This document shows, in pieces, positions 1-55,681 of a stretch of DNA of 55,681 bases. The notes beneath the pieces were generated by a model. That model saw only the letters and a program-made list of their open reading frames with translations, was not told the origin of the DNA and did no database searches. The position numbers and the translations under genes were made by a program. Source of the stretch: an uncultured Roseburia sp. (lineage in GTDB: Bacteria > Bacillota > Clostridia > Lachnospirales > Lachnospiraceae); NCBI GenBank assembly GCA_947567625.1, contig CANONN010000020.1, positions 1 through 55,681 of the forward strand. Reading direction: 5' to 3'. Within the stretch, counting starts at the first letter, position 1. Each line of letters opens with the position of its first letter.

Positions 1-129
1 CTGCCACACAATACGGCAGGCAAGTCCACATAGTAATCCGAAAGCAATCAGCCGGTTACTGATTCGATACTCCCGGAAATCCTCAATCACTGCCGCCAGC
101 AGTACGGGCAGCACAATGAGGCATCTCAT
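1..129 (-). CDS. Type IV prepilin peptidase (A24-like), N-terminal part only
   Basis: The open frame runs off the left edge, so only the first 43 residues are visible. It starts at an ATG preceded by a GGGGG ribosome site about 5 nt away. A hydrophobic start (LIVLPVLLAAV) is followed by EDFREYRISNRLI. This fits the AAxxDxRxxxIPNxLI signature of A24 prepilin peptidases, in which the Asp is catalytic; here the Asp is kept and the usual Pro is Ser. Such membrane proteases cut leader peptides of type IV or Flp pilins. The fragment is too short to tell a TadV/CpaA type from a full PilD type. Confidence 0.6.
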   Translation of the reverse strand, partial: MRCLIVLPVLLAAVIEDFREYRISNRLIAFGLLCGLACRIVWQ

Positions 130-234
130 TCCCCCAATTCATCACCTCTTTCTTTTGTTTGTGAATTGGATTATAACAACTGTTTCAACCTTTGTCCATC
201 ATTTTGATAATATTCTTATTTTTTTGTCACATTA

Positions 235-492
235 TCACAAAAATTTACAGGCATTTACTGCATATAAGAGCACAACACCGCCAAAACCAAGACCTCCGGT
301 TGTCAAAAGGCTGATCAGATTCCATCCCACATAAAGATCAATCTGCCTTTTGGCAAGAAACTGATTGATGTAATAAATGCTTCCCATTCCAAGCGCCATA
401 CGCAGTATGGCCCAAAACAGCATATTCCATATTCTGCGCGTCAGCTCTTCACGCGTGAAACTGCCCCAAAAATCTCTCATAGAAATAACCAT
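235..492 (-). CDS. bofA: BofA-family protein (pro-sigma-K processing inhibitor)
   Basis: An 85-residue integral membrane protein. The C-terminal stretch NLISLLTTGGLGFGGVVLLY is the hallmark of BofA, which in Bacillus holds the SpoIVFB protease inactive until sigma-K is needed in the mother cell. Two hydrophobic segments are visible, at about residues 20-45 and 58-80. The start is uncertain: the ATG at 492 has AAAGG only 1 nt upstream, and an ATG at 480 gives 81 residues, so either may be used. In many Firmicutes bofA follows recR and a DUF2508 gene. Here the DUF2508 gene is next door but divergent, and recR is absent. Confidence 0.85.
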   Translation of the reverse strand: MVISMRDFWGSFTREELTRRIWNMLFWAILRMALGMGSIYYINQFLAKRQIDLYVGWNLISLLTTGGLGFGGVVLLYAVNACKFL

Positions 493-575
493 GCCTTTCT
501 CACAGCCTGCGAAATTTGAGCCGCAGGCACAAATTCGCCTGTGAAAAATTTATTTTTCACAGTAAGTCTCTCACA
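493..575. repeat. Palindrome-rich spacer upstream of bofA
   Basis: A near-perfect palindrome occupies 539-562 (CTGTGAAAAATT and its mirror, mismatched only at the centre). Next to it CCTGCG pairs with CGCAGG (about 504-535). On the bofA transcript this would fold into two stems just before the start codon. It could be a leader structure or a decayed intergenic repeat. Confidence 0.45.
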
Positions 576-702
576 AAACAATCACTATAATTGTTATGAT
601 ATCTTTATGCATCATTCTTTCTATTTATGTCAAAACAATTGGTAACAGCTCCGTCTGCAACAGCTACAAATTTTTCTCCTCCTTCACACTTTTTCCCTAA
701 AT

Positions 703-733
703 TTGAATAGAATGGAAACTGCCTGACTATAAT
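703..733 (+). promoter_or_regulatory. Possible sigma-A promoter of the DUF2508 gene
   Basis: TTGAAT at 703-708 and TATAAT at 728-733, with a 19-bp spacer. The -10 box is perfect but the spacer is longer than the ideal 17, so the -35 assignment is weak. Confidence 0.4.
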
Positions 734-754
734 TATAAGAGAAGAGGAGGAGCT

Positions 755-988
755 TTGCGTATGCGTCTATTTAAATCAGCCCCACCAAGAGATGAACACT
801 ACACTTTACTTATGAATGATCTCCACCAGACCACCGTTGCTCTGCAGGATGCCTACAGCAATCTCTCGAATGCTGTAGACCCGGATTTGATCGACTGTTA
901 TATCTACCAGCTCAACTCTGTACAAATGCGCTACAAATTCCTGTTGGCATCACTAAAATCCTATAAAGCAGATATGCCGGTGACTTAG
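755..988 (+). CDS. DUF2508 family protein (YaaL-like)
   Basis: A small soluble protein of 77 residues from TTG 755, or 75 from ATG 761. GAGGAGG at 744-750 suits either start, with spacing of 4 or 10. The segment VDPDLIDCYIYQLNSVQMRY is what I recognise as the DUF2508 core (D-P-x-L-I-D, then Y-Q/E-L and R-Y-x-F-L-L). Members are usually 70-80 residues, predicted helical, of unknown function, and commonly lie between recR and bofA. Here the gene is divergent from bofA. A bidirectional terminator follows immediately. Confidence 0.7.
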   Translation: MRMRLFKSAPPRDEHYTLLMNDLHQTTVALQDAYSNLSNAVDPDLIDCYIYQLNSVQMRYKFLLASLKSYKADMPVT

Positions 989-1004
989 GTGAATGTACCG
1001 CTTG

Positions 1005-1041
1005 AAAAAGAGGATTCCTATGCAAGGAATCCTCTTTTTTG
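1005..1041. terminator. Bidirectional intrinsic terminator
   Basis: AAAAAGAGGATTCCT pairs with AGGAATCCTCTTTTT around a short TATGCA loop. It ends in T-runs on both strands. It closes the DUF2508 gene on the plus strand. On the minus strand it overlaps the stop codon of the fliS-like gene. Confidence 0.85.
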
Positions 1042-1497
1042 ATTGTTGATATCCTGATATGTCTCTGTCACATCGTTCCTGCCATATGTGTAACCAGCGA
1101 AAACCTGTTCTGCATTTTGCATCAACGGCTGGGAATGGTCGGACTTTGCAACCTCCACAAAGCTGGCATACAGCTTTCGCATCAGGCCCACCGCCTCGCC
1201 TGCGCTGTCATACTGCCGCTTATAAATCGCGGTCGCAATTGCCTCCTTACAATACACATAAATACGATACAGATCTTTTGCCATGTCCTGTGAAAAATCC
1301 AGGGCGCCGATCAGTTCATTTATGGCGCGCTCCCCGCCGCGAAGAGCGCTCTTGTAGCTCTCCCAGTCCTCCCCGGCGCAGGCAGACTCCGCCTCCTCCA
1401 AATATGCAAAGAAAATATCATACACCACGACTACAAGTCCGCTGCGGTTGCACTGGCTGACTCGTCTGGTAAACTCCGAAATTTTTTCTTTTCTCAA
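1018..1497 (-). CDS. fliS: FliS-like flagellar export chaperone
   Basis: The reading frame continues upstream to a GTG at 1521. The real start is probably TTG 1497, because AAGGAGG lies at 1503-1509 with a 5-nt gap. That gives 159 residues beginning RKEKISEFTRRVSQCNRSGL, which matches the FliS N-terminus (E-x-Y/F-T-R-R-x-x-Q-x-N-R). The core V-V-V-Y-D, A-I-N-E-L-I-x-x-L-D and L-Y-R-I-Y-V-Y also fits the FliS helical bundle. FliS binds the flagellin C-terminus in the cytoplasm and stops premature polymerisation. It lies 79 bp downstream of the flagellin stop codon (55 bp if the GTG is used), clearly co-transcribed. The C-terminus is about 25 residues longer than a typical FliS. Confidence 0.8.
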   Translation of the reverse strand: MRKEKISEFTRRVSQCNRSGLVVVVYDIFFAYLEEAESACAGEDWESYKSALRGGERAINELIGALDFSQDMAKDLYRIYVYCKEAIATAIYKRQYDSAGEAVGLMRKLYASFVEVAKSDHSQPLMQNAEQVFAGYTYGRNDVTETYQDINNQKRGFLA

Positions 1498-1576
1498 AAA
1501 ATCCTCCTTAAAAGCCAGCACTTGCAGGCTCGTAAAAATCTCTCCACCGGCGCGCGCAAATCACGCCCCATGTGTC

Positions 1577-3097
1577 TTACTGCATGATCTGAAGCACCTG
1601 CTGCGGCATATCATTCGCCTGCGTGAGCACGGAAATCGCCGCCTGATTGAGTACGTTCTGCTGTGTATAGTTTGTCATTTCTTCCGCCATATCCGCGTCT
1701 GTCAGGCGCGAAATCGCACTCGTCATATTTTCCTCAAACGTGTCGAGGCTGGCAACCGAATGTTCCAGACGGTTCTGATAAGCGCCAAGGCTGGAGCGAA
1801 CAGCCGAGAGCTGGCTCACCGCCTTGTCGATTGTGGCAATCGCCCTGTCCGCACCGGTTACAGTCGTCACATCCACCCCGTCCACATAGAGGCTTTTTGA
1901 GGAGACTTCTGGAATCCGCACTGACATATTCTGATCCATATTCGCGCCGATATGAATAATCATCGGTCCGATTTCCGTCACTTCAAACTCCAGTTCGCCG
2001 TTGAAGACAACCCCGGTAGGTGTCCCGTAAGCATCGGTCTCGGGCGCGCCGTTTTCATACCCCGCGTCCACGACAAAGGACATGGAAAAACCATCCACGT
2101 CGGAAACCGTGATCTTATTTCCATCGAAAGATACCGTCGCCGTGTCGCTAAAGCCTTCCCATGTATAATTGTTGCTTCCGGCCGGATTTGCGGCAAGCGT
2201 CGGATTCTCACCGGTCGGGCTCAAAACAGTATCCCCCACTTTCTGTCCGTACACATAGAGATCGCCCTGCTTATGAACATCATAATCGCCGGATGGGCCA
2301 AAGCCGAGCTTTGTCGCAAGCTCCTGGCTGTCAAACGTAAACTTCGTGACACCGTTTTTTCCGTAGGCATCCGAAATAAAGGTAATACTTCCGTCGTTTT
2401 CATCCCTCTTGGCCAAAGTCTCCCCGACCTGCGCGCCGTCTCTTATTTTTTCATAGACCTGATCGTATGTGTCTGTGGCTTCGATTGATATCTTAGAGCC
2501 GTTGACGGTAAAAACTCCCTTGATTCCGATCTCCGCGTTGCCTCTAAAATCGACTCCGCTCGTTGAAGCCTCTGCCTGTGTCGCCGCTTTCTCGACGGTG
2601 AGTTTATAGTTCCCGGGCTTTACATGATCAGAAATATTGACGCGATCCGCATGATCGGTAAAAACCTTTGTGTCGAGCGAACCGTCCAGCAATGGTTTCG
2701 TATTGTACTCCGTGTCCGTTGAGATGCGATCCAATTCGTCTTTTAAGGAGTCAATCTCCGCCTGAATCGCCTGCTTATCCTCCAGTGACATTACGGCGTC
2801 GTTGGCAGCCTGTACCGCGAGCTCGCGCATACGGGATAAAATGCTGGTGCTCTCGTTTAAGGCTCCGTCGGCGATCTGGATGACGGAAATACCGTCCGAA
2901 GCATTTCTGGAAGCGCGGTCTAACCCGTCAATCTGCGCCTGCATCTTATTGGAAATCGCGATTCCTGCCGGAGCATCTTTCGCATGGTTGATTTTAAGGC
3001 CCGAGGAAAGCCGCTCCATGGATTTCTTGAGATTCCCTTCGATGTTGAGCAAGTTGTTATTGGCAATTGCTGCTGATAAATTATAATTGATTTTCAT
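1577..3097 (-). CDS. hag: Flagellin
   Basis: 506 residues. The N-terminal D0/D1 region (LKKSMERLSSGLKINHAKDA, AGIAISNKM, then ALNESTSILSRMRELAVQAA) and the C-terminal region (TSAISRLTDADMAEEM ending VLNQAAISVLTQAND) are canonical. The middle, about residues 150-400, is a variable surface-exposed D2/D3 insert, which makes the protein much longer than the 280-residue minimal flagellins of Firmicutes. The last residues are VLQIMQ rather than the usual VLSLLR-like end. ATG is preceded by AAAGGAGC. A sigma-D-like promoter lies upstream and the FliS-type chaperone gene follows. No other flagellar genes are in the window. Confidence 0.97.
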   Translation of the reverse strand: MKINYNLSAAIANNNLLNIEGNLKKSMERLSSGLKINHAKDAPAGIAISNKMQAQIDGLDRASRNASDGISVIQIADGALNESTSILSRMRELAVQAANDAVMSLEDKQAIQAEIDSLKDELDRISTDTEYNTKPLLDGSLDTKVFTDHADRVNISDHVKPGNYKLTVEKAATQAEASTSGVDFRGNAEIGIKGVFTVNGSKISIEATDTYDQVYEKIRDGAQVGETLAKRDENDGSITFISDAYGKNGVTKFTFDSQELATKLGFGPSGDYDVHKQGDLYVYGQKVGDTVLSPTGENPTLAANPAGSNNYTWEGFSDTATVSFDGNKITVSDVDGFSMSFVVDAGYENGAPETDAYGTPTGVVFNGELEFEVTEIGPMIIHIGANMDQNMSVRIPEVSSKSLYVDGVDVTTVTGADRAIATIDKAVSQLSAVRSSLGAYQNRLEHSVASLDTFEENMTSAISRLTDADMAEEMTNYTQQNVLNQAAISVLTQANDMPQQVLQIMQ

Positions 3098-3171
3098 ATG
3101 TTATGCTCCTTTAACTCTCTGATGCGCATCCATGCCTCTCTCCTATGACATTCCTTGTCTTCACTGGTTAC

Positions 3172-3200
3172 TATATCGGTCAGTTTTTCATTTCCCTAAA
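3172..3200 (-). promoter_or_regulatory. Sigma-D/sigma-28-type promoter of flagellin
   Basis: On the minus strand GACCGATAT (3181-3173) matches the flagellar -10 GCCGATAT. It lies 15 nt after TTTA (3200-3197), a weak match to the -35 TAAA. The 15-nt spacing and the position about 75 nt before the ATG fit a late flagellar promoter. Confidence 0.55.
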
Positions 3201-3238
3201 GTTTTTTTATAAAGTTCTAAAAAGTTCCTGATCGCTAA

Positions 3239-3267
3239 TTGCATTTTGCCCCCACTTGTATTATAAT
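3239..3267 (+). promoter_or_regulatory. Sigma-A promoter of the DUF1858 gene
   Basis: TTGCAT (3239-3244), exactly 17 bp, then TATAAT (3262-3267). The predicted 5' leader is about 120 nt. Confidence 0.65.
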
Positions 3268-3392
3268 CATAACGTTCTTGGACATACTAATTTTGTATTG
3301 GCGGACAAACACGGCTGACACATTTGCCGGCCTAAAACAATTCTGCTTACAGAATATCACATATTTTGTAAGATTCAAAGGAGGACAAACAA

Positions 3393-3614
3393 ATGGCTCA
3401 GGTATCAAAACAGACCATGATCGGAGAATTACTTCAGATTGACCAGGATGTAGCGCCTATTCTTTTAAATATCGGCATGCATTGTCTCGGATGCCCCTCT
3501 TCCCAGATGGAAACCATCGAGGAGGCGGCTATGGTACATGGCATCGATCCGGACGCACTGGTTTCACAGATTAATGATTTCCTTGCAGGAAACAGCGCTG
3601 CTGTGAATGCTTAA
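3393..3614 (+). CDS. DUF1858 domain-containing protein
   Basis: 73 residues preceded by AAAGGAGG. The whole protein is one DUF1858 domain: a helical start, then NIGMHCLGCPSSQMETIEEA and a final DALVSQINDFL. The C-x-x-C pair (CLGC) is the family signature. DUF1858 proteins occur alone or fused to redox and hybrid-cluster proteins, and their role is unknown. The CxxC suggests metal or thiol chemistry. The gene is monocistronic, with its own promoter and a terminator shared with mecA. Confidence 0.85.
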   Translation: MAQVSKQTMIGELLQIDQDVAPILLNIGMHCLGCPSSQMETIEEAAMVHGIDPDALVSQINDFLAGNSAAVNA

Positions 3615-3645
3615 AAGCGGACAGAACATTTTTGCTCGCTTGCAC

Positions 3646-3692
3646 AAAAAGCGGAGACCTTGCACATATTTTGTGTTCGGTCTCCGCTTTTT
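3646..3692. terminator. Bidirectional intrinsic terminator between DUF1858 gene and mecA
   Basis: AAAAAGCGGAGACC at 3646-3659 pairs with GGTCTCCGCTTTTT at 3679-3692. It carries A/T tracts on both sides and so serves both converging genes. Confidence 0.85.
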
Positions 3693-3704
3693 GTTACGGC
3701 TCCA

Positions 3705-4481
3705 TTACACTTCCGCCAGTGTCTGCAATGCTCTTCCCTTTATAATCAGTTCAAAATGCTCGCCAAAAAATGCGCCCACCGCAGGCGTATACGACTGCTG
3801 CAGGGCATACTCGGACAAAATATTGCACACTTTATTAAACTCCTCGGGCGTCTGGGAACTTTTGTTTACGAGCAGATAATACTTGCGGTTTTTCCTATTT
3901 TTGTACAAATCGTTCGCTCCGGTGTAAAAGCCGTGAAGCACATGGGCAAGCTCCACGATCTCTGCCAATTCCCTGAACACAAAGAGCTTTGTGATATCCA
4001 CTAATACCTGCACCTGTTTCTTGCCGTCTGTTTTACCGCCTTCTTCGGGTGTGGCATTATCCTGCTTTTCTCCCGCCTGCGTTTGCGTCGCCTCCTGCAT
4101 CTTTTTAAATAAATCCAGGATACCGTCAGCGCCCTCGGGCGGCGACTGCGCCGCGGATGAGCTGTTGAATTCCTCGTACACATCTTCCATATCAGGTTCC
4201 GAGAACTTCGAGAACCTGGTGTCAAGCTCCTCGGGATATTCTACCTTGGTAATCAGCAATATCACCGTGTCCGCCGACAGGGGAATCGCCTCTATCATAA
4301 GCGGGATATCATCCGCCTCAAATCCAAACTCATATTCGGCCTGCTGCATCATGTCCCGGAATAACATTTTTGCTTTCTCCGTGCCATATGCGAGCTCGCT
4401 GATTTTAAGTTGACGTTCAGCTAAATCTTCCCGTGTTAAAGTACAACGAATCTGATTTTCATTTACTTTTTCTATCTTCAT
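3705..4481 (-). CDS. mecA: MecA-type adaptor protein for ClpC
   Basis: 258 residues when started at ATG 4481, where MKIEKVNENQIRCTLTREDL matches the MecA N-terminus. The frame stays open to 4655, but that extension crosses the promoter. The N-terminal substrate-binding domain (about 1-90) is followed by an acidic Gln/Glu-rich linker and a C-terminal domain (about 150-258, QVLVDITKLFVFRELAEIVE) that would dock on ClpC. MecA delivers proteins such as ComK to ClpCP in Bacillus. In Clostridia the targets are less clear. Confidence 0.9.
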   Translation of the reverse strand: MKIEKVNENQIRCTLTREDLAERQLKISELAYGTEKAKMLFRDMMQQAEYEFGFEADDIPLMIEAIPLSADTVILLITKVEYPEELDTRFSKFSEPDMEDVYEEFNSSSAAQSPPEGADGILDLFKKMQEATQTQAGEKQDNATPEEGGKTDGKKQVQVLVDITKLFVFRELAEIVELAHVLHGFYTGANDLYKNRKNRKYYLLVNKSSQTPEEFNKVCNILSEYALQQSYTPAVGAFFGEHFELIIKGRALQTLAEV

Positions 4482-4572
4482 ATCTATCACGCCTTTCCGT
4501 TTCTGCTGCGTCTGCACTGACACGCACAGTAGTTTCTCATCTTTACCGGAAAACATCATAAACCGTACATTT

Positions 4573-4601
4573 ATTATAATCAAATGCCCTGTTGATGTAA
4601 A
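4573..4601 (-). promoter_or_regulatory. Sigma-A promoter of mecA
   Basis: On the minus strand TTTACA (4601-4596), 17 bp, TATAAT (4578-4573). This predicts a leader of about 85 nt before ATG 4481. Confidence 0.7.
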
Positions 4602-4691
4602 GTATGCGATTATATTAAATCTTTCTAAAACAAATTTGCCAAAATTTACCCGCACTTTTTTGTATACTTTTCACAAAAAAGCAAAATATCG

Positions 4692-4720
4692 TTGCAAATC
4701 GATACACAACATGATATAAA
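4692..4720 (+). promoter_or_regulatory. Sigma-A promoter of the kinase operon
   Basis: TTGCAA (4692-4697), 17 bp, TATAAA (4715-4720). AAAGGAGC follows at 4753-4760. Confidence 0.65.
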
Positions 4721-4768
4721 AAATGCATGAGATGTGGGTCTGTCAATTCCTGAAAGGAGCAGATTCTC

Positions 4769-6148
4769 ATTCAACAAAATATTTTGTTTGGCAAATATCG
4801 CATTTTATCCACTCTTGGCACTGGCAGCAGCAGTACCGTCTATCTTGCCGAACATCTGAAATTAGAGACTTATCGTGCGATTAAATGTATCCCAAAAGAT
4901 CATACGCTGATATCTTCTCCCGCTTTTTACAATGGCTATTCCACGGAAGCCGTTCTGTTAAAAGCTCTCAATCACCCGGGTATCCCTCATATCTATGATA
5001 TCGAAGAGGATGATGCTTTTCTTTACCTGATCGAGGATTATATTTCGGGCGACTCGCTGGACATATTTTTGTCCCATCCGGAACATATTTCCCAACAGCT
5101 TATCATTCATTTTAGTATCCAATTATGCGACATTTTACATTATCTGCATCATATATCGCCATATCCTATCCTATATCAGGATTTAAAGCCGGAGCATATT
5201 ATAGTATGTGGAAATCAAATAAAAATAGTCGATTTTGGTATCGCTACTTATTTTACCAATACGGGAAATCAATTCCAATTATACGGAACAGATGAATTTA
5301 CGGCGCCGGAAGCGCGTTACGGCGAACCGGTTACTCCGGCCTGCGACATATACAGCCTGGGGAAAATTATGGCGTATATGGCCAGCCGCACCCAAATTCC
5401 CTGTTGCGCATCTTTAAACTCCATCATAAAAAAAGCATCTGCAACTGACACAACACAACGATATGAAACGGCTGTCGATCTAAAAAAAGCACTTCTGACG
5501 CTTCTGACCGAAGCACAGCCACAGATTCCACATCTCATCAAAATGATCGGCGTTGTAGGAAGCAGAGCCGGCGCGGGTGCGACCCATATTTCGCTCTCGT
5601 TCGCCACGACTTTAAACAGTCTCGCTATTCCGGCTGTCTATGTGGCATCCAATGTCTCTCATGAATTTTCTTCTATGCTAAAATATCATAAGCATTTCAA
5701 GGAGCATAACGGTATCTACCACTGTAAAAACCTTGCCGCCTCCCCCACCTATGGAACAGCGGTCGATGACCCGATTGACAGCAGGTCAATTCGTATTATC
5801 GACTACGGATCACTCTCCCCAGCAGAAATTAACGCACTGCAGGGACCTGATCTTCTTGTGGCAGTCATAGGCGGCAACGATTGGGAATTGACGGAAACAC
5901 TGGCATTTTGCAGCCGTGTGGCCTCCGCTATCCCGACCGTGTATCTCTGCAATTATGGCAACCAAAACGCCGCCAGACGGCTGGCAGTATTTCTGCACAA
6001 AAAAATCTTCTGCTTTCCGGCGGATGCCGACACCTATCGTGTCACACCTGAAAAACAACAGCTGGTCATTTCTATCTGCAAACAGAAAGGAGGCCGCAAA
6101 TCATTTTTGGCATTGATAAAAGAAAAACTTCCACCCCTGTCACCATAG
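4769..6148 (+). CDS. Ser/Thr protein kinase fused to a degenerate P-loop (ParA/MinD-like) domain; probable AUU start
   Basis: The N-terminal half, to about residue 260, is a Hanks-type kinase. It has a Gly-rich loop GTGSSSTVYLAE, the Lys of YRAIKCI, the catalytic loop YQDLKPEHI (HRD is YQD), DFG and APE. The C-terminal half begins IGVVGSRAGAGATHISLSF, a P-loop-like turn without the Walker Lys, and has IIDYGS where a Walker B strand would be. No membrane segment is seen. The first standard in-frame start, TTG 4784, lies 24 nt from the only ribosome site (AGGAG, 4755-4759). ATT 4769 sits 9 nt from it and gives a normal kinase N-terminus (QQNILFGKYRIL), so I place the start there. The gene overlaps the next by 46 nt. 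Confidence 0.75.
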   Translation: MQQNILFGKYRILSTLGTGSSSTVYLAEHLKLETYRAIKCIPKDHTLISSPAFYNGYSTEAVLLKALNHPGIPHIYDIEEDDAFLYLIEDYISGDSLDIFLSHPEHISQQLIIHFSIQLCDILHYLHHISPYPILYQDLKPEHIIVCGNQIKIVDFGIATYFTNTGNQFQLYGTDEFTAPEARYGEPVTPACDIYSLGKIMAYMASRTQIPCCASLNSIIKKASATDTTQRYETAVDLKKALLTLLTEAQPQIPHLIKMIGVVGSRAGAGATHISLSFATTLNSLAIPAVYVASNVSHEFSSMLKYHKHFKEHNGIYHCKNLAASPTYGTAVDDPIDSRSIRIIDYGSLSPAEINALQGPDLLVAVIGGNDWELTETLAFCSRVASAIPTVYLCNYGNQNAARRLAVFLHKKIFCFPADADTYRVTPEKQQLVISICKQKGGRKSFLALIKEKLPPLSP

Positions 6149-6690
6149 GGCTATACGGCAGCTGCCACGGCATGGGCGTCACACATCTGGCCATTGCCCT
6201 GGGCAATTACTGCCATTCCAAGCTGCGAAAAAAGACAGCCATTTTAGAACTGCATGAGAGAAGAGAATTTTGCACGCTCTGCCCCGAAAACAAAGATACG
6301 TCTTTTCGCCTGCACGGACTCACCTATTATCCACATGTGGACAGTGATTCCCTTCCGGCGCTGCACAATCGAGGGTATGATTACCTGATACTTGATCTGG
6401 GCAGTATGGAGGACGGTCAGGAATCCGAATTTCTGCGCTGTGACAGGAAAGTGGTGTTAGGAAGTCTTGCCCCATGGAAATCCGGCTATCTGGAAATCCT
6501 GTTTACTGTTTTTGACAAGAAAGAAATCAACGGAGAAAGTTTCTTTTACCTGGTACAAGCAGGACAGAACCAGGATATTTCCGATTTTTCCCGGAACTAT
6601 CATGTGACATTCCAAACCGTTCCTTTTATCAAAAATCCGTTTCATATCGATAAAACTTTATTCGCTTTTTTACAAAATCTTGCAGACTGA
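6103..6690 (+). CDS. P-loop ATPase-like protein (ParA/MinD fold, degenerate); probable AUU/AUC start
   Basis: From ATT 6103 the product is 195 residues. No ATG, GTG or TTG exists in frame between the ribosome site AAAGGAGG (6086-6093) and ATG 6172. Starting at 6172 would remove half of the glycine-rich loop GLYGSCHGMGVTHLAIALG. The loop lacks the Walker Lys, like the C-terminal domain of the preceding kinase, and YDYLILDLGSM is a Walker-B-like strand. The two P-loop domains therefore look like homologues that may pair. They could be scaffolds rather than ATPases, since the nucleotide-contacting Lys is missing in both. Function unknown. Confidence 0.65.
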   Translation: MFGIDKRKTSTPVTIGLYGSCHGMGVTHLAIALGNYCHSKLRKKTAILELHERREFCTLCPENKDTSFRLHGLTYYPHVDSDSLPALHNRGYDYLILDLGSMEDGQESEFLRCDRKVVLGSLAPWKSGYLEILFTVFDKKEINGESFFYLVQAGQNQDISDFSRNYHVTFQTVPFIKNPFHIDKTLFAFLQNLAD

Positions 6691-6785
6691 CTGCTGCTGC
6701 CGGTCAGATCATCGGCGTCTTTGTAGTAATATATCACTTTTGCAGCCAGCGAATTCCTTTTGGCTTCACATTATGGAGGAAAAAT

Positions 6786-7028
6786 ATGGACACCGAACAT
6801 ATGAAAAATCTCTATTTGGAATTATCTGAATTAGAGCATGGCGGCACAACCATCTGGCTGGAGGGTCATCCGAGCAGCTCCATAATGGTTACCAGCCAGC
6901 TGTGCGTCCATGACGAAATCACCTATATGCGAGACTATATCTTTGACGAGGGGGTGTTAAAAGAATTACATTTTGACAGAATCAGTGATGAAACGGTAAA
7001 TAAAAAGATGAAACACAAAAAAAGATAA
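6786..7028 (+). CDS. Conserved-looking small protein of unknown function
   Basis: 80 residues with TATGGAGG 6 nt before the ATG. It has no signal peptide and no membrane segment. It is acidic at the start and very basic at the end (KKMKHKKR). The middle has IWLEGHPSSSIMV and MRDYIFDEGVLKELHFDRI, which look like a compact beta-rich fold. I do not recognise the family. It is probably the third gene of the kinase operon, 95 nt after the P-loop gene. Confidence 0.55.
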   Translation: MDTEHMKNLYLELSELEHGGTTIWLEGHPSSSIMVTSQLCVHDEITYMRDYIFDEGVLKELHFDRISDETVNKKMKHKKR

Positions 7029-7082
7029 CGAGTCCTCAATGCCGTTTATCTTTTACGAATGATTTTATAAGAATTCACACCG

Positions 7083-7215
7083 CAAGGGGCCCACGTTCAC
7101 AACGAATCCGGCCCCTTGATGCAATATTCCATATGAATCGTAGCAGTTCGCCTTTCGGCTCCCCTGTTACGAAACCCGCCCCTTTTAAAGTGCCTGCGGC
7201 CAAGGAGCGGATTTC
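7083..7215. repeat. Hairpin and degenerate family-A palindromic repeat
   Basis: CAAGGGGCC (7083-7091) pairs with GGCCCCTTG (7111-7119), without a T-run. Next, 7150-7215 has the order of motifs seen in the family-A repeats at 10.4 and 54.5 kb (CTTTCGGCT, GTTACG, CC..TTTAAAGT, GGAG/CGGATT) but is diverged. It fills the gap between two converging genes. Confidence 0.4.
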
Positions 7216-7245
7216 CCGACAGAGCGACGCAAATTTCAACCCTCC

Positions 7246-10200
7246 CTACTTCTTAACCTTTATGCTTTTCTCTTTATCGCACCAGTCAGAATAATAAGTA
7301 ATACCGGAAACAGTTTTGTATGTCCTTATCCGCAGATAGTACCTCTTATTTTTCTGCAATTTGGCAGTCTTTAACGTAACTGATTTTGAAGTACTGCTCT
7401 TTGCGTTCTTAAATTTCTTGTTCAAAGCATATTGAAGTTCATAACCGCTAATTTTTGACACTTTTTTACATTTTACTGTTATTTTTCGTCCTTTCTCATT
7501 GCTGCATTTTGAGATAGACGGCGATTTCAGACGGCAAATTGTCTTTTCAACGCTGTACTCGCTTTGAACGTTGTCCTGATATGCCTGTATGCGGTAAACA
7601 TACATGACGGCGTTTTTCGTTTTGACAGTTTTGTCCGTATAAGCGGCTGTTTTGCCATTGTTGATTGTTGCGACCCTGCTCCAGCGGCCACCCGCTTTTT
7701 TTCGTTCAATATGATAACCGGCAGCCTGCTCGACTACTTTCCATCTTATCTCAATCCCTTTCGACGTATTATTCAGCTTCGACACTACAGGCTGTTTTAA
7801 CGTTACCGGTGTCGGCTGCACAGGCTCTTGCTTCTCGCTGTCTGTTGTCCCTTTTTGCTCACTGTCTGCCGGCTCTTTTTGTTCACTGTCGGGAATTACC
7901 GGATTCACCGTAACGGAAATCTCTGTCTCGATCGCATTGTATCCCAAGCTGTCAGTCGGAGTAAAAATAACAGGGTATTTCGTACTGCCGCTATCTGCCG
8001 CAGACGGTTTTGTCTCAGGATTCTTCCAGGTAAAATCTCCCTCAACATTTGCCTCACCATCGGTCAGAACCGACTGCGCAAGGCTTTGCCCCTCCGTGAT
8101 AGCTCCTGCCTTTGGCGGTGTTTTTATTACAGGAACCGCTTTCTGGATAGAAAATGTCTTACGAATCTCTCCAAATGGAGCATAGAGCCCAATCCCTGTG
8201 ACAACGGCTTCTGCCTCGCCCACAAGCAGATTGGATTCAAACGATACCGTATAATCTTTTCCCAAAGTCAAAATCGTCCCGTTTGTCAGCCTGACGGTAA
8301 AATCCGGCTCGACGGCTTCCCCCGTGTAGACGCAATCTGCGATATTTTCCACAATCATCTGCTGTTTGTCCCACATCGCCTCAGCGTCGGAAGACGCCGT
8401 ATTTTTATAATGCGCGAAACTTTTTTCGGTTGCGTCAAAAACGGCAATATCAAAGCCCGTGGTATTGTTAAATTCAAGCAAATAATAGGTATGGTCCTTT
8501 TGGGGACAGAGCGCGCCATAAACCGGATGGCTGTTTGTGATGCTGCTGGCGAAGAAGTCGAGAAGCTCGCCATATGTTTTCGTCAAACCGTTTTCCTTTG
8601 TCATATTGAACATTCCGCAAGCCATCTGAGCGGATTCCACGCTCTGAAACGTTGACGAATCATATCCGCACATATAAATATCCGGGAAGAAAAACAGGAT
8701 GAGCTCTGCGGGAATACTGGAATCTACATCAATGATTCCCAGGGCATCTAAATCACTTTGCTTCGAGGGATACAGCCCGGTCGGCGTCCCCGGATGCCCC
8801 TTATAATAATAAACATAAGTATCACCGTAATAAGCCTTGGCTAATTCCGCATAGTCTCTAAATCCCGGTTCATTATTGACCGTACTGCCAAGAAACAGCA
8901 TAATCGGCTTTTCGGCCTGATTGGCCACCTCAAACATATCATTATCAAAATGATACAGTGCTTTGAATTCTTCGTCCCTGCCAACGCCCTGCACACTTTT
9001 TAACATGGCTGACACGCCTTTGACGGTGCAGCTGCCGATTACCTTTTGCAAAAGCTCCTCATTGTCAATCTTAAAAGTCCCGGAAGTCCGCGCTACCCAC
9101 CACTCTACGTTCTCGTCCTCCGCCGCGACAGCCGCATATTTAGGCAGCGTAGTCAACGTCAGCGAGGTAGCGGAATGATATTTTGCCCACGCAGGATTAA
9201 ATTTTCCCTCGGCGCGTGTTTTGCTCTTTAATTCTTCCCAATCACGGCGCATATCGTCGTAAAGTGCGCCGTCACTGTCAGAGGCAAAGGTATCATTAAA
9301 GTAAGAATAGGTACCGCTTCCATCCGAAAGAAGAACTACTTTATACTGTGATTCGGGAATCTGATTTGCCACTAAAAGCAACAACATGTTTTCTACAAAA
9401 TTATCTGTGTAATAAAGCTGGAAAAAGGAGTCGGGACCGATCTCATATAAATCACGAATGTATGCCGACATCCGATTGCGGGTAGCCAGCCACTTCTGCC
9501 CGCCCCATGTAATGCCTTCAAAATCGGAAGCGATACCGTTTGGAAGCTTATAAACGTTTTCCGGAAGACGGTTCCAATCCCAGGAAGAGGCTCTCTCAAA
9601 AACAGCGATGGTCGGAATGGGGTTTCCCTCATCGTCTTTGGTAATGCAGTAGTCAGTCTGTTCCCAAAGTGACAGTGAAAACAAAACCGCAGGAAATGTC
9701 GCGCTGATTGGAGCCAGGTTGTAAACGTCCGCCACAATACCTACCGTAACCGCATCCGATATGCATACAGATTCTGTTCCCTTTAAATATTCCACCGTTA
9801 CCGAGAACTTTCCAAAATTTTCAAAATCCATGGTATACGTCGTCTTATCCTGTTCCAATGCAAAGGTATCCACGACATTTTGTGTGACTGTGTCTTCGTA
9901 GTACATTTTTGCCGTTATCCTGACATGATCTGCACTTTTTGCGGTTAAAATATCATTGACCGCAGTAATATGTACCGTCACACCGGTATAGTTGGTTTTT
10001 GTCTGCTGTAATGTAACCTCTCCCAATGTACTGGGAACGGTTACCGCCTTCGGTGTCTGTGTTCCCGGCGCAGCAGCAGCCGGGGCGCTTTCCTCTGCTA
10101 ACACAGCCGCGTAAATATGGTTTGCTCTAATATCGCCGGCCCAGGGAGCCGCTGCAACCACCATTGCAAATACCAAAAAGATTATAACTGTCCGCTTACA

Positions 10201-10248
10201 TGCAGTAGACAGCCATCCATAAATTGGTTGGTTCGATTTGTTACTCAT
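7246..10248 (-). CDS. Secreted GT80 sialyltransferase-like protein with Ig-like and fibronectin III domains
   Basis: 1000 residues from ATG 10248 (AAAAGGAGAA upstream; the longer frame is not used). A signal peptide or anchor (TVIIFLVFAMVVAAAPWA, about 20-38) is followed by an Ig-like domain (about 76-178) and a GT-B-type domain (about 178-610) like bacterial family GT80. It has LLSDGSGTY (Asp about 309; GT80 has YDDG), YYKGHP (His about 485), IPAELI (Glu about 515) and YDSSTFQS (Ser 531-532), which match the catalytic Asp, His, Glu and Ser-Ser of the Pasteurella enzyme. Two more Ig-like domains (about 630-780), a DSEQK-rich linker and two fibronectin III-like domains complete the protein. 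GT80 enzymes use CMP-sialic acid, so secretion is puzzling. Sugar specificity cannot be read from sequence. Confidence 0.7.
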   Translation of the reverse strand: MSNKSNQPIYGWLSTACKRTVIIFLVFAMVVAAAPWAGDIRANHIYAAVLAEESAPAAAAPGTQTPKAVTVPSTLGEVTLQQTKTNYTGVTVHITAVNDILTAKSADHVRITAKMYYEDTVTQNVVDTFALEQDKTTYTMDFENFGKFSVTVEYLKGTESVCISDAVTVGIVADVYNLAPISATFPAVLFSLSLWEQTDYCITKDDEGNPIPTIAVFERASSWDWNRLPENVYKLPNGIASDFEGITWGGQKWLATRNRMSAYIRDLYEIGPDSFFQLYYTDNFVENMLLLLVANQIPESQYKVVLLSDGSGTYSYFNDTFASDSDGALYDDMRRDWEELKSKTRAEGKFNPAWAKYHSATSLTLTTLPKYAAVAAEDENVEWWVARTSGTFKIDNEELLQKVIGSCTVKGVSAMLKSVQGVGRDEEFKALYHFDNDMFEVANQAEKPIMLFLGSTVNNEPGFRDYAELAKAYYGDTYVYYYKGHPGTPTGLYPSKQSDLDALGIIDVDSSIPAELILFFFPDIYMCGYDSSTFQSVESAQMACGMFNMTKENGLTKTYGELLDFFASSITNSHPVYGALCPQKDHTYYLLEFNNTTGFDIAVFDATEKSFAHYKNTASSDAEAMWDKQQMIVENIADCVYTGEAVEPDFTVRLTNGTILTLGKDYTVSFESNLLVGEAEAVVTGIGLYAPFGEIRKTFSIQKAVPVIKTPPKAGAITEGQSLAQSVLTDGEANVEGDFTWKNPETKPSAADSGSTKYPVIFTPTDSLGYNAIETEISVTVNPVIPDSEQKEPADSEQKGTTDSEKQEPVQPTPVTLKQPVVSKLNNTSKGIEIRWKVVEQAAGYHIERKKAGGRWSRVATINNGKTAAYTDKTVKTKNAVMYVYRIQAYQDNVQSEYSVEKTICRLKSPSISKCSNEKGRKITVKCKKVSKISGYELQYALNKKFKNAKSSTSKSVTLKTAKLQKNKRYYLRIRTYKTVSGITYYSDWCDKEKSIKVKK

Positions 10249-10285
10249 TTGATCATTCTCCTTTTCTGTTGCACCTGTACTTAAA

Positions 10286-10314
10286 ATTATAAACAAAAAT
10301 ACGATATCCGACAA
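10286..10314 (-). promoter_or_regulatory. Sigma-A promoter of the GT80-like gene
   Basis: On the minus strand TTGTCG (10314-10309), 17 bp, TATAAT (10291-10286), about 38 nt before ATG 10248. Confidence 0.7.
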
Positions 10315-10347
10315 TAGGCGCGTACAGGATATAACAAACTTTTTATG

Positions 10348-10376
10348 ACCGTTCAGCCTTCGGCTTCACTGTCACA
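10348..10376. repeat. Isolated stem of the family-A repeat
   Basis: GTTCAGCCTTCGGCTTCAC with flanking complementary bases. It is the same first hairpin as in the full repeat 25 bp away, so it is probably a truncated copy. Confidence 0.55.
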
Positions 10377-10398
10377 GCTTTTTCTCAACTTTTTCTAT

Positions 10399-10535
10399 GT
10401 AACTATTCAGCCTTCGGCTTCATAGTTACGGAATCCGGCTCATTTAAAGTTTGTCTTCGACAAAGAGCCGGATTCCCGCTTGGCTAGATATACGCGTTCT
10501 TACGGACTTTGCAGCAAGTGCAAAGTCCTGAGCTG
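10399..10535 (+). repeat. Family-A triple-hairpin repeat, full copy
   Basis: Three successive stem-loops: GTAACTAT...ATAGTTAC, then GAATCCGGCTC...GAGCCGGATTC, then GGACTTTGCA...TGCAAAGTCC. A nearly identical copy in the opposite orientation lies at 54437-54573. It occupies the 435-bp space between the divergent GT80-like and GH18 genes. The rest of that space holds only their promoters. Confidence 0.8.
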
Positions 10536-10574
10536 TACTATTACTTTTCTATTCTTAAATTATTTTTAATTTAT

Positions 10575-10602
10575 TTGCTTTTATCTTTCAATATGCTACA
10601 AT
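10575..10602 (+). promoter_or_regulatory. Sigma-A promoter of the GH18 gene
   Basis: TTGCTT (10575-10580), 16 bp, TACAAT (10597-10602), about 80 nt before the ATG. Confidence 0.55.
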
Positions 10603-10683
10603 AAATTATGTTCCTAACTGCTATCCCCCGTTCCATATCATGAGGGATATCCGATCGAAATTTCAAAAGAGAATGAGGTTCTT

Positions 10684-12432
10684 ATGAAAAAAAAGATGAT
10701 ACCGTTTATCGCAGTAGCCGTATTAATCATCATTATTATACTGTGCATCGTCGTGGGAAATCTAATCGAAAAGTACACGCCCACGAAAGAACGGCAGGAT
10801 TTGGCGGAATATTATGCTATTTCCTCCGCACAGGATACTGCGATCGTTTTAAATAATGAAGTAATCGACAAGAAAGCCCGCATGATTGACGGCATTGTAT
10901 ATTTTGATTTTGAGACAGTGGCTATGTTCAATCCCCGGTTTTACTGGGATGCCAGAGAAAACAAGCTGCTCTACACCACTTCCACCGATCTTGTGACGGT
11001 AGATGTCGAGAGCTCTGAGTACCGCATCACCAAAGAAACTAAAAATCTCGGGCATACGATTGTCAAAGTAGATGCGCAGACCGCCTATGTCGCGGTCGAC
11101 TTCCTAAAACTTTACTCCGACTTTGCCTACGAAATCTACACGGAACCGAACCGTATCCTGGTTACGACAGCCTGGGGCAGCTATGATACGGCTCCGATCA
11201 GGAAAGATACCGCCGTCCGCGTAAAAGGCGGCATCAAGAGCCCCATATTGGCGGATATCGCCAAAGACACAACGGTGAAAGTTTTGAAACCAGACGAGAC
11301 CTGGACAAAAATCGCCACGCAGGAAGGCATCATCGGCTATGTCAAATCTAAGCTTTTGGGAGAGATCACACAGGAGACAACGGTCAGCGACTATGAGGAA
11401 GAGACGTTCACACACATCACAAAAGATTTTAAAATTAACATGGGCTGGCATCAGGTAACCACGATGGCCGCCAACCAGAATATCGGATCGGTCCTTATGA
11501 ACACCAAGGGAATCAACGTGATTTCCCCCACATGGTTCTACCTCAATGACAATAACGGCAATATCGCCTCCCTTGCCAGCAAAGAATATGTGGACTACTG
11601 CCACCAGAATAATATCGAAGTCTGGGCATTGGTGAGCAACCTGGAAAATAAAGAAGTAAGCACGAACGAAGTGCTCACCTACACCTCCCGGCGGGAGACG
11701 CTGGTAAATAATCTGATCTCCGCCGCCATCCAGTATAATCTTGATGGCATCAATGTGGACCTGGAGTCTATTGACGCGGAAATCGGCGACTCCTACATTC
11801 AGTTTATCCGGGAGCTATCGCTGAAATGTGCCAATAACGGCATTGTGCTTTCGGTGGATAATTATGTACCGACGGATTACACCGCTTTTTACAACCGCGC
11901 AGAGCAGGCGCTTTTCGCCGATTATGTCATTATCATGGCCTACGACGAGCACTGGTCGGGTTCGGAGGAAGCAGGCTCTGTCGCCTCCATCGGGTTCGTG
12001 CGCGACGGCGTCACTAACACGTTGAAAGAAGTCCCGGCCGCGCAGACCATTCTCGCCATGCCGTTTTATACCAGGGTGTGGAGTGAAACTCCTCTCGCGG
12101 ATTCTGACGGGAGCCAGACGGCAAACGACGGAGAGGAATCTTCCGACAGTTACCAGCTCTATACACTCGACAGCTATGCAACCAATATGACAGAGGCCAA
12201 AAAATTAGTTGACGCCAACGGCGCCGTTCCTGCCTGGTCAGATGTGGATGGACAGTATTACGCGCAGTATGAAAACAACGGCATCACCTACAAAATCTGG
12301 ATGGAGGATGCCACCTCGCTGGAACAAAAACTAAGCGTGATGAAAGATCACAGCCTGGCCGGCGGCGCGTTCTGGAAATTGGGCCTGGAAACCCCGGATG
12401 TGTGGGATACCATCATTAAATATATAAACTGA
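10684..12432 (+). CDS. Membrane-anchored GH18 glycosidase with SH3 domain (spore-germination/peptidoglycan type)
   Basis: 582 residues. A single N-terminal membrane anchor (about 5-28) leads to an extracellular region. It holds a copper-amine-oxidase-N-like domain (about 50-160), a bacterial SH3 domain (about 172-228) and a GH18 barrel (about 245-582). The active-site strand is DGINVDLESID (residues 354-364), which gives the D-x-x-x-x-D-x-E motif with Glu361 as the proton donor. MAYDEHW and MPFYTRVW are further GH18 strands. This architecture resembles YaaH/YdhD-type cortex or peptidoglycan N-acetylglucosaminidases rather than chitinases. GAGAATGAGG precedes the ATG. It stands alone and ends at a shared terminator. 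Confidence 0.85.
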   Translation: MKKKMIPFIAVAVLIIIIILCIVVGNLIEKYTPTKERQDLAEYYAISSAQDTAIVLNNEVIDKKARMIDGIVYFDFETVAMFNPRFYWDARENKLLYTTSTDLVTVDVESSEYRITKETKNLGHTIVKVDAQTAYVAVDFLKLYSDFAYEIYTEPNRILVTTAWGSYDTAPIRKDTAVRVKGGIKSPILADIAKDTTVKVLKPDETWTKIATQEGIIGYVKSKLLGEITQETTVSDYEEETFTHITKDFKINMGWHQVTTMAANQNIGSVLMNTKGINVISPTWFYLNDNNGNIASLASKEYVDYCHQNNIEVWALVSNLENKEVSTNEVLTYTSRRETLVNNLISAAIQYNLDGINVDLESIDAEIGDSYIQFIRELSLKCANNGIVLSVDNYVPTDYTAFYNRAEQALFADYVIIMAYDEHWSGSEEAGSVASIGFVRDGVTNTLKEVPAAQTILAMPFYTRVWSETPLADSDGSQTANDGEESSDSYQLYTLDSYATNMTEAKKLVDANGAVPAWSDVDGQYYAQYENNGITYKIWMEDATSLEQKLSVMKDHSLAGGAFWKLGLETPDVWDTIIKYIN

Positions 12433-12471
12433 CGCACATATTTATGGTACTCTGTCCATCTATTTTAAATT

Positions 12472-12515
12472 AAAATCGCTGTAAGGCTTATGACAAAGGC
12501 CCTACAGCGATTTTT
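12472..12515. terminator. Bidirectional intrinsic terminator at the edge of the RiPP/partner-switch locus
   Basis: AAAATCGCTGTA pairs with TACAGCGATTTTT, with T-rich ends on both strands. It ends the GH18 gene on the plus strand and the long minus-strand operon that finishes at 12544. Confidence 0.85.
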
Positions 12516-12543
12516 GACTTTTTGGGATTTCCATTCGGTTTCT

Positions 12544-12951
12544 TTATAAATTTTTCCTAATCTTCAGAATGTTTTTGCCGTCCTTATATTCATAAAAAAC
12601 ATCGTCCATTGATTTCTTCACCATATAAATACCCAAGCCCCCGATCTCGCGCTCCTCTGCGGAAAGTGTGATATCAGGATCGGCTTTTGCAAGCGGGTCA
12701 TAGGGTACGCCGTTATCGATAAACGTGATGACTACCGCAAGAGGGTTATCCGTAACCTCAACGCGCACGGTAGCGGTGCCGATATTGGGATTGTAGGCGT
12801 AGTTGGCGATGTTTCCGAACAGCTCGTCTATCGCTATATCCATCTGCATTTTTGTTTTCGGCGGGCAGTCGAGCTGCTCCAATTGTTCATCCACAAAGGC
12901 TGTCACGACGGAAATGTTGTCAAGCGTCGCGTCAATGGTAAGCTCTTTCAT
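12544..12951 (-). CDS. RsbW-like serine kinase / ATP-binding protein (HATPase_c)
   Basis: 135 residues from ATG 12951, with GGAGG 6 nt upstream; the longer open frame runs back into the phosphatase gene. GHKL motifs are intact: N-box DELFGNIANYAY (Glu43, Asn47), DNGVPYDP, and the G2 box GGLGIYMVK. In Bacillus such proteins bind and silence a sigma factor and phosphorylate a STAS antagonist. It follows the SpoIIE-type phosphatase by 1 nt, so the two are translationally coupled. No sigma factor is encoded nearby. The likely partners here are the STAS protein at 25.8 kb and the phosphatase. Confidence 0.9.
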   Translation of the reverse strand: MKELTIDATLDNISVVTAFVDEQLEQLDCPPKTKMQMDIAIDELFGNIANYAYNPNIGTATVRVEVTDNPLAVVITFIDNGVPYDPLAKADPDITLSAEEREIGGLGIYMVKKSMDDVFYEYKDGKNILKIRKNL

Positions 12952-12952
12952 T

Positions 12953-14563
12953 TCAAACCTCCATTCTCGCCTTGTATTCAAGACAAAGCATTGTAATGTC
13001 GTCAAACTGCGGCGCATCGCCCACAAAGCAGTCGATATCATCTTTGATTTTAGGCAGCAGCTCTGTTGGAGGCAGTGCGGCATTTTCCCCAAGAACAGCC
13101 GTCAGGCGCTCCATGCCGTACAATTCGTTCTCTTTATTGGTAGCCTCGGTAACGCCGTCGGTGTACTGGAATATCTTGTCACCGACCTCAAGCTGCATTT
13201 CACCGCCTTTATAGCGCATACCCTCCATGCCTGCGAGAACAAATCCTGCGCGTATCTTATAAGGCTCAAAGCCGCCGTCTTTTTTGCAGATATAGGGAAT
13301 CTCATGACCCGCATTTACAAAACGGAAATTTCCGCTCACTAAGTCGAGAACACCCTCAAACGCCGTGATAAACAAGCCCTCGCTGTTTGATTCACACAGC
13401 AGCTCGTTTACCTTGGTGAACACCTCGCCCAAATCCTTGCCGGTCTGCGTATGATCCTTTATCAGCGTTTTACCGATTACCATAAACAGCGCTGCGGGAA
13501 CCCCCTTACCCGAAACGTCCGCCATCACAATAGCAAGGTGGCGTTCGTCTACCATAAAGAAATCGTAAAAATCACCGCCCACCTCTTTGGCCGGGTTCAT
13601 CGTAGCGTAAATATCTATTTCCTTGCGCTCGGGGAACGCAGGGAAAATGCTTGGCAGCATATTCGCCTGAATGCGCGTGGCAACGGAAAGCTCGGTGTTG
13701 ACACGCTCCTTTTCCGCGGTTATCGCGGTAAGGTTTTTCGTGTACTCGACGATATCCGTTTCCATTTTTTCGACCGCACGGGCGAGTATCCCGACCTCGT
13801 CCCTCTGCCCTATTTTCAGCAGATTTTCGGACGGTATATTCGTTTCCGCAAAGCGCTTCGCCTCGTCCGTGACCGTAAGGATCGGTTTGATAACGGTGCG
13901 GCGCAGTATCACCGAGTATACGAAAATAAACAGGATGATCGCTGCCAGTGTCCATAAAATAACGTGCAGAACGTAAGTGCTGCGGGCATTTTCAAGACGT
14001 GTCATTGGCTTTTCAACGCACAGCATCGCAATGATTTCGCCATCCGAGTTTTTCACGTCGATCGCGGCGGTCGTGTGTGCGCCGGATTCCTTTGAATAGG
14101 AATACAAGTATTTTTCGGCGCGTCCGCCCACCGTCATAATTTTAATCACATTCTCGGTATGCTTTTCATCAAGATCGGATGCGGTGTAGCCCAACGGATA
14201 GCGCGCAAAGCCCGTACTTGAATTTACCGTATCGTAAATGTAGGTAAGCGTTTTGTAATCTTCGCTTACCCTCGCGACGTATATAAATGTGACGTTTGTC
14301 GCGTCGGTAAGCACATCCAGTCTCGCCAGAATATTCTCGTATTCCTCGTCGGCCTGTCCCGTTTCGAGGTATTGTGCGAATTTATCGGGATTTAAAATTG
14401 AACGCGCCGTTTCCGCGATCTCGTATGCCGAATCATTATATTGCTGTTCAAGCACCGCGGTAAATTCTATATATCCTACCGTGCTACACACCGCGCCTAA
14501 TAATATCCCAAAAAGAATGACTCCTATCGTAAGCTTGCCTGCTATTCCGGTGAGCTTTTTCAT
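12953..14563 (-). CDS. SpoIIE/RsbU-type PP2C phosphatase with extracellular sensor and HAMP domain
   Basis: 536 residues from ATG 14563 (GAGGAG 4 nt upstream). One membrane helix at about 8-30, an extracytoplasmic sensor (about 31-190), a second helix (about 195-215), then a HAMP region, a short coiled coil (YTKNLTAITAEKERVNTEL) and a C-terminal PP2C/SpoIIE domain from about residue 300. The metal-binding motifs EVGGDFYDFF, DVSGKGVPAALFM and FQYTDGVTEA are present. It should sense an outside signal and dephosphorylate a STAS protein, here presumably the one encoded at the head of the operon. The 5' leader carries a family-B repeat. Confidence 0.92.
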   Translation of the reverse strand: MKKLTGIAGKLTIGVILFGILLGAVCSTVGYIEFTAVLEQQYNDSAYEIAETARSILNPDKFAQYLETGQADEEYENILARLDVLTDATNVTFIYVARVSEDYKTLTYIYDTVNSSTGFARYPLGYTASDLDEKHTENVIKIMTVGGRAEKYLYSYSKESGAHTTAAIDVKNSDGEIIAMLCVEKPMTRLENARSTYVLHVILWTLAAIILFIFVYSVILRRTVIKPILTVTDEAKRFAETNIPSENLLKIGQRDEVGILARAVEKMETDIVEYTKNLTAITAEKERVNTELSVATRIQANMLPSIFPAFPERKEIDIYATMNPAKEVGGDFYDFFMVDERHLAIVMADVSGKGVPAALFMVIGKTLIKDHTQTGKDLGEVFTKVNELLCESNSEGLFITAFEGVLDLVSGNFRFVNAGHEIPYICKKDGGFEPYKIRAGFVLAGMEGMRYKGGEMQLEVGDKIFQYTDGVTEATNKENELYGMERLTAVLGENAALPPTELLPKIKDDIDCFVGDAPQFDDITMLCLEYKARMEV

Positions 14564-14574
14564 GGTTCTCCTCA

Positions 14575-14615
14575 TTTCTGCATTGCAAACAACGTTCGCA
14601 TTTGCTCTTTGCTCA
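14575..14615 (-). repeat. Family-B leader repeat upstream of the phosphatase gene
   Basis: On the minus strand GCAAAGAGCAAATGCGAACG, then TTGTTTGCAATGCAGAAATG, leading into the ribosome site. The centre is palindromic (TGCGAAC against GTTTGCA). Close relatives precede the genes at 54.2 and 55.5 kb and, shortened, the precursor gene at 19.77 kb. Confidence 0.65.
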
Positions 14616-16265
14616 TAACAATTTTGTCTGTGCCGCGAAAAAGCGTTTCTTTTCCTCCGTGTTCAAAAAATGCGGCATTTTACTCTGCGCCATCGGCTTG
14701 CCTCTTTCCGCGAGCCTTTGTTCGTAGCGTCTGAAGCTGCCTTCCCGTAAAAACCTGATCTGCAAGGGTCTGATCTCGCGCATATTCCGGCACGATCTGT
14801 ATTCGGGATTTGCGGCGCACATGCACTCCTCAAAGATCGCGTCCGCGTCCCGGGGAGCTTCTTCACATTCCATATAAAATAAATATCCGGGCGCGATTTC
14901 TGAGAAATCCTCGCAGACACAATAACCCCTGACCTCGGTGCGCGCCAGTTCCATAAATCGCTTTATAGCCATATCAAACTGCTGCTGATTGCTCTTTTCG
15001 CCCGCAATGTTGATCACCTGGCTTCTGCGGTAGCAGAACTTTACGACCGGCGCCATTTCGTGCATTCCCACAACCTTGACAACATCGCCAAGCCTGTAAC
15101 GGTACAGTCCCGAACGGTTGGTAACGACAAGCTCGTATTTTTCGCCGGCCTTGACCTCGCCGATCAGCAGCGGCGTATGATCATGATCCCCGTTTACGGG
15201 GATAAACTCAAAGAAAACCGATTCGGGCAGCAACATATATCTATCTGCCGAATCCATGTTCTCCGCCAAGCCGAAAACGCCCTCCGAGGCTGCAAAGACA
15301 AAATAATGCACAGGAACCCCGTCCGCGTATCCGCGCACTTTTTCAGTATAATAAAAAAAGCTGTCGCCTCCGATCGCGAGAATGTATTTTATATTTTTCC
15401 AGATTTTTCTGATGATTCCCTTGTGCCGCTCCTCACATGAAATACCGCGAAGTTCGCGCGCGCGTTCGGGATTGGGCGGCAGCTTGTCGGCGAGATATTT
15501 TTTCTGCTTTTCGGGAATGTCAGCGCTTACCGTACCGTATTCCATATCGTTTAAAAGCGCCTCCCAATTGCGGAGGATATACTCGATCACTCCCGCGATG
15601 CGGTTGATAAATACGCCGTGTATCGCCGTCAGACCGCGCTCTTCAAGTGCAAACCTCACCTTGACATATAGCTGATCCTCCAGCGTTTCGGGAAATAGAA
15701 TCTCCTTTGGCACACAGTAATCGGAAGCGTCAAATTCACCGTTTCTGTCCAGCCACTGATAGACGCAGCTGGAACGTATCCCGTTCATTTTGCCGTCGGG
15801 CATATATGTTTTCGCAAACTCGCCTATCTGAAAAATTTTTCCGAAAACATCCGCTTCGTCCAGATCGCGGTAATGCTCCCGTACCTGCCCGAAAACAGCT
15901 CCGTACATAAACGTATAGTGCGCTTCCAGATCATATTCGGTAAGCGGAATATATTTCTCATCTCCAACAGTCCCGGAGCTTATACAAAAATATACTGCGT
16001 CGCGCGCGGTCAGAATATTTTTTTCTCCGTCAATCATGCGATCCACGGCGCGGGCATAGTCCTCATAGGTCGAGAGAGGAACTTTTTTCTGGTATTCCCG
16101 AACGGAATCCATTTGTGCAAAGCCATAGCGTCTGCCGAATTCCGTGTCACGGTTCTCATTCAGCCAATTGAGGAGGAATTTCGTCTGCACCGCTTCCACA
16201 TTCCTTGCCGACGCTTCCAGGCGTTTCAATGATTCGCTCCCGAGCCGTCCGTAGTCCGTTTTCAT
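14613..16265 (-). CDS. GH3 auxin-responsive-promoter family protein (ANL-type acyl-adenylating enzyme)
   Basis: 550 residues from ATG 16265, which shares a base with the stop of the MATE gene (TAATG), so translation is coupled. GH3 signatures are clear: P-loop SSGTVGDEKYIPLT (96-109), AASEGVFG (about residue 325), and the hinge YRYRLGDVVKVVG near 385, followed by INIAGEKSNQQQ. Plant GH3 enzymes adenylate a carboxylic acid and join it to an amino acid. Bacterial members are poorly characterised. In this operon it could acylate or amidate the exported peptide or make a small signal molecule; both are guesses. Length is normal for the family and no domain is missing. Confidence 0.88.
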   Translation of the reverse strand: MKTDYGRLGSESLKRLEASARNVEAVQTKFLLNWLNENRDTEFGRRYGFAQMDSVREYQKKVPLSTYEDYARAVDRMIDGEKNILTARDAVYFCISSGTVGDEKYIPLTEYDLEAHYTFMYGAVFGQVREHYRDLDEADVFGKIFQIGEFAKTYMPDGKMNGIRSSCVYQWLDRNGEFDASDYCVPKEILFPETLEDQLYVKVRFALEERGLTAIHGVFINRIAGVIEYILRNWEALLNDMEYGTVSADIPEKQKKYLADKLPPNPERARELRGISCEERHKGIIRKIWKNIKYILAIGGDSFFYYTEKVRGYADGVPVHYFVFAASEGVFGLAENMDSADRYMLLPESVFFEFIPVNGDHDHTPLLIGEVKAGEKYELVVTNRSGLYRYRLGDVVKVVGMHEMAPVVKFCYRRSQVINIAGEKSNQQQFDMAIKRFMELARTEVRGYCVCEDFSEIAPGYLFYMECEEAPRDADAIFEECMCAANPEYRSCRNMREIRPLQIRFLREGSFRRYEQRLAERGKPMAQSKMPHFLNTEEKKRFFAAQTKLL

Positions 16266-17989
16266 TATGCGGAAATTCCTCCCTCCACAAAAATTTGCAC
16301 CGTATTTGTGCCAAATGTGCGCTGATACATCGTTTGCTCGCACATACTCTCGATCAGACGGATTCCCATATACGCGTCGTCATCTTCGGCATATGCAAGC
16401 GGGTTGAAGTCGCTTCCGCCATAGCGTATGCGGATACCGATCACGCCCTGCAGGAAATAGACGCGCAGGTCAAATTCGACGTCCCCCTCGTTTTTATCGG
16501 CGATCAGCGTCATAATTTCTTCCATCGCAAGACTGATGCGCATCGTCTGTTTGGGCGACATTCCGTTTTCACCGCAGAAGTCGGTTATCCTGCCGCTTGC
16601 GTCGCAGATATTCTCTGCGCTGCCCTCCACCGAAAAATTGATCACATTTCCTGATTGCTCGAGGGAGTTATCCAAAAGCAGAAAACGCGAACGGTTTTTA
16701 TGTAATATCCCTGTTGCGATAAACCAGAAAAGCAATGTTAAAGCTTCTCCAAAAAACAAAAACAGCCACGGGCTTTGGCCAAAATACAGCAGCACAAAAA
16801 GGCTCGCGCAGGACGCTACAAATACCCTTAGAAATATGATCGCGTTCGACCACAGCGTTCGACCCGAAACATTGTAATAGCTTAAAAGAACGCCGTTTAT
16901 AAGCGCGGGTATCATTCCGAGCGACATACAAACAAACGCAAACCGCAGTGGAGTATGCAGGCCATACGCCATTGAAATCAAATCCGCGCCAAGAATAATG
17001 ATTGTGGAAAAAAGCAGGCTGTACGGAATACCGCTCTTTAATTGACGTTTCATTAAAAGCCGCGTGCTTTCGTTGTCGTGTTCTCCGTTGTAGATGCCAA
17101 GCATTGCCGAGGCAGCCTGCGGGACTCCGCTCGTCACGCTTTCCTCAAAGGCCGCGATACAGTTCACCGCCGTAAACGCCGCCACCGTATCACTGCCGCA
17201 ATAGCAAAGTAGGAGTGTATTTATCACCGATACGCGCAGGGTCTGAAAGAGATTGTTCGCCGCCGACGGGCTGCCCGCTTTTGCGATCTCGGAGAATCTT
17301 ACGCCCTCGCCCTTTACGCGAATTCCGAAAGGAAACCCGCTTTTTTTATCGCATAACCGCACGAACCCGAGCACACAAGCCGCCGCTGTTGAGAGCACGC
17401 TCGCCAGCCCCGCGCCGAACACTCCCATATCCAAAGCATACAAAAAAACCACATCCAGCAAAACGTTTCCGCCGCCCATGATCAGCATCATCAGCGTGAC
17501 CTGCCCGCTGCGCCCGTCAAGCCGCAAAAACCAGAACGGTATGTAGATCAGTATTTTGGGAAGCGCTCCCGCGATCGTTATACTCGCATATTCCACAACC
17601 AAAGGCATTATGTTGTGATCCGGGCACAAAAGCAGCGACAGCGGTTTTAGAAACATCAGTCCGAATATCGTGATGAAAACCGAAACAACCGTACACCAAA
17701 AAATTGACATACGGTAAAGATCCTGTGCCTGTCCGTTCCGGTTTTTTCCGATCGCATCCGATGCACAAATCGCCGTTCCGGACACAAGGAACGAACCCGC
17801 GATACAGAGCACCAGATACACGGGCAGACTGAAATTTATGGCCGCGAGCGCGTTTGTTCCGAGCCGCTGTCCTACCAAAATACCGTCCGCCAAGATATTG
17901 ATATTGCCGCTCAAAACGGACAGTATGCACGGGATAAGGGCTTTGTTATATGCTTTTCTGAGGAATTGCTCGTTTTGCTTAAGCTCCAT
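16265..17989 (-). CDS. MATE-family transporter fused to an RsbW-like ATP-binding domain
   Basis: 574 residues. Residues 1 to about 440 form a 12-helix MATE/MOP transporter (GNINILADGILVGQRLGTNA, FSEIAKAGSPSAANNLFQ). Residues from about 447 form a GHKL/RsbW-like domain (RISLAMEEIMTLIAD, FNPLAY, YMGIRLIESM, ending FGTNTVQIFV). In the N-box the Mg-binding Asn is replaced (EEIMTLI), and the G boxes are weak (YMGIRLI). The fused domain may therefore bind a partner rather than act as a kinase. The stand-alone RsbW-like protein of the same operon keeps all these residues. Start ATG with GGAG 5 nt upstream. The transported substrate is unknown. Confidence 0.88.
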   Translation of the reverse strand: MELKQNEQFLRKAYNKALIPCILSVLSGNINILADGILVGQRLGTNALAAINFSLPVYLVLCIAGSFLVSGTAICASDAIGKNRNGQAQDLYRMSIFWCTVVSVFITIFGLMFLKPLSLLLCPDHNIMPLVVEYASITIAGALPKILIYIPFWFLRLDGRSGQVTLMMLIMGGGNVLLDVVFLYALDMGVFGAGLASVLSTAAACVLGFVRLCDKKSGFPFGIRVKGEGVRFSEIAKAGSPSAANNLFQTLRVSVINTLLLCYCGSDTVAAFTAVNCIAAFEESVTSGVPQAASAMLGIYNGEHDNESTRLLMKRQLKSGIPYSLLFSTIIILGADLISMAYGLHTPLRFAFVCMSLGMIPALINGVLLSYYNVSGRTLWSNAIIFLRVFVASCASLFVLLYFGQSPWLFLFFGEALTLLFWFIATGILHKNRSRFLLLDNSLEQSGNVINFSVEGSAENICDASGRITDFCGENGMSPKQTMRISLAMEEIMTLIADKNEGDVEFDLRVYFLQGVIGIRIRYGGSDFNPLAYAEDDDAYMGIRLIESMCEQTMYQRTFGTNTVQIFVEGGISA

Positions 17990-18032
17990 CTTTACTCCGC
18001 TCCCCGTTTCGATTGCTTCTACGTCTTTTCCA

Positions 18033-19430
18033 TCATACGCTCCCTATAGGCGCAAGGTTTTTCCAACCGTCAAACAGTGCCGTCAGCTTCTCGTAATAAC
18101 CCTTTTGAAAAAACACACACTTCGCGGGGTCGCTGCCGAGCTTCTCGCCCGTGAGCGCCATTGCCAGAGCGCGGCATCCGCCGACGCAGTACTTAAAATA
18201 TCCGCAGGCGGCGCACGTTTTGTTATGCTCGGCGAGAGTTTTGACGGTCGTGCATACCTCGTCGAGATATTTTCCGCTTTGCAAAAGCTTTTGCAACCCG
18301 TCTGTTTTGACATTGCCGAGAAGCTCTCCGCGCGCGTCATAGGTTCCGGAAAGCTGCATACACGGGTATACGTTGCCGTTGGCTGCAATGGCAATCTTCC
18401 CGCGATTACCCCGGCATACGGGCAAGCCGTCGCGGTACTCACCTTCGGCGCACTCAACGGGACGGACGCGAAACGCCCTGCTTTGCGGAAAAACCGTCAA
18501 AAACTGCCAGATATCGACCTCCATTTTGCGCGGTTCCCTGATATACTCCGCCGCGAAATCATACATCAGATTGTAATATTCTTCGATGCCAAGACACGCG
18601 TCACCCGCGTTTTCTTTCCAGCGCGGCGATTCTGAGGTGCGGATGACCCGCATTTCGGATATTCCCATTTTATCAAGCATCACCGCGGTAGGCAGCATTG
18701 CCTCGACATTTAAGCGGTGGACATTCGTCTGCACCTTAACGCGAAAGCCGTTCCCGAGACAAGCCGTAATCGCCGCAAGCGCGCTTTTTTCCGCGCCCTC
18801 GCGGTTTCTCAGCCAATCGTGATGACCGACGCCGTCAAAGGAAATCTTAATCAGCGCATCGCAGCCAATCTTTTTCAAACGGTCAAGCGTGTTTTGATCA
18901 ATAAAGTGGCCGTTGGTGTTGAGTTCCTCGACATACATGCCGCGCTTGTATATTTCCTCGACAATCTCAAGGAAATTTCGGTGCAGCATAGGTTCACCGC
19001 CCGTTATCGTAACGGAGTTCACGCCGCATGTTTGAGCCTGTTTTAGCAGCGCCTTTGCCTCGTCGAGCGTCCATTCGCTCATAAGCGGCGCGTTGTCGGC
19101 GGCGTTAAAGCAATGCAGGCAGTTGTAATTGCACTTTCCCGTTATCGTAAAACTCACGGCGGGAAAGTAGCGGTTATCGCAGTCGAGATGTTGTTGCCAT
19201 GCAGACAGGCCGCCGCCGTTATTGTCCTCAGAGATGAATCCCATATCGAGGAATTTTCCCGCAAGCGGGGCGTTTGCCTCGATCTCGGTTTTTCCGTCAC
19301 ACTTTAAAAGGAACTCAAACTCGTCCTTCCTTAAGCCCCTCGCATTGCGCACGCCCTTTATGTAGTACGCGTAAGGCACCCGCCGCCACGAGCGCAGCGC
19401 TATATTGGGATTTAATCGGTAACAGCCCAT
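18033..19430 (-). CDS. Radical SAM/SPASM RiPP maturase
   Basis: 465 residues; AGGAG precedes the ATG. An N-terminal PqqD-like leader-recognition region (about 1-65, ending CDGKTEIEANAPLAGKFLDM) is followed by a radical SAM domain with C100-x3-C104-x2-C107 (CNYNCLHC) and GGEP. The C-terminal SPASM region has CAEGEYRDGLPVC, YPCMQL, CAACGYFKYC and GGCRA for auxiliary iron-sulfur clusters. Enzymes of this layout make thioether or other crosslinks on Cys-rich peptides (sactipeptides, ranthipeptides). Three Cys-rich precursors lie directly upstream in the same transcript. A truncated copy of its N-terminal codons lies at 20264-20352. Confidence 0.93.
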   Translation of the reverse strand: MGCYRLNPNIALRSWRRVPYAYYIKGVRNARGLRKDEFEFLLKCDGKTEIEANAPLAGKFLDMGFISEDNNGGGLSAWQQHLDCDNRYFPAVSFTITGKCNYNCLHCFNAADNAPLMSEWTLDEAKALLKQAQTCGVNSVTITGGEPMLHRNFLEIVEEIYKRGMYVEELNTNGHFIDQNTLDRLKKIGCDALIKISFDGVGHHDWLRNREGAEKSALAAITACLGNGFRVKVQTNVHRLNVEAMLPTAVMLDKMGISEMRVIRTSESPRWKENAGDACLGIEEYYNLMYDFAAEYIREPRKMEVDIWQFLTVFPQSRAFRVRPVECAEGEYRDGLPVCRGNRGKIAIAANGNVYPCMQLSGTYDARGELLGNVKTDGLQKLLQSGKYLDEVCTTVKTLAEHNKTCAACGYFKYCVGGCRALAMALTGEKLGSDPAKCVFFQKGYYEKLTALFDGWKNLAPIGSV

Positions 19431-19451
19431 GCCACTCCTCTCCTCAAAAAA

Positions 19452-19763
19452 TTATCCGAACTTTACGGTTCTGCTGTCTATACTGAATACGGCAAAATCC
19501 CCCCCGCAATCCGGGTGAGCGTTGCAATGATCCATCACGACCACCGCCAGATCGTTTTCACCCCGATTGTCGAACGCGCAGGACTGCCAGCCACATTTGT
19601 TGCACCTTGCGATATAAAACAAGGAGTCGAGAACGGCGCCGCCAGCTACTCCGTCGAGAGCGTCATCGGGCAGTTCGCCGCTTGGCGGCAAACCCTCCGC
19701 GGGATTTTGCACGGCCTTTTTTAAACTGTTGATCTGCATTTCGTTTTTCTTGTTGTTATCCAT
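19452..19763 (-). CDS. RiPP precursor peptide 1 (double-glycine leader, Cys-rich core)
   Basis: 103 residues from ATG 19763; an ATG at 19766 is equally possible, and AAGGAG lies just upstream. The leader is short and lacks the helical MENFNEELMAKA start of its two neighbours. It still ends in SGELPDDALDGVAGG, a canonical C39 cleavage site (GG at 41-42). The core has five Cys (54, 57, 62, 80, 86), including CNKC. It sits 21 bp before the radical SAM gene. Core sequence differs fully from precursors 2 and 3, so one enzyme may serve several substrates. Confidence 0.8.
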   Translation of the reverse strand: MDNNKKNEMQINSLKKAVQNPAEGLPPSGELPDDALDGVAGGAVLDSLFYIARCNKCGWQSCAFDNRGENDLAVVVMDHCNAHPDCGGDFAVFSIDSRTVKFG

Positions 19764-19769
19764 CATTTT

Positions 19770-19796
19770 CTCCTTTTCTGCGCTGCTCTTTGCGCG
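19770..19796 (-). repeat. Family-B leader repeat, short form, upstream of precursor 1
   Basis: On the minus strand CGCGCAAAGAGCAGCGCAGA then AAAGGAG. It has the same outer parts as the copies at 14.6 and 55.5 kb but lacks the central palindrome. Confidence 0.5.
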
Positions 19797-19832
19797 TCTG
19801 CCTCACTCTTTCTTTTCGATGATTGAGGCGGT

Positions 19833-20243
19833 TTATTTATTATTGTTGGCGGGATGATTGCAAAGCCACATTCCTTTTTCATAGCTCACAAAATCGCAGT
19901 TTTTGCAGATACCGGGAGCCTGAAGGTAAAGCAGTTTATACACATGGTTCGGACACCGGTGAGTACTCGGGTTAACCTTCTGCCCGCAGTATTTGCATGC
20001 CCAGTTTCCGCAGCCGTGACCTGTCGTTACCACCAATCTTCCGTCACCTTTATGACAGCCGCCGCCCGCCACGCTGTCAAGCTCATCGTCGGATAATCCT
20101 CCCGACTTGTTCATCTGCTCGAAATAGTCGTTCGCTTCCTGTTCGGAAAGCTCGACCTCATTTTCTTTCGCAAGCGCCATAAGCTCCTCCACAGAGTTCG
20201 CGGCTCTTGCCTTTGCCATAAGTTCTTCGTTAAAGTTTTCCAT
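19833..20243 (-). CDS. RiPP precursor peptide 2 (Nif11/NHLP-like leader, Cys-rich core)
   Basis: 136 residues. The leader (1-61) is helical (MENFNEELMAKARAANS, LMALAKENEVELSEQEAN) and ends SDDELDSVAGG, a typical double-glycine site for the C39 exporter. The core of 75 residues starts GCHKGDGRL and has eight Cys, among them ACKYC, RCPNH and ICKNC. Spaced CxxC pairs suit thioether crosslinking by the SPASM enzyme or metal binding. The first 62 residues are almost identical to precursor 3. The core is about 19 residues longer and richer in Cys. Confidence 0.85.
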   Translation of the reverse strand: MENFNEELMAKARAANSVEELMALAKENEVELSEQEANDYFEQMNKSGGLSDDELDSVAGGGCHKGDGRLVVTTGHGCGNWACKYCGQKVNPSTHRCPNHVYKLLYLQAPGICKNCDFVSYEKGMWLCNHPANNNK

Positions 20244-20263
20244 ACTGATTTCCTCCGGTATTC

Positions 20264-20352
20264 ATTCTCTATCTCGGTTTTTCCGTCACACTTCAAAAGG
20301 AGCTCAAACACGTCCTTCTTTAAGCCCCTCGCATTGCGCGCGACCTTTCATT
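20264..20352 (-). pseudogene. Scar of a second radical SAM gene between precursor genes
   Basis: On the minus strand one frame reads RNARGLKKDVFELLLKCDGK then TEIEN. The intact enzyme has RNARGLRKDEFEFLLKCDGK then TEIEA at residues 28-51. DNA identity to 19285-19370 is high over about 85 bp and stops on both sides. There is no start codon in place and no radical SAM motif. The simplest reading is a tandem copy of a precursor plus radical SAM unit in which the second enzyme gene was almost wholly deleted. Confidence 0.75.
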
Positions 20353-20395
20353 TTTGTGCGTCTACTTCCCCCTTTCTTTTCGTGATTGGGACGGT

Positions 20396-20749
20396 TTACC
20401 TTTTGTTGGCGGGATGATTGCAAAGCCACAATCCTTTTTCATAGCTCATAAACTTGCAGTTGCCGCAAGTGCGCGGGGCAACCTTCATCTCCCAGGATTT
20501 GCCTTCCCAATTTCCACAGTGGTTACCTACCGTTATCTCCAATCTTCCGTCACCTTTATGACAGCCGCCACCTGCCACGCTGTCAAGCTCATCCTCGGAC
20601 AATTCACCCGACTTGTTCATCTGCTCAAAATAGTCGTTCGCTTCCTGTTCGGAAAGCTCGATCTCGTTTTCTTTTGCAAGCGCCATAAGCTCCTTTGCAG
20701 AGTTCGCCGCTCTTGCCTTTGCCATAAGTTCTTCGTTAAAGTTTTCCAT
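20396..20749 (-). CDS. RiPP precursor peptide 3 (Nif11/NHLP-like leader, Cys-rich core)
   Basis: 117 residues from ATG 20749 (GGAGGG 7 nt upstream); the longer open frame is not needed. The leader matches precursor 2 almost residue for residue and ends SEDELDSVAGG (GG at 60-61). The core starts GCHKGDGRL and ends SYEKGLWLCNHPA, as in precursor 2. The middle is shorter and has lost the CKYC pair (here GKSWEMK) and the CPNH segment, leaving GNCK. It has five Cys. It is the first precursor in transcription order, directly after the exporter genes. Confidence 0.85.
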   Translation of the reverse strand: MENFNEELMAKARAANSAKELMALAKENEIELSEQEANDYFEQMNKSGELSEDELDSVAGGGCHKGDGRLEITVGNHCGNWEGKSWEMKVAPRTCGNCKFMSYEKGLWLCNHPANKR

Positions 20750-20844
20750 AGCGATTCCCTCCTGTATATAAAATTGTGGTACATACATGGTTTGACGCCT
20801 TCCTTCTTTGATACGAACAAAAACCGAATAAGTCTAATAATTTT

Positions 20845-23046
20845 TCAAGCCCCTGTTTTCGCCGTATCGTCAAGCCGTTGCCGCGCGACCAGCTCTGCGA
20901 AAAAACCGCCGTTTTTGATAAGCTCGTCAAATTTTCCATCCTCGATGATCTTGCCCTTGTCGAGGACGATAATTCTGTCGCACTGTTTGATCGTAGAAAG
21001 CCTGTGGGCAATCACGATACGCGTGCATTTGAGCCCGTCGAGCGATTCCGAAACGGTTTTCTGCGTGAGATTGTCGAGCGCGGAGGTCGCCTCGTCGAAC
21101 ATCAGAATCTTCGGTTTGGGCGCGATCGCGCGGGCTATCATGAGCCGCTGGCGCTGTCCTCCCGAAACGCCGCCGCTTCCCTCGGAGATGATCGTGTGCA
21201 TTCCCATCGGCATACGGCGGATATCCTCCGCGATACCCGAAAGTTCGGCCGCTTTCCACGCATCTTCCATCGTAAGCCACGGCGCAGAGATCGTGATATT
21301 TGAAAAAATATCCCCCGAAAACAGCTTGCCGTTCTGCATTACAACACCGATGTTGCGCCTTAAAGATTTCAAGTCCACCGAGGAAATATCCTTTCCGTCG
21401 AAATATACGGCGCCTTTCTGCGGCGTTTCAAATCCGAGCATCAGCCGCATCAGCGTGGACTTTCCGCAGCCCGTCGCACCTACTATCGCCACATACTGCC
21501 CGGGGCGAATTTTCAGCGAGAGATCGTTCACTACGAGCGGCATATTCTTGTGGTAACGGAACGAAACGTTGTTCAGCTCAATCCCACCCGAAAGCCGCGT
21601 TATCATCTGCTTGCCCTCGGAGATCTCGGGAACGGTCTCCAAAATCGGCTTTACCATATCCATGATCGGTTTTATCTGCGCCACCGTAAGCGCTATCCCC
21701 GCCAGCGACAGAAACGCTCCCGAAACCATTCCGTATGCGGCGTTGAACGCGTAGTAATCCGCGACGGAAACGCCCGACGACACCGCGAAATAGTACATCA
21801 CAAGTGTTCCCGCAAGCGATATGGCCGTGGAGATAACTCCGTTGATTTTGATGAACGCGGGCGGGTCGTAGCCAAGGCGCGCCTGCTCTGCGTACAGATT
21901 TCCCCAACGGGCGAACGCTCTCTTTTCCGCGCCCGAAAGCTTAATCTTTTGCACTCCCGAAACAAGCGCGTAGGACATTCCGCTTTCCTTTGAAGATAAT
22001 TCCATCTGCCGCTTGCTGATATTCATCTGCACGAAAGCCGTGATCACCGAAAACGCCACCGTGGCCAAAGTAATCATAAGCGACGGTACGACCAGCGCAG
22101 GCGCGTACACGAAGATCTGCGAAATGTACACAAGTGAAAAAACCGAAGTCAAACCCGTGGACAGCACCGTGGACACGAGCATATTACAAAGTGAATTTAT
22201 GTACTGCGCCCTCGCGGACAGCTCGCCCGAGCTGTAATTTTTGAAAAACTCGGCGGGCAGCGACAACACTCTTGACATAGCAGCCGCCTGAACGGTAACA
22301 CTCATTTTCGTGTTGATTCGCGCCGTGATAAGCTGCTTTACGGCGTTTATCAGCATGGAGCTTATCGTGACGCAGACCATAAAGACAGTTACCGCGAATA
22401 GTAACCGCATGTTTCCGCTCTCGATAACGGTGGAAAAAAGCAGATTGTTCAGCTTCGGCGAGAGCATGCCAATCAGCGTAACACCGAGTGTCGCAAGCCC
22501 CGTCAGTACAAAATCCGGCGGTGACAACGTTGCGAGGATGTACTTCATCAGATCAGGGATACCAAGCTTTTTCAGCGGCAGGGGCTTATAAAAAGCAACC
22601 GCCTCTTCCTCAAAAAGCTCCTGATTTTTTCGATTTAGTTTCACGCGCTTTCCAGTTTCCGTGTCGGTAAAGCGATACCCCGAAAGCCCCGTGGGTATCA
22701 GCGCGACAATTCCTCCATCACTTTTGCGAACGCCCAGCATCGCGCCGACAGCATCTTTGTACCACCCTTTTTTGAGCATTACCGTGCGGCGCATTATGCC
22801 GTGCGGACGGAGCAGATATTCAAGCTGCTCGTTGCTGTCCTTAATACTATCGGGAATTTCCGACGTTTTGACGTGATAAAATTTTAGTATCTCGTCAAAC
22901 GCGTTTTTCGCAATCTGCCGCTTGTCGTTCAGCGCGGCAGAAACACGGCTTCCCATGACTGCCCCCGCGATATTGACAAAGGAGTCCGCGAAAACGTCAT
23001 CGTCATTTTGTTTGCGCTGCTTTATCTGTTCATCAAACCAACCCAT
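20845..23046 (-). CDS. NHLM-type bacteriocin exporter, ABC transporter without peptidase
   Basis: 733 residues. A 160-residue cytoplasmic N-terminal domain (through GIVALIPTGLSGYRF) precedes six membrane helices (about 175-450) and an ATPase domain with GATGCGKST, VSGGQRQRL and ILMFDEATSALD. This is the second, peptidase-less transporter of paired NHLM systems, in which it works beside a C39-peptidase transporter of similar length. It ends 96 bp upstream of precursor 3. The two ABC genes are separated by 14 nt. Confidence 0.9.
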   Translation of the reverse strand: MGWFDEQIKQRKQNDDDVFADSFVNIAGAVMGSRVSAALNDKRQIAKNAFDEILKFYHVKTSEIPDSIKDSNEQLEYLLRPHGIMRRTVMLKKGWYKDAVGAMLGVRKSDGGIVALIPTGLSGYRFTDTETGKRVKLNRKNQELFEEEAVAFYKPLPLKKLGIPDLMKYILATLSPPDFVLTGLATLGVTLIGMLSPKLNNLLFSTVIESGNMRLLFAVTVFMVCVTISSMLINAVKQLITARINTKMSVTVQAAAMSRVLSLPAEFFKNYSSGELSARAQYINSLCNMLVSTVLSTGLTSVFSLVYISQIFVYAPALVVPSLMITLATVAFSVITAFVQMNISKRQMELSSKESGMSYALVSGVQKIKLSGAEKRAFARWGNLYAEQARLGYDPPAFIKINGVISTAISLAGTLVMYYFAVSSGVSVADYYAFNAAYGMVSGAFLSLAGIALTVAQIKPIMDMVKPILETVPEISEGKQMITRLSGGIELNNVSFRYHKNMPLVVNDLSLKIRPGQYVAIVGATGCGKSTLMRLMLGFETPQKGAVYFDGKDISSVDLKSLRRNIGVVMQNGKLFSGDIFSNITISAPWLTMEDAWKAAELSGIAEDIRRMPMGMHTIISEGSGGVSGGQRQRLMIARAIAPKPKILMFDEATSALDNLTQKTVSESLDGLKCTRIVIAHRLSTIKQCDRIIVLDKGKIIEDGKFDELIKNGGFFAELVARQRLDDTAKTGA

Positions 23047-23060
23047 TTGTCGCGCCCCCT

Positions 23061-25262
23061 TTATTCATTCGTAACAAGCGATGTATACACACCGTTTTTC
23101 GCAAATAATTCCTCGTGAGTTCCCCGCTCGATAACAACGCCGTTGTCAAGCACGATGATCTCATCGCAGTCGCGGATGGTTGATAATCTGTGTGCCACGA
23201 CGATGCAGGTAATTCCCCTGTCCTTTATGGATTTCACGACCTCATATTCCGTTTTTGCGTCCAGCGCGGAGGTTGCTTCATCAAGTATGATGATCGTAGG
23301 GTCTTGCGCGAGAACGCGGGCAATCTCAATGCGCTGCCGCTGACCGCCCGAAAAATCCTTGCCTCCCTCGGTGATCTTGTAGTTGTAGCCGCCGTCGCGC
23401 TGCATAATGTCCTCATGCAGCTGCGCGTCTCGCGCCGCCAAGATCATCTCGAAATCCTCTATCGAGCTGTCCCACATTTTGATATTGTTCGCGATCGTGT
23501 CCTCAAACAAAATAATATCCTGATCAACCACGGCGAGCGAACCGGTAAAAACGCTCCTGTCAATGCTGTTGATCGGTTTTCCGTCAAACAGAATTTCACC
23601 GCTCCATGGCTTGTACAGTCCCGAGATAAGCTTCGAGAGCGTAGACTTTCCGCAGCCGGACGTACCGACAAACGCAACGCGGCTGCCCGTTTTCAGCGTT
23701 AGGTTGAAATCACGGATAAGCGGCTCGGCAAGGCGCGAGTATCCGAATGTGACGTTTTTTAGCTCCACATTCCCCGATAATTTGTCATACTCCGCGTCCT
23801 CGTCAACCCCGTCGTTATCGTAATTTACGTCGGTCGGGTATTCCATAACATCCTCGACGCGCTCCATCTGTGTGCGCATTTCCTGTAATGTCTGCCCCGC
23901 GGATATAAGCGTCTGCGCGGGCCCTGCGAACGAGCCGAGGAAGCCCTGAAACGCCATGATCATGCCGACGGTGAACCCGCCGTTTATCGTGAAATAAACG
24001 CCGAGTATGAGCACCGCGGTATTGGCAAACGCCGTCACGAAGGACGGTATCATTCCAAGGTATTGATTGAGCTTTTGGAATTTCACCTGCTGCGTGTTTA
24101 CGCTCGCCTGATAGCCCGCCCATTTCTCGAAAAATCCGTTTTCCGCACCGCTTGCCTTGATCGTTTCTATCATCTCGATTCCCGCAACGGTAGCTCCCGC
24201 AAGCTTGCCCGCATCGCGCATTTGCACGCGCGTAATATTGATACGCTTTTTGGAAATAATCCGCGAAACGAAAAGGTTTATCACGATGGAAGCAACGCCG
24301 ACAAGAGTAAGCGGCAGACTGTAGCGGATCATCACGACAAGATAAAAAATCATCATGATCGTGTTCAAGGCAAGGGGCGCTAAAGTCTGCACCAGGGACT
24401 GCGCGATAGACGCGTTCATCAACTGCCGCTGCTGAATATCTCCCGCCATACGCTGCGAGAAAAACTCCATCGGCATACGCAGTACCTTCCACATATATTC
24501 CGTGCTGCCGACAACGGAGAGCTTGCCGTTTATTTTCAGTGAGTAGACGGTCTGCACCCACCCCACGACAAGCCAAACCGCACTCAATGCCCCGAACGCA
24601 AAAAGAAAGGGCAAGAACCATTCCGGGTTTTCGCCCGTAAGCAGCCTGTCCAGAAAAATTCTTGAAAACGCGGGCTCGATCATCCCCATAAGCGAGCTGA
24701 TAATCGTTGTCAGCACCACAAAAGCGACAGCCGTCCCCGCGCCCTTTAAGCGTTTTTTCGCAAACGATACGACGCTTTTGGGCTTGCCGCCCGGCTCGAA
24801 ATTTTCCGACGGCGCAAACATCAGGCAAATTCCCGTAAACGACTTGTCGAACGTTTCCATAGACACACAATAGCTGCCCTTTGCTGGATCGTTAAGATAT
24901 GCTTTGTTCCCCTTAAAGCCGTTCAGTACCAGAAAATGGTTGAAATTCCAGTGGATGATGCACGGAAACGTGCCGTCTTTCTTCAAGTCTTCGGGCTCGT
25001 AGCGATAGCCCTTTGCCATCAGCCCGTAGTTTCGCGCCGCCTTGAGGACGTTTTTCGCGTTTGAACCGTCGCGCGAAACGCCGCAGTCCGCGCGCACCTG
25101 CTCGAGCGGAATCCATTTTTCGTAATACGCAAGTATCATGGTAAGCGAAGCCGCGCCACATTCCAGCGCTTCCATCTGCATTACGACGGGGACTTTTGCC
25201 ACCCGGCCTGTAGACGCCGCGCTGTTTTTTATCGGCTGCTTGATAGATTTTGTTGTACACAT
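23061..25262 (-). CDS. NHLM-type bacteriocin exporter, ABC transporter with C39 peptidase domain
   Basis: 733 residues. The N-terminal C39 peptidase carries the catalytic Cys in MEALECGAAS, His in NHFLVLNG and Asp in LNDPAKGSY, and should cut the leaders after Gly-Gly. A six-helix membrane domain (about 170-450) and an ATPase with GTSGCGKST, FSGGQRQRI and IIILDEATSALD follow. It should form the cleavage and export machine with the next gene product and the small adaptor upstream. Confidence 0.95.
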   Translation of the reverse strand: MCTTKSIKQPIKNSAASTGRVAKVPVVMQMEALECGAASLTMILAYYEKWIPLEQVRADCGVSRDGSNAKNVLKAARNYGLMAKGYRYEPEDLKKDGTFPCIIHWNFNHFLVLNGFKGNKAYLNDPAKGSYCVSMETFDKSFTGICLMFAPSENFEPGGKPKSVVSFAKKRLKGAGTAVAFVVLTTIISSLMGMIEPAFSRIFLDRLLTGENPEWFLPFLFAFGALSAVWLVVGWVQTVYSLKINGKLSVVGSTEYMWKVLRMPMEFFSQRMAGDIQQRQLMNASIAQSLVQTLAPLALNTIMMIFYLVVMIRYSLPLTLVGVASIVINLFVSRIISKKRINITRVQMRDAGKLAGATVAGIEMIETIKASGAENGFFEKWAGYQASVNTQQVKFQKLNQYLGMIPSFVTAFANTAVLILGVYFTINGGFTVGMIMAFQGFLGSFAGPAQTLISAGQTLQEMRTQMERVEDVMEYPTDVNYDNDGVDEDAEYDKLSGNVELKNVTFGYSRLAEPLIRDFNLTLKTGSRVAFVGTSGCGKSTLSKLISGLYKPWSGEILFDGKPINSIDRSVFTGSLAVVDQDIILFEDTIANNIKMWDSSIEDFEMILAARDAQLHEDIMQRDGGYNYKITEGGKDFSGGQRQRIEIARVLAQDPTIIILDEATSALDAKTEYEVVKSIKDRGITCIVVAHRLSTIRDCDEIIVLDNGVVIERGTHEELFAKNGVYTSLVTNE

Positions 25263-25273
25263 ACAGCGCTACC

Positions 25274-25747
25274 TCAATTCAATATAAATGACATCGGAGA
25301 AACGCTTTCCGTCACAATCTCCGCCTTATATGTACCGTCCGAAAGGGTGGCGCCCGCCGTTACCCGATACAGCCAATCGCCCTCCGAAAATCCACCGAGA
25401 TACAGAAGATAGTCATCCATATCCGCGCTTACGGAAATCGGCTGAGCGGAGACCTCCGACACGTACAGTGCATTCCCGTCAACGTTCACGGTCATTCCCG
25501 ATTTTATTTTCGCAGCTTCCTCCTCGCCCACATAGCAGGTGAAAACGCCGTTTTCACAGATTCCCGCCGTTGCTATTTTGGTATCCAAATGCCCGAAGAT
25601 CCCCCATACGCACACACCGATCAGCAGTGTGATGACCGCCGCCAATATCATCCAAACGCCCGGGTTAGATACGCGGATATAATCGTTCAATTGCTCCGGC
25701 GAGGAGACTCTCTCCATGCTCGCCTTGCGGAAAAGTTGTTTTTCCAT
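25274..25747 (-). CDS. Short NHLM secretion adaptor (HlyD-like, no coiled coil)
   Basis: 157 residues. MEKQLFRKASMERVSSPEQL and NDYIRVSNPGVWMILAA fit the N-terminus of NHLM secretion (HlyD-family) proteins: cytoplasmic start, one membrane helix (about 30-52), then a lipoyl/beta-barrel-like outside part. A full adaptor is 300-400 residues with a long coiled-coil hairpin, which is missing here. That makes sense without an outer membrane. It is 11 bp upstream of the peptidase-transporter gene. Confidence 0.75.
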   Translation of the reverse strand: MEKQLFRKASMERVSSPEQLNDYIRVSNPGVWMILAAVITLLIGVCVWGIFGHLDTKIATAGICENGVFTCYVGEEEAAKIKSGMTVNVDGNALYVSEVSAQPISVSADMDDYLLYLGGFSEGDWLYRVTAGATLSDGTYKAEIVTESVSPMSFILN

Positions 25748-25759
25748 ACCGTTCCCCCG

Positions 25760-26056
25760 TTACTCGACCGTGAGGATATCCACAAATCCCGTGACCTCGA
25801 ATACCTCCAAAATAACGTCGTTGACATTTCGTATCACCATTTTACCCTGCTTGTTCATGACCTTCTGCGCAGCCAGCAGAACGCGCAGCCCCGCCGAGGA
25901 GATATATTCCAGCTTCGCGAAATCCAATATCAGCTCGGTATTGTCGGCGATGCTCTGTTTTAATTCCGCTTCGAGCTGCGGTGCGGTCGTGGTGTCAAGC
26001 CTGCCCTCTAAAGCGACATTCAGCGTCGTTCCATCCAAGCTCTTAATTATGTTCAT
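25760..26056 (-). CDS. STAS-domain anti-anti-sigma factor (SpoIIAA/RsbV type)
   Basis: 98 residues from ATG 26056; GGAGG lies 8 nt upstream, and an ATG at 26062 is too close. The whole protein is a STAS domain (LNVALEGRLDTTTAPQLEAE, LILDFAKLEYISSAGLRVLL). SSAGL holds the Ser normally phosphorylated by an RsbW-type kinase and released by a SpoIIE-type phosphatase. Both enzymes are encoded at the far end of the same operon. As first gene of the transcript it may be made in excess. No sigma factor is present, so its target could be the MATE-linked RsbW-like domain or a sigma factor elsewhere. Confidence 0.93.
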   Translation of the reverse strand: MNIIKSLDGTTLNVALEGRLDTTTAPQLEAELKQSIADNTELILDFAKLEYISSAGLRVLLAAQKVMNKQGKMVIRNVNDVILEVFEVTGFVDILTVE

Positions 26057-26093
26057 GTGCATTACCTCCAAAATACTATATTGATTTAAGTTT

Positions 26094-26149
26094 ATCATAT
26101 TGCGTTCAAATTCTTTCCTGCATTTTACGCCAAAAATCTGCATTTTACG
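26094..26149 (-). promoter_or_regulatory. Candidate LytTR operator and promoter of the RiPP operon
   Basis: Two perfect copies of CTGCATTTTACG lie at 26118-26129 and 26138-26149, 20 bp apart. On the minus strand they are followed 18 bp later by TATGAT (26099-26094), with the proximal copy where the -35 box should be. LytTR regulators bind two direct repeats about two helix turns apart at such positions. The adjacent divergent gene encodes a LytTR protein. The match is by spacing and context, not by a known consensus. Confidence 0.6.
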
Positions 26150-26200
26150 AAATGAAAGGCAACAGTTTTGCCTGCCGGCTTCACTGTTTCCAAAACAAAT

Positions 26201-26229
26201 TTGACTTCCAAACTGATACATGTTAGTAT
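26201..26229 (+). promoter_or_regulatory. Sigma-A promoter of the LytTR regulator operon
   Basis: TTGACT (26201-26206), 17 bp, TAGTAT (26224-26229), 22 nt before ATG 26252. Strong enough for constitutive expression. Confidence 0.75.
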
Positions 26230-26251
26230 TAAACATTATGGGAGGATATCT

Positions 26252-26983
26252 ATGTGTCTTGACATCGCCGTATGCGACGACAATGAAGCCGAGCTTGCCA
26301 AAATTACGGAGCAAATACACATGGCTTGCTCTGAGATGAATATCGCGGCGCAGATCCGGTCGTTCCGATCGGGGGAGGAGCTTCTCGCCTCGGACGCCGT
26401 GCGTGAGTGCGGAATTATTTTTATGGACATATATCTGGGCAGCATAAACGGAATAGACGCAGTGCGCAGCATTGCACCCGACAGTTCCCAAAACGTTGTT
26501 TTCATAACCGTCAGCACTGACCATGCCATTGAAGCGTTCAATCTCAATGCCGCGCACTATTTGGTAAAGCCGACAAGTGTTGAATCCGTCTCCGAGGCAA
26601 TCAGGCGATGTATCCCCAATGCATCCGATGAGAACGAACCTGTGCTTGAAATAAAAACGGGTAAGATTACGGTTCCCATACCAATAAAAACTATACTGTA
26701 TATAGAAGTTATGGATAAGTACTGTGTAATCCACACGGATACAAACACGTTTGAAACACGTTCATCGCTCGCCCTGCTTTACGAACAGCTCGACGACAGG
26801 TTTTTTATGAGGCCGCAGCAAAGCTATGTCGTCAATATGGCAGCGATAGAAAAGTTTAATTTCGACCGTATTCTTTTGCGCGGCGAAAAAGACATACCGC
26901 TGTCTCGAAAAAACAGGGCCAAGCTTCAAAAGCAGTATCAGAGTTTTCTGTTCAGATCGGCTAGAGGTGGAGGTATATGTTAA
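26252..26983 (+). CDS. LytTR-type response regulator
   Basis: 243 residues from ATG 26252 (GGGAGG upstream). The receiver domain (about 1-120) has the acidic pair CDDN, phosphoacceptor Asp59 (IIFMDIYLG) and HYLVKP. The LytTR DNA-binding domain (about 130-240) has ILYIEVMDKYCVIHTD, FMRPQQSYVVNM and IPLSRKNRAKL. It overlaps the sensor kinase gene by 7 nt and is divergent from the RiPP operon, whose promoter has matching direct repeats. This is the classic peptide-pheromone two-component type (AgrA/ComE class). Confidence 0.95.
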   Translation: MCLDIAVCDDNEAELAKITEQIHMACSEMNIAAQIRSFRSGEELLASDAVRECGIIFMDIYLGSINGIDAVRSIAPDSSQNVVFITVSTDHAIEAFNLNAAHYLVKPTSVESVSEAIRRCIPNASDENEPVLEIKTGKITVPIPIKTILYIEVMDKYCVIHTDTNTFETRSSLALLYEQLDDRFFMRPQQSYVVNMAAIEKFNFDRILLRGEKDIPLSRKNRAKLQKQYQSFLFRSARGGGIC

Positions 26984-28341
26984 AATTTTTTTGGATATTA
27001 ACGGATGACCTTATTACGATACTGCCGTTTGCTTTTTTATGCTTTTATCCGCTAAAAGGCTACAGCAGATTTTCCGTCAAGAAAACCGTTTTGCTTACCT
27101 CACTTGTCGTTGCGGCTGCGTCGGCGGCAGACGCGCTCGTTATGACGTTTTTTTCTGAACGGACGAATGACAGGGAAATTTTGAGTGTTTTAGGCAATGT
27201 CGTCTACATTACCGCCGTCATTCTTTGTTTCGCATGGTGCGTTTACGCGATAAAAGCGATATGGCAGAAAAAGGCGTTTGTTTTTTTATTCGTTTTATGC
27301 GGCGCACTGTTCACTGTGGTGCTTTCCAATTTCTTTTTGGGCATGTCCCCCACGGCGGAGGGTCAGCTTTTTTTCGCGAACTGCGACACGGTCATCTTCC
27401 GCGCTGTTGCGGAATGTATCGTCATACCGCTGCTGTGTTTGTTTTTTGGGAGATTTTATCTGCCGATAGAACGGAATATAGATAAAAAAGAATTGACGAT
27501 CTTAAACGTTCCAATGCTTACATTGTTCGTTATTTTGTTTATCATTTTTACTTTTCTTGAGACTGAGGGTCTGTACGCAAATCCGTCGGAGAGCTTGCTG
27601 TATTTCGGCATACTCACTATGCTTTTCGTCCTCTGCACCGTTTTGTTCAGAATCTGCCGCCTTATCCGCGACAGGCAGGCAACGAGCGAAAAGCTGATAC
27701 AAAGCCAATATCAGATGAATATCCGCGATGAGCAATACCGCCGTATCTGTGAAAACATTGAGGGAGTGCGCCGCCAGCGTCACGATATGCGGCATCACAT
27801 GACGGCTCTGCGCTGCTTTCTCGAAAACGGCGATACAAAAAAGGCGATGGAATATCTCGACCAATATCTGGGAAATTGTCAAAATCAAACTATCATGATC
27901 TACAGCAAACATCCCGTTATCAATATGATCGTCAGCCACTACGCCGAACTGGCACGGGAACGAAAGATACCGTTATCGGTGCATATTCAGTTTTCCGACG
28001 AGCTGTCCCCCGATAAGTTAGCGATAGAAAACGTTGATATTTCCGTCCTACTTGGAAATCTGCTTGAAAACGCAATCAACGCTGCGTCAAAGCTTCCTGT
28101 GTCGGAGCGCGATATCAAACTCAATATTCTGCAACAGGGAAATATGCTCGCTGTTACTGTAGACAACAGCTTCAACGGCGAGGTTTTGCAAAAGGACGGC
28201 GCTTATCTTTCCACGAAACCGGGACACAGCGGTCTGGGGCTTTCCAGCCTTATGGACATTGCGGAAAAATATTATGGCGGGACAGAGTTTCGTCATGTGA
28301 ATCACACATTTTATTCCTCGATCATGCTTAAGTTGGATTAA
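26977..28341 (+). CDS. AgrC-like GHKL sensor histidine kinase
   Basis: 454 residues. Six or so membrane helices (about 5-225) form the sensor. Then come a dimerisation helix with RQRHDMRHHM (phospho-His269), the N-box LLGNLLENAINAA and the G-box SGLGLSSLMDIAEKYYG. This family senses peptides. The matured RiPP or a processed leader could be the ligand (inference). It is translationally coupled to the response regulator. Nothing recognisable of a dedicated autoinducer gene is nearby. Confidence 0.93.
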   Translation: MLKFFWILTDDLITILPFAFLCFYPLKGYSRFSVKKTVLLTSLVVAAASAADALVMTFFSERTNDREILSVLGNVVYITAVILCFAWCVYAIKAIWQKKAFVFLFVLCGALFTVVLSNFFLGMSPTAEGQLFFANCDTVIFRAVAECIVIPLLCLFFGRFYLPIERNIDKKELTILNVPMLTLFVILFIIFTFLETEGLYANPSESLLYFGILTMLFVLCTVLFRICRLIRDRQATSEKLIQSQYQMNIRDEQYRRICENIEGVRRQRHDMRHHMTALRCFLENGDTKKAMEYLDQYLGNCQNQTIMIYSKHPVINMIVSHYAELARERKIPLSVHIQFSDELSPDKLAIENVDISVLLGNLLENAINAASKLPVSERDIKLNILQQGNMLAVTVDNSFNGEVLQKDGAYLSTKPGHSGLGLSSLMDIAEKYYGGTEFRHVNHTFYSSIMLKLD

Positions 28342-28350
28342 CGGCGTTTG

Positions 28351-28455
28351 TTACTTATTAAGTTCTTGGCACGCTTCTTTGGCCTCGCGGTTATCAGCAT
28401 ACGGTACCTTGCGCTCGAACTTTTCCTCAATGCAGTAGACTTTCTCAAACCTCAT
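28351..28455 (-). CDS. Small ORF or C-terminal gene fragment, unknown
   Basis: The frame reads MRFEKVYCIEEKFERKVPYA then DNREAKEACQELNK and stop (34 residues). It is open for about 13 more codons upstream without a standard start. I see no clear ribosome site. The highly charged, regular sequence looks like a real protein C-terminus, so this may be the remnant of a gene cut when the locus at 12.5-28.3 kb was inserted. Confidence 0.3.
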   Translation of the reverse strand: MRFEKVYCIEEKFERKVPYADNREAKEACQELNK

Positions 28456-28981
28456 CCCCCATCTACAGAATAGCTTGTGTTGGGTTTATCGGATGACACA
28501 TCAGAGTTAAGTCTAGCATCCTTAAATGTGTTAAACTCTGTCTATTACACTGGAAATTATATATTTCGTTAGGTTTAGGCGTCTTAAATTGCTGTTTATT
28601 GAGTGACTCCTTTCAAATTACCGTTTATCGGGGAAATTTGCTTCCTCTCGAATTCTCGCTTACTAGGGTGGGAGACTTTCCTTCGAACTCCCCGATAAAC
28701 GGTAATTTGATCATACGGAAATTTGATGATTTTCCGCATTCCACAACAATATTTGCGGTAATTTCAATCATGGCTTACAGATTATGCTGCTGTCATTGTA
28801 TTACGGTATCCTGCTGGTACTTGCGTTTTCCCAGACATAAGGATGCCATAAAGATTTTTTTGACAATTATCATCTCTTTGTATCCTTGATAATATGATAT
28901 GATTCTTTTCGTTAAATTTAAATGCAGTTACTACCCAATATATATGCTATATATAATTACTACCCAATATATAATCTATAT
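28456..28981. other. Gene-poor spacer with decayed sequence
   Basis: No intact gene. On the plus strand 28760-28840 reads NFNHGLQIMLLSLYYGILLV then LAFSQT and stop, which resembles the last helix of a membrane protein and may be a remnant. A 21-bp perfect inverted repeat is listed separately. The last 60 bp are AT-rich with a repeated ACTACCCAATATATA motif (28930-28978), close to the AraC gene end. Confidence 0.4.
28614..28709. repeat. 96-bp element with 21-bp perfect inverted ends
   Basis: The left arm at 28614-28634 (CAAATTACCGTTTATCGGGG plus A) is exactly mirrored at 28689-28709, with 54 bp between. A related, imperfect stretch (CAAATTACAATTTATCGG ... CTTCCTCTCAAATTACCGTT) lies at 29900-29950. 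Together they flank the AraC gene. Confidence 0.7.
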
Positions 28982-29836
28982 CTATTTTCTGTAACATTGT
29001 CGATATTCTTTCGGCGTCATGCCTGTCACCTTTTTAAATGTTTTAAAAAAATGTTCATAACTGTTAAATCCAAGCAAATTCTGCGTTTCCGTAACTGAAT
29101 GTCTTTCCTGCAACAGCTGTTTCGCTTTCGTGACACGCTGTAACACCGTAAACTGTTTCACGGTTGTATTCACATATTTTTTGAATATCCTAGCAGCATA
29201 ATCATGATTCAGAAATAAACTGTCCGCAACATCTCCTACCGTAATATTTTCACGCAGATGTGTGTTGATATAGTTCATCATGGCAGAGACAAGTCCGGCC
29301 GTCCCCTGCGCCGGCTCATTCTGATATTCCGCCGCAGTTCTCAGATTGCTGTTTATCATCCGATGTATTCCGCTAAGCACAGAAAAGAATATCTGCAATT
29401 TTTTAAATTTATCCGAATTATTGCATTGTATCAGAGATGAAAGTTGATTCATAAGTTCTTTTGCATCCTCCTCCTTTACATGAAATACGAGAGGATTTTG
29501 CGCATCCTTAAAATAGGCATATTTTTCATCAAAATCTTTCCCGATAGTATGTTCCAGCCACGCAGTGTGTATAGTCAGGATATATCGCTCATAGTTCAAT
29601 GATTCTGGTGCAATCACCTTGTGTATACAGTATGCCGGAATCAACAGCAGCGTATTTTTAGGAAAAGGAATGACATTGCTCCCCAGTAGAATATTGGGCA
29701 CATCCGTCAGATTAAGATAGATTTCAACCGCGTTATGCGTATGCGGCGGCATGGTAAAAATGCCGTTCTCCGTCTTATGCACAATCTCAAACGTTTCATA
29801 AAATTCTTCATACAAAACATTCTCTGCTCTGTCCAT
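28982..29836 (-). CDS. AraC-family transcriptional regulator
   Basis: 284 residues from ATG 29836 (GGAGGG 7 nt upstream); the frame is open 66 nt further. The N-terminal half is a cupin sensor (TMPPHTHNAVEIYLNL, NTLLLIPAYCIHKV). The C-terminal half has two helix-turn-helix motifs (ITVGDVADSLFLNHDYAARI and a second ending FFKTFKKVTGMTPKEYR). Transcribed alone. It lies next to the PL4-PL11 lyase operon and may control it or a lost neighbour. Confidence 0.9.
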   Translation of the reverse strand: MDRAENVLYEEFYETFEIVHKTENGIFTMPPHTHNAVEIYLNLTDVPNILLGSNVIPFPKNTLLLIPAYCIHKVIAPESLNYERYILTIHTAWLEHTIGKDFDEKYAYFKDAQNPLVFHVKEEDAKELMNQLSSLIQCNNSDKFKKLQIFFSVLSGIHRMINSNLRTAAEYQNEPAQGTAGLVSAMMNYINTHLRENITVGDVADSLFLNHDYAARIFKKYVNTTVKQFTVLQRVTKAKQLLQERHSVTETQNLLGFNSYEHFFKTFKKVTGMTPKEYRQCYRK

Positions 29837-29902
29837 ATCACGTTCCCTCCACATAAAAAACGGCTGAATATCATGAATTATTTTCTCATATCCTGATGTC
29901 AC

Positions 29903-30150
29903 AAATTACAATTTATCGGTCAGTTTTACTTCCTCTCAAATTACCGTTTAACAGATGCCCATTCTGTGTTCAAATTTGCATTTATCAGGTGCCTCATTCT
30001 GTGTTTTCGATGAGACGCTCTGAAACTTTCACGTCCACTGTGCGAAAGCGGCATAAAAGGGATAGAACATTATGGCATCCGACACGACAGCGACGAACGC
30101 CAAAACGATATTGGAACAAACGTATATCCCCTTTCATCACCGATAACACA
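29903..30150. other. Spacer with repeat relics
   Basis: No intact gene is visible. 29900-29950 resembles the inverted-repeat element at 28.6 kb. On the minus strand, about 30114 down to 30029, a frame reads SNIVLAFVAVVSDAIMFYPF then YAAFAQWT and stop, which looks like the end of a membrane permease and may be a relic. Confidence 0.35.
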
Positions 30151-30192
30151 AAAACATTATAGCACAAACAACCGTTTGTGCCATAATGTTTT
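30151..30192 (-). terminator. Intrinsic terminator of the pectin-lyase operon
   Basis: AAAACATTATAGCACAAAC pairs with GTTTGTGCCATAATGTTTT around AACC. On the minus strand the stem is followed by TTTTTGTG. It lies 60 bp after the PL4 stop codon. Confidence 0.8.
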
Positions 30193-30252
30193 CTTTCATA
30201 CAATCAGACTATTTTTCCCGTTTTTACTACTTTTTGGTTTGCCGCAATTGGA

Positions 30253-33200
30253 TTACTTTTTAATTACCAGCTTTACTGCCTTGGAGGTTGCCGCCTTATA
30301 ATTTTTATCTGCTTTCACGGTCGCTTTCACATAATAAATACCCGTTTTCTTAGGCGCCTGCCCCGTCTTCGCTGCTCCCGCGTTTTTCTTTGTCGTTTTC
30401 GTCTTGCACTTTTTATCTTTGTAGTAAGTATACGTTACTTTCCCGGTCGACCCTTTCACCGTTGCCTTTTTAACAGAAACAGCTTTTCCGGTATAACGGG
30501 CGGTCCGCTTCTTTAATGTCACTTTTGACGCCGCTTTCTTTATCGTCAGCTTTGCCACATTGCTGACAGCCGCGGGATGGCTGGCGTCCGCCGCCACACG
30601 CGCCGTAACATAGTAAGTTCCGGCATATTTGGGCGCCTGACCTTTCCCTGCCGCACCGCTGTTTTTCTTTGTCGTCTGCTTTTTACAGGCGGCATCCGTA
30701 TAATAGAGATAAGTAACATTTCCCGTCGAACCGGTTACTGCAGCCTTTCCAATCGTTACCGCATTCTTGTTGTACGTGACGGTTTTGTTTTGTAACACAA
30801 CGGTTGTCTGCCCTTTTGCACCCGTGCTTTCCGATGTCCCGGTCGTTTCACTGTTTCCTGCCATACCGCCCTGCTCGCTTGATTTTGTCTCGCTGTTTAC
30901 GGTATTTCCCGCAGCATCATCTGGCTGTCCCGGTCCTGTCTGACTGTCTTGCGCATTCTCTGTCGAGCCGCTTGATCCTGTCCCGTTTCCTCCAGTGCTC
31001 TCGCCTGATTCACTCGTCCCTGACTGGCTTCCTTCCGTGTTCTCCGTTGACTCACTCGACTCACTTGAACCCGTCTGGCTTCCTCCCGTGCTCTCCGTTG
31101 ATTCACTCGACTCACTTGAACCCGTCTGGCTTCCTCCCGTGCTCTCCGTTGACTCACCCGACTCACTTGAACCCGTCTGGCTTCCTCCCGTGCTCTCGCT
31201 TGACTCACTTGATAGGTCCGGTTTTTCGGTGTCGGGCGTATCGTCCGCTTTTCTGGTATCAACATCCAGACGGATGGCATCATAGATGTTGCCCGCATAA
31301 ATCGTATAATCCGAATGTTCCCATGGAGTCACATTATCCTCCTGATAAGCCGGATGGTCATGGGTCAGCAGAATCACGTTTTCTCCTTCTTTTATCAAAG
31401 ATGCATCAAATTCGATTTTGACTAGCTGATTAATACCGACCAGCCCGCTACGTCCGACACTTCCATCCGTGTACAAGGATACTACGGCTGTGTCATCACT
31501 TTCTGCAACAGATACCGGTTCACTGTTTACGGTCACCTGCCCTGCCGTATTCACGATATTAGTTCCATTGAGTGTCGCACGGATGCTCCCGAAGCGGTTT
31601 CCACACACATTGATTAACAAGGTACCGGTTCCTTCTGCGTAAGCGGCGCCGCTGTCAAATCTGATCTGATAGGGTGCAAGCTCGTTCCCTCTCCAACGGG
31701 AATCCTCTTCCTCCATGGGAATCGCTCTTGCCGCATCATATTTTACTTTGCGCGTCTCCTCGTCAAAGTAAAACGCACCGTCATAGTGTTCTTTGTGCCC
31801 CGCTGTCCGGCTCGCCATCTGCACGAAAAACCAATCCTTTGATTCATCGCTTTCTCCTACTTTAAAATCAACGCCATCCGGGAAAAGCGAATGGAACAGA
31901 AGGTGGGAACCCCAATACCGGCACGGATACGCGTAGGCATATTCCTCGGCCGTTTTGTCCGGAATGCCGATTGTCCAAAGTGTCTTACCGTAAATCGGGT
32001 CATCCCATGTAATATTCCCCAGATCTTTCGCTTCATTTTCTCCGATTACGATATTGTGCTCTACATACTCATCCATGATTCCGTTGACATTGATATTCAA
32101 TTTGTAAGTGCCCGGAATGATATTCTTAATTTCAAATGTTCCGTCCTGCTTCACCGGTGCATAAAATTCATAATAATCATTGTCCAATGCCCAGTATTTG
32201 CTTCTCTCATCCGACAAAACGGCCCAACCGATCGAATTTTCCCCGGTTCCGTCATCCGTAACAGTCAGGTCATTTGTGATCTCCCTGTTGATTGTGCCGT
32301 TCTTCACGGAAAAAGTTCCTTGTAAACTGCCGCGCGTTGCTGCCGCATACTGCTTCGGACAATCCTCTGCATTAGGATATTCCTCCTCCGCCATCCAGTT
32401 GTACGGCCACTTTTCCACTTCTTTTAATGCCTGTGCATAAGTCTGTGTATATGCCTCTTCCTTGGAAGAAATGCTCTCGTCGGTGGTCGCATACCACATC
32501 ACGGGCCCGTACACTTTCTGATAGCCCTCCTCGACATCCACGCCTTTTGTCCCGTTATGTCCCGTCTCAAGATGCCAGCTGACGATAAACGTACTGCCGG
32601 GTCCGCCATGGACATCAATATCCTGTTTTGCGTAACCGCCTCCTGCCCAGTCTCTGCTTGGTGTCAGCAGGGAAAGGCCGCCCTCGTCGCTGAACGCTCC
32701 GATCATAATATTGCTGTACTGATAGGAAAGATTGTTATATTTTGTAAAAATGCTTCCATCGTTTAGTACATAAGTAGAATCAAACAACATTCCATGCTCG
32801 CCACTGGCTTCCGCTACATCTTCCTTAAAATCTCCGGGACCCGCCATCTTAACAAGCTGTCCGCCGATCTCGCCGCCCTGAACCACACTATACGGCAATC
32901 GGTCGTAATCAAACTTCATCGCGTACCTTGACTGTCCGAAATTAAAAGTTCTGCCGTTTGCAATATCCTCATCGGAGTAATTTTCATCAAGAATCGCGTA
33001 CATATAAAGTCCCGGGGAATCCTTTTCCAACACAAATCGAAAATCCAGGTCAATCGGAAGCGTATTATTGTCATCCTTTTTCAGCCTGATTTCTTTCACG
33101 GAAACCTCGCACAAATTATCGGTCTGTCTGATAATGCTACCCGTACAATTCTTCAGGGTCATCTCCTGTTTCCCGTCCCCAACATGCCCGCTGTCCGTAT

Positions 33201-34917
33201 AGTTGAGCAGATAGGAACCGTCGCCGTTGTCACCGCATATTTCATTTCCTTCTTTGGTGTAAAACTTCCTGATGACGGCTTTTTGTTTATCAATAACAAC
33301 CTTGCAGTAATCATTCTTTAATGTATATGTGTCTCCGTTGTCCTCTAAAATGACTTTACCGGTCTGTCCGAGCGGTTCGATCTCCGGTTCAAATGTAAAC
33401 GGTGTCGGATACCCGTGCGCCGTGATCTCATCAAGTCCAAATGTCGCTGTCTGGCTGCTGTTTACAGAAAACGAAAACGCTCCGACCTGTCCCGACGCAT
33501 TGTTATATCCAAACGCCTCCGTCGTCTTGCCGATTGTCTTTCCTGTTGCCGCATCCGTAATTTTAACGGTAAAAATCTTTAATTTGTTATTAAATTCATA
33601 TTTGAAATGCACCCATCCTCTGTTCTGGAGGTTTGCAATCTTTGTATTGGTGGCTCCGTTATAAAAATAAACATCTCCATTCCAGCTGATATTTCCGCGT
33701 ATCGCAATATTTCCTGTATTTACGGAATTTGAGTAGGATGACAAACCGATACCGTCCGACGCTTTCGTAAAAAGAAAATCATACTCAATCCAGCCGGTCT
33801 TTGACATTCCGGTCAGCACTTTTCCAATATATCTCGGATCATTTCCTTTTGCGTCCACATAATAATAAGAACGTTCTCCTTCTGTCCGAATACCCCTTTC
33901 GCCTGACTCTGCCGCGCCGTCCACAATCTTTCCCGCAGTGGCCCACCCGTTCGGCAGAGCGCTGTCGTCTAACTGGTCTGCATCATCAAAACTTTGGGCA
34001 TAAAAAACCGTTTCCTCTTCCCCTTCCACCGTTTCGGCAACTGTGACATCCGGCGTCTCCGGCTGCTCTGATTCCTCCGGCTGCTCAGAACCATCCGGCT
34101 GTTCTGATTCTGCCGGTGTTTCCACCGCTTCCCTCACCTCTATATTATCTATCCCGATGATGCCTCCGGTTTCCTCCATACTAAAAGAAAACGCACCTAC
34201 CCTGCTGTCATCTTTATTGTACGCAAACACTCCCTCCGTTTTTCCAAGTATCGTTCCGTCTTCCGCGGTAATCTCAACCGTATAGGCGCTTATATAATTG
34301 TCATATGAATACTTAAAATGCACCCATCCGGCATCTTTAATATTCGCAACTGTTATCTTACTGTCACGATTAAAAAATGTTACAGCTCCGTCTTTCGTGA
34401 TATTTCCTCGTATCGCAATGTTTCCCGTGTTCACCGCAATCGGATAGAATGACAGTCCCATATCCTTTGCGGGAGATGCCTGTTTTAAGTTGAAATCATA
34501 TTCTATGATTCCTGTATGCGGCGCTCCTGCCAGCACCATTCCAAAATACTTGGGTACGCCGGTTGTCGCATCTACGGAAAAGTAGGAACGCTCCCCTTCC
34601 GTTTCGATGCTCAAATTTCCTATTCCATCCCCGACTGCCCCCGCCGTTCTCCAGCCGGCAGGGATTCCGTTTTCATCCAGCACATCCGCACTGTCGAAAT
34701 TCTGACGGTAAAAGACATCCTCCGCGTCCGCTTTCCATTCCGTTACTTTTTCCGCAGCCTCCCCGTAATTCTGACGGTCAAAGACGTCCTCTGCGTCCGC
34801 TTTCCATTCCGTTACCATATCGGCAGCTTCCCCATAAGCCGCCGATACATTGGTTGGAAACAGGCTTGCTCCAACCAGACATGCTGCCAATATTGCCGCA
34901 ATCATACGTTTCTTCAT
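30253..34917 (-). CDS. Giant secreted PL4-type rhamnogalacturonan lyase
   Basis: 1554 residues from ATG 34917; the frame is open further but the signal peptide (MKKRMIAAILAACLVGASLF) starts here. Order: signal peptide, a tandem 23-residue repeat (WKADAEDVF twice), two homologous jelly-roll domains of about 200 residues (NTGNIAIRGNI twice), a PL4 catalytic domain, its fibronectin-like domain (PGTYKLNINV) and its C-terminal carbohydrate-binding domain (LWTIGIPDKTAEEY, YWGSHLLFHSLFPDGVDFKV). A Ser/Glu/Gly-rich linker and two 75-residue C-terminal repeats rich in Lys and Thr complete it. PL4 enzymes cut rhamnogalacturonan-I backbones by beta-elimination. No LPxTG sorting motif is seen. Last gene of the GH42-PL11-PL4 operon. 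Confidence 0.85.
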   Translation of the reverse strand: MKKRMIAAILAACLVGASLFPTNVSAAYGEAADMVTEWKADAEDVFDRQNYGEAAEKVTEWKADAEDVFYRQNFDSADVLDENGIPAGWRTAGAVGDGIGNLSIETEGERSYFSVDATTGVPKYFGMVLAGAPHTGIIEYDFNLKQASPAKDMGLSFYPIAVNTGNIAIRGNITKDGAVTFFNRDSKITVANIKDAGWVHFKYSYDNYISAYTVEITAEDGTILGKTEGVFAYNKDDSRVGAFSFSMEETGGIIGIDNIEVREAVETPAESEQPDGSEQPEESEQPETPDVTVAETVEGEEETVFYAQSFDDADQLDDSALPNGWATAGKIVDGAAESGERGIRTEGERSYYYVDAKGNDPRYIGKVLTGMSKTGWIEYDFLFTKASDGIGLSSYSNSVNTGNIAIRGNISWNGDVYFYNGATNTKIANLQNRGWVHFKYEFNNKLKIFTVKITDAATGKTIGKTTEAFGYNNASGQVGAFSFSVNSSQTATFGLDEITAHGYPTPFTFEPEIEPLGQTGKVILEDNGDTYTLKNDYCKVVIDKQKAVIRKFYTKEGNEICGDNGDGSYLLNYTDSGHVGDGKQEMTLKNCTGSIIRQTDNLCEVSVKEIRLKKDDNNTLPIDLDFRFVLEKDSPGLYMYAILDENYSDEDIANGRTFNFGQSRYAMKFDYDRLPYSVVQGGEIGGQLVKMAGPGDFKEDVAEASGEHGMLFDSTYVLNDGSIFTKYNNLSYQYSNIMIGAFSDEGGLSLLTPSRDWAGGGYAKQDIDVHGGPGSTFIVSWHLETGHNGTKGVDVEEGYQKVYGPVMWYATTDESISSKEEAYTQTYAQALKEVEKWPYNWMAEEEYPNAEDCPKQYAAATRGSLQGTFSVKNGTINREITNDLTVTDDGTGENSIGWAVLSDERSKYWALDNDYYEFYAPVKQDGTFEIKNIIPGTYKLNINVNGIMDEYVEHNIVIGENEAKDLGNITWDDPIYGKTLWTIGIPDKTAEEYAYAYPCRYWGSHLLFHSLFPDGVDFKVGESDESKDWFFVQMASRTAGHKEHYDGAFYFDEETRKVKYDAARAIPMEEEDSRWRGNELAPYQIRFDSGAAYAEGTGTLLINVCGNRFGSIRATLNGTNIVNTAGQVTVNSEPVSVAESDDTAVVSLYTDGSVGRSGLVGINQLVKIEFDASLIKEGENVILLTHDHPAYQEDNVTPWEHSDYTIYAGNIYDAIRLDVDTRKADDTPDTEKPDLSSESSESTGGSQTGSSESGESTESTGGSQTGSSESSESTESTGGSQTGSSESSESTENTEGSQSGTSESGESTGGNGTGSSGSTENAQDSQTGPGQPDDAAGNTVNSETKSSEQGGMAGNSETTGTSESTGAKGQTTVVLQNKTVTYNKNAVTIGKAAVTGSTGNVTYLYYTDAACKKQTTKKNSGAAGKGQAPKYAGTYYVTARVAADASHPAAVSNVAKLTIKKAASKVTLKKRTARYTGKAVSVKKATVKGSTGKVTYTYYKDKKCKTKTTKKNAGAAKTGQAPKKTGIYYVKATVKADKNYKAATSKAVKLVIKK
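31040..31205 (-). repeat. Tandem coding repeat in the PL4 linker
   Basis: About three copies of a 51-60 bp unit (including GAACCCGTCTGGCTTCCTCC) encode repeated SSESTESTGGSQTG blocks. It is a low-complexity cell-wall spacer, likely to vary in copy number between strains. Confidence 0.75.
34702..34839 (-). repeat. 69-bp tandem duplication after the PL4 signal peptide
   Basis: Two copies (34702-34770 and 34771-34839) with about 90 percent identity encode YGEAA-x-x-VTEWKADAEDVF-x-RQN twice, just behind the signal peptide. Confidence 0.8.
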
Positions 34918-34996
34918 AGTTTCACCATACCCCTTCAAGAGACAAACAACAAAACCCCCATCGTTACCATGTGCGCCAGCCTTGTCAAACCTCAAT

Positions 34997-37900
34997 TTAT
35001 TTCATCTTCTTACCGGTAATTGACATTTTCTTCGTCACACCTGCTTTCCTCAATAACGGTGCATATTTTGTCTTCTGTTTCTTTGGAACCGTAAACTTCG
35101 CATTCTTCTTAATGCCTTTGAATGCATTCGCTCCAACTTTTTTCATTTTATTGGAAGTGATTGTCACTAATTTCAGGTTCTTGTCATCGCTGAATGCCTG
35201 CTTACCGATTGTCGTCAAGGCTGACTTGGAAGTCGTACCGATTTTGACCGTATTAAGTTTGGTACATCCTGCAAATGCGCTTGCACCGATGGTCTTAACA
35301 CTGTTTGGAATCGTTAATTTCTTAAGTGATGTACATTTCTGGAAAGCGCTCGCCCCTATGGAAGTTACTTTGGATGTTCCCTTGAAAACTACTTGTTCTA
35401 ACTTCGCATCACCTTTGAACGCGTTCTTCCCAATGCTCTTAACTCCGGTACCGATCGTGACGCTCTTTAATTTTTTAAAGCCGGTAAACTGGTTTGGTGT
35501 AATGGCACTGATATTCTTACCTATCGTTAATGACGTTATCTTTGTCTTGTTTTTGGCAAATGCGCCGGAAGCTATTGATGTTACTTTGTATTTTCTGCCG
35601 TTCGCATCCGTAATTGTGTCAGGAATTTTGACCTGTACAGCCTTTGTTCCCGTAAATTGCACGGTTCCTTCACCCGTCAGCGTATAGCTGTTGTTGTCAC
35701 CCGCATCGATCGGGTCCCCTTTCTTTGGGGTTTCCGAAACAGGCATCTCACTGTTCGCTCCACCCGGCTTCTCATTATTCGTTTCACTCGATTTCTCACT
35801 GTTGTTCTCACTTGATTCGATTTCGCTTCCCGACTCGCTTGATTCGTTTTCGCTTCCCAACTCGCTTGATTCGTTTTCACTTCCCGACTCGCTTGATTCA
35901 GTCTCGCTGTTTCCATCATCAGGCGTATCATCTCCCTTACGCTCGCCAAGATATACGAACTCAAGGCCAATGAGCCTTGCCGTAATTCCGTCCTGGGCGC
36001 CATCCCATTCATCATTGAACAGTGTGATAGAGAAAACACCAAGTTCTATATCTGCATTTAATGCGCTTACGTCACTGATTACATCTTCCGAAGCTCCAAC
36101 AGTCACTGTATAAACACATTCGCCGGAACTTCCAAACTGATTGCCACTTGAAGTCTGTGTATAAACGGTTTTTCCGTCCACAATGGCTACGGCGTCATTC
36201 GTAGATTCATCCGCCTGCAGACCGTCTCCAAAATAGAATTTTGTTGTATTTGCACCCTCCTTTGAACCTGTGTATACATAAACCATATATTGTCCGGCCG
36301 GAACATCCGCCTTAAAGGTGTATGCCTTACCGCCTGCCCCATATACCCAGTCACGAAAATATGCGCCGCCGCCGCTCGTAAAGCCGGAATCCACCACACT
36401 GGTAAAGCCGTAATGCTGTAAACCGTTGTCGTCCACATGATCCGCATAGAGCATGGTTCCGAGCCCAAGCTCCGGCGCCTCATGGGCCATGGTTACGTCA
36501 GCGGGGAGAAACTCCTTTATTAATACCTTATCATTTACCTGGGCAGGAGTCGTTTCATCTTCCGCCTCAGGCCCGAAATCAAGTGCGACTTCATAGGCAA
36601 CGGAACGTTTCTTCAAGCTGTCATAAGCGTCTCGCAGCGCTTTATAGGCTCCCGTTATCACGGTTTCACTCTCTGTTTCCTCAATGGCAGCAGCCTTATC
36701 GTAAGCCGTCTTGTACGCTTTCCACGAAGATACGGTATACTCTGCTTCCTTCTCAAGCGCTCCTGCCGCCTCCGCTATCAGCTCCTGCAATTCTGCATGG
36801 CTGAACGTCTTTACCACGAGAGGGAGAGACTGCTCTATCGTCATTCCATTGATGCGATTTGCCGTTGTAATTGCCACCCGCGCTGCTTCCTCCAGAGTAA
36901 AGGTCGCATTTACTGTCGCATACTCTGCCGCTTTCAGTGATACCGGCTTAGTGCTTGCCAACATCGTGCCAACTTCTGAAGCGCCCATATATCCCTTATA
37001 TATTACGGCGCTGAAATTGCTCCCGGCATCCTCGTCACCCGTAAAGAACGTTACATGAATCTCACCTGCCGGCAAATCTGCATAAAAAACTAACGGTTCG
37101 TTGTCTGCACCCATCATAAAATCTTTTAACATCAAATCGTCTAATGTTCTGACACGCCCATTTGCCGTTTTGAGCAGCCCATAACCTTTTTCTGCCGTAT
37201 ACAAGCTATCCTCGCTTGCCGCATTTACGCCAATCCAACCCATTGCGGTTTCCTCCGCAGCTACCGTATAGGTACAATCAAAATATTTAGAATATACTTC
37301 GGTCACACTGGCCGTATCCACCTCCCGCAGACAAGCCCCAATCACATCACGCACTGCCTGAACTTCCGCTTCAACATCTATGGCCTCTTTTACTTCTATA
37401 TATTTCTCCATTGCCGCCTTTAGTAAGCTTCTGCTGGATTTCGAATATGCTGTGTCGTCCGCTTTCGCCGACGCGAGTAGATACATTTCATCACCCGCCG
37501 ACGTATCAATCAGGGGCATACCTTCAACCCCGTCAAGCGCTTCTTCTACCTGCTGCAGTCTGTTTATCAGCGCGGCGTCCCAGTCCTCTGATGTACTTTC
37601 ATCCTCAAACATGCCTGTCTTGATTAACATCGCTGCAAGAGCCGTATCCACCTTCGCCCATTTGTCTGCATCAAATTCCTTTTCGTGCGCGCCGGCATCC
37701 GCCGTCTCATCACTGTAAAGAGACTTGCTTTCTACCGAAATGCTTTCGGCATCTGCGTCATTGCAGTGAATCGAGACATTATCAACGAATACGCTGCCCA
37801 TAGCTCCCTGTGCGGCGCTAATGAAAATACTTTTCAACGCTGTCGCGCTGTCGGTGACAAAGTCCACCTGCCCATCATAAATAACGCTTTGATCTGAAAT

Positions 37901-40900
37901 GCGTTTTAATTTGACATCTACCTTCTTTGCAGAGAAATCAATCGACGCTATCAGGCGTAGCCATCCTGTCGTATCACGCGTACCGCCGTACGTGCTATGT
38001 TCCGGATTACTGGTATTCCAGCCTTGATTGTCACCATAATTTAGTTTCTGTGTACTCGCTTTTTTTACAATGGCATTACCATCGCTGTCCTCCTGGCCGC
38101 CATTCACTGCAAAGGTCTGCCACCATCCGCCTGTATTGTTTCCATCGCCGGTGTCATTTGACGCCGTAATCGTTAATATCTGACTGACATCCGCCAACGC
38201 GTCTTTTTTCCCTGTCAGCTCTGCGTTGACGGTTTCGCCCAATAAGGAAAAATAGGATTCCAGGCCGGCGCCGCTGGGAGCATCCATCCTAAGATCTAAG
38301 GACACCGTTATATTTTCCCCCTCCCCTGCCGTAAGTTCAATTGCCTGTGCACTAATTCGGCTGTCATTATTTCCGGCTGCAGTGGCAACTCCATATATAT
38401 GCCCGCTTTTATTTGAGTTGGCAGCCGCCTTATCCGCTTCCCAATGTTCACGGGACGAGTTGTTTTCGTCAAGCAGTTTAAAATTATGTTCCCCGCCTTC
38501 AAAATCCTCCGACCATAACAGTGTACCGGTCGCTTCATCGGGATCCGCAGGTTCCGGCTCCGGTATTTCCGATTCGTCTTCATCCGCCGGAAGTTTCCAA
38601 TCATCCTCTGTCTCCTTTTCATGATCATCGGACGGAATCTGTGTCACTGCTCCCGGAGCCTGGTCCATAGGCTTGTTTGGAATGGTTACATATTTCCAGT
38701 TCGTATCGCTCGCATAGTAGTAATCCGTATACGGCGGCTGGCTATACGACGAATTTTGGGCCGCTACGCCTACACGGTATTGCGGATTCTGCATCAACGT
38801 ATAATTCTTGTGCCCGGATACTTCCGTGCTCATGTAAATTCTTAATGCGCTCGAATCCAGTGTCCGGATCAGTATTTCGTCTCTGGAATCACCGAACAAA
38901 TCCGCCATAAGGTCAGGCGTACCTTTTGTACCGTTTACCCCGCATCCCTTCAGGGAAATAAAATCATATCTTTCCCCATTCTTGCTGCCAAATACAACAA
39001 CATTATCATTATTTCCCGAGCCGCCAAAGAACTGAGTCGTCATATCCGCGGCCCAGCGAATGTTCATATTCGTTCCGGTGCTGCGGTTTGGAAGTGCAAC
39101 CTGTTTTCCGTTTGCAGCATAACCTGTTGTGATTTCGATTCCTCTCACATCCGGCATCACATCACCGATCATCAGACGCGCAAAATCTTCCGTCCCGGGC
39201 TCTCCAAATATTACCGTGTTTGTTCTTGCATCACGAAGCGCCCAGTTATAAGGAGCCGCCAGTCCGCCCTCAAAGCAGGATGCGATCTCAAGCCCCGGAC
39301 GGTCGGGATTGATGTCCGTAATATGGATGGCATCGCCATGCCCATATTTCGCAAGCCCTCTGGTCGTTTCCGGATCGTCGTTTCCGCCGTCCAAATAATC
39401 TTCCCCGGAGTCATAAAGATACAACTTTTTCGTTTCCATATCATAAGAAACGATTGCGCCGCCGTTAATAATATCCTGACGACCGTCAAGATTAATATCG
39501 GCTACTGCTATATAGTGGTCTCCCTGTCCGGCAAGTTTTGCAAATTCACCGGTTCCATCCATGCCATGAGGCCCCGCGTTAAACGGATTATCCATCACCG
39601 TCCAGCCGGAATCAATACTGCCTGCAACCGCAAGCTTTCTCTTTCCCGCTTCCCTCACGACATGATAAGCGACCATAGTAGTCCTCGTGTAGTAACCACG
39701 TCCCATGATACAGGAAGGCGTCTCGCCGTCCAGATAGGCGACTGCCACGTTAAAACGGTCACAGCGGTTGCCCGGCTCAATGTTAGTCATAGCATAGTCG
39801 CCCCAGAGCATACCGTCGTCTTCACGCCCATAATACCAATCCTGCGTATCCAATTCCTCTCCCGTCTCACAGTCAAACAGGGTAATATACTCCGGACCGG
39901 TAATAATGTAACCTTCCCAAACATTTAAGTTATGCTTCCACATCCTGTACTGGTAATGCTGTAGGAAGTAATCGGCAAGGAGTGTGGCCTCCTCCTCTGT
40001 ATATGGGTTTTCCACGGATGCACTCTTTAAGGCAACACCGGAAATGTCCAGTTTGGTCCCGTCCTTATCAACCGCATAATCCGCTACTTCGTCAACAAAT
40101 ACCGTCTTCATTAACGGGCTGTAGCTTACCCCGCTCTGTACATAAGAATATTGTAAATTTCCGTCCGCATCACGCACACAGACATTGACTAGGGTCACCC
40201 CGTCATAATACTTTGTTATATAATGACGCAGCTTCTCTGCCTCGGTCTCAACAATATTATTTTCCGCTATGACTGCTTCAAGGCTTGCCAAATCCTTGTT
40301 TTTGTCACCGGTTAATGAAACCGCCACATTTCCGGCGGACGTCTGTATCCCGGTATAAAAGTTACTTTCACTCCACTCATGGGAAACAGAAAACAGATCT
40401 ATCAAATTCGTACCCCAATGGCCGTCAATGGCATCCGCCACCGTCTGTCGATTGGAATATCTGCTCCAGACACCCCAATCCTGAAACATGTCGATCAAAT
40501 AATCCCTATAATCCGAAGCGGAACATACATAATTGCTCTCATCTGTTACACCTGCCGCTGCATCATCCGCGGGAATCGTGATATAGTTCTCCTCTTCCAC
40601 TGCCAGCTTACCGTTTTCTTTCACATTCCGGCCATTCTCATCCAGCTTATAGCGGGTCATCTTGCTGCCTGGCGCAGTCTTTACAATAAGTTCCGCTTTG
40701 CCGTCCCCTTCATAATCAAATGCGCCCATCTCGGTATAATGGGAACCGGAACGGATATTTACACCAAGGTCCAGTCTCCAGCGAAGGGTGCCGTCCAATT
40801 CATAGCAGTCTATATACTGTTTTCCGGTATACCCCTGCGTGGATACATCCGTCCCGTAGGTGGGGTCCCACTCGACCAGATATTCGTATTCACCGTCATT

Positions 40901-42058
40901 ATCCACGTCCACCACGGTTGTATCTTTCGCGCTATAGGTAATCTCTGCGCTTGCGGAAGTATATCCGACTTCCGCCTGTGGTATATTCCCTAAATTTGTT
41001 CCTAAAGACAACTCCGCGTCCGTAAGTCCATATGTCTCGCCAATCGTAGTTTTGTCCGGCTGCTGTAACGGGATTTCCAGATATGCGACATTCTTCCCCG
41101 CATTAAACATGATTTCTTCCTTGAATATCGTATAATCCGTTATCGTCCCTTCTTCGTTCTCGCTTCCGTCCGCGTTGACTGGAACTATCTTGTAAGTGTC
41201 ATCTTTTAAAATAGTCCTTCCTTCATCAAGATAATTCGTGCTGTTCTTCACGGTAGCGATCTTCGTATATCCGGTCCCGGCATTATTTTTCCGATAAACA
41301 TTGAAGTTTGTTCCGGTCAATCCTGTCTTTGTATACCCGCCGTCAAGATCATCTGTCAAAAGCCGCCAGTTTAAGAACACCCCGTTGGATACTGCCGTAG
41401 CGGTCATACCGCGGCCAAGTGCCTCAAGCTGCGTCTCATAAGATACCGCCGTTGGCGACATGACGGCTTGCGTCTGTGTCTCTACCCCCATTTTTTCTGT
41501 CACAATCGCAACTTTAAAGTACAAATTATGAAAGGTGGACATTTTTACTTTGAATGTAACGCTGCCGCCCGATTCCTGCACATCCGCTATCGGTATGGTA
41601 CATTGCCCTTCATCATACAAGTTATTGCTTTCCTTATCAAGCAGCTGGAAAATAGTAGTCGGTTCGTCCGTATCCGCCCAATAGACATTGTAACCGATCA
41701 GTCTGTCTCCGCCTTCCGTTTCCTCGGCGGTCATCTGGTAGGCATTCCACTGAAGCGTTATATAGTCCGTACCGACTTCCGCAACAGTAAGGCCTGTTAC
41801 ATGTCTTGCACCTTCCATCGCGTTATATGCACTTTTTAATGCTTCTTCTGCCACCGCATAATCGGCCACGGCGTGTTCGGCTTGCTGCAGGTCCTTTATG
41901 GCAGTTTCTACCTCTGTCTTCCAGCCGGCTCCTGTATCAGACGCTGATACGGACAGCAGGCCTGTTCCCACTTCTCCGGCCATCATAGCTGCGGCAATTA
42001 CGATTGCCCCAAAATGGCGCCCGAATCTCGAGTAAAACCTTTGACTCTTTTCATTCAT
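34997..42058 (-). CDS. Giant secreted PL11-type rhamnogalacturonan lyase with BspA-like LRR tail
   Basis: 2353 residues; GGAGG precedes the ATG. A signal peptide (about 15-40) is followed by a fibronectin III-like region and the PL11 catalytic beta-propeller (about 205-1090: GRGMTATAVSNGVFLNWRLL, VDVDNDGEYEYLVEWDPTYG, LRWRLDLGVNIRSGSHYTEM). PL11 (YesW/YesX type) enzymes cut rhamnogalacturonan-I and bind Ca through such DxDxDG loops. Then come LamG-like, galactose-binding-like and small helical (FIVAR-like) domains, a Ser/Glu/Asn-rich linker and about seven BspA-type leucine-rich repeats (SIGKNAFKGDAKL, TIGASAFAGCTKL). The tail could hold the enzyme at the cell wall or bind host or plant surfaces. 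No sorting motif is visible. Confidence 0.88.
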   Translation of the reverse strand: MNEKSQRFYSRFGRHFGAIVIAAAMMAGEVGTGLLSVSASDTGAGWKTEVETAIKDLQQAEHAVADYAVAEEALKSAYNAMEGARHVTGLTVAEVGTDYITLQWNAYQMTAEETEGGDRLIGYNVYWADTDEPTTIFQLLDKESNNLYDEGQCTIPIADVQESGGSVTFKVKMSTFHNLYFKVAIVTEKMGVETQTQAVMSPTAVSYETQLEALGRGMTATAVSNGVFLNWRLLTDDLDGGYTKTGLTGTNFNVYRKNNAGTGYTKIATVKNSTNYLDEGRTILKDDTYKIVPVNADGSENEEGTITDYTIFKEEIMFNAGKNVAYLEIPLQQPDKTTIGETYGLTDAELSLGTNLGNIPQAEVGYTSASAEITYSAKDTTVVDVDNDGEYEYLVEWDPTYGTDVSTQGYTGKQYIDCYELDGTLRWRLDLGVNIRSGSHYTEMGAFDYEGDGKAELIVKTAPGSKMTRYKLDENGRNVKENGKLAVEEENYITIPADDAAAGVTDESNYVCSASDYRDYLIDMFQDWGVWSRYSNRQTVADAIDGHWGTNLIDLFSVSHEWSESNFYTGIQTSAGNVAVSLTGDKNKDLASLEAVIAENNIVETEAEKLRHYITKYYDGVTLVNVCVRDADGNLQYSYVQSGVSYSPLMKTVFVDEVADYAVDKDGTKLDISGVALKSASVENPYTEEEATLLADYFLQHYQYRMWKHNLNVWEGYIITGPEYITLFDCETGEELDTQDWYYGREDDGMLWGDYAMTNIEPGNRCDRFNVAVAYLDGETPSCIMGRGYYTRTTMVAYHVVREAGKRKLAVAGSIDSGWTVMDNPFNAGPHGMDGTGEFAKLAGQGDHYIAVADINLDGRQDIINGGAIVSYDMETKKLYLYDSGEDYLDGGNDDPETTRGLAKYGHGDAIHITDINPDRPGLEIASCFEGGLAAPYNWALRDARTNTVIFGEPGTEDFARLMIGDVMPDVRGIEITTGYAANGKQVALPNRSTGTNMNIRWAADMTTQFFGGSGNNDNVVVFGSKNGERYDFISLKGCGVNGTKGTPDLMADLFGDSRDEILIRTLDSSALRIYMSTEVSGHKNYTLMQNPQYRVGVAAQNSSYSQPPYTDYYYASDTNWKYVTIPNKPMDQAPGAVTQIPSDDHEKETEDDWKLPADEDESEIPEPEPADPDEATGTLLWSEDFEGGEHNFKLLDENNSSREHWEADKAAANSNKSGHIYGVATAAGNNDSRISAQAIELTAGEGENITVSLDLRMDAPSGAGLESYFSLLGETVNAELTGKKDALADVSQILTITASNDTGDGNNTGGWWQTFAVNGGQEDSDGNAIVKKASTQKLNYGDNQGWNTSNPEHSTYGGTRDTTGWLRLIASIDFSAKKVDVKLKRISDQSVIYDGQVDFVTDSATALKSIFISAAQGAMGSVFVDNVSIHCNDADAESISVESKSLYSDETADAGAHEKEFDADKWAKVDTALAAMLIKTGMFEDESTSEDWDAALINRLQQVEEALDGVEGMPLIDTSAGDEMYLLASAKADDTAYSKSSRSLLKAAMEKYIEVKEAIDVEAEVQAVRDVIGACLREVDTASVTEVYSKYFDCTYTVAAEETAMGWIGVNAASEDSLYTAEKGYGLLKTANGRVRTLDDLMLKDFMMGADNEPLVFYADLPAGEIHVTFFTGDEDAGSNFSAVIYKGYMGASEVGTMLASTKPVSLKAAEYATVNATFTLEEAARVAITTANRINGMTIEQSLPLVVKTFSHAELQELIAEAAGALEKEAEYTVSSWKAYKTAYDKAAAIEETESETVITGAYKALRDAYDSLKKRSVAYEVALDFGPEAEDETTPAQVNDKVLIKEFLPADVTMAHEAPELGLGTMLYADHVDDNGLQHYGFTSVVDSGFTSGGGAYFRDWVYGAGGKAYTFKADVPAGQYMVYVYTGSKEGANTTKFYFGDGLQADESTNDAVAIVDGKTVYTQTSSGNQFGSSGECVYTVTVGASEDVISDVSALNADIELGVFSITLFNDEWDGAQDGITARLIGLEFVYLGERKGDDTPDDGNSETESSESGSENESSELGSENESSESGSEIESSENNSEKSSETNNEKPGGANSEMPVSETPKKGDPIDAGDNNSYTLTGEGTVQFTGTKAVQVKIPDTITDANGRKYKVTSIASGAFAKNKTKITSLTIGKNISAITPNQFTGFKKLKSVTIGTGVKSIGKNAFKGDAKLEQVVFKGTSKVTSIGASAFQKCTSLKKLTIPNSVKTIGASAFAGCTKLNTVKIGTTSKSALTTIGKQAFSDDKNLKLVTITSNKMKKVGANAFKGIKKNAKFTVPKKQKTKYAPLLRKAGVTKKMSITGKKMK

Positions 42059-42099
42059 TTTACAACACCCTCCTTTTTCGTTTTATTTTTCAATCTATA

Positions 42100-44121
42100 T
42101 TATTGACGCTCCATATTGTTACCACAGATTAATTCCGCATCGTAGTGACCTAATGTAAGAACATTGTCATACTCTTTTTCCGAGAGCACACCAAAACCCT
42201 TTCCTTCCAGAGGTATCTCAATGGTTCGCCCGGTCGTGTTCACATAAAAAGTCTGCCCGTCGGCAATCACTCTTGCCTGTATCCCCTCCGGCACACGCAG
42301 GCCGCTTTGCAAGCCAAGATCAGGCGTCAGCTTTGTGATCAGCCATTTTAATAACGCAACGTTTGTTTCGGCCGCCACATAATATGCTTTGCCTTTCCCG
42401 TACTCGTTTACCGAAACCGCACACAAATCTTTGTCGGGAAATGCCGCATACGCCGTTGCGGTTTGAAGTTCCAGCTCTTCATAATAATCTACGTCAATAT
42501 AAAATTCTTCATCTGACGCCACTCTTAACAATTCATGTTTTCCGTTCTCATCCTCCACACATTTCGCATCTTCCGAAAACTCCATCCATTCCGCGCCCGT
42601 TCTGTTAAATGCGGCAACGCGAATACCAAACACATCTTCTAAGCGGCCGGGTCTCGGTGTGGGAAACGCTTGGCTATGTTCATCGACTACAGCGGAGTAC
42701 GCCGTCATAATAACCGTTCCGCCATCTTCTACAAAGCTGCGGATGGCACCCGCCTCTTCCTCCGACATCAGAACATACTGCGGCAGAATCAGCAGCTTGT
42801 AGTCATGCTTCCTGTTTTTCAGGCTGATTACATTATAATCCCGGTTCAGATGAAAAAAGACTTTCTGGATTTCCGTCTTGGTGTGGGAATAAGTCTGTTT
42901 ATAATATCGGGTGCCATATTGCACCACATAATCGTTATCATAACTATACGCCACGGCCACATCGGGAACTGGAACATATGGAAACGCATATTCCTGAAGC
43001 TTCTCCATATCCGCGGCAATCTGCCGATATTCCTTATAATTGACGGTCGGCAGTCCGTCGTGCCCTAAAATACCGGAAAGGTACTGTTCTTCCCCCGCCA
43101 GCATGGTACGCCATGTCCATCCCAAAATCATCTGCGCCCTATTTAACAGGCAGAGCATTGCCATCATCCGCACCGCGCCGTAAGGACCATGATGCCATCC
43201 CTCGCTTCCCGACTGAAATTCGAGCAGCCACATGGGTTTATCCGTTTCCGCAAGTCTTTGATGATAAATACTCATCATGGACTGGTATTTTTCCGAAACC
43301 TGATATCCCGGATAAAATCCCATGCCGGGAAAATCTACAAATTTGTCATAAATACTCAAATAGTCGAAACCGTTTGTCTCGAATTCCGCATAATGGTTCG
43401 AGGAATGTGGAACGCTGATTCCACAGCTTTCCACCGTTTCCTTTAGCTTTATCTTGAAATCTCCAGTCACATCGGCAAAATAGCGGCGCATGTCAAGCCA
43501 TGCCTCAGGCGCGCCCAGATACAATTCGTTTTCCGGGAAAACCACATCATCAAAAGCGGTCAGCCTCCTGCACCAGCGTCTGGTCGCCCATGCATTGTTT
43601 AACTGCTCTACCGTTTTGTATTTGTGCTTTAACCACTGTATAAAACGCTGTCTGCTCTGCGGGGAAAAAGATTTTGCTCCGCTTCCGATTTCATTGCACA
43701 AGCCAAACGCAAACAATCCGGAATGATTTTTATAACGATTTACCAAAACTTCCGCAAAACGCAGCGCATAATACTGGTACGCGGGGTCGGCAACATCTTC
43801 CATATAACGGTGGATGCTTGGCTGCATCCCGCCGCCTTTGCTGTAAATATTACAGCCTGGACACAGCTTATGCACCCATACTGGCGCCGGGCGCATAGAC
43901 ACGTCCACCACTACGCCGATGCCCGCTTCGGCAAACAAATCCATACATTCGTCAAACCATGCAAAGTTGTATTGTCCCTCCTCCGGCTCGAAACTGTCCC
44001 AGCACAAATGCCCGACGCGCACCGCGCTAAAGCCTGCCTGCTTCATTAACGTGATATCTGTTTTCCAACGTTCCTTATCCCAGTCATGGGGATGATAATT
44101 TGCCCCGATATAAAGCGCCAT
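42100..44121 (-). CDS. GH42 beta-galactosidase
   Basis: 673 residues from ATG 44121 (GGAGGG upstream). Domain A is a TIM barrel (about 1-380) with the acid/base Glu in FGLCNEIG and the nucleophile Glu in MWLLEFQSG. A trimerisation domain (about 390-590, LPQYVLMSEEEAGAIRSFVE) and a small beta domain follow. There is no signal peptide, so it works in the cytoplasm, probably on galactose side chains released from rhamnogalacturonan-I. The Zn-binding Cys cluster of classical GH42 is absent, unlike the second GH42 gene at 45.4 kb. First gene of the operon with PL11 (41 bp gap) and PL4. Confidence 0.9.
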   Translation of the reverse strand: MALYIGANYHPHDWDKERWKTDITLMKQAGFSAVRVGHLCWDSFEPEEGQYNFAWFDECMDLFAEAGIGVVVDVSMRPAPVWVHKLCPGCNIYSKGGGMQPSIHRYMEDVADPAYQYYALRFAEVLVNRYKNHSGLFAFGLCNEIGSGAKSFSPQSRQRFIQWLKHKYKTVEQLNNAWATRRWCRRLTAFDDVVFPENELYLGAPEAWLDMRRYFADVTGDFKIKLKETVESCGISVPHSSNHYAEFETNGFDYLSIYDKFVDFPGMGFYPGYQVSEKYQSMMSIYHQRLAETDKPMWLLEFQSGSEGWHHGPYGAVRMMAMLCLLNRAQMILGWTWRTMLAGEEQYLSGILGHDGLPTVNYKEYRQIAADMEKLQEYAFPYVPVPDVAVAYSYDNDYVVQYGTRYYKQTYSHTKTEIQKVFFHLNRDYNVISLKNRKHDYKLLILPQYVLMSEEEAGAIRSFVEDGGTVIMTAYSAVVDEHSQAFPTPRPGRLEDVFGIRVAAFNRTGAEWMEFSEDAKCVEDENGKHELLRVASDEEFYIDVDYYEELELQTATAYAAFPDKDLCAVSVNEYGKGKAYYVAAETNVALLKWLITKLTPDLGLQSGLRVPEGIQARVIADGQTFYVNTTGRTIEIPLEGKGFGVLSEKEYDNVLTLGHYDAELICGNNMERQ

Positions 44122-44174
44122 TTTCCCTCCGTTCTGAAGTATCACAAAATTCACTTCCAGTTTCTTATTCTAAA

Positions 44175-44180
44175 ATTATA
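44175..44180 (-). promoter_or_regulatory. -10 box of the GH42-PL11-PL4 operon
   Basis: TATAAT on the minus strand, about 55 nt before ATG 44121. The best upstream hexamer, TTGAAA, is only 15 bp away, so the promoter looks activator-dependent. The divergent AraC gene is the natural candidate. Confidence 0.5.
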
Positions 44181-44256
44181 GCAAAATCTACCCTCTTTCA
44201 AATGGCTCAAATCCACTAAATGATGTCAAAAAATGTTTTCGGAACAGGCAAAACCA

Positions 44257-44285
44257 TTGCCAAAAAGGTAATTCGGACTTATAAT
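44257..44285 (+). promoter_or_regulatory. Sigma-A promoter abutting the AraC start codon
   Basis: TTGCCA (44257-44262), exactly 17 bp, TATAAT (44280-44285). The predicted transcript start is at 44291-44293, coincident with ATG 44292. Confidence 0.6.
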
Positions 44286-44291
44286 AAATGC

Positions 44292-45089
44292 ATGAATAAT
44301 ATTACGTTTAAAAACATTACTCTCAATCTTGTTCTTGCATTGCAGGCCACGCATGAGAAAGACTGGTATGAGAGCAAAAACAATGAATATTACGATTTAT
44401 GGGTCGTGACAGAAGGTGAGTTTCACGTAGAATATCAGGGAACATCATATCTTCTTCAGAAATATGACGCATTTCTTTTTTACCCTGACATTCTCTGCAA
44501 AACTTACAGTGTGTCCGACAAATGTTCTTTCCTCTTTTTGCATTTTGATGCAATGATCGGAACGAATCATCACGCGCTGCACCTCTTTCCATCGGACGGT
44601 TTTATTTCACGAAAAAGCGCTTTTAAAGAATTGTCGCTGCTACGCGCGTCTTTCACACACTACTCTAAAAATGAACCGTTTTCGGAACTATTATTAATCG
44701 GAAGCCTGATGACCGTCCTTTCCAGACAGATGGCCGACAAACTCAATCAGCCGCTTCCTCTTACGGATTCTGCCAAAACCCGGCCCACCCTTTCCAATCT
44801 AAACCCCGTTTTCATTTATATCAACCACCATATCATGGAACCGATTTCTATTCATGAACTGGCCCGTATTGCAAATCTGTCGGAACAATATTTCATTAAA
44901 TATTTTAAAAAGGCAATGGGTGTCACACCAGCCAGCTATGTCAACGATTTAAAGATGAAAATTGCGTTGGAGCTCGTTTCCAAAAACAAATACTCCGTCA
45001 AAGAAATTTCCCAAAAGCTCGGATACGCCGACCCCTATACTTTTTCCAAAGCATTTAAACGCACCTATGGCGTTGCCCAACAAAAATAG
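44292..45089 (+). CDS. AraC-family regulator of the rhamnogalacturonan operon
   Basis: 265 residues from ATG 44292. The cupin sensor (YDLWVVTEGEFHVEYQGTSY, YDAFLFYPDI) is followed by an HTH region (ISIHELARIANLSEQYFIKY, VKEISQKLGYADPYTFSKAF). No ribosome site is visible, and the promoter places transcription at or within 2 nt of this ATG, so the mRNA may be leaderless. It is divergent from the GH42-PL11-PL4 operon and most likely activates it with a sugar product as signal. Confidence 0.85.
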   Translation: MNNITFKNITLNLVLALQATHEKDWYESKNNEYYDLWVVTEGEFHVEYQGTSYLLQKYDAFLFYPDILCKTYSVSDKCSFLFLHFDAMIGTNHHALHLFPSDGFISRKSAFKELSLLRASFTHYSKNEPFSELLLIGSLMTVLSRQMADKLNQPLPLTDSAKTRPTLSNLNPVFIYINHHIMEPISIHELARIANLSEQYFIKYFKKAMGVTPASYVNDLKMKIALELVSKNKYSVKEISQKLGYADPYTFSKAFKRTYGVAQQK

Positions 45090-45109
45090 ATTTTTGATAT
45101 ACCTTATGC

Positions 45110-45406
45110 TTACTTTTTAATTGCCAGCTTTACTGCCTTGGAGGTTGCCACCTTATAATTTTGATCTGCTTTCACGGTCGCTTTCACATAATAAGTGTCC
45201 GCTTTCTTTGGTGCCTGCCCACTCTTTTGGCTCTCGCATTTTTCTTTGTCACTTTTGTCATCATACTGGTAAGAAAAGTTATTATACTTGTATAACTGCT
45301 GCCGGCATTGAGCACATAGGTGGAATCAAATAAATGATCCATATCCCTAAAATCACTCGGACTTGATTTTTGACGAGTTCTCCAGCTGGAAACAACTATA
45401 CGGTGG
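45110..45406 (-). pseudogene. Remnant of a second PL4 rhamnogalacturonan lyase gene
   Basis: 45110-45262 matches the end of the intact PL4 gene (30253-30420, for example CAGCTTTACTGCCTTGGAGG). 45263-45406 matches an internal catalytic stretch near 32712-32900 (GAATCAAA, CTATACGG). The two parts are in the right order on the minus strand but about 2.3 kb of coding sequence between them, and everything upstream, is gone. Both parts have frameshifts. The left end runs into the stop region of the GH42 gene, which seems to have gained its last ten or so codons from the relic. Confidence 0.75.
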
Positions 45407-47453
45407 ATTCACTTCCTTGACGGAAATCCTTTTCTCTTAACAATACCGCGACATCGTAAGCCCCCAATTTCAGCATATCGCCTGCTGCATAATCCCGACC
45501 GCTCAAAATCTCTGCTCCCGGCTCTTCTACCTGATAGGCCGTCTCGCAGGGATTATGATTCAGCAAAAATAAAAATCTTCCGTTGTTGTTCACCCTTACG
45601 GCTGCCTCTACACCGGGTTCCGTATACGCAGCAGGTTTTAATTCCAGTTTGTCACATATCTCTTTCAGAAAAATTTGATAAAACCCTTCATTTGCCCTTG
45701 TCCCCACATAATAGGCATTTCCTTTTCCGAAACTGTTTTTTGTCAGTACCGGCATCCCGGCATAAAAGTCTTTTTGATACGCACCCAGCATCTTTGCCCC
45801 ACGCAAATGAATCAAATCGCACAGGATGCGCGCCGGAAATGTCTTTTCTCCGTAGGAAAAGAGATTCGCTTCCTCCGCGGGCAGGGCGTCCGTCTCCTCG
45901 ACCCAAATCCCTAAAACGTCTTTTAGTTTCCCGGGATACCCACCGCAGACGACCAAATCATGGTCTTCCACAATACCACTAAAATAAGTCGTTAAAAATG
46001 TCCCTCCTCCCGCAACATATTCTTCGACCTTTTTGTCAAATCCCTCTTTGCACATGTAAAGGAGCGGCGCGATTACCAGCCGATAACCGGAAAGGTCAGT
46101 CTTTACCGAAATCATGTCTACATCATAATTCATATCATAGAGCGCCTTATAGTACTGTTTTATCTCTTCCACATAACTTAGCAACCTGCTCGGCCCTGCC
46201 GAATTTTCCACTGCCCACCAGTTGTCCCAATCAAACACAATCGCTATTTTCGCGTCGGTTCGCGCCCCCAATGTCAAATCCTTTACCTTCTCCTTCAGTT
46301 CGGCGCCGAGTCCGCTTGCTTCCCGAAAGACTCTGGTTTCTCCGTTTCCGACATGATTGATAAAGGCGGTGTGGAACTTTTCACAGGCTCCGATATTCTG
46401 TTTCATCTGGAAAAACATAACGGTATCCGAACCGTGGGCAACCGCCTGATAGCTCCACAAACGCAGGATTCCAGGCCGTTTGAGCTTACAAACCTCCTGC
46501 CAGTTGCTGACGCCCGGCGTCTGCTCCATCAACGCAAACGGCTTTCCATCCTTTAAACCGCGCATCAGATCATGCCGCATGGCGATTTCCGCTGGCCCGT
46601 CATCATAGTTCGGATAATTATCCCATGACACAAAATCAAGGCTGTCTCCCCATTTTTGATAATCAATCGGCTTATAGGCCCCCATGAAGTTTGTGGTAAC
46701 CAAAACATCGGGCATATATTTTTTGACGATTTCTTTTTCCATGTTGAAGCACTCCAACATACCGTCCGAGTTAAACCTCGCATAGTCGAGCGAGATTCCC
46801 TGAAACATGGTCCGAATCCCATTATCCTCAAATTCTTCCGAAAGCATGTTCGGAACTACGACGTCCTCCCAGTCGTACATCGTATGACTCCAGAAATTTA
46901 AGTTCCACACCCGGTTGAGTTCTTCGATTGTACCGTATTTCTTTTGCAGCCAGAGCCGGAACTGTTTTTCACAATTGTCACAATAGCAGATACCGCCGTA
47001 TTCATTTGATATGTGCCATGCGACAATATTATCATAATCCGCATAGCGCTTTGCCAGTTCCTCTACCAGCGCCTTTGCGTATTTCCGGTAAGTGGGACTG
47101 TTTGGGCAGGCATTGTGGCGTCTGCCGTATTTCCTGCGCATGCCGCCTTGTGTAACGCGCAGAATATCAGGATATTTGCGTGCCATCCATGCCGGATGTG
47201 CGCCGGTAGACGTCGCCAGGCAGACATGGATGCTGTATTTTTGCGTCAACTCCATGACTTTATCTAATTTGTCAAAACAATAGCTTGTTTCGTCCGGTTG
47301 CAGCAATGCCCAGTTAAACACATTTAACGTCATAATATTGATGCGCGCTTTTTGCAACAGACGAAAATCATCCTCCCACGTTTCTTCCGGCCATTGCTCC
47401 GGATTGTAATCCCCGCCAAACGGAATCGTTTTTACTTTGTCACACTCTATCAT
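45396..47453 (-). CDS. GH42 beta-galactosidase (classical, Zn-Cys type)
   Basis: 685 residues. The barrel has FGGDYNPEQWPEETW at the start, acid/base Glu in AWHISNEYGG and nucleophile Glu in FALMEQTPG. Cys of HNACPNSP plus CYCDNC form the usual four-Cys zinc site. Domains B and C follow (KIAIVFDWDNWWAVENSAGP, NAYYVGTRANEGF). No signal peptide: cytoplasmic. The normal end is near AYDVAVLLREKD. The last residues (FRQGSESTV) look like read-through into the PL4 relic. GAGGGCGG precedes the ATG. It is expressed from its own promoter. Confidence 0.93.
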   Translation of the reverse strand: MIECDKVKTIPFGGDYNPEQWPEETWEDDFRLLQKARINIMTLNVFNWALLQPDETSYCFDKLDKVMELTQKYSIHVCLATSTGAHPAWMARKYPDILRVTQGGMRRKYGRRHNACPNSPTYRKYAKALVEELAKRYADYDNIVAWHISNEYGGICYCDNCEKQFRLWLQKKYGTIEELNRVWNLNFWSHTMYDWEDVVVPNMLSEEFEDNGIRTMFQGISLDYARFNSDGMLECFNMEKEIVKKYMPDVLVTTNFMGAYKPIDYQKWGDSLDFVSWDNYPNYDDGPAEIAMRHDLMRGLKDGKPFALMEQTPGVSNWQEVCKLKRPGILRLWSYQAVAHGSDTVMFFQMKQNIGACEKFHTAFINHVGNGETRVFREASGLGAELKEKVKDLTLGARTDAKIAIVFDWDNWWAVENSAGPSRLLSYVEEIKQYYKALYDMNYDVDMISVKTDLSGYRLVIAPLLYMCKEGFDKKVEEYVAGGGTFLTTYFSGIVEDHDLVVCGGYPGKLKDVLGIWVEETDALPAEEANLFSYGEKTFPARILCDLIHLRGAKMLGAYQKDFYAGMPVLTKNSFGKGNAYYVGTRANEGFYQIFLKEICDKLELKPAAYTEPGVEAAVRVNNNGRFLFLLNHNPCETAYQVEEPGAEILSGRDYAAGDMLKLGAYDVAVLLREKDFRQGSESTV

Positions 47454-47587
47454 GTTTTATCCGCCCTCCTCTATACACTGTTCTTATCGATCCTGTGGCG
47501 CTTTCTTCGCCACAAGTGACATAAAATACAAGTGTTTGCCGTTATGTTTATAGATAAACCTACAGCAAAAACGATGAAACTCACGAT

Positions 47588-47616
47588 AATATAGTTTTTT
47601 CTTAAGCTTATTGTAA
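47588..47616 (-). promoter_or_regulatory. Sigma-A promoter of the second GH42 gene
   Basis: On the minus strand TTACAA (47616-47611), 17 bp, TATATT (47593-47588). The leader would be about 125 nt. A triple direct repeat lies just upstream. Confidence 0.6.
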
Positions 47617-47655
47617 CTTTTTGCGTGAAAAACAGATATATCAAAAAACGACGCC

Positions 47656-47739
47656 TTATATGAATAAAAGAGACCTGCATTTCTTACATGAATAAAGAAA
47701 CCCGCATTTCTTATATGAACAAAAGAAACCTGCATTTTT
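47656..47739 (-). repeat. Three 27-29 bp direct repeats upstream of the GH42 promoter
   Basis: Three adjacent imperfect copies of TTATATGAATAAAAGA-ACCTGCATTTC (47656-47683, 47684-47710, 47711-47739). There are no spacers, so this is not CRISPR. The position about 40 bp upstream of the -35 box suggests an activator-binding array. The rest of the 47454-47966 gap shows nothing else I can name. Confidence 0.7.
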
Positions 47740-47966
47740 TTTATACCGAAAAATACCGTCTAAGAATTAGATAGAAAAACTCCTTATCGGCTGTTGGCAA
47801 ATACATGCCATTCCAAATCTCTTAGTTTGAGCCAAAAAAATACGGAGCCGACGCATTACGGATAAGAGATACAGCATATAAATCGGTTTCACCAAAAAAC
47901 TGATCTATATTGTATGCTTCCCGCTTAATGCGTCAACCCCGTCTCTGTCATGATCTGCCGGATACA

Positions 47967-48326
47967 CTAAAACGGCAGGCCGCCAAGGCCTCCCATACCA
48001 CCCATACCTCCGGTAATTTTGGACATGGAGCTTGCCGATATTTCTTCCAACTGGCGGAACGCTTCATTTGTCGCCGCCATAATCAAGTCTTCGAGCATTT
48101 CGATGTCATCCGGGTCTACGACCTCTTCCGACAATGTTACTTTTGTGACTTCGCGCTTACCGGAAACTGTCACTTCGACTGCTCCGCCGCCTGCCGTGGC
48201 CGTCACCTCTTTTTCTTCCAGCTCTTTTTGAGCCTCCTCCATCTGGCGCTGCATTTTCTGCGCCTGCTTCATCAAATTACTCATATTTCCCGGCATACCG
48301 CCCGGAAAACCGCCTCTTTTCGCCAT
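47967..48326 (-). CDS. ybaB: YbaB/EbfC family nucleoid-associated protein
   Basis: 119 residues. [20 protein letters not shown], then [15 protein letters not shown] and [16 protein letters not shown] are the YbaB signatures. The protein forms dimers that bind DNA. N- and C-termini are Gly/Met-rich ([11 protein letters not shown]), common in Clostridia. It lies 128 bp downstream of dnaX, as in many bacteria. The gene expected next, recR, is absent. Confidence 0.95.
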
Positions 48327-48454
48327 TTTCCTACATCCCCCATTTAATCATATTGATTGAATCACTTCTTACTATTTCTGCTGCTTCTTGATTATTGTTT
48401 GTGAATATTTTATATCCTCTTTGGCTCTATTCCATATTTGATTGATTATATGTT

Positions 48455-50023
48455 CTATTGAAAGTCCTCTTCCTCTATATCCATTTGTATCATTTGCTTT
48501 AAATCTACATAGAGATCTGCCGATCGCTGCCGCGAATCATTTTTCCTGATCTCCAGCGCAATCTCTTTTCCGATGCGCTCCAGAATCACTCTTTTTAATT
48601 CATCCTGACAGGCGGAACGGTTTTCCTTTACATATTCGTAAGCATTGGCATCTTCATATACCAGCATCAACTCACCGTCCGCTCCCAGAGAGCACAGTGC
48701 GCTTCTGAAATAATTGCGGCTGATTCCCGGCAATTGTCCGATGATACCGTTCCAGTTCGCGATCACTTGGTTAATGTCATCAGGAACAGCCCTTGGCAGC
48801 TCGGGTTTCGCCGCCAGTGTTTTGTCTTTCTCCACCTTCTGCCCGACAGTCTGCGGAACAATTGCAATACCTTTTTCTATTTTCTTCTCGAGGCTGTCCA
48901 CGCGGTCCGCCAAAGACGATAGATCCTTTTCCATTTCCGGCCTGCACAGCTTTATGAGGGCAATTTCGATTAAGATTCTCTTTTGTGACGCAAATTTGAT
49001 CTCGCCGCCCAACTCGGATAAAATGCGGATATAGCGCATCAGTATTTGTGCATCGATCATACGCGCCTCTTCTTTTAACAGCGCCAGATTTTCCGCAGAA
49101 ATATCCAACACATCTTCCATGTCATCGGAACCTTGCACCAACATAAGATTGCGCAGATACCAGGTAAAATCCGTGACAAACTGTCCCAATTCCCTGCCCT
49201 CTGCCACCAGCTCATCCACGACGCCAATCGTGCCGGTAACGTTTTTGTCCAGGATATGGCGAAGCAAACGACTGAAAATCTCTGTGTCAACGGCTCCAAG
49301 TGTTTCCAAAACCTTATCGTATGTCAATTCTTGGCCAAGATAAAAAGCAATACACTGATCTAAGAGGCTGAGCGCATCGCGCATCGCACCGTCGGCCGCC
49401 TTTGCCACATAGCGGAGGGCTTTCTCTTCCACCGTGATTTGCTCCTTTTCCATCAGCTCCCGCAGACGCCCGACTATCGTTTCGACTGAAATTCTGCGAA
49501 AATCATAGCGCTGACAGCGCGACAAGATGGTGACCGGAATCTTGTGCGCTTCCGTGGTCGCCAGAATAAATATCACATAGGAAGGCGGTTCTTCCAAGGT
49601 CTTTAACAGTGCATTAAATGCCCCTATCGAAAGCATATGCACCTCATCAATAATATAAACCTTATATTTGCCTTCGGTGGGATGATACTCGACTTCTTCG
49701 CGTATCTGGCGGATATTGTCCACACCGTTATTCGACGCCGCGTCGATCTCTATGACATTCATAGAAGTGCCCGCCGCAATCGCCCGGCAGACAGCACATT
49801 CCCCGCACGGACTCCCGTCCGCCGGGTGTTCACAGTTTACCGCTTTTGCAAATATCTTGGCGATCGTCGTCTTGCCTGTCCCGCGCGTGCCGCAGAACAG
49901 GTAAGCGTGACCGATGCGTTCCGCTTTGATCTGATTCTTTAAAGTTGTGACAATATGTTCCTGCCCCTTGACATCTTCAAATTCCTGTGGCCGAAACTTG
50001 CGATACAACGCCATATATGACAT
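48455..50023 (-). CDS. dnaX: DNA polymerase III subunit gamma/tau
   Basis: 522 residues from ATG 50023 (GGAAGG 8 nt upstream). MALYRKFRPQEF, Walker A GTRGTGKTTIAK, four zinc-binding Cys (CEHP, CGECAVC), Walker B VYIIDEVHMLS and sensor ATTEAHKIPVTILSRCQR are all present. The tau-type C-terminus is short (to 522). It loads the beta clamp. No slippery A-run for a gamma frameshift was recognised. Confidence 0.97.
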   Translation of the reverse strand: MSYMALYRKFRPQEFEDVKGQEHIVTTLKNQIKAERIGHAYLFCGTRGTGKTTIAKIFAKAVNCEHPADGSPCGECAVCRAIAAGTSMNVIEIDAASNNGVDNIRQIREEVEYHPTEGKYKVYIIDEVHMLSIGAFNALLKTLEEPPSYVIFILATTEAHKIPVTILSRCQRYDFRRISVETIVGRLRELMEKEQITVEEKALRYVAKAADGAMRDALSLLDQCIAFYLGQELTYDKVLETLGAVDTEIFSRLLRHILDKNVTGTIGVVDELVAEGRELGQFVTDFTWYLRNLMLVQGSDDMEDVLDISAENLALLKEEARMIDAQILMRYIRILSELGGEIKFASQKRILIEIALIKLCRPEMEKDLSSLADRVDSLEKKIEKGIAIVPQTVGQKVEKDKTLAAKPELPRAVPDDINQVIANWNGIIGQLPGISRNYFRSALCSLGADGELMLVYEDANAYEYVKENRSACQDELKRVILERIGKEIALEIRKNDSRQRSADLYVDLKQMIQMDIEEEDFQ

Positions 50024-50057
50024 AACATAAACCTTCCATGTTTCCAACAATCCATGA

Positions 50058-50083
50058 GAAAAACGCTGCTCTTGCGTTTTTTC
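50058..50083 (-). terminator. Intrinsic terminator downstream of the phosphofructokinase gene
   Basis: GAAAAAACGC pairs with GCGTTTTTC around AAGAGCA, followed by T-rich sequence on the minus strand. It falls between pfk and dnaX. Confidence 0.6.
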
Positions 50084-50084
50084 G

Positions 50085-50168
50085 GTGTGAGAAAGGCGCT
50101 GTTTTTGCGCCGTAGAAAATCTTCGCGAAGCAGCCTCTGCCGCATGCGATTAGATTTTCTTCTCACAC
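50085..50168. repeat. Nested palindrome between pfk and dnaX
   Basis: Outer arms GTGTGAGAA and TTCTCACAC enclose GAAAATCT/AGATTTTC and GGCGC/GCGCC stems. This forms a cloverleaf-like fold of 84 nt. It could be a repeat element or a small structured RNA. It lacks the conserved SRP RNA loop bases. Confidence 0.5.
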
Positions 50169-50169
50169 T

Positions 50170-51243
50170 TTAGTCCCCGAAACTGATGCCTGTCCGCTTC
50201 GCCTCTTTTATCATCTGCCCGTTTGGATCTACCGTCTTTAACTTGCCGGCAACTTCGCCGAGCGGAATTCTCTTTGTCTTGCCATTGACCAGTCCGATCA
50301 TGTACCCGTAATCCTCATCCATGATCGCCTGAGCCGCCGCAGAACCAAGCCTGGTGCACAGTGTGCGGTCGTAAGGACATGGGCTTCCGCCGCGCTGTGT
50401 ATGCCCCGGCACGGTGACGCGCACTTCGATTCCCGTGATTTCGTTGATTTTGTCCGCGATCTCGTAGGAGACAGACGGATACTTAGATTTTGCGAGCTTT
50501 TCTTTGTATTCTTTCTTGGACAGCGCGGCGTCCTCTTTCGAGATTGCGCCCTCCGCCACCGCAAGAATGGTAAAGCCTTTCCCTGCCTTGGTACGACGCG
50601 TGATCGCCTCGACTACTTTTTCGGTGTCGTAGGGTATTTCCGGCAGAAGAATGATGTCGGCGCCCCCGGCAATGCCGGCATAGAGAGTCAGCCATCCTAC
50701 TTTGTGTCCCATAACCTCGACGATAAACACGCGGTTATGCGACGCTGCCGTCGTGTGGATACAGTCGATGGCGTCCGTGGCAATGTTGATGGCACTCTGA
50801 AAACCGAATGTCACGTCGGTGCCGTAGATATCATTGTCAATGGTCTTGGGAAGGTGGATGATGTTCAACCCCTCTTCCCGCAGCAAATTGGCGGTTTTCT
50901 GTGTGCCGTTGCCGCCCAAAATCACCAGACAGTTGAGATTCAGCTTGTGATAAGTATGCTTCATGGCCTCCACCTTGTCCAAGCCGTTCTCGTCCGGCAC
51001 GCGCATCAGCTTAAACGGCTGTCTGGAGGAGCCAAGGATTGTACCGCCCTTGGTGAGTATGCCGGAAAAGTCCGCGGACGTCAGCAAACGATAATCCCCA
51101 TATATGAGACCCTTATAGCCGTTTAAAAATCCATAGACCTCCAACTGCTCCACATTATTACTCAATCCCTTCACTACGCCGCGCATCGCTGCGTTTAACG
51201 CCTGACAATCGCCGCCGCTTGTCAATAAACCGATCCTCTTCAT
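50170..51243 (-). CDS. pfkA: 6-phosphofructokinase
   Basis: 357 residues. ISOLEUCINE-led GLLTSGGDCQALNAAMRG is the nucleotide-binding start, PKTIDNDI and MGHKVGWLTLYAG are substrate-binding loops, and TVPGHTQRGGSP matches the C-terminal lobe. At the position that separates donors, GGNGT (ATP type has GGDGS, PPi type GGDD) is combined with PKTIDND (Lys, as in PPi-type and mixed enzymes). This is the group III pattern. Such enzymes often use ATP, but the sequence does not settle the donor. It commits fructose-6-phosphate to glycolysis. Confidence 0.93.
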   Translation of the reverse strand: MKRIGLLTSGGDCQALNAAMRGVVKGLSNNVEQLEVYGFLNGYKGLIYGDYRLLTSADFSGILTKGGTILGSSRQPFKLMRVPDENGLDKVEAMKHTYHKLNLNCLVILGGNGTQKTANLLREEGLNIIHLPKTIDNDIYGTDVTFGFQSAINIATDAIDCIHTTAASHNRVFIVEVMGHKVGWLTLYAGIAGGADIILLPEIPYDTEKVVEAITRRTKAGKGFTILAVAEGAISKEDAALSKKEYKEKLAKSKYPSVSYEIADKINEITGIEVRVTVPGHTQRGGSPCPYDRTLCTRLGSAAAQAIMDEDYGYMIGLVNGKTKRIPLGEVAGKLKTVDPNGQMIKEAKRTGISFGD

Positions 51244-51320
51244 CTGGATATCCCTCCTAATTCGATAAAATCTTTTCCGGAAGCCTGCTCTGCAACAGGC
51301 AGGTCAAATCTTTCAAATAA

Positions 51321-51349
51321 ATTTTACCCTTTTTCTGGCAATTTTGCAA
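51321..51349 (-). promoter_or_regulatory. Sigma-A promoter of the phosphofructokinase gene
   Basis: On the minus strand TTGCAA (51349-51344), 17 bp, TAAAAT (51326-51321). The leader of about 70 nt contains a small hairpin (CCTGC/GCAGG). Confidence 0.65.
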
Positions 51350-51474
51350 GGTACTATCCCGTCTGTTTTTGTGACCCGCCATCCCATGTATTTTTAATAC
51401 AAAAAAATATTAACAAGAATTTTCTTCGTTTGATAAAAATTTTTCATTCCCCTCTAGCATTTTGGATATACTTT

Positions 51475-51484
51475 GTGGTATACT
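51475..51484 (+). promoter_or_regulatory. Extended -10 promoter of tRNA-Ser
   Basis: TGG followed by TATACT (51479-51484) gives an extended -10 element 12 nt before the tRNA. No good -35 box is present. Confidence 0.45.
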
Positions 51485-51495
51485 ATATACGTTGT

Positions 51496-51583
51496 GGAGG
51501 GTTGTCCGAGTGGTCGAAGGTGCAGCTCTCGAAAAGCTGTGTGCCCCAACAGGGCACCGTGGGTTCGAATCCCATGCCCTCCG
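51496..51583 (+). tRNA. tRNA-Ser (anticodon CGA)
   Basis: 88 nt. Acceptor arms GGAGGGT and GCCCTCC pair (one G-U), discriminator G. The anticodon stem CAGCT/AGCTG holds loop CTCGAAA, so the anticodon is CGA, reading UCG. A long variable arm (TGCCC...GGGCA) and T-loop TTCGAAT mark class II Ser. CCA is not encoded. Confidence 0.95.
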
Positions 51584-51590
51584 TCAAGAT

Positions 51591-51624
51591 GAGCCGGGAA
51601 TCTTTTTCAGATTCCCGGCTCTGT
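51591..51624 (+). terminator. Terminator downstream of tRNA-Ser
   Basis: GAGCCGGGAATCT pairs perfectly with AGATTCCCGGCTC around TTTTC. The trailing T-run is weak (TGTTATT). Confidence 0.6.
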
Positions 51625-51656
51625 TATTAAGCAATTAGGTGACATTTTCTCACGGT

Positions 51657-52061
51657 TTATTTTAAAAACATTTGTATTTTGGGATATCTTTGTACAATCT
51701 CATACGATTCCCCCTTTTTCCTTACCGCATAATACGCGTTTCTAACGGAATCACCATTTGACTTTAGAAAACATCCAATCGTATCCATAATAATTTCATA
51801 GGTCTTGTTTGTCACCTGAAATCCTCTCAGCCAAATCAAACCATAGTGCATTTTTAAAGATGTAACCGGTGGAATGAAAATAATAAAATCTTTGCCGTTC
51901 AATGTTATGAGCGCCCGTTTTTCTTGTAATGCCAATTGGAATACATCTTCATCACTTTCTCCAGGGGCAAACCGATGTAATACATGTATCACATCATGTC
52001 CATATTTTTCTAATACAGAGATTGACTTTTGCATAATGTTTTCATCTAATAGTATTTTCAT
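51657..52061 (-). CDS. DUF5615 PIN-like protein (putative toxin)
   Basis: 134 residues. KILLDENIMQKS is the first acidic strand of the DUF5615/Mut7-C PIN-like fold, and GESDEDVFQLALQEKRALIT carries further acidic residues. The usual T-L-D-x-D-F is T-L-N-G-K-D-F here, so one expected Asp is Asn. In such pairs this protein is thought to be an RNase toxin partnered with a DUF433 antitoxin. Its ATG overlaps the DUF433 stop by one base. Activity is inferred from the pair, not known for this family in detail. Confidence 0.7.
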   Translation of the reverse strand: MKILLDENIMQKSISVLEKYGHDVIHVLHRFAPGESDEDVFQLALQEKRALITLNGKDFIIFIPPVTSLKMHYGLIWLRGFQVTNKTYEIIMDTIGCFLKSNGDSVRNAYYAVRKKGESYEIVQRYPKIQMFLK

Positions 52062-52489
52062 TATGAACCTTCCTGATATGGAATATCCAAAACATCAATT
52101 ACATATTCCATGGCCTTTTCGATATCTGCCTGCGTCAGTTGATATTCCACACAGATCTCCTGAAAGGTCATTTCATCTTTTAAGCACGCAAGAATCAGAC
52201 TGACTGGGATTCTGGTGTTATGAATAACCGGCATACCACCCATTTTTGTTTCGTTAAGCTCAATCTGCGGAAAATTATCTGCAATTTTCTTAAAATATGT
52301 CCCTATCCCGTTATAATCCGTATGGTCATTCTGTAAAAATATGATCTCATGCTTCATATTTTTATTATACGCCTTAAAACCTAAATTTAATCCAGATTCG
52401 TATGTCTTTTCAGGCCAAGCTGCTTTCTTATATGTAAATTGTTTTTCAGGGAAGCCTGTCCCGGTTAATTTCATGAAAGCTTTTGTCAT
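52061..52489 (-). CDS. DUF433 protein (putative antitoxin) with N-terminal extension
   Basis: 142 residues from ATG 52489 (GGAGGGGG just upstream). The C-terminal 75 residues are a DUF433 helix-turn-helix domain (GGMPVIHNTRIPVSLILACL, EICVEYQLTQADIEKAMEYV). The first 70 residues (TYESGLNLGFKAYNKN) are an extension I do not recognise. DUF433 proteins are usually 75-80 residues and act as DNA-binding antitoxins to PIN-like partners. It is coupled to the DUF5615 gene. Confidence 0.75.
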   Translation of the reverse strand: MTKAFMKLTGTGFPEKQFTYKKAAWPEKTYESGLNLGFKAYNKNMKHEIIFLQNDHTDYNGIGTYFKKIADNFPQIELNETKMGGMPVIHNTRIPVSLILACLKDEMTFQEICVEYQLTQADIEKAMEYVIDVLDIPYQEGS

Positions 52490-52505
52490 TCCCCCTCCTC
52501 TCCTG

Positions 52506-53036
52506 TCAATCATGCGTCTGTATCATGTCTATTTTCCCTTTCAGTTCTGTCAATTTATTTATGATATCTTCCAAATCTCTCATTGACACCTCAAAGGAAT
52601 ATGCTTTTTCCTCATTCCCGCTTTCGATTGTCATTTTTAATATGGCTGACGTTGCCTCGATATGGGTCGGTTCATTTTCGTTCCTATGGCTGATAATATC
52701 ATATTCCATCAATTTAAAACATTCTACGTTACTGTTCTTTTTTATATAGAGATGACTTTTGAGATCGTACTCTTGGGCAAGAATTTTTTCCGCAACAATG
52801 ACATCTTTTTCGTCCCAGGCTGTTGATTCTTTCCCCTCGGCCAGATCTATCACCATTTTTATAATAGAAAATGCGTATTCTACAAATTCCTCATCTTTTA
52901 CCTCAGGAATTGTGTCTCCGTGTTTTGGGTCAACAGCCATCGTAAAACCGGATGTACTCCAGATAATTTTAAAAATACCATTGTTATAAGCGTCAAGCAA
53001 CACTTTTGTGTATTTGCTTCTTTTTTTCTTATCCAT
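52506..53036 (-). CDS. Hypothetical protein next to the DUF433/DUF5615 pair
   Basis: 176 residues, start ATG with GAGGTG 8 nt upstream. No signal peptide or membrane helix. Mixed alpha/beta, acidic, with EYAFSIIKMVIDLAEGKEST and a C-terminal helix MRDLEDIINKLTELKGKIDM. I do not recognise the family. It ends 16 bp before the DUF433 gene and is probably co-transcribed with it. It could be a third component or an unrelated cargo gene. Confidence 0.6.
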   Translation of the reverse strand: MDKKKRSKYTKVLLDAYNNGIFKIIWSTSGFTMAVDPKHGDTIPEVKDEEFVEYAFSIIKMVIDLAEGKESTAWDEKDVIVAEKILAQEYDLKSHLYIKKNSNVECFKLMEYDIISHRNENEPTHIEATSAILKMTIESGNEEKAYSFEVSMRDLEDIINKLTELKGKIDMIQTHD

Positions 53037-53055
53037 ACATCAACACCTCATCATC

Positions 53056-54219
53056 TTACGCCCTTGCAATCGCCTCCGCCAGCGCTTCCATCGCCGGCAT
53101 ATCGCCCTCTTTTAACGTCGACTTGATCGTGACAGTCTCCTCCAAAACCGTGATATTTTTCATGGTATCGAGAATTCCCCGCATCGCCTTTGCGGCCGTC
53201 GGTCCCCAGGAGCCGTTCTCCATAATGCCGACCGTGCGGTTCTGGAATGCTTTCGATTGCAGATGATGTAAGAAATCCTGCATACAGGGGAACACGCCGC
53301 CGTCATAGCTGGCCCCGGCCAAAATCATGCGGTCATAGCGGAACGCATCCTCGACACACTCTGCCATATCTTCTCTGGCAAGATCGCTGACCGTCACTTT
53401 CTCCACGCCCTTTGCGCGTATCAGCTCCGCCAGCTTTTCCGCCGCTTTTGCGGTGTTGCCATGGATGGAGGCATATGCGACAAACACCCCGCTGCTCTCC
53501 GGTTTGTAACTGCTCCAGGTATCGTAAAGTCCCACATAATAAGCCAGGTTTTCTTTTAAAATCGGCCCGTGCAGCGGACAGATCGTCGCGATATCCAGCC
53601 CGGCGGCTTTCTTTAACAATGCCTGCACCGGCGCGCCGTACTTGCCGACAATATTAAAATAGTATCTTCTCGCCTCGCATGCCCATTCCTCGTCGGTGTC
53701 CAGGGTGCCGAATTTGCCAAACCCGTCAGCGGAAAACAGCACTTTCTCGCTGCTCTCGTAACTCACCATCACCTCCGGCCAATGTACCATCGGCGCCATC
53801 ATAAAGGTGAGCGTGTGGCTGCCGAGGGAGAGCGTGTCTCCTTCTTTTACGGCCAGCGTTTTCTGCTCCGGCACCAGGTCAAAAAACTGCGGCAGCATGG
53901 CAAATGTCTTGCTGTTGCCCACAATCGTAATCGCCGGGTAAAGCTCTAATAGTCTTCCGATACTGCCGGCATGATCCGGCTCTAAATGAGAAATCACCAG
54001 ATAATCAGGCGTTCTATCACCAAGCGCTGCCGCAAGGTTGTCCTCCCACTCCTTCATGCCCCTCGCATCTACGGTGTCCATCACGGCTACTTTCTCGTCC
54101 AGAATCAGGTAGGAATTATAGGATACGCCGTTTGGCACCACATATTGGCTCTCAAACAGGTCGATCGTCTTGTCATCCACTCCTATATACTTTATTGCAT
54201 CTGAAATTGTAATCTTCAT
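53056..54219 (-). CDS. FprA-type flavodiiron protein (A-type flavoprotein)
   Basis: 387 residues from ATG 54219 (GGAGAT upstream); the longer frame crosses a repeat and is not used. The metallo-beta-lactamase domain has the di-iron ligands in HLEPDHAGS, MVHWPE, SADGFG and CPLHGP. A flavodoxin domain follows (VAYASIHGNTAKAAEKLAEL, MILAGASYDGGVFPCM, MENGSWGPTAAK). These cytoplasmic enzymes reduce O2 to water (or NO) and protect anaerobes. No rubredoxin domain is fused. The 5' leader contains a family-B repeat. Confidence 0.95.
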   Translation of the reverse strand: MKITISDAIKYIGVDDKTIDLFESQYVVPNGVSYNSYLILDEKVAVMDTVDARGMKEWEDNLAAALGDRTPDYLVISHLEPDHAGSIGRLLELYPAITIVGNSKTFAMLPQFFDLVPEQKTLAVKEGDTLSLGSHTLTFMMAPMVHWPEVMVSYESSEKVLFSADGFGKFGTLDTDEEWACEARRYYFNIVGKYGAPVQALLKKAAGLDIATICPLHGPILKENLAYYVGLYDTWSSYKPESSGVFVAYASIHGNTAKAAEKLAELIRAKGVEKVTVSDLAREDMAECVEDAFRYDRMILAGASYDGGVFPCMQDFLHHLQSKAFQNRTVGIMENGSWGPTAAKAMRGILDTMKNITVLEETVTIKSTLKEGDMPAMEALAEAIARA

Positions 54220-54226
54220 AATAATC

Positions 54227-54252
54227 TCCATTCTGCGCCGCTTTGCGCATAA
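54227..54252 (-). repeat. Family-B leader repeat, short form, upstream of fprA-type gene
   Basis: On the minus strand TTATGCGCAAAGCGGCGCAG then AATGGAG, directly before the ATG. Same outer motifs as at 14.6, 19.77 and 55.5 kb. Confidence 0.5.
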
Positions 54253-54436
54253 GTAATTTTGTGCCTTGGCAGCATGCGCTGACACCGACTGCACATAAAT
54301 CTTTTCCTGTGTGAAAATCTTTTCCTGCAATCTTTTTTGCTGTCTTTCGCGCTCTGCTTTTGCTGGATACATTATAAGCGATTTTGTCTCTGCTTTCAAC
54401 GATTTTTGTAGAAAGATTTTATAACAGCTAACAGTT

Positions 54437-54573
54437 CAGCTCAGGACTTTGCACTCGCTGCAAAGTCCGTAAGAACGCGTATATCTAGCCAAGCGGGAAT
54501 CCGGATCTTTGTCGAAGACAAACTTTAAATGAGCCGGATTCCGTAACTATGAAGCCGAAGGCTCAATAGTTAC
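54437..54573 (-). repeat. Family-A triple-hairpin repeat, full inverted copy
   Basis: Nearly identical over about 137 bp to 10399-10535 but in opposite orientation, with the three stems conserved. A fourth copy follows 5 bp later. The two sit in the 571-bp gap between the flavodiiron and DUF1287 genes, which otherwise holds no gene. Confidence 0.85.
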
Positions 54574-54577
54574 TATA

Positions 54578-54716
54578 ACAGTTCAGCCTGCAACTGCGCA
54601 CTCGCTGCGCAGTTAGCAGCCAGTAGGGCTGGATAGCAGGCATCCATTCCTTTGCCGCAGGCAAACTTTAAATGGAGCGGATTCCGTAACTATGAAGCCG
54701 AAGGCTGAACTGTTAC
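54578..54716 (-). repeat. Family-A repeat, diverged copy
   Basis: It shares ATGAAGCCGAAGGCTGAACTG, ATTCCGTAAC and ACTTTAAATG with the full copies, but its middle stems differ (CAACTGCGCACTCGCTGCGC). Stem pairing is kept while sequence varies, which suggests the fold matters. Confidence 0.7.
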
Positions 54717-54745
54717 AAGATTTTATCGCTTTGCAAGCTGAACTG

Positions 54746-54814
54746 ATACTCGCTGTTACATCTTTTCATCTATCCTGTAGATACTCGCTGTTACATCTTT
54801 TCATTTATCCTGTA
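54746..54814. repeat. 35-bp tandem duplication at the DUF1287 stop
   Basis: ATACTCGCTGTTACATCTTT and the next 14 bases occur twice (54746-54779 and 54781-54814). The second copy contains the stop codon and last codons of the DUF1287 gene. Confidence 0.8.
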
Positions 54815-55453
54815 ATGTCCGACGATCTCGCCCCAGGTTTCCAATATGTCCTCCTCATAGTGCAATTGCAGCGGATTGGCGTGGTGAATGACAAACGGTA
54901 CTCCGTGCCGGTTGCGGTGATCGGATACGATACCGATATGATGGGGAAAAATTACGACGTCTCCTCCCTGCCATTCGTCTATTTGGGCAATATCTGTCGT
55001 CAGCGCCACCGCTGTGTGGGCAAAATATACTTCGAGATTTCTGACGCGCCGGAAATCAATCTTATCATCCGGTTCCGTGATATCATAATCCTGGGGATGG
55101 GCCAGGATATCGTCATTGACAAGTACGCGCAGGTCATAGCCTGCCCCCAGAAACGCCTGGGCCACAACATCGGTGCAGACCCCGTGTCCGTCATCCGGGT
55201 AGCCGGACGCGTAGTAGACGCTTTTATATTTCGGTTTTGTCGCGACATAATCCTTCGCACTCTGCAAGATATCGGTCTGATCGTCCACGCCGTCACGGTC
55301 GGCGTCAACCGCACTGACATACGCAGTGATTCCGAAATCATCATTGGAATATTTTCTGTGCGGTATATAATTGTAACGATACAACAAATATACAATCACA
55401 CATAGCGCAACCGCGGCAAGTACCAATATCAATAATTTTATCCATTTTTTCAT
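54791..55453 (-). CDS. DUF1287 domain-containing membrane-anchored protein
   Basis: 220 residues. One N-terminal membrane helix (about 5-25) and an extracellular DUF1287 domain: VYYASGYPDDGHGVCTDVVA, VNDDILAHPQDYDI, KIDFRRVRNLEVYFA and GDVVIFPHHIGIVSD. The family is NlpC/P60-related, with Cys (GVCTD) and His as likely catalytic residues. It has the Asp-rich DADRDGVDDQTDI loop that can bind Ca. Substrate unknown. GGGG and a family-B repeat precede the ATG. Confidence 0.85.
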   Translation of the reverse strand: MKKWIKLLILVLAAVALCVIVYLLYRYNYIPHRKYSNDDFGITAYVSAVDADRDGVDDQTDILQSAKDYVATKPKYKSVYYASGYPDDGHGVCTDVVAQAFLGAGYDLRVLVNDDILAHPQDYDITEPDDKIDFRRVRNLEVYFAHTAVALTTDIAQIDEWQGGDVVIFPHHIGIVSDHRNRHGVPFVIHHANPLQLHYEEDILETWGEIVGHYRINEKM

Positions 55454-55459
55454 AAAAAT

Positions 55460-55505
55460 CCCCTTTTCTGCATTGCGAACGACGTTCGCATTTGCTTTTT
55501 GCGCA
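55460..55505 (-). repeat. Family-B leader repeat upstream of the DUF1287 gene
   Basis: On the minus strand TGCGCAAAAAGCAAATGCGA, ACGTCGTTCGCAATGCAGAA, AAGGGG. Its palindromic centre TGCGAAC/GTTCGCA is perfect here. Very similar to 14575-14615. Confidence 0.7.
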
Positions 55506-55627
55506 CAGGCAACGCAAATCTCAATTTTTCGTCTGTCATCACGATCCTATGTGATGCAGCTCTCCTTTTCACTATAGCACCAACACCACACGATTTCAAT
55601 CTCTCCGTCGGTTCTGACTCTTTAGCT

Positions 55628-55681
55628 CGTAACGATTCAGCCTTCGGCTTCATAGTTACGGAATCCGGCTCATTTAAAGTT
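55628..55681 (+). repeat. Family-A repeat, cut by the window edge
   Basis: It begins as the 10.4 kb copy does (ATTCAGCCTTCGGCTTCATA, GTTACGGAATCCGGCTCATT) and runs off the end. The 120 bp between it and the DUF1287 leader show no gene. Confidence 0.75.

Follow-up and report, generated by a model that had tools for sequence, protein, structure and literature searches.

A RiPP export cassette between the STAS and MATE genes of a partner-switching module that may act on a transporter

What does a complete partner switch act on when it is encoded together with the export genes of a RiPP and a GH3 enzyme, and no sigma factor gene is found with it? The partner switches known so far mostly control sigma factors. 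The genes in question form a run on the minus strand of the window, the whole stretch of 55,681 nucleotides that was analysed. The run extends from position 26056 down to 12544 in the order STAS–short HlyD–NHLM ABC1–ABC2–three precursors–radical SAM–MATE–GH3–SpoIIE–RsbW. As the preliminary description had claimed, it is a single minus-strand run: every named gene was found, and the intergenic gaps are between -1 and 152 nt. Terminator-like matches in 12300-28600 (24, against a shuffled mean of 21.7, sd 5.2) were not in excess over expectation. The run consists of two modules, a RiPP cassette and an outer module of STAS…MATE–GH3–SpoIIE–RsbW, and the cassette lies between the STAS and MATE genes of the latter.

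The cassette begins with a short HlyD-like secretion protein of 157 aa (25274-25747), which covers positions 1-52 of the 421 positions of TIGR03794 and, at 45.2 bits, does not reach the curated cut-off of 156.2. This protein is similarly short in many relatives and longer in others, e.g. L059. It is followed by ABC1 (23061-25262), an NHLM-type peptidase (C39)/permease/ATPase exporter, and ABC2 (20845-23046), an NHLM-type permease/ATPase. Both are above the curated cut-offs of TIGR03796 (944.9 bits) and TIGR03797 (739 bits), respectively, as expected of an NHLM RiPP export system. The structure model of ABC2 was too poor for use (mean pLDDT 56.8), and the N-terminal region could not be judged from it. 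Precursor 1 (20396-20749) and precursor 2 (19833-20243) have Nif11-like leaders and Cys-rich cores; their TIGR03798 scores of 23.3 and 20.5 bits are below the curated cut-off of 32.3, and one copy in the related locus L117 scored 31.5 bits. Precursor 3 (19452-19766) has no family match, and its core is zinc-ribbon-like by eye. The GG leader end is common to all three. Relatives of precursors 1 and 2 exist, and copies of precursor 3 that are 70-78% identical are present in L118, L120, and L122. The last gene of the cassette encodes a radical SAM/SPASM maturase (18033-19430; PF04055, PF13186, and alignment). The cassette thus resembles the NHLM/Nif11-type RiPP loci, as described in the accessible part of Haft 2010 (PMC2887384), in its ABC1 and ABC2 above cut-offs, its GG-ended Nif11-like leaders, and its radical SAM enzyme; it differs in that the HlyD is cut short and the leaders score below the Nif11 cut-off. 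In the text of that paper, SpoIIE and anti-sigma do not occur, and the single hit for "stas" belongs to an author's name.

The STAS protein (25760-26056, 98 aa) is of the anti-sigma-antagonist type (TIGR00377, 69.7 bits; cut-off 53.45) and carries the phosphorylatable motif SSAGLR. The pattern S-A/M-GLR is seen in 16 of 20 aligned rows, the other four being either pieces cut outside the STAS part or unrelated. The RsbW-like kinase (12544-12951; PF13581, HATPase_c_2, 72 bits) has intact ATP-binding motifs in the alignment, namely the N-box, DxG, and GGLG. The third component is a SpoIIE/PP2C-type membrane phosphatase with a HAMP domain (12953-14575; PF07228, 154.4 bits; PF00672, 26.2 bits). The run therefore encodes the three proteins expected of a partner-switching module: a STAS protein with a phosphorylatable Ser, an RsbW-type kinase with intact motifs, and a SpoIIE phosphatase. 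The earlier claim of a switch complete except for a sigma factor is borne out, since no sigma factor was found in the run, where a switch of the SigB/SigF type would have one. None was found on the window contig either, and the 21 Sigma70_r2 matches of the genome are all on other contigs. The ECF profile also found none in the window, and the same profile recovered the SigF-like gene of this genome beside a SpoIIAB-like one.

SpoIIAA/SpoIIAB/SpoIIE and RsbV/RsbW are sigma partner switches. The window shares with them the STAS protein, the RsbW-type kinase, the SpoIIE-type phosphatase, and the conserved motifs, whereas no sigma factor was found in its run or contig and it has a second, degenerate RsbW-like domain fused to a transporter. 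A partner switch with a non-sigma output is SiaABCD of Pseudomonas aeruginosa, which, according to the accessible part of PMC7647112, comprises a PP2C phosphatase, a kinase, and a STAS-like protein, and acts on the diguanylate cyclase SiaD. The best NCBIfam match of the window SpoIIE is SiaA, at 72.4 bits, far below the cut-off of 700. Unlike SiaABCD as described there, the run encodes no cyclase and has a MATE, a GH3 enzyme, and a RiPP exporter.

The transporter is a MATE exporter (16265-17989; MatE, 61.7 bits) with a C-terminal degenerate HATPase_c_2-like domain. It had been called a MATE-RsbW fusion. The MATE part of this assignment is confirmed; the C-terminal part, the least secure of the identifications in the run, scores 13.1 bits for HATPase_c_2 in the window, below the cut-off of 27.4, and 30.8 bits, above it, in the 80% identical L117 orthologue, whose contig position was matched to the locus by hand. 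In the alignment, the window tail, at about residues 445-574, has lost the N-box Asn and the G1 Asp. When 20 aligned tails were compared by eye, the N-box Asn was lost in 11 and kept in nine, and nine of the 11 had also lost the G1 Asp. In the structure model of the MATE protein, which is of modest confidence, the order of the tail elements fits a HATPase-like domain by reading. A fold search with this model covered the MATE part only and returned MATE-like and flippase folds. As judged from these alignments, the C-terminal domain looks like an RsbW that lost its ATP-binding residues. It should be mentioned that G321 has a degenerate MATE tail, yet no RsbW was found nearby, so that the pattern of tail and RsbW is imperfect.

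The adjacent gene encodes a GH3 acyl acid-amido synthetase-like enzyme (14613-16265). Its N, central, and C-terminal GH3 domains scored 211, 88.9, and 67.8 bits, all above cut-off, and it matches plant GH3 structures over nearly the full length (4b2g, E 4.4e-56, residues 11-536). A bacterial GH3 enzyme is described in the part of PMC12493201 that was available: OlsH, a GH3-like N-acyl ornithine synthase. Up to E 0.1, the window GH3 matches a single NCBIfam family, that of OlsH (NF052613, 95.3 bits), but this score is far below the OlsH cut-off of 620, and the enzyme is not assigned to OlsH.

The arrangement recurs. In L117, all ten gene types are present in the same order as in the window, which is the co-occurrence in another genome that the preliminary description had proposed to look for. 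The identities to the window are 85% for STAS, 75% for HlyD, 89% for ABC1, 86% for ABC2, 73% for the radical SAM enzyme, 80% for MATE, 61% for GH3, 80% for SpoIIE, and 79% for RsbW. L119 and L120 agree with the window order to their contig ends. L118 has this order from ABC1 onward, plus a sigma-like gene and a second STAS gene. A cultured relative, Murimonas intestini DSM 26524 (L135), whose radical SAM enzyme is the same as that of the G310 locus L068, likewise has switch genes next to the cassette, although its fetched stretch showed no STAS. Because the order recurs in L117, the composite is not an accident of one genome, and chance neighbourhood in a single genome was ruled out.

The two modules also occur apart. 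In G057, G285, G116, and G521, the fetched regions contain STAS, MATE, GH3, SpoIIE, and RsbW but no NHLM genes, so that the outer module stands without RiPP genes in several genera. No RiPP genes were seen beside STAS, MATE, GH3, and SpoIIE on a 6.7-kb contig of G157, or beside MATE, GH3, and SpoIIE in G321, where MATE is at the contig start; in both, the view is limited by contig ends. In the opposite direction, neither STAS nor SpoIIE nor RsbW was matched in the stretches fetched around close relatives of the RiPP part in L116, L121, L126, and L180. The 80 radical SAM loci that were compared are the best 80 among the matches listed, and absence of a gene from them is weak evidence because many contigs are short. 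The simple gene caller missed some genes, among them the RsbW genes of G116 and G285 and the STAS genes of L117 and L122, which were recovered by tblastn. The earlier view of GH3 and the switch as parts of one RiPP system is therefore not supported in that form, since the same module is found elsewhere without NHLM genes. Relatives carrying the switch and GH3 genes without the RiPP genes had been named as the observation that would speak against that description, and it was made in part, in G057, G285, G116, and G521.

This separability raises the idea that the two modules are mere neighbours: the RiPP cassette would have landed in a switch operon and be only co-transcribed, and the switch would serve MATE and GH3 alone. 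The modules separate cleanly both ways, and in G057 and G285 the RiPP block is missing or has given way to other genes. Other cargo can occupy the position between STAS and MATE: amino-acid ABC importer domain genes in G285 and an ATP-grasp gene in G116. However, the order is kept in L117, in L119 and L120 to the contig ends, and in L118 with two genes added; long genes are 60-97% identical in both halves; and switch genes adjoin NHLM exporters in other arrangements, too. The probability of mere co-transcription is considered to be low. In trees from which rows with internal stops were left out, the RiPP-less G057 and G285 nest in the RiPP-bearing clade for both MATE and GH3. Their nearest kin differ, being L118 in the MATE tree (100/99) and L117 in the GH3 tree (100/99).

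The outer module, in the order STAS, MATE, GH3, SpoIIE, and RsbW, might be a sigma-less partner switch tied to a MATE exporter and a GH3 ligase; the whole of this explanation, the best available, is given a little under an even chance. An action of the switch on a transporter, and not on transcription, had been suggested in the preliminary description; it is the favoured option and may apply here. With the same reserve, it is proposed from sequence features that the switch works on proteins, the phosphorylation of STAS being set by RsbW and SpoIIE and STAS docking on the MATE tail. RsbW would phosphorylate STAS at the serine of SSAGLR, and upon an outside signal the membrane SpoIIE would remove the phosphate, as the intact motifs suggest. 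Unphosphorylated STAS would then bind the degenerate RsbW-like tail, a kinase fold turned into a docking site, and this docking might gate export of the GH3 product, likely an N-acyl amino acid or a similar amide. The RiPP would share the operon with the MATE–GH3 module, and perhaps the gate as well. If this is true, control of natural-product export at the protein level could be tested on this locus, which also raises the question of whether a degenerate kinase domain can be the regulatory ear of a transporter. L122 would fit a target other than MATE: it keeps STAS and RsbW, although it has mere remnants of MATE and SpoIIE and lacks a GH3 match.

The main rival to an action on the transporter is an ordinary sigma-directed switch whose sigma gene is elsewhere: RsbW would hold the sigma factor, and dephosphorylated STAS would free it, driving this or other operons. 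The genome has the 21 Sigma70_r2 matches mentioned above, and of the 40 loci that encode two or more switch components, 12 have a sigma-like gene somewhere in the fetched stretch. Its position in L096, L182, and L191, with STAS on one side and RsbW on the other, is what one would expect if the switch were sigma-directed; in G239, the sigma-like gene is beside RsbW, and in G217, it is in a stretch shared with STAS and RsbW. L118 has an ECF-like sigma factor in addition to its second STAS gene. These genes rule out the statement that no relative has a sigma factor. On the other hand, sigma-like genes are absent from L026, L029, L035, L048, L107, L117, and L199 in a profile search of the loci, as from the window contig. 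Nine GH3-bearing loci, the window included, encode two or more switch parts, and one of them (L118) has a sigma-like gene. An ECF-like sigma gene directly follows the radical SAM gene in the cassette relatives L116, L118, L121, L122, and L126; within the clade of the cassette, half of the rows have it. In the fetched stretches of L116, L121, and L126, it is present although STAS, SpoIIE, and RsbW gave no match, and it therefore seems to belong to the RiPP cassette itself. No homologue of this factor at E<=1e-15 was found in the genome of the window or that of L117; its absence from the window cassette is probably through loss. Finally, two archaeal genomes with a simpler version of the system have no sigma-70 match. 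A sigma-directed switch is given a somewhat lower chance than the action on the transporter. Whether loci lacking the ECF-like gene tend to carry MATE–GH3 was counted by hand in ten close loci; the association is too small to claim.

The simpler version bears on a further target, the NHLM exporter. On the Thermoplasmata contig L187, the order is precursor–rSAM–ABC1–ABC2–STAS–SpoIIE:HATPase, the last being SpoIIE fused to HATPase; the contig also has a proteasome-activating nucleotidase, above cut-off. The genomes of L187 and L177 gave no Sigma70_r2 match each. MlaB is a STAS protein whose target is an ABC transporter, Mla; by analogy, STAS might act on the NHLM ABC exporter itself, the switch thereby gating RiPP export. 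In G239 and the archaeal loci, STAS is the immediate neighbour of ABC2, and in the window it is the first gene of the run with HlyD, ABC1, and ABC2. The STAS sequence search listing includes a STAS protein, chain K of 7ch8, which we take to be the Mla complex. SpoIIE-type genes near NHLM exporters were commoner than expected in an enrichment test on 41 of 44 exporter matches of at least 580 bits; the three left out were the window (the seed), G217 (fetched in other pieces), and the second G104-locus match, and the underlying search scored at most three candidates per genome. Switch genes lay beside the exporter in 11 of the 41 family loci, in four of these by STAS alone. For the counts, profiles served for STAS and PP2C, and BLAST for RsbW, STAS, and SpoIIE; a purpose-built HATPase profile was not used because ABC-type ATPases also matched. 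Against a MlaB-like action on this exporter, the module of STAS, MATE, GH3, SpoIIE, and RsbW exists in fetched stretches without an NHLM exporter, and for the window this action seems improbable.

Extending the preferred docking of STAS on the transporter, one may imagine that gut Firmicutes and rumen archaea have some RiPP export loci whose partner switch never acts on a sigma factor: STAS would gate exporters directly, with the MATE-fused ex-kinase domain as its dock in the group of the window, and biosynthesis, export, and signal would be coupled at the protein level. This generalization is possible but doubtful. If it is true, STAS/SpoIIE/RsbW genes beside NHLM genes are a genomic marker for regulated RiPP loci. 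As far as titles and abstract openings show, with most subscription journals outside the scope, no paper was found on the combination of RiPP/NHLM, GH3, and partner-switch genes, and term searches within PMC8939145 and PMC4289311 gave no match for STAS, SpoIIE, or anti-sigma.

A LytTR two-component system had been described as facing the run, and this is correct. On the plus strand, a LytTR-type response regulator (26252-26983, the start by reading; best matches BtsR, LytR, and AgrA, all below cut-offs) is followed by an AgrC-like sensor histidine kinase (26977-28341; NF046015, 35.9 bits, cut-off 500). Near LytTR-controlled promoters, two direct repeats lie at a spacing of about 21 bp. Upstream of STAS, a repeat scan found a 12-bp exact direct repeat with a period of 20 bp (26118-26149, minus strand), a candidate LytTR-type binding site. 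It is the longest exact repeat at periods of 18-24 and was matched in 0 of 1000 mononucleotide shuffles. The system might thus control the start of the run at the STAS promoter. In the nine upstream regions scanned, the close kin G057 and G285 have a different 9-bp repeat with a period of 20 (7/1000 and 6/1000 shuffles), and L122, G116, L133, L093, and L107 have nothing (344-758/1000). The L117 repeat is weak (8 bp, period 21; 28/1000). LytTR control is not general across relatives, as the L117 and L122 regions show. The gene immediately before STAS in L117 is another MATE-like gene.

The window corresponds to contig C20 in a draft genome of 3.42 Mb. The preliminary description reported one uninterrupted minus-strand gene run, and all of its genes were recovered, twelve in number, from 26056 to 12544, with intergenic gaps of -1 to 152 nt: STAS, a short HlyD-like gene, two NHLM-type ABC exporters (ABC1 and ABC2), three small precursors, a radical SAM/SPASM enzyme (rSAM), MATE, GH3, a SpoIIE-type phosphatase, and an RsbW-like kinase. 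With the starts chosen in this analysis, ATG is the initiation codon of all twelve genes, and a purine-rich stretch was seen by eye 5' of every start except that of SpoIIE. The facing two-component system was likewise found, as a LytTR regulator and an AgrC-like kinase that oppose the run. The divergent region contains an exact 12-bp direct repeat with a period of 20 bp, which was reached by none of 1000 mononucleotide shuffles. Immediately downstream of the run and convergent with it is a 582-aa ORF (10684-12432) with a weak SH3-type match below the cut-off and a glycosidase-like C-terminal half. Two very large ORFs of 1580 and 2353 aa occupy 30253-42058; the first appears to be secreted and to have linkers rich in Ser and Glu as well as repeats at the C-terminus.

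Related loci were collected by scanning genome_contigs with seven aligned rSAM sequences, and the best 80 were taken. Locus L117, in a MAG of an uncultured Ruminococcus, keeps the gene order of the window throughout: STAS, HlyD, ABC1, ABC2, precursors, rSAM, MATE, GH3, SpoIIE, and RsbW. No LytTR pair was seen beside this locus, and its STAS gene is preceded by another MATE-like gene. L119 and L120 agree with the window as far as their contigs extend. The contig of L118 begins inside ABC1 and follows the window order from there through RsbW; between rSAM and MATE it additionally has an ECF-like sigma gene as well as a further STAS gene. L122, from Bacterium D16-36, retains STAS, the RiPP part, an ECF-like gene, and RsbW. 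Its STAS and RsbW match over their full length, MATE and SpoIIE are remnants at 12078-12809, and no GH3 match is left in the locus. We read this as natural decay of the module formed by STAS, MATE, GH3, SpoIIE, and RsbW.

The module and the RiPP part (in the window, HlyD to rSAM) also occur separately. Genome G057 carries a LytTR pair and the complete module, its switch part being 59-83% identical, and the slot between STAS and MATE is empty. In G285 this slot is filled by genes that encode domains of amino-acid ABC importers, and in G116 by an ATP-grasp gene. G521, from another family of the same taxonomic order, has STAS, GH3, MATE, SpoIIE, and RsbW without NHLM genes; G633 has STAS, MATE, SpoIIE, and RsbW without GH3 or NHLM genes. 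The RiPP part is found without the switch at L116, L121, L126, and L180. In the MATE tree, G057 and G285 are placed beside L118 (100/99), within the RiPP-bearing clade. In the next clade outward (G321, G293, G157, and G116), the stretches fetched were free of RiPP genes; they span only 4.9 kb in G293 and 6.7 kb in G157. A single gain of the RiPP part followed by loss is the simplest reading of this tree, in which support for one inner branch is low (85/66). In conflict with it, the GH3 tree places G057 and G285 beside L117 (100/99); there, one gain and one loss cost the same as two gains.

The module is rare. With the own genome included in each count, MATE was matched in 2 of 61 genus genomes at E<=1e-60, in 10 of 299 family genomes at 1e-40, and in 4 of 391 class genomes at 1e-60. 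The composite of RiPP cassette and sigma-less switch/MATE/GH3 module is real and recurring. In a partial coverage of the literature, no publication was found that connects RiPP or NHLM terms to partner switching. Near the RiPP-less module of G057, contig C38 (L026, L045) carries apparent nonribosomal peptide synthetase genes, two further MATE:HATPase genes, and another STAS gene, so that switches of this type may go along with natural-product loci of other kinds. In genome G079, which has 10 SpoIIE matches, consecutive genes at L029 encode SpoIIE, a SpoIIE:RsbW-domain fusion, STAS, GH3, and MATE:HATPase.

Switch genes were also counted beside NHLM exporters in general. A TIGR03797 match at E<=1e-120 is present in 42 of 299 family genomes, the own genome included, and 41 exporter loci out of 44 hits of at least 580 bits entered the count. 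A SpoIIE-type gene lies in the fetched stretch of six of the 41, versus 0.89 expected from the SpoIIE count of each genome itself (Poisson P 3e-4), the loci being not fully independent because several share one genome. At least one of STAS, SpoIIE, and RsbW occurs at 11 of the 41, four of them through STAS alone.

The SSAGLR motif of the window STAS is intact, as are the N-box Asn, DNG, and GGLG motifs of RsbW. The C-terminal, HATPase_c_2-like tail of MATE can be aligned with RsbW, but in this alignment it lacks both the Asn of the N-box and the Asp of G1. Among 20 aligned MATE tails, inspected by eye, the N-box Asn is gone in 11 (nine of which also lack the G1 Asp) and kept in nine. Against Pfam, the window tail falls below the cut-off, and the 80%-identical L117 protein lies above it. 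In an AlphaFold model from a six-sequence input (mean pLDDT 67.3), the order of elements seems, with modest confidence, to fit such a domain. Along almost its entire length, the window GH3 matches acyl acid-amido synthetases of plants, and its product is likely to be an amide of an amino acid; OlsH, a bacterial GH3, is reported to make N-acyl ornithine (PMC12493201). MATE could export the amide product of GH3, and STAS, its state set by RsbW and SpoIIE, is proposed to dock on the MATE tail. Action of the switch at the protein level is our best guess, though a tentative one. To our knowledge, the nearest studied non-sigma switch is SiaABCD (PMC7647112).

The main alternative is that the switch targets a sigma factor acting in trans. 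The preliminary description saw no sigma factor in the run, and indeed none of the 21 Sigma70_r2 matches in the genome lies on C20. An ECF-like sigma gene follows rSAM in five of the ten rSAM rows of the window's clade (L116, L118, L121, L122, and L126), and no homologue at E<=1e-15 was found in the genomes of the window, L117, and L180. Of the 40 loci that have two or more switch components, 12 contain a sigma-like gene somewhere in the fetched stretch and 28 lack one there; for GH3-bearing loci of this kind, the window included, the count is one of nine. The profile used for these locus counts also recovers the genome's SigF-like gene. The sigma gene sits between STAS and RsbW in L096, L182, and L191 and adjoins RsbW in G239, which favours a sigma-directed switch there. 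This arrangement is the chief evidence against a protein-level action in the window; we consider a trans-acting sigma factor somewhat less likely as the target. The interval from rSAM to the ECF-like sigma gene encodes a protein of 62-90 aa (L116, 11386-12136; L118, 11356-12064; L121, 11302-12070; L122, 11302-12071; L126, 11302-12070). By eye it is like the leader end of a RiPP without a core, and it overlaps the sigma gene. The L116 copy has no Pfam match. The protein is possibly a sensor or an anti-sigma partner.

An archaeal version is found at L187, within a contig of 224 kb that bears the label Thermoplasmata archaeon. This locus contains a precursor, rSAM, ABC1, ABC2, STAS, and a SpoIIE:HATPase_c_2 fusion. 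The same contig encodes a proteasome-activating nucleotidase, which is typical of archaea, and a CDC48-type ATPase, both over the cut-off. The genomes of L187 and of L177 (labelled Methanomethylophilaceae) gave no Sigma70_r2 match; therefore, such a switch can exist next to a RiPP exporter where no bacterial sigma factor is detectable. L177 lies on a 12.5-kb contig and may be mis-binned. L187:5985-6257, which lies several kilobases upstream of the RiPP genes there, resembles by eye the C-terminus of a tyrosine recombinase, a hint of transfer.

Precursor 3 is conserved (70-78%) in L118, L120, and L122, and the other two precursors are variable. The precursor cores of the window (19452-20749), L117, L118, L133, and others resemble by eye small zinc ribbons with CxxC pairs, and many terminate in CSYEKGLWLCNHPANRK or similar.
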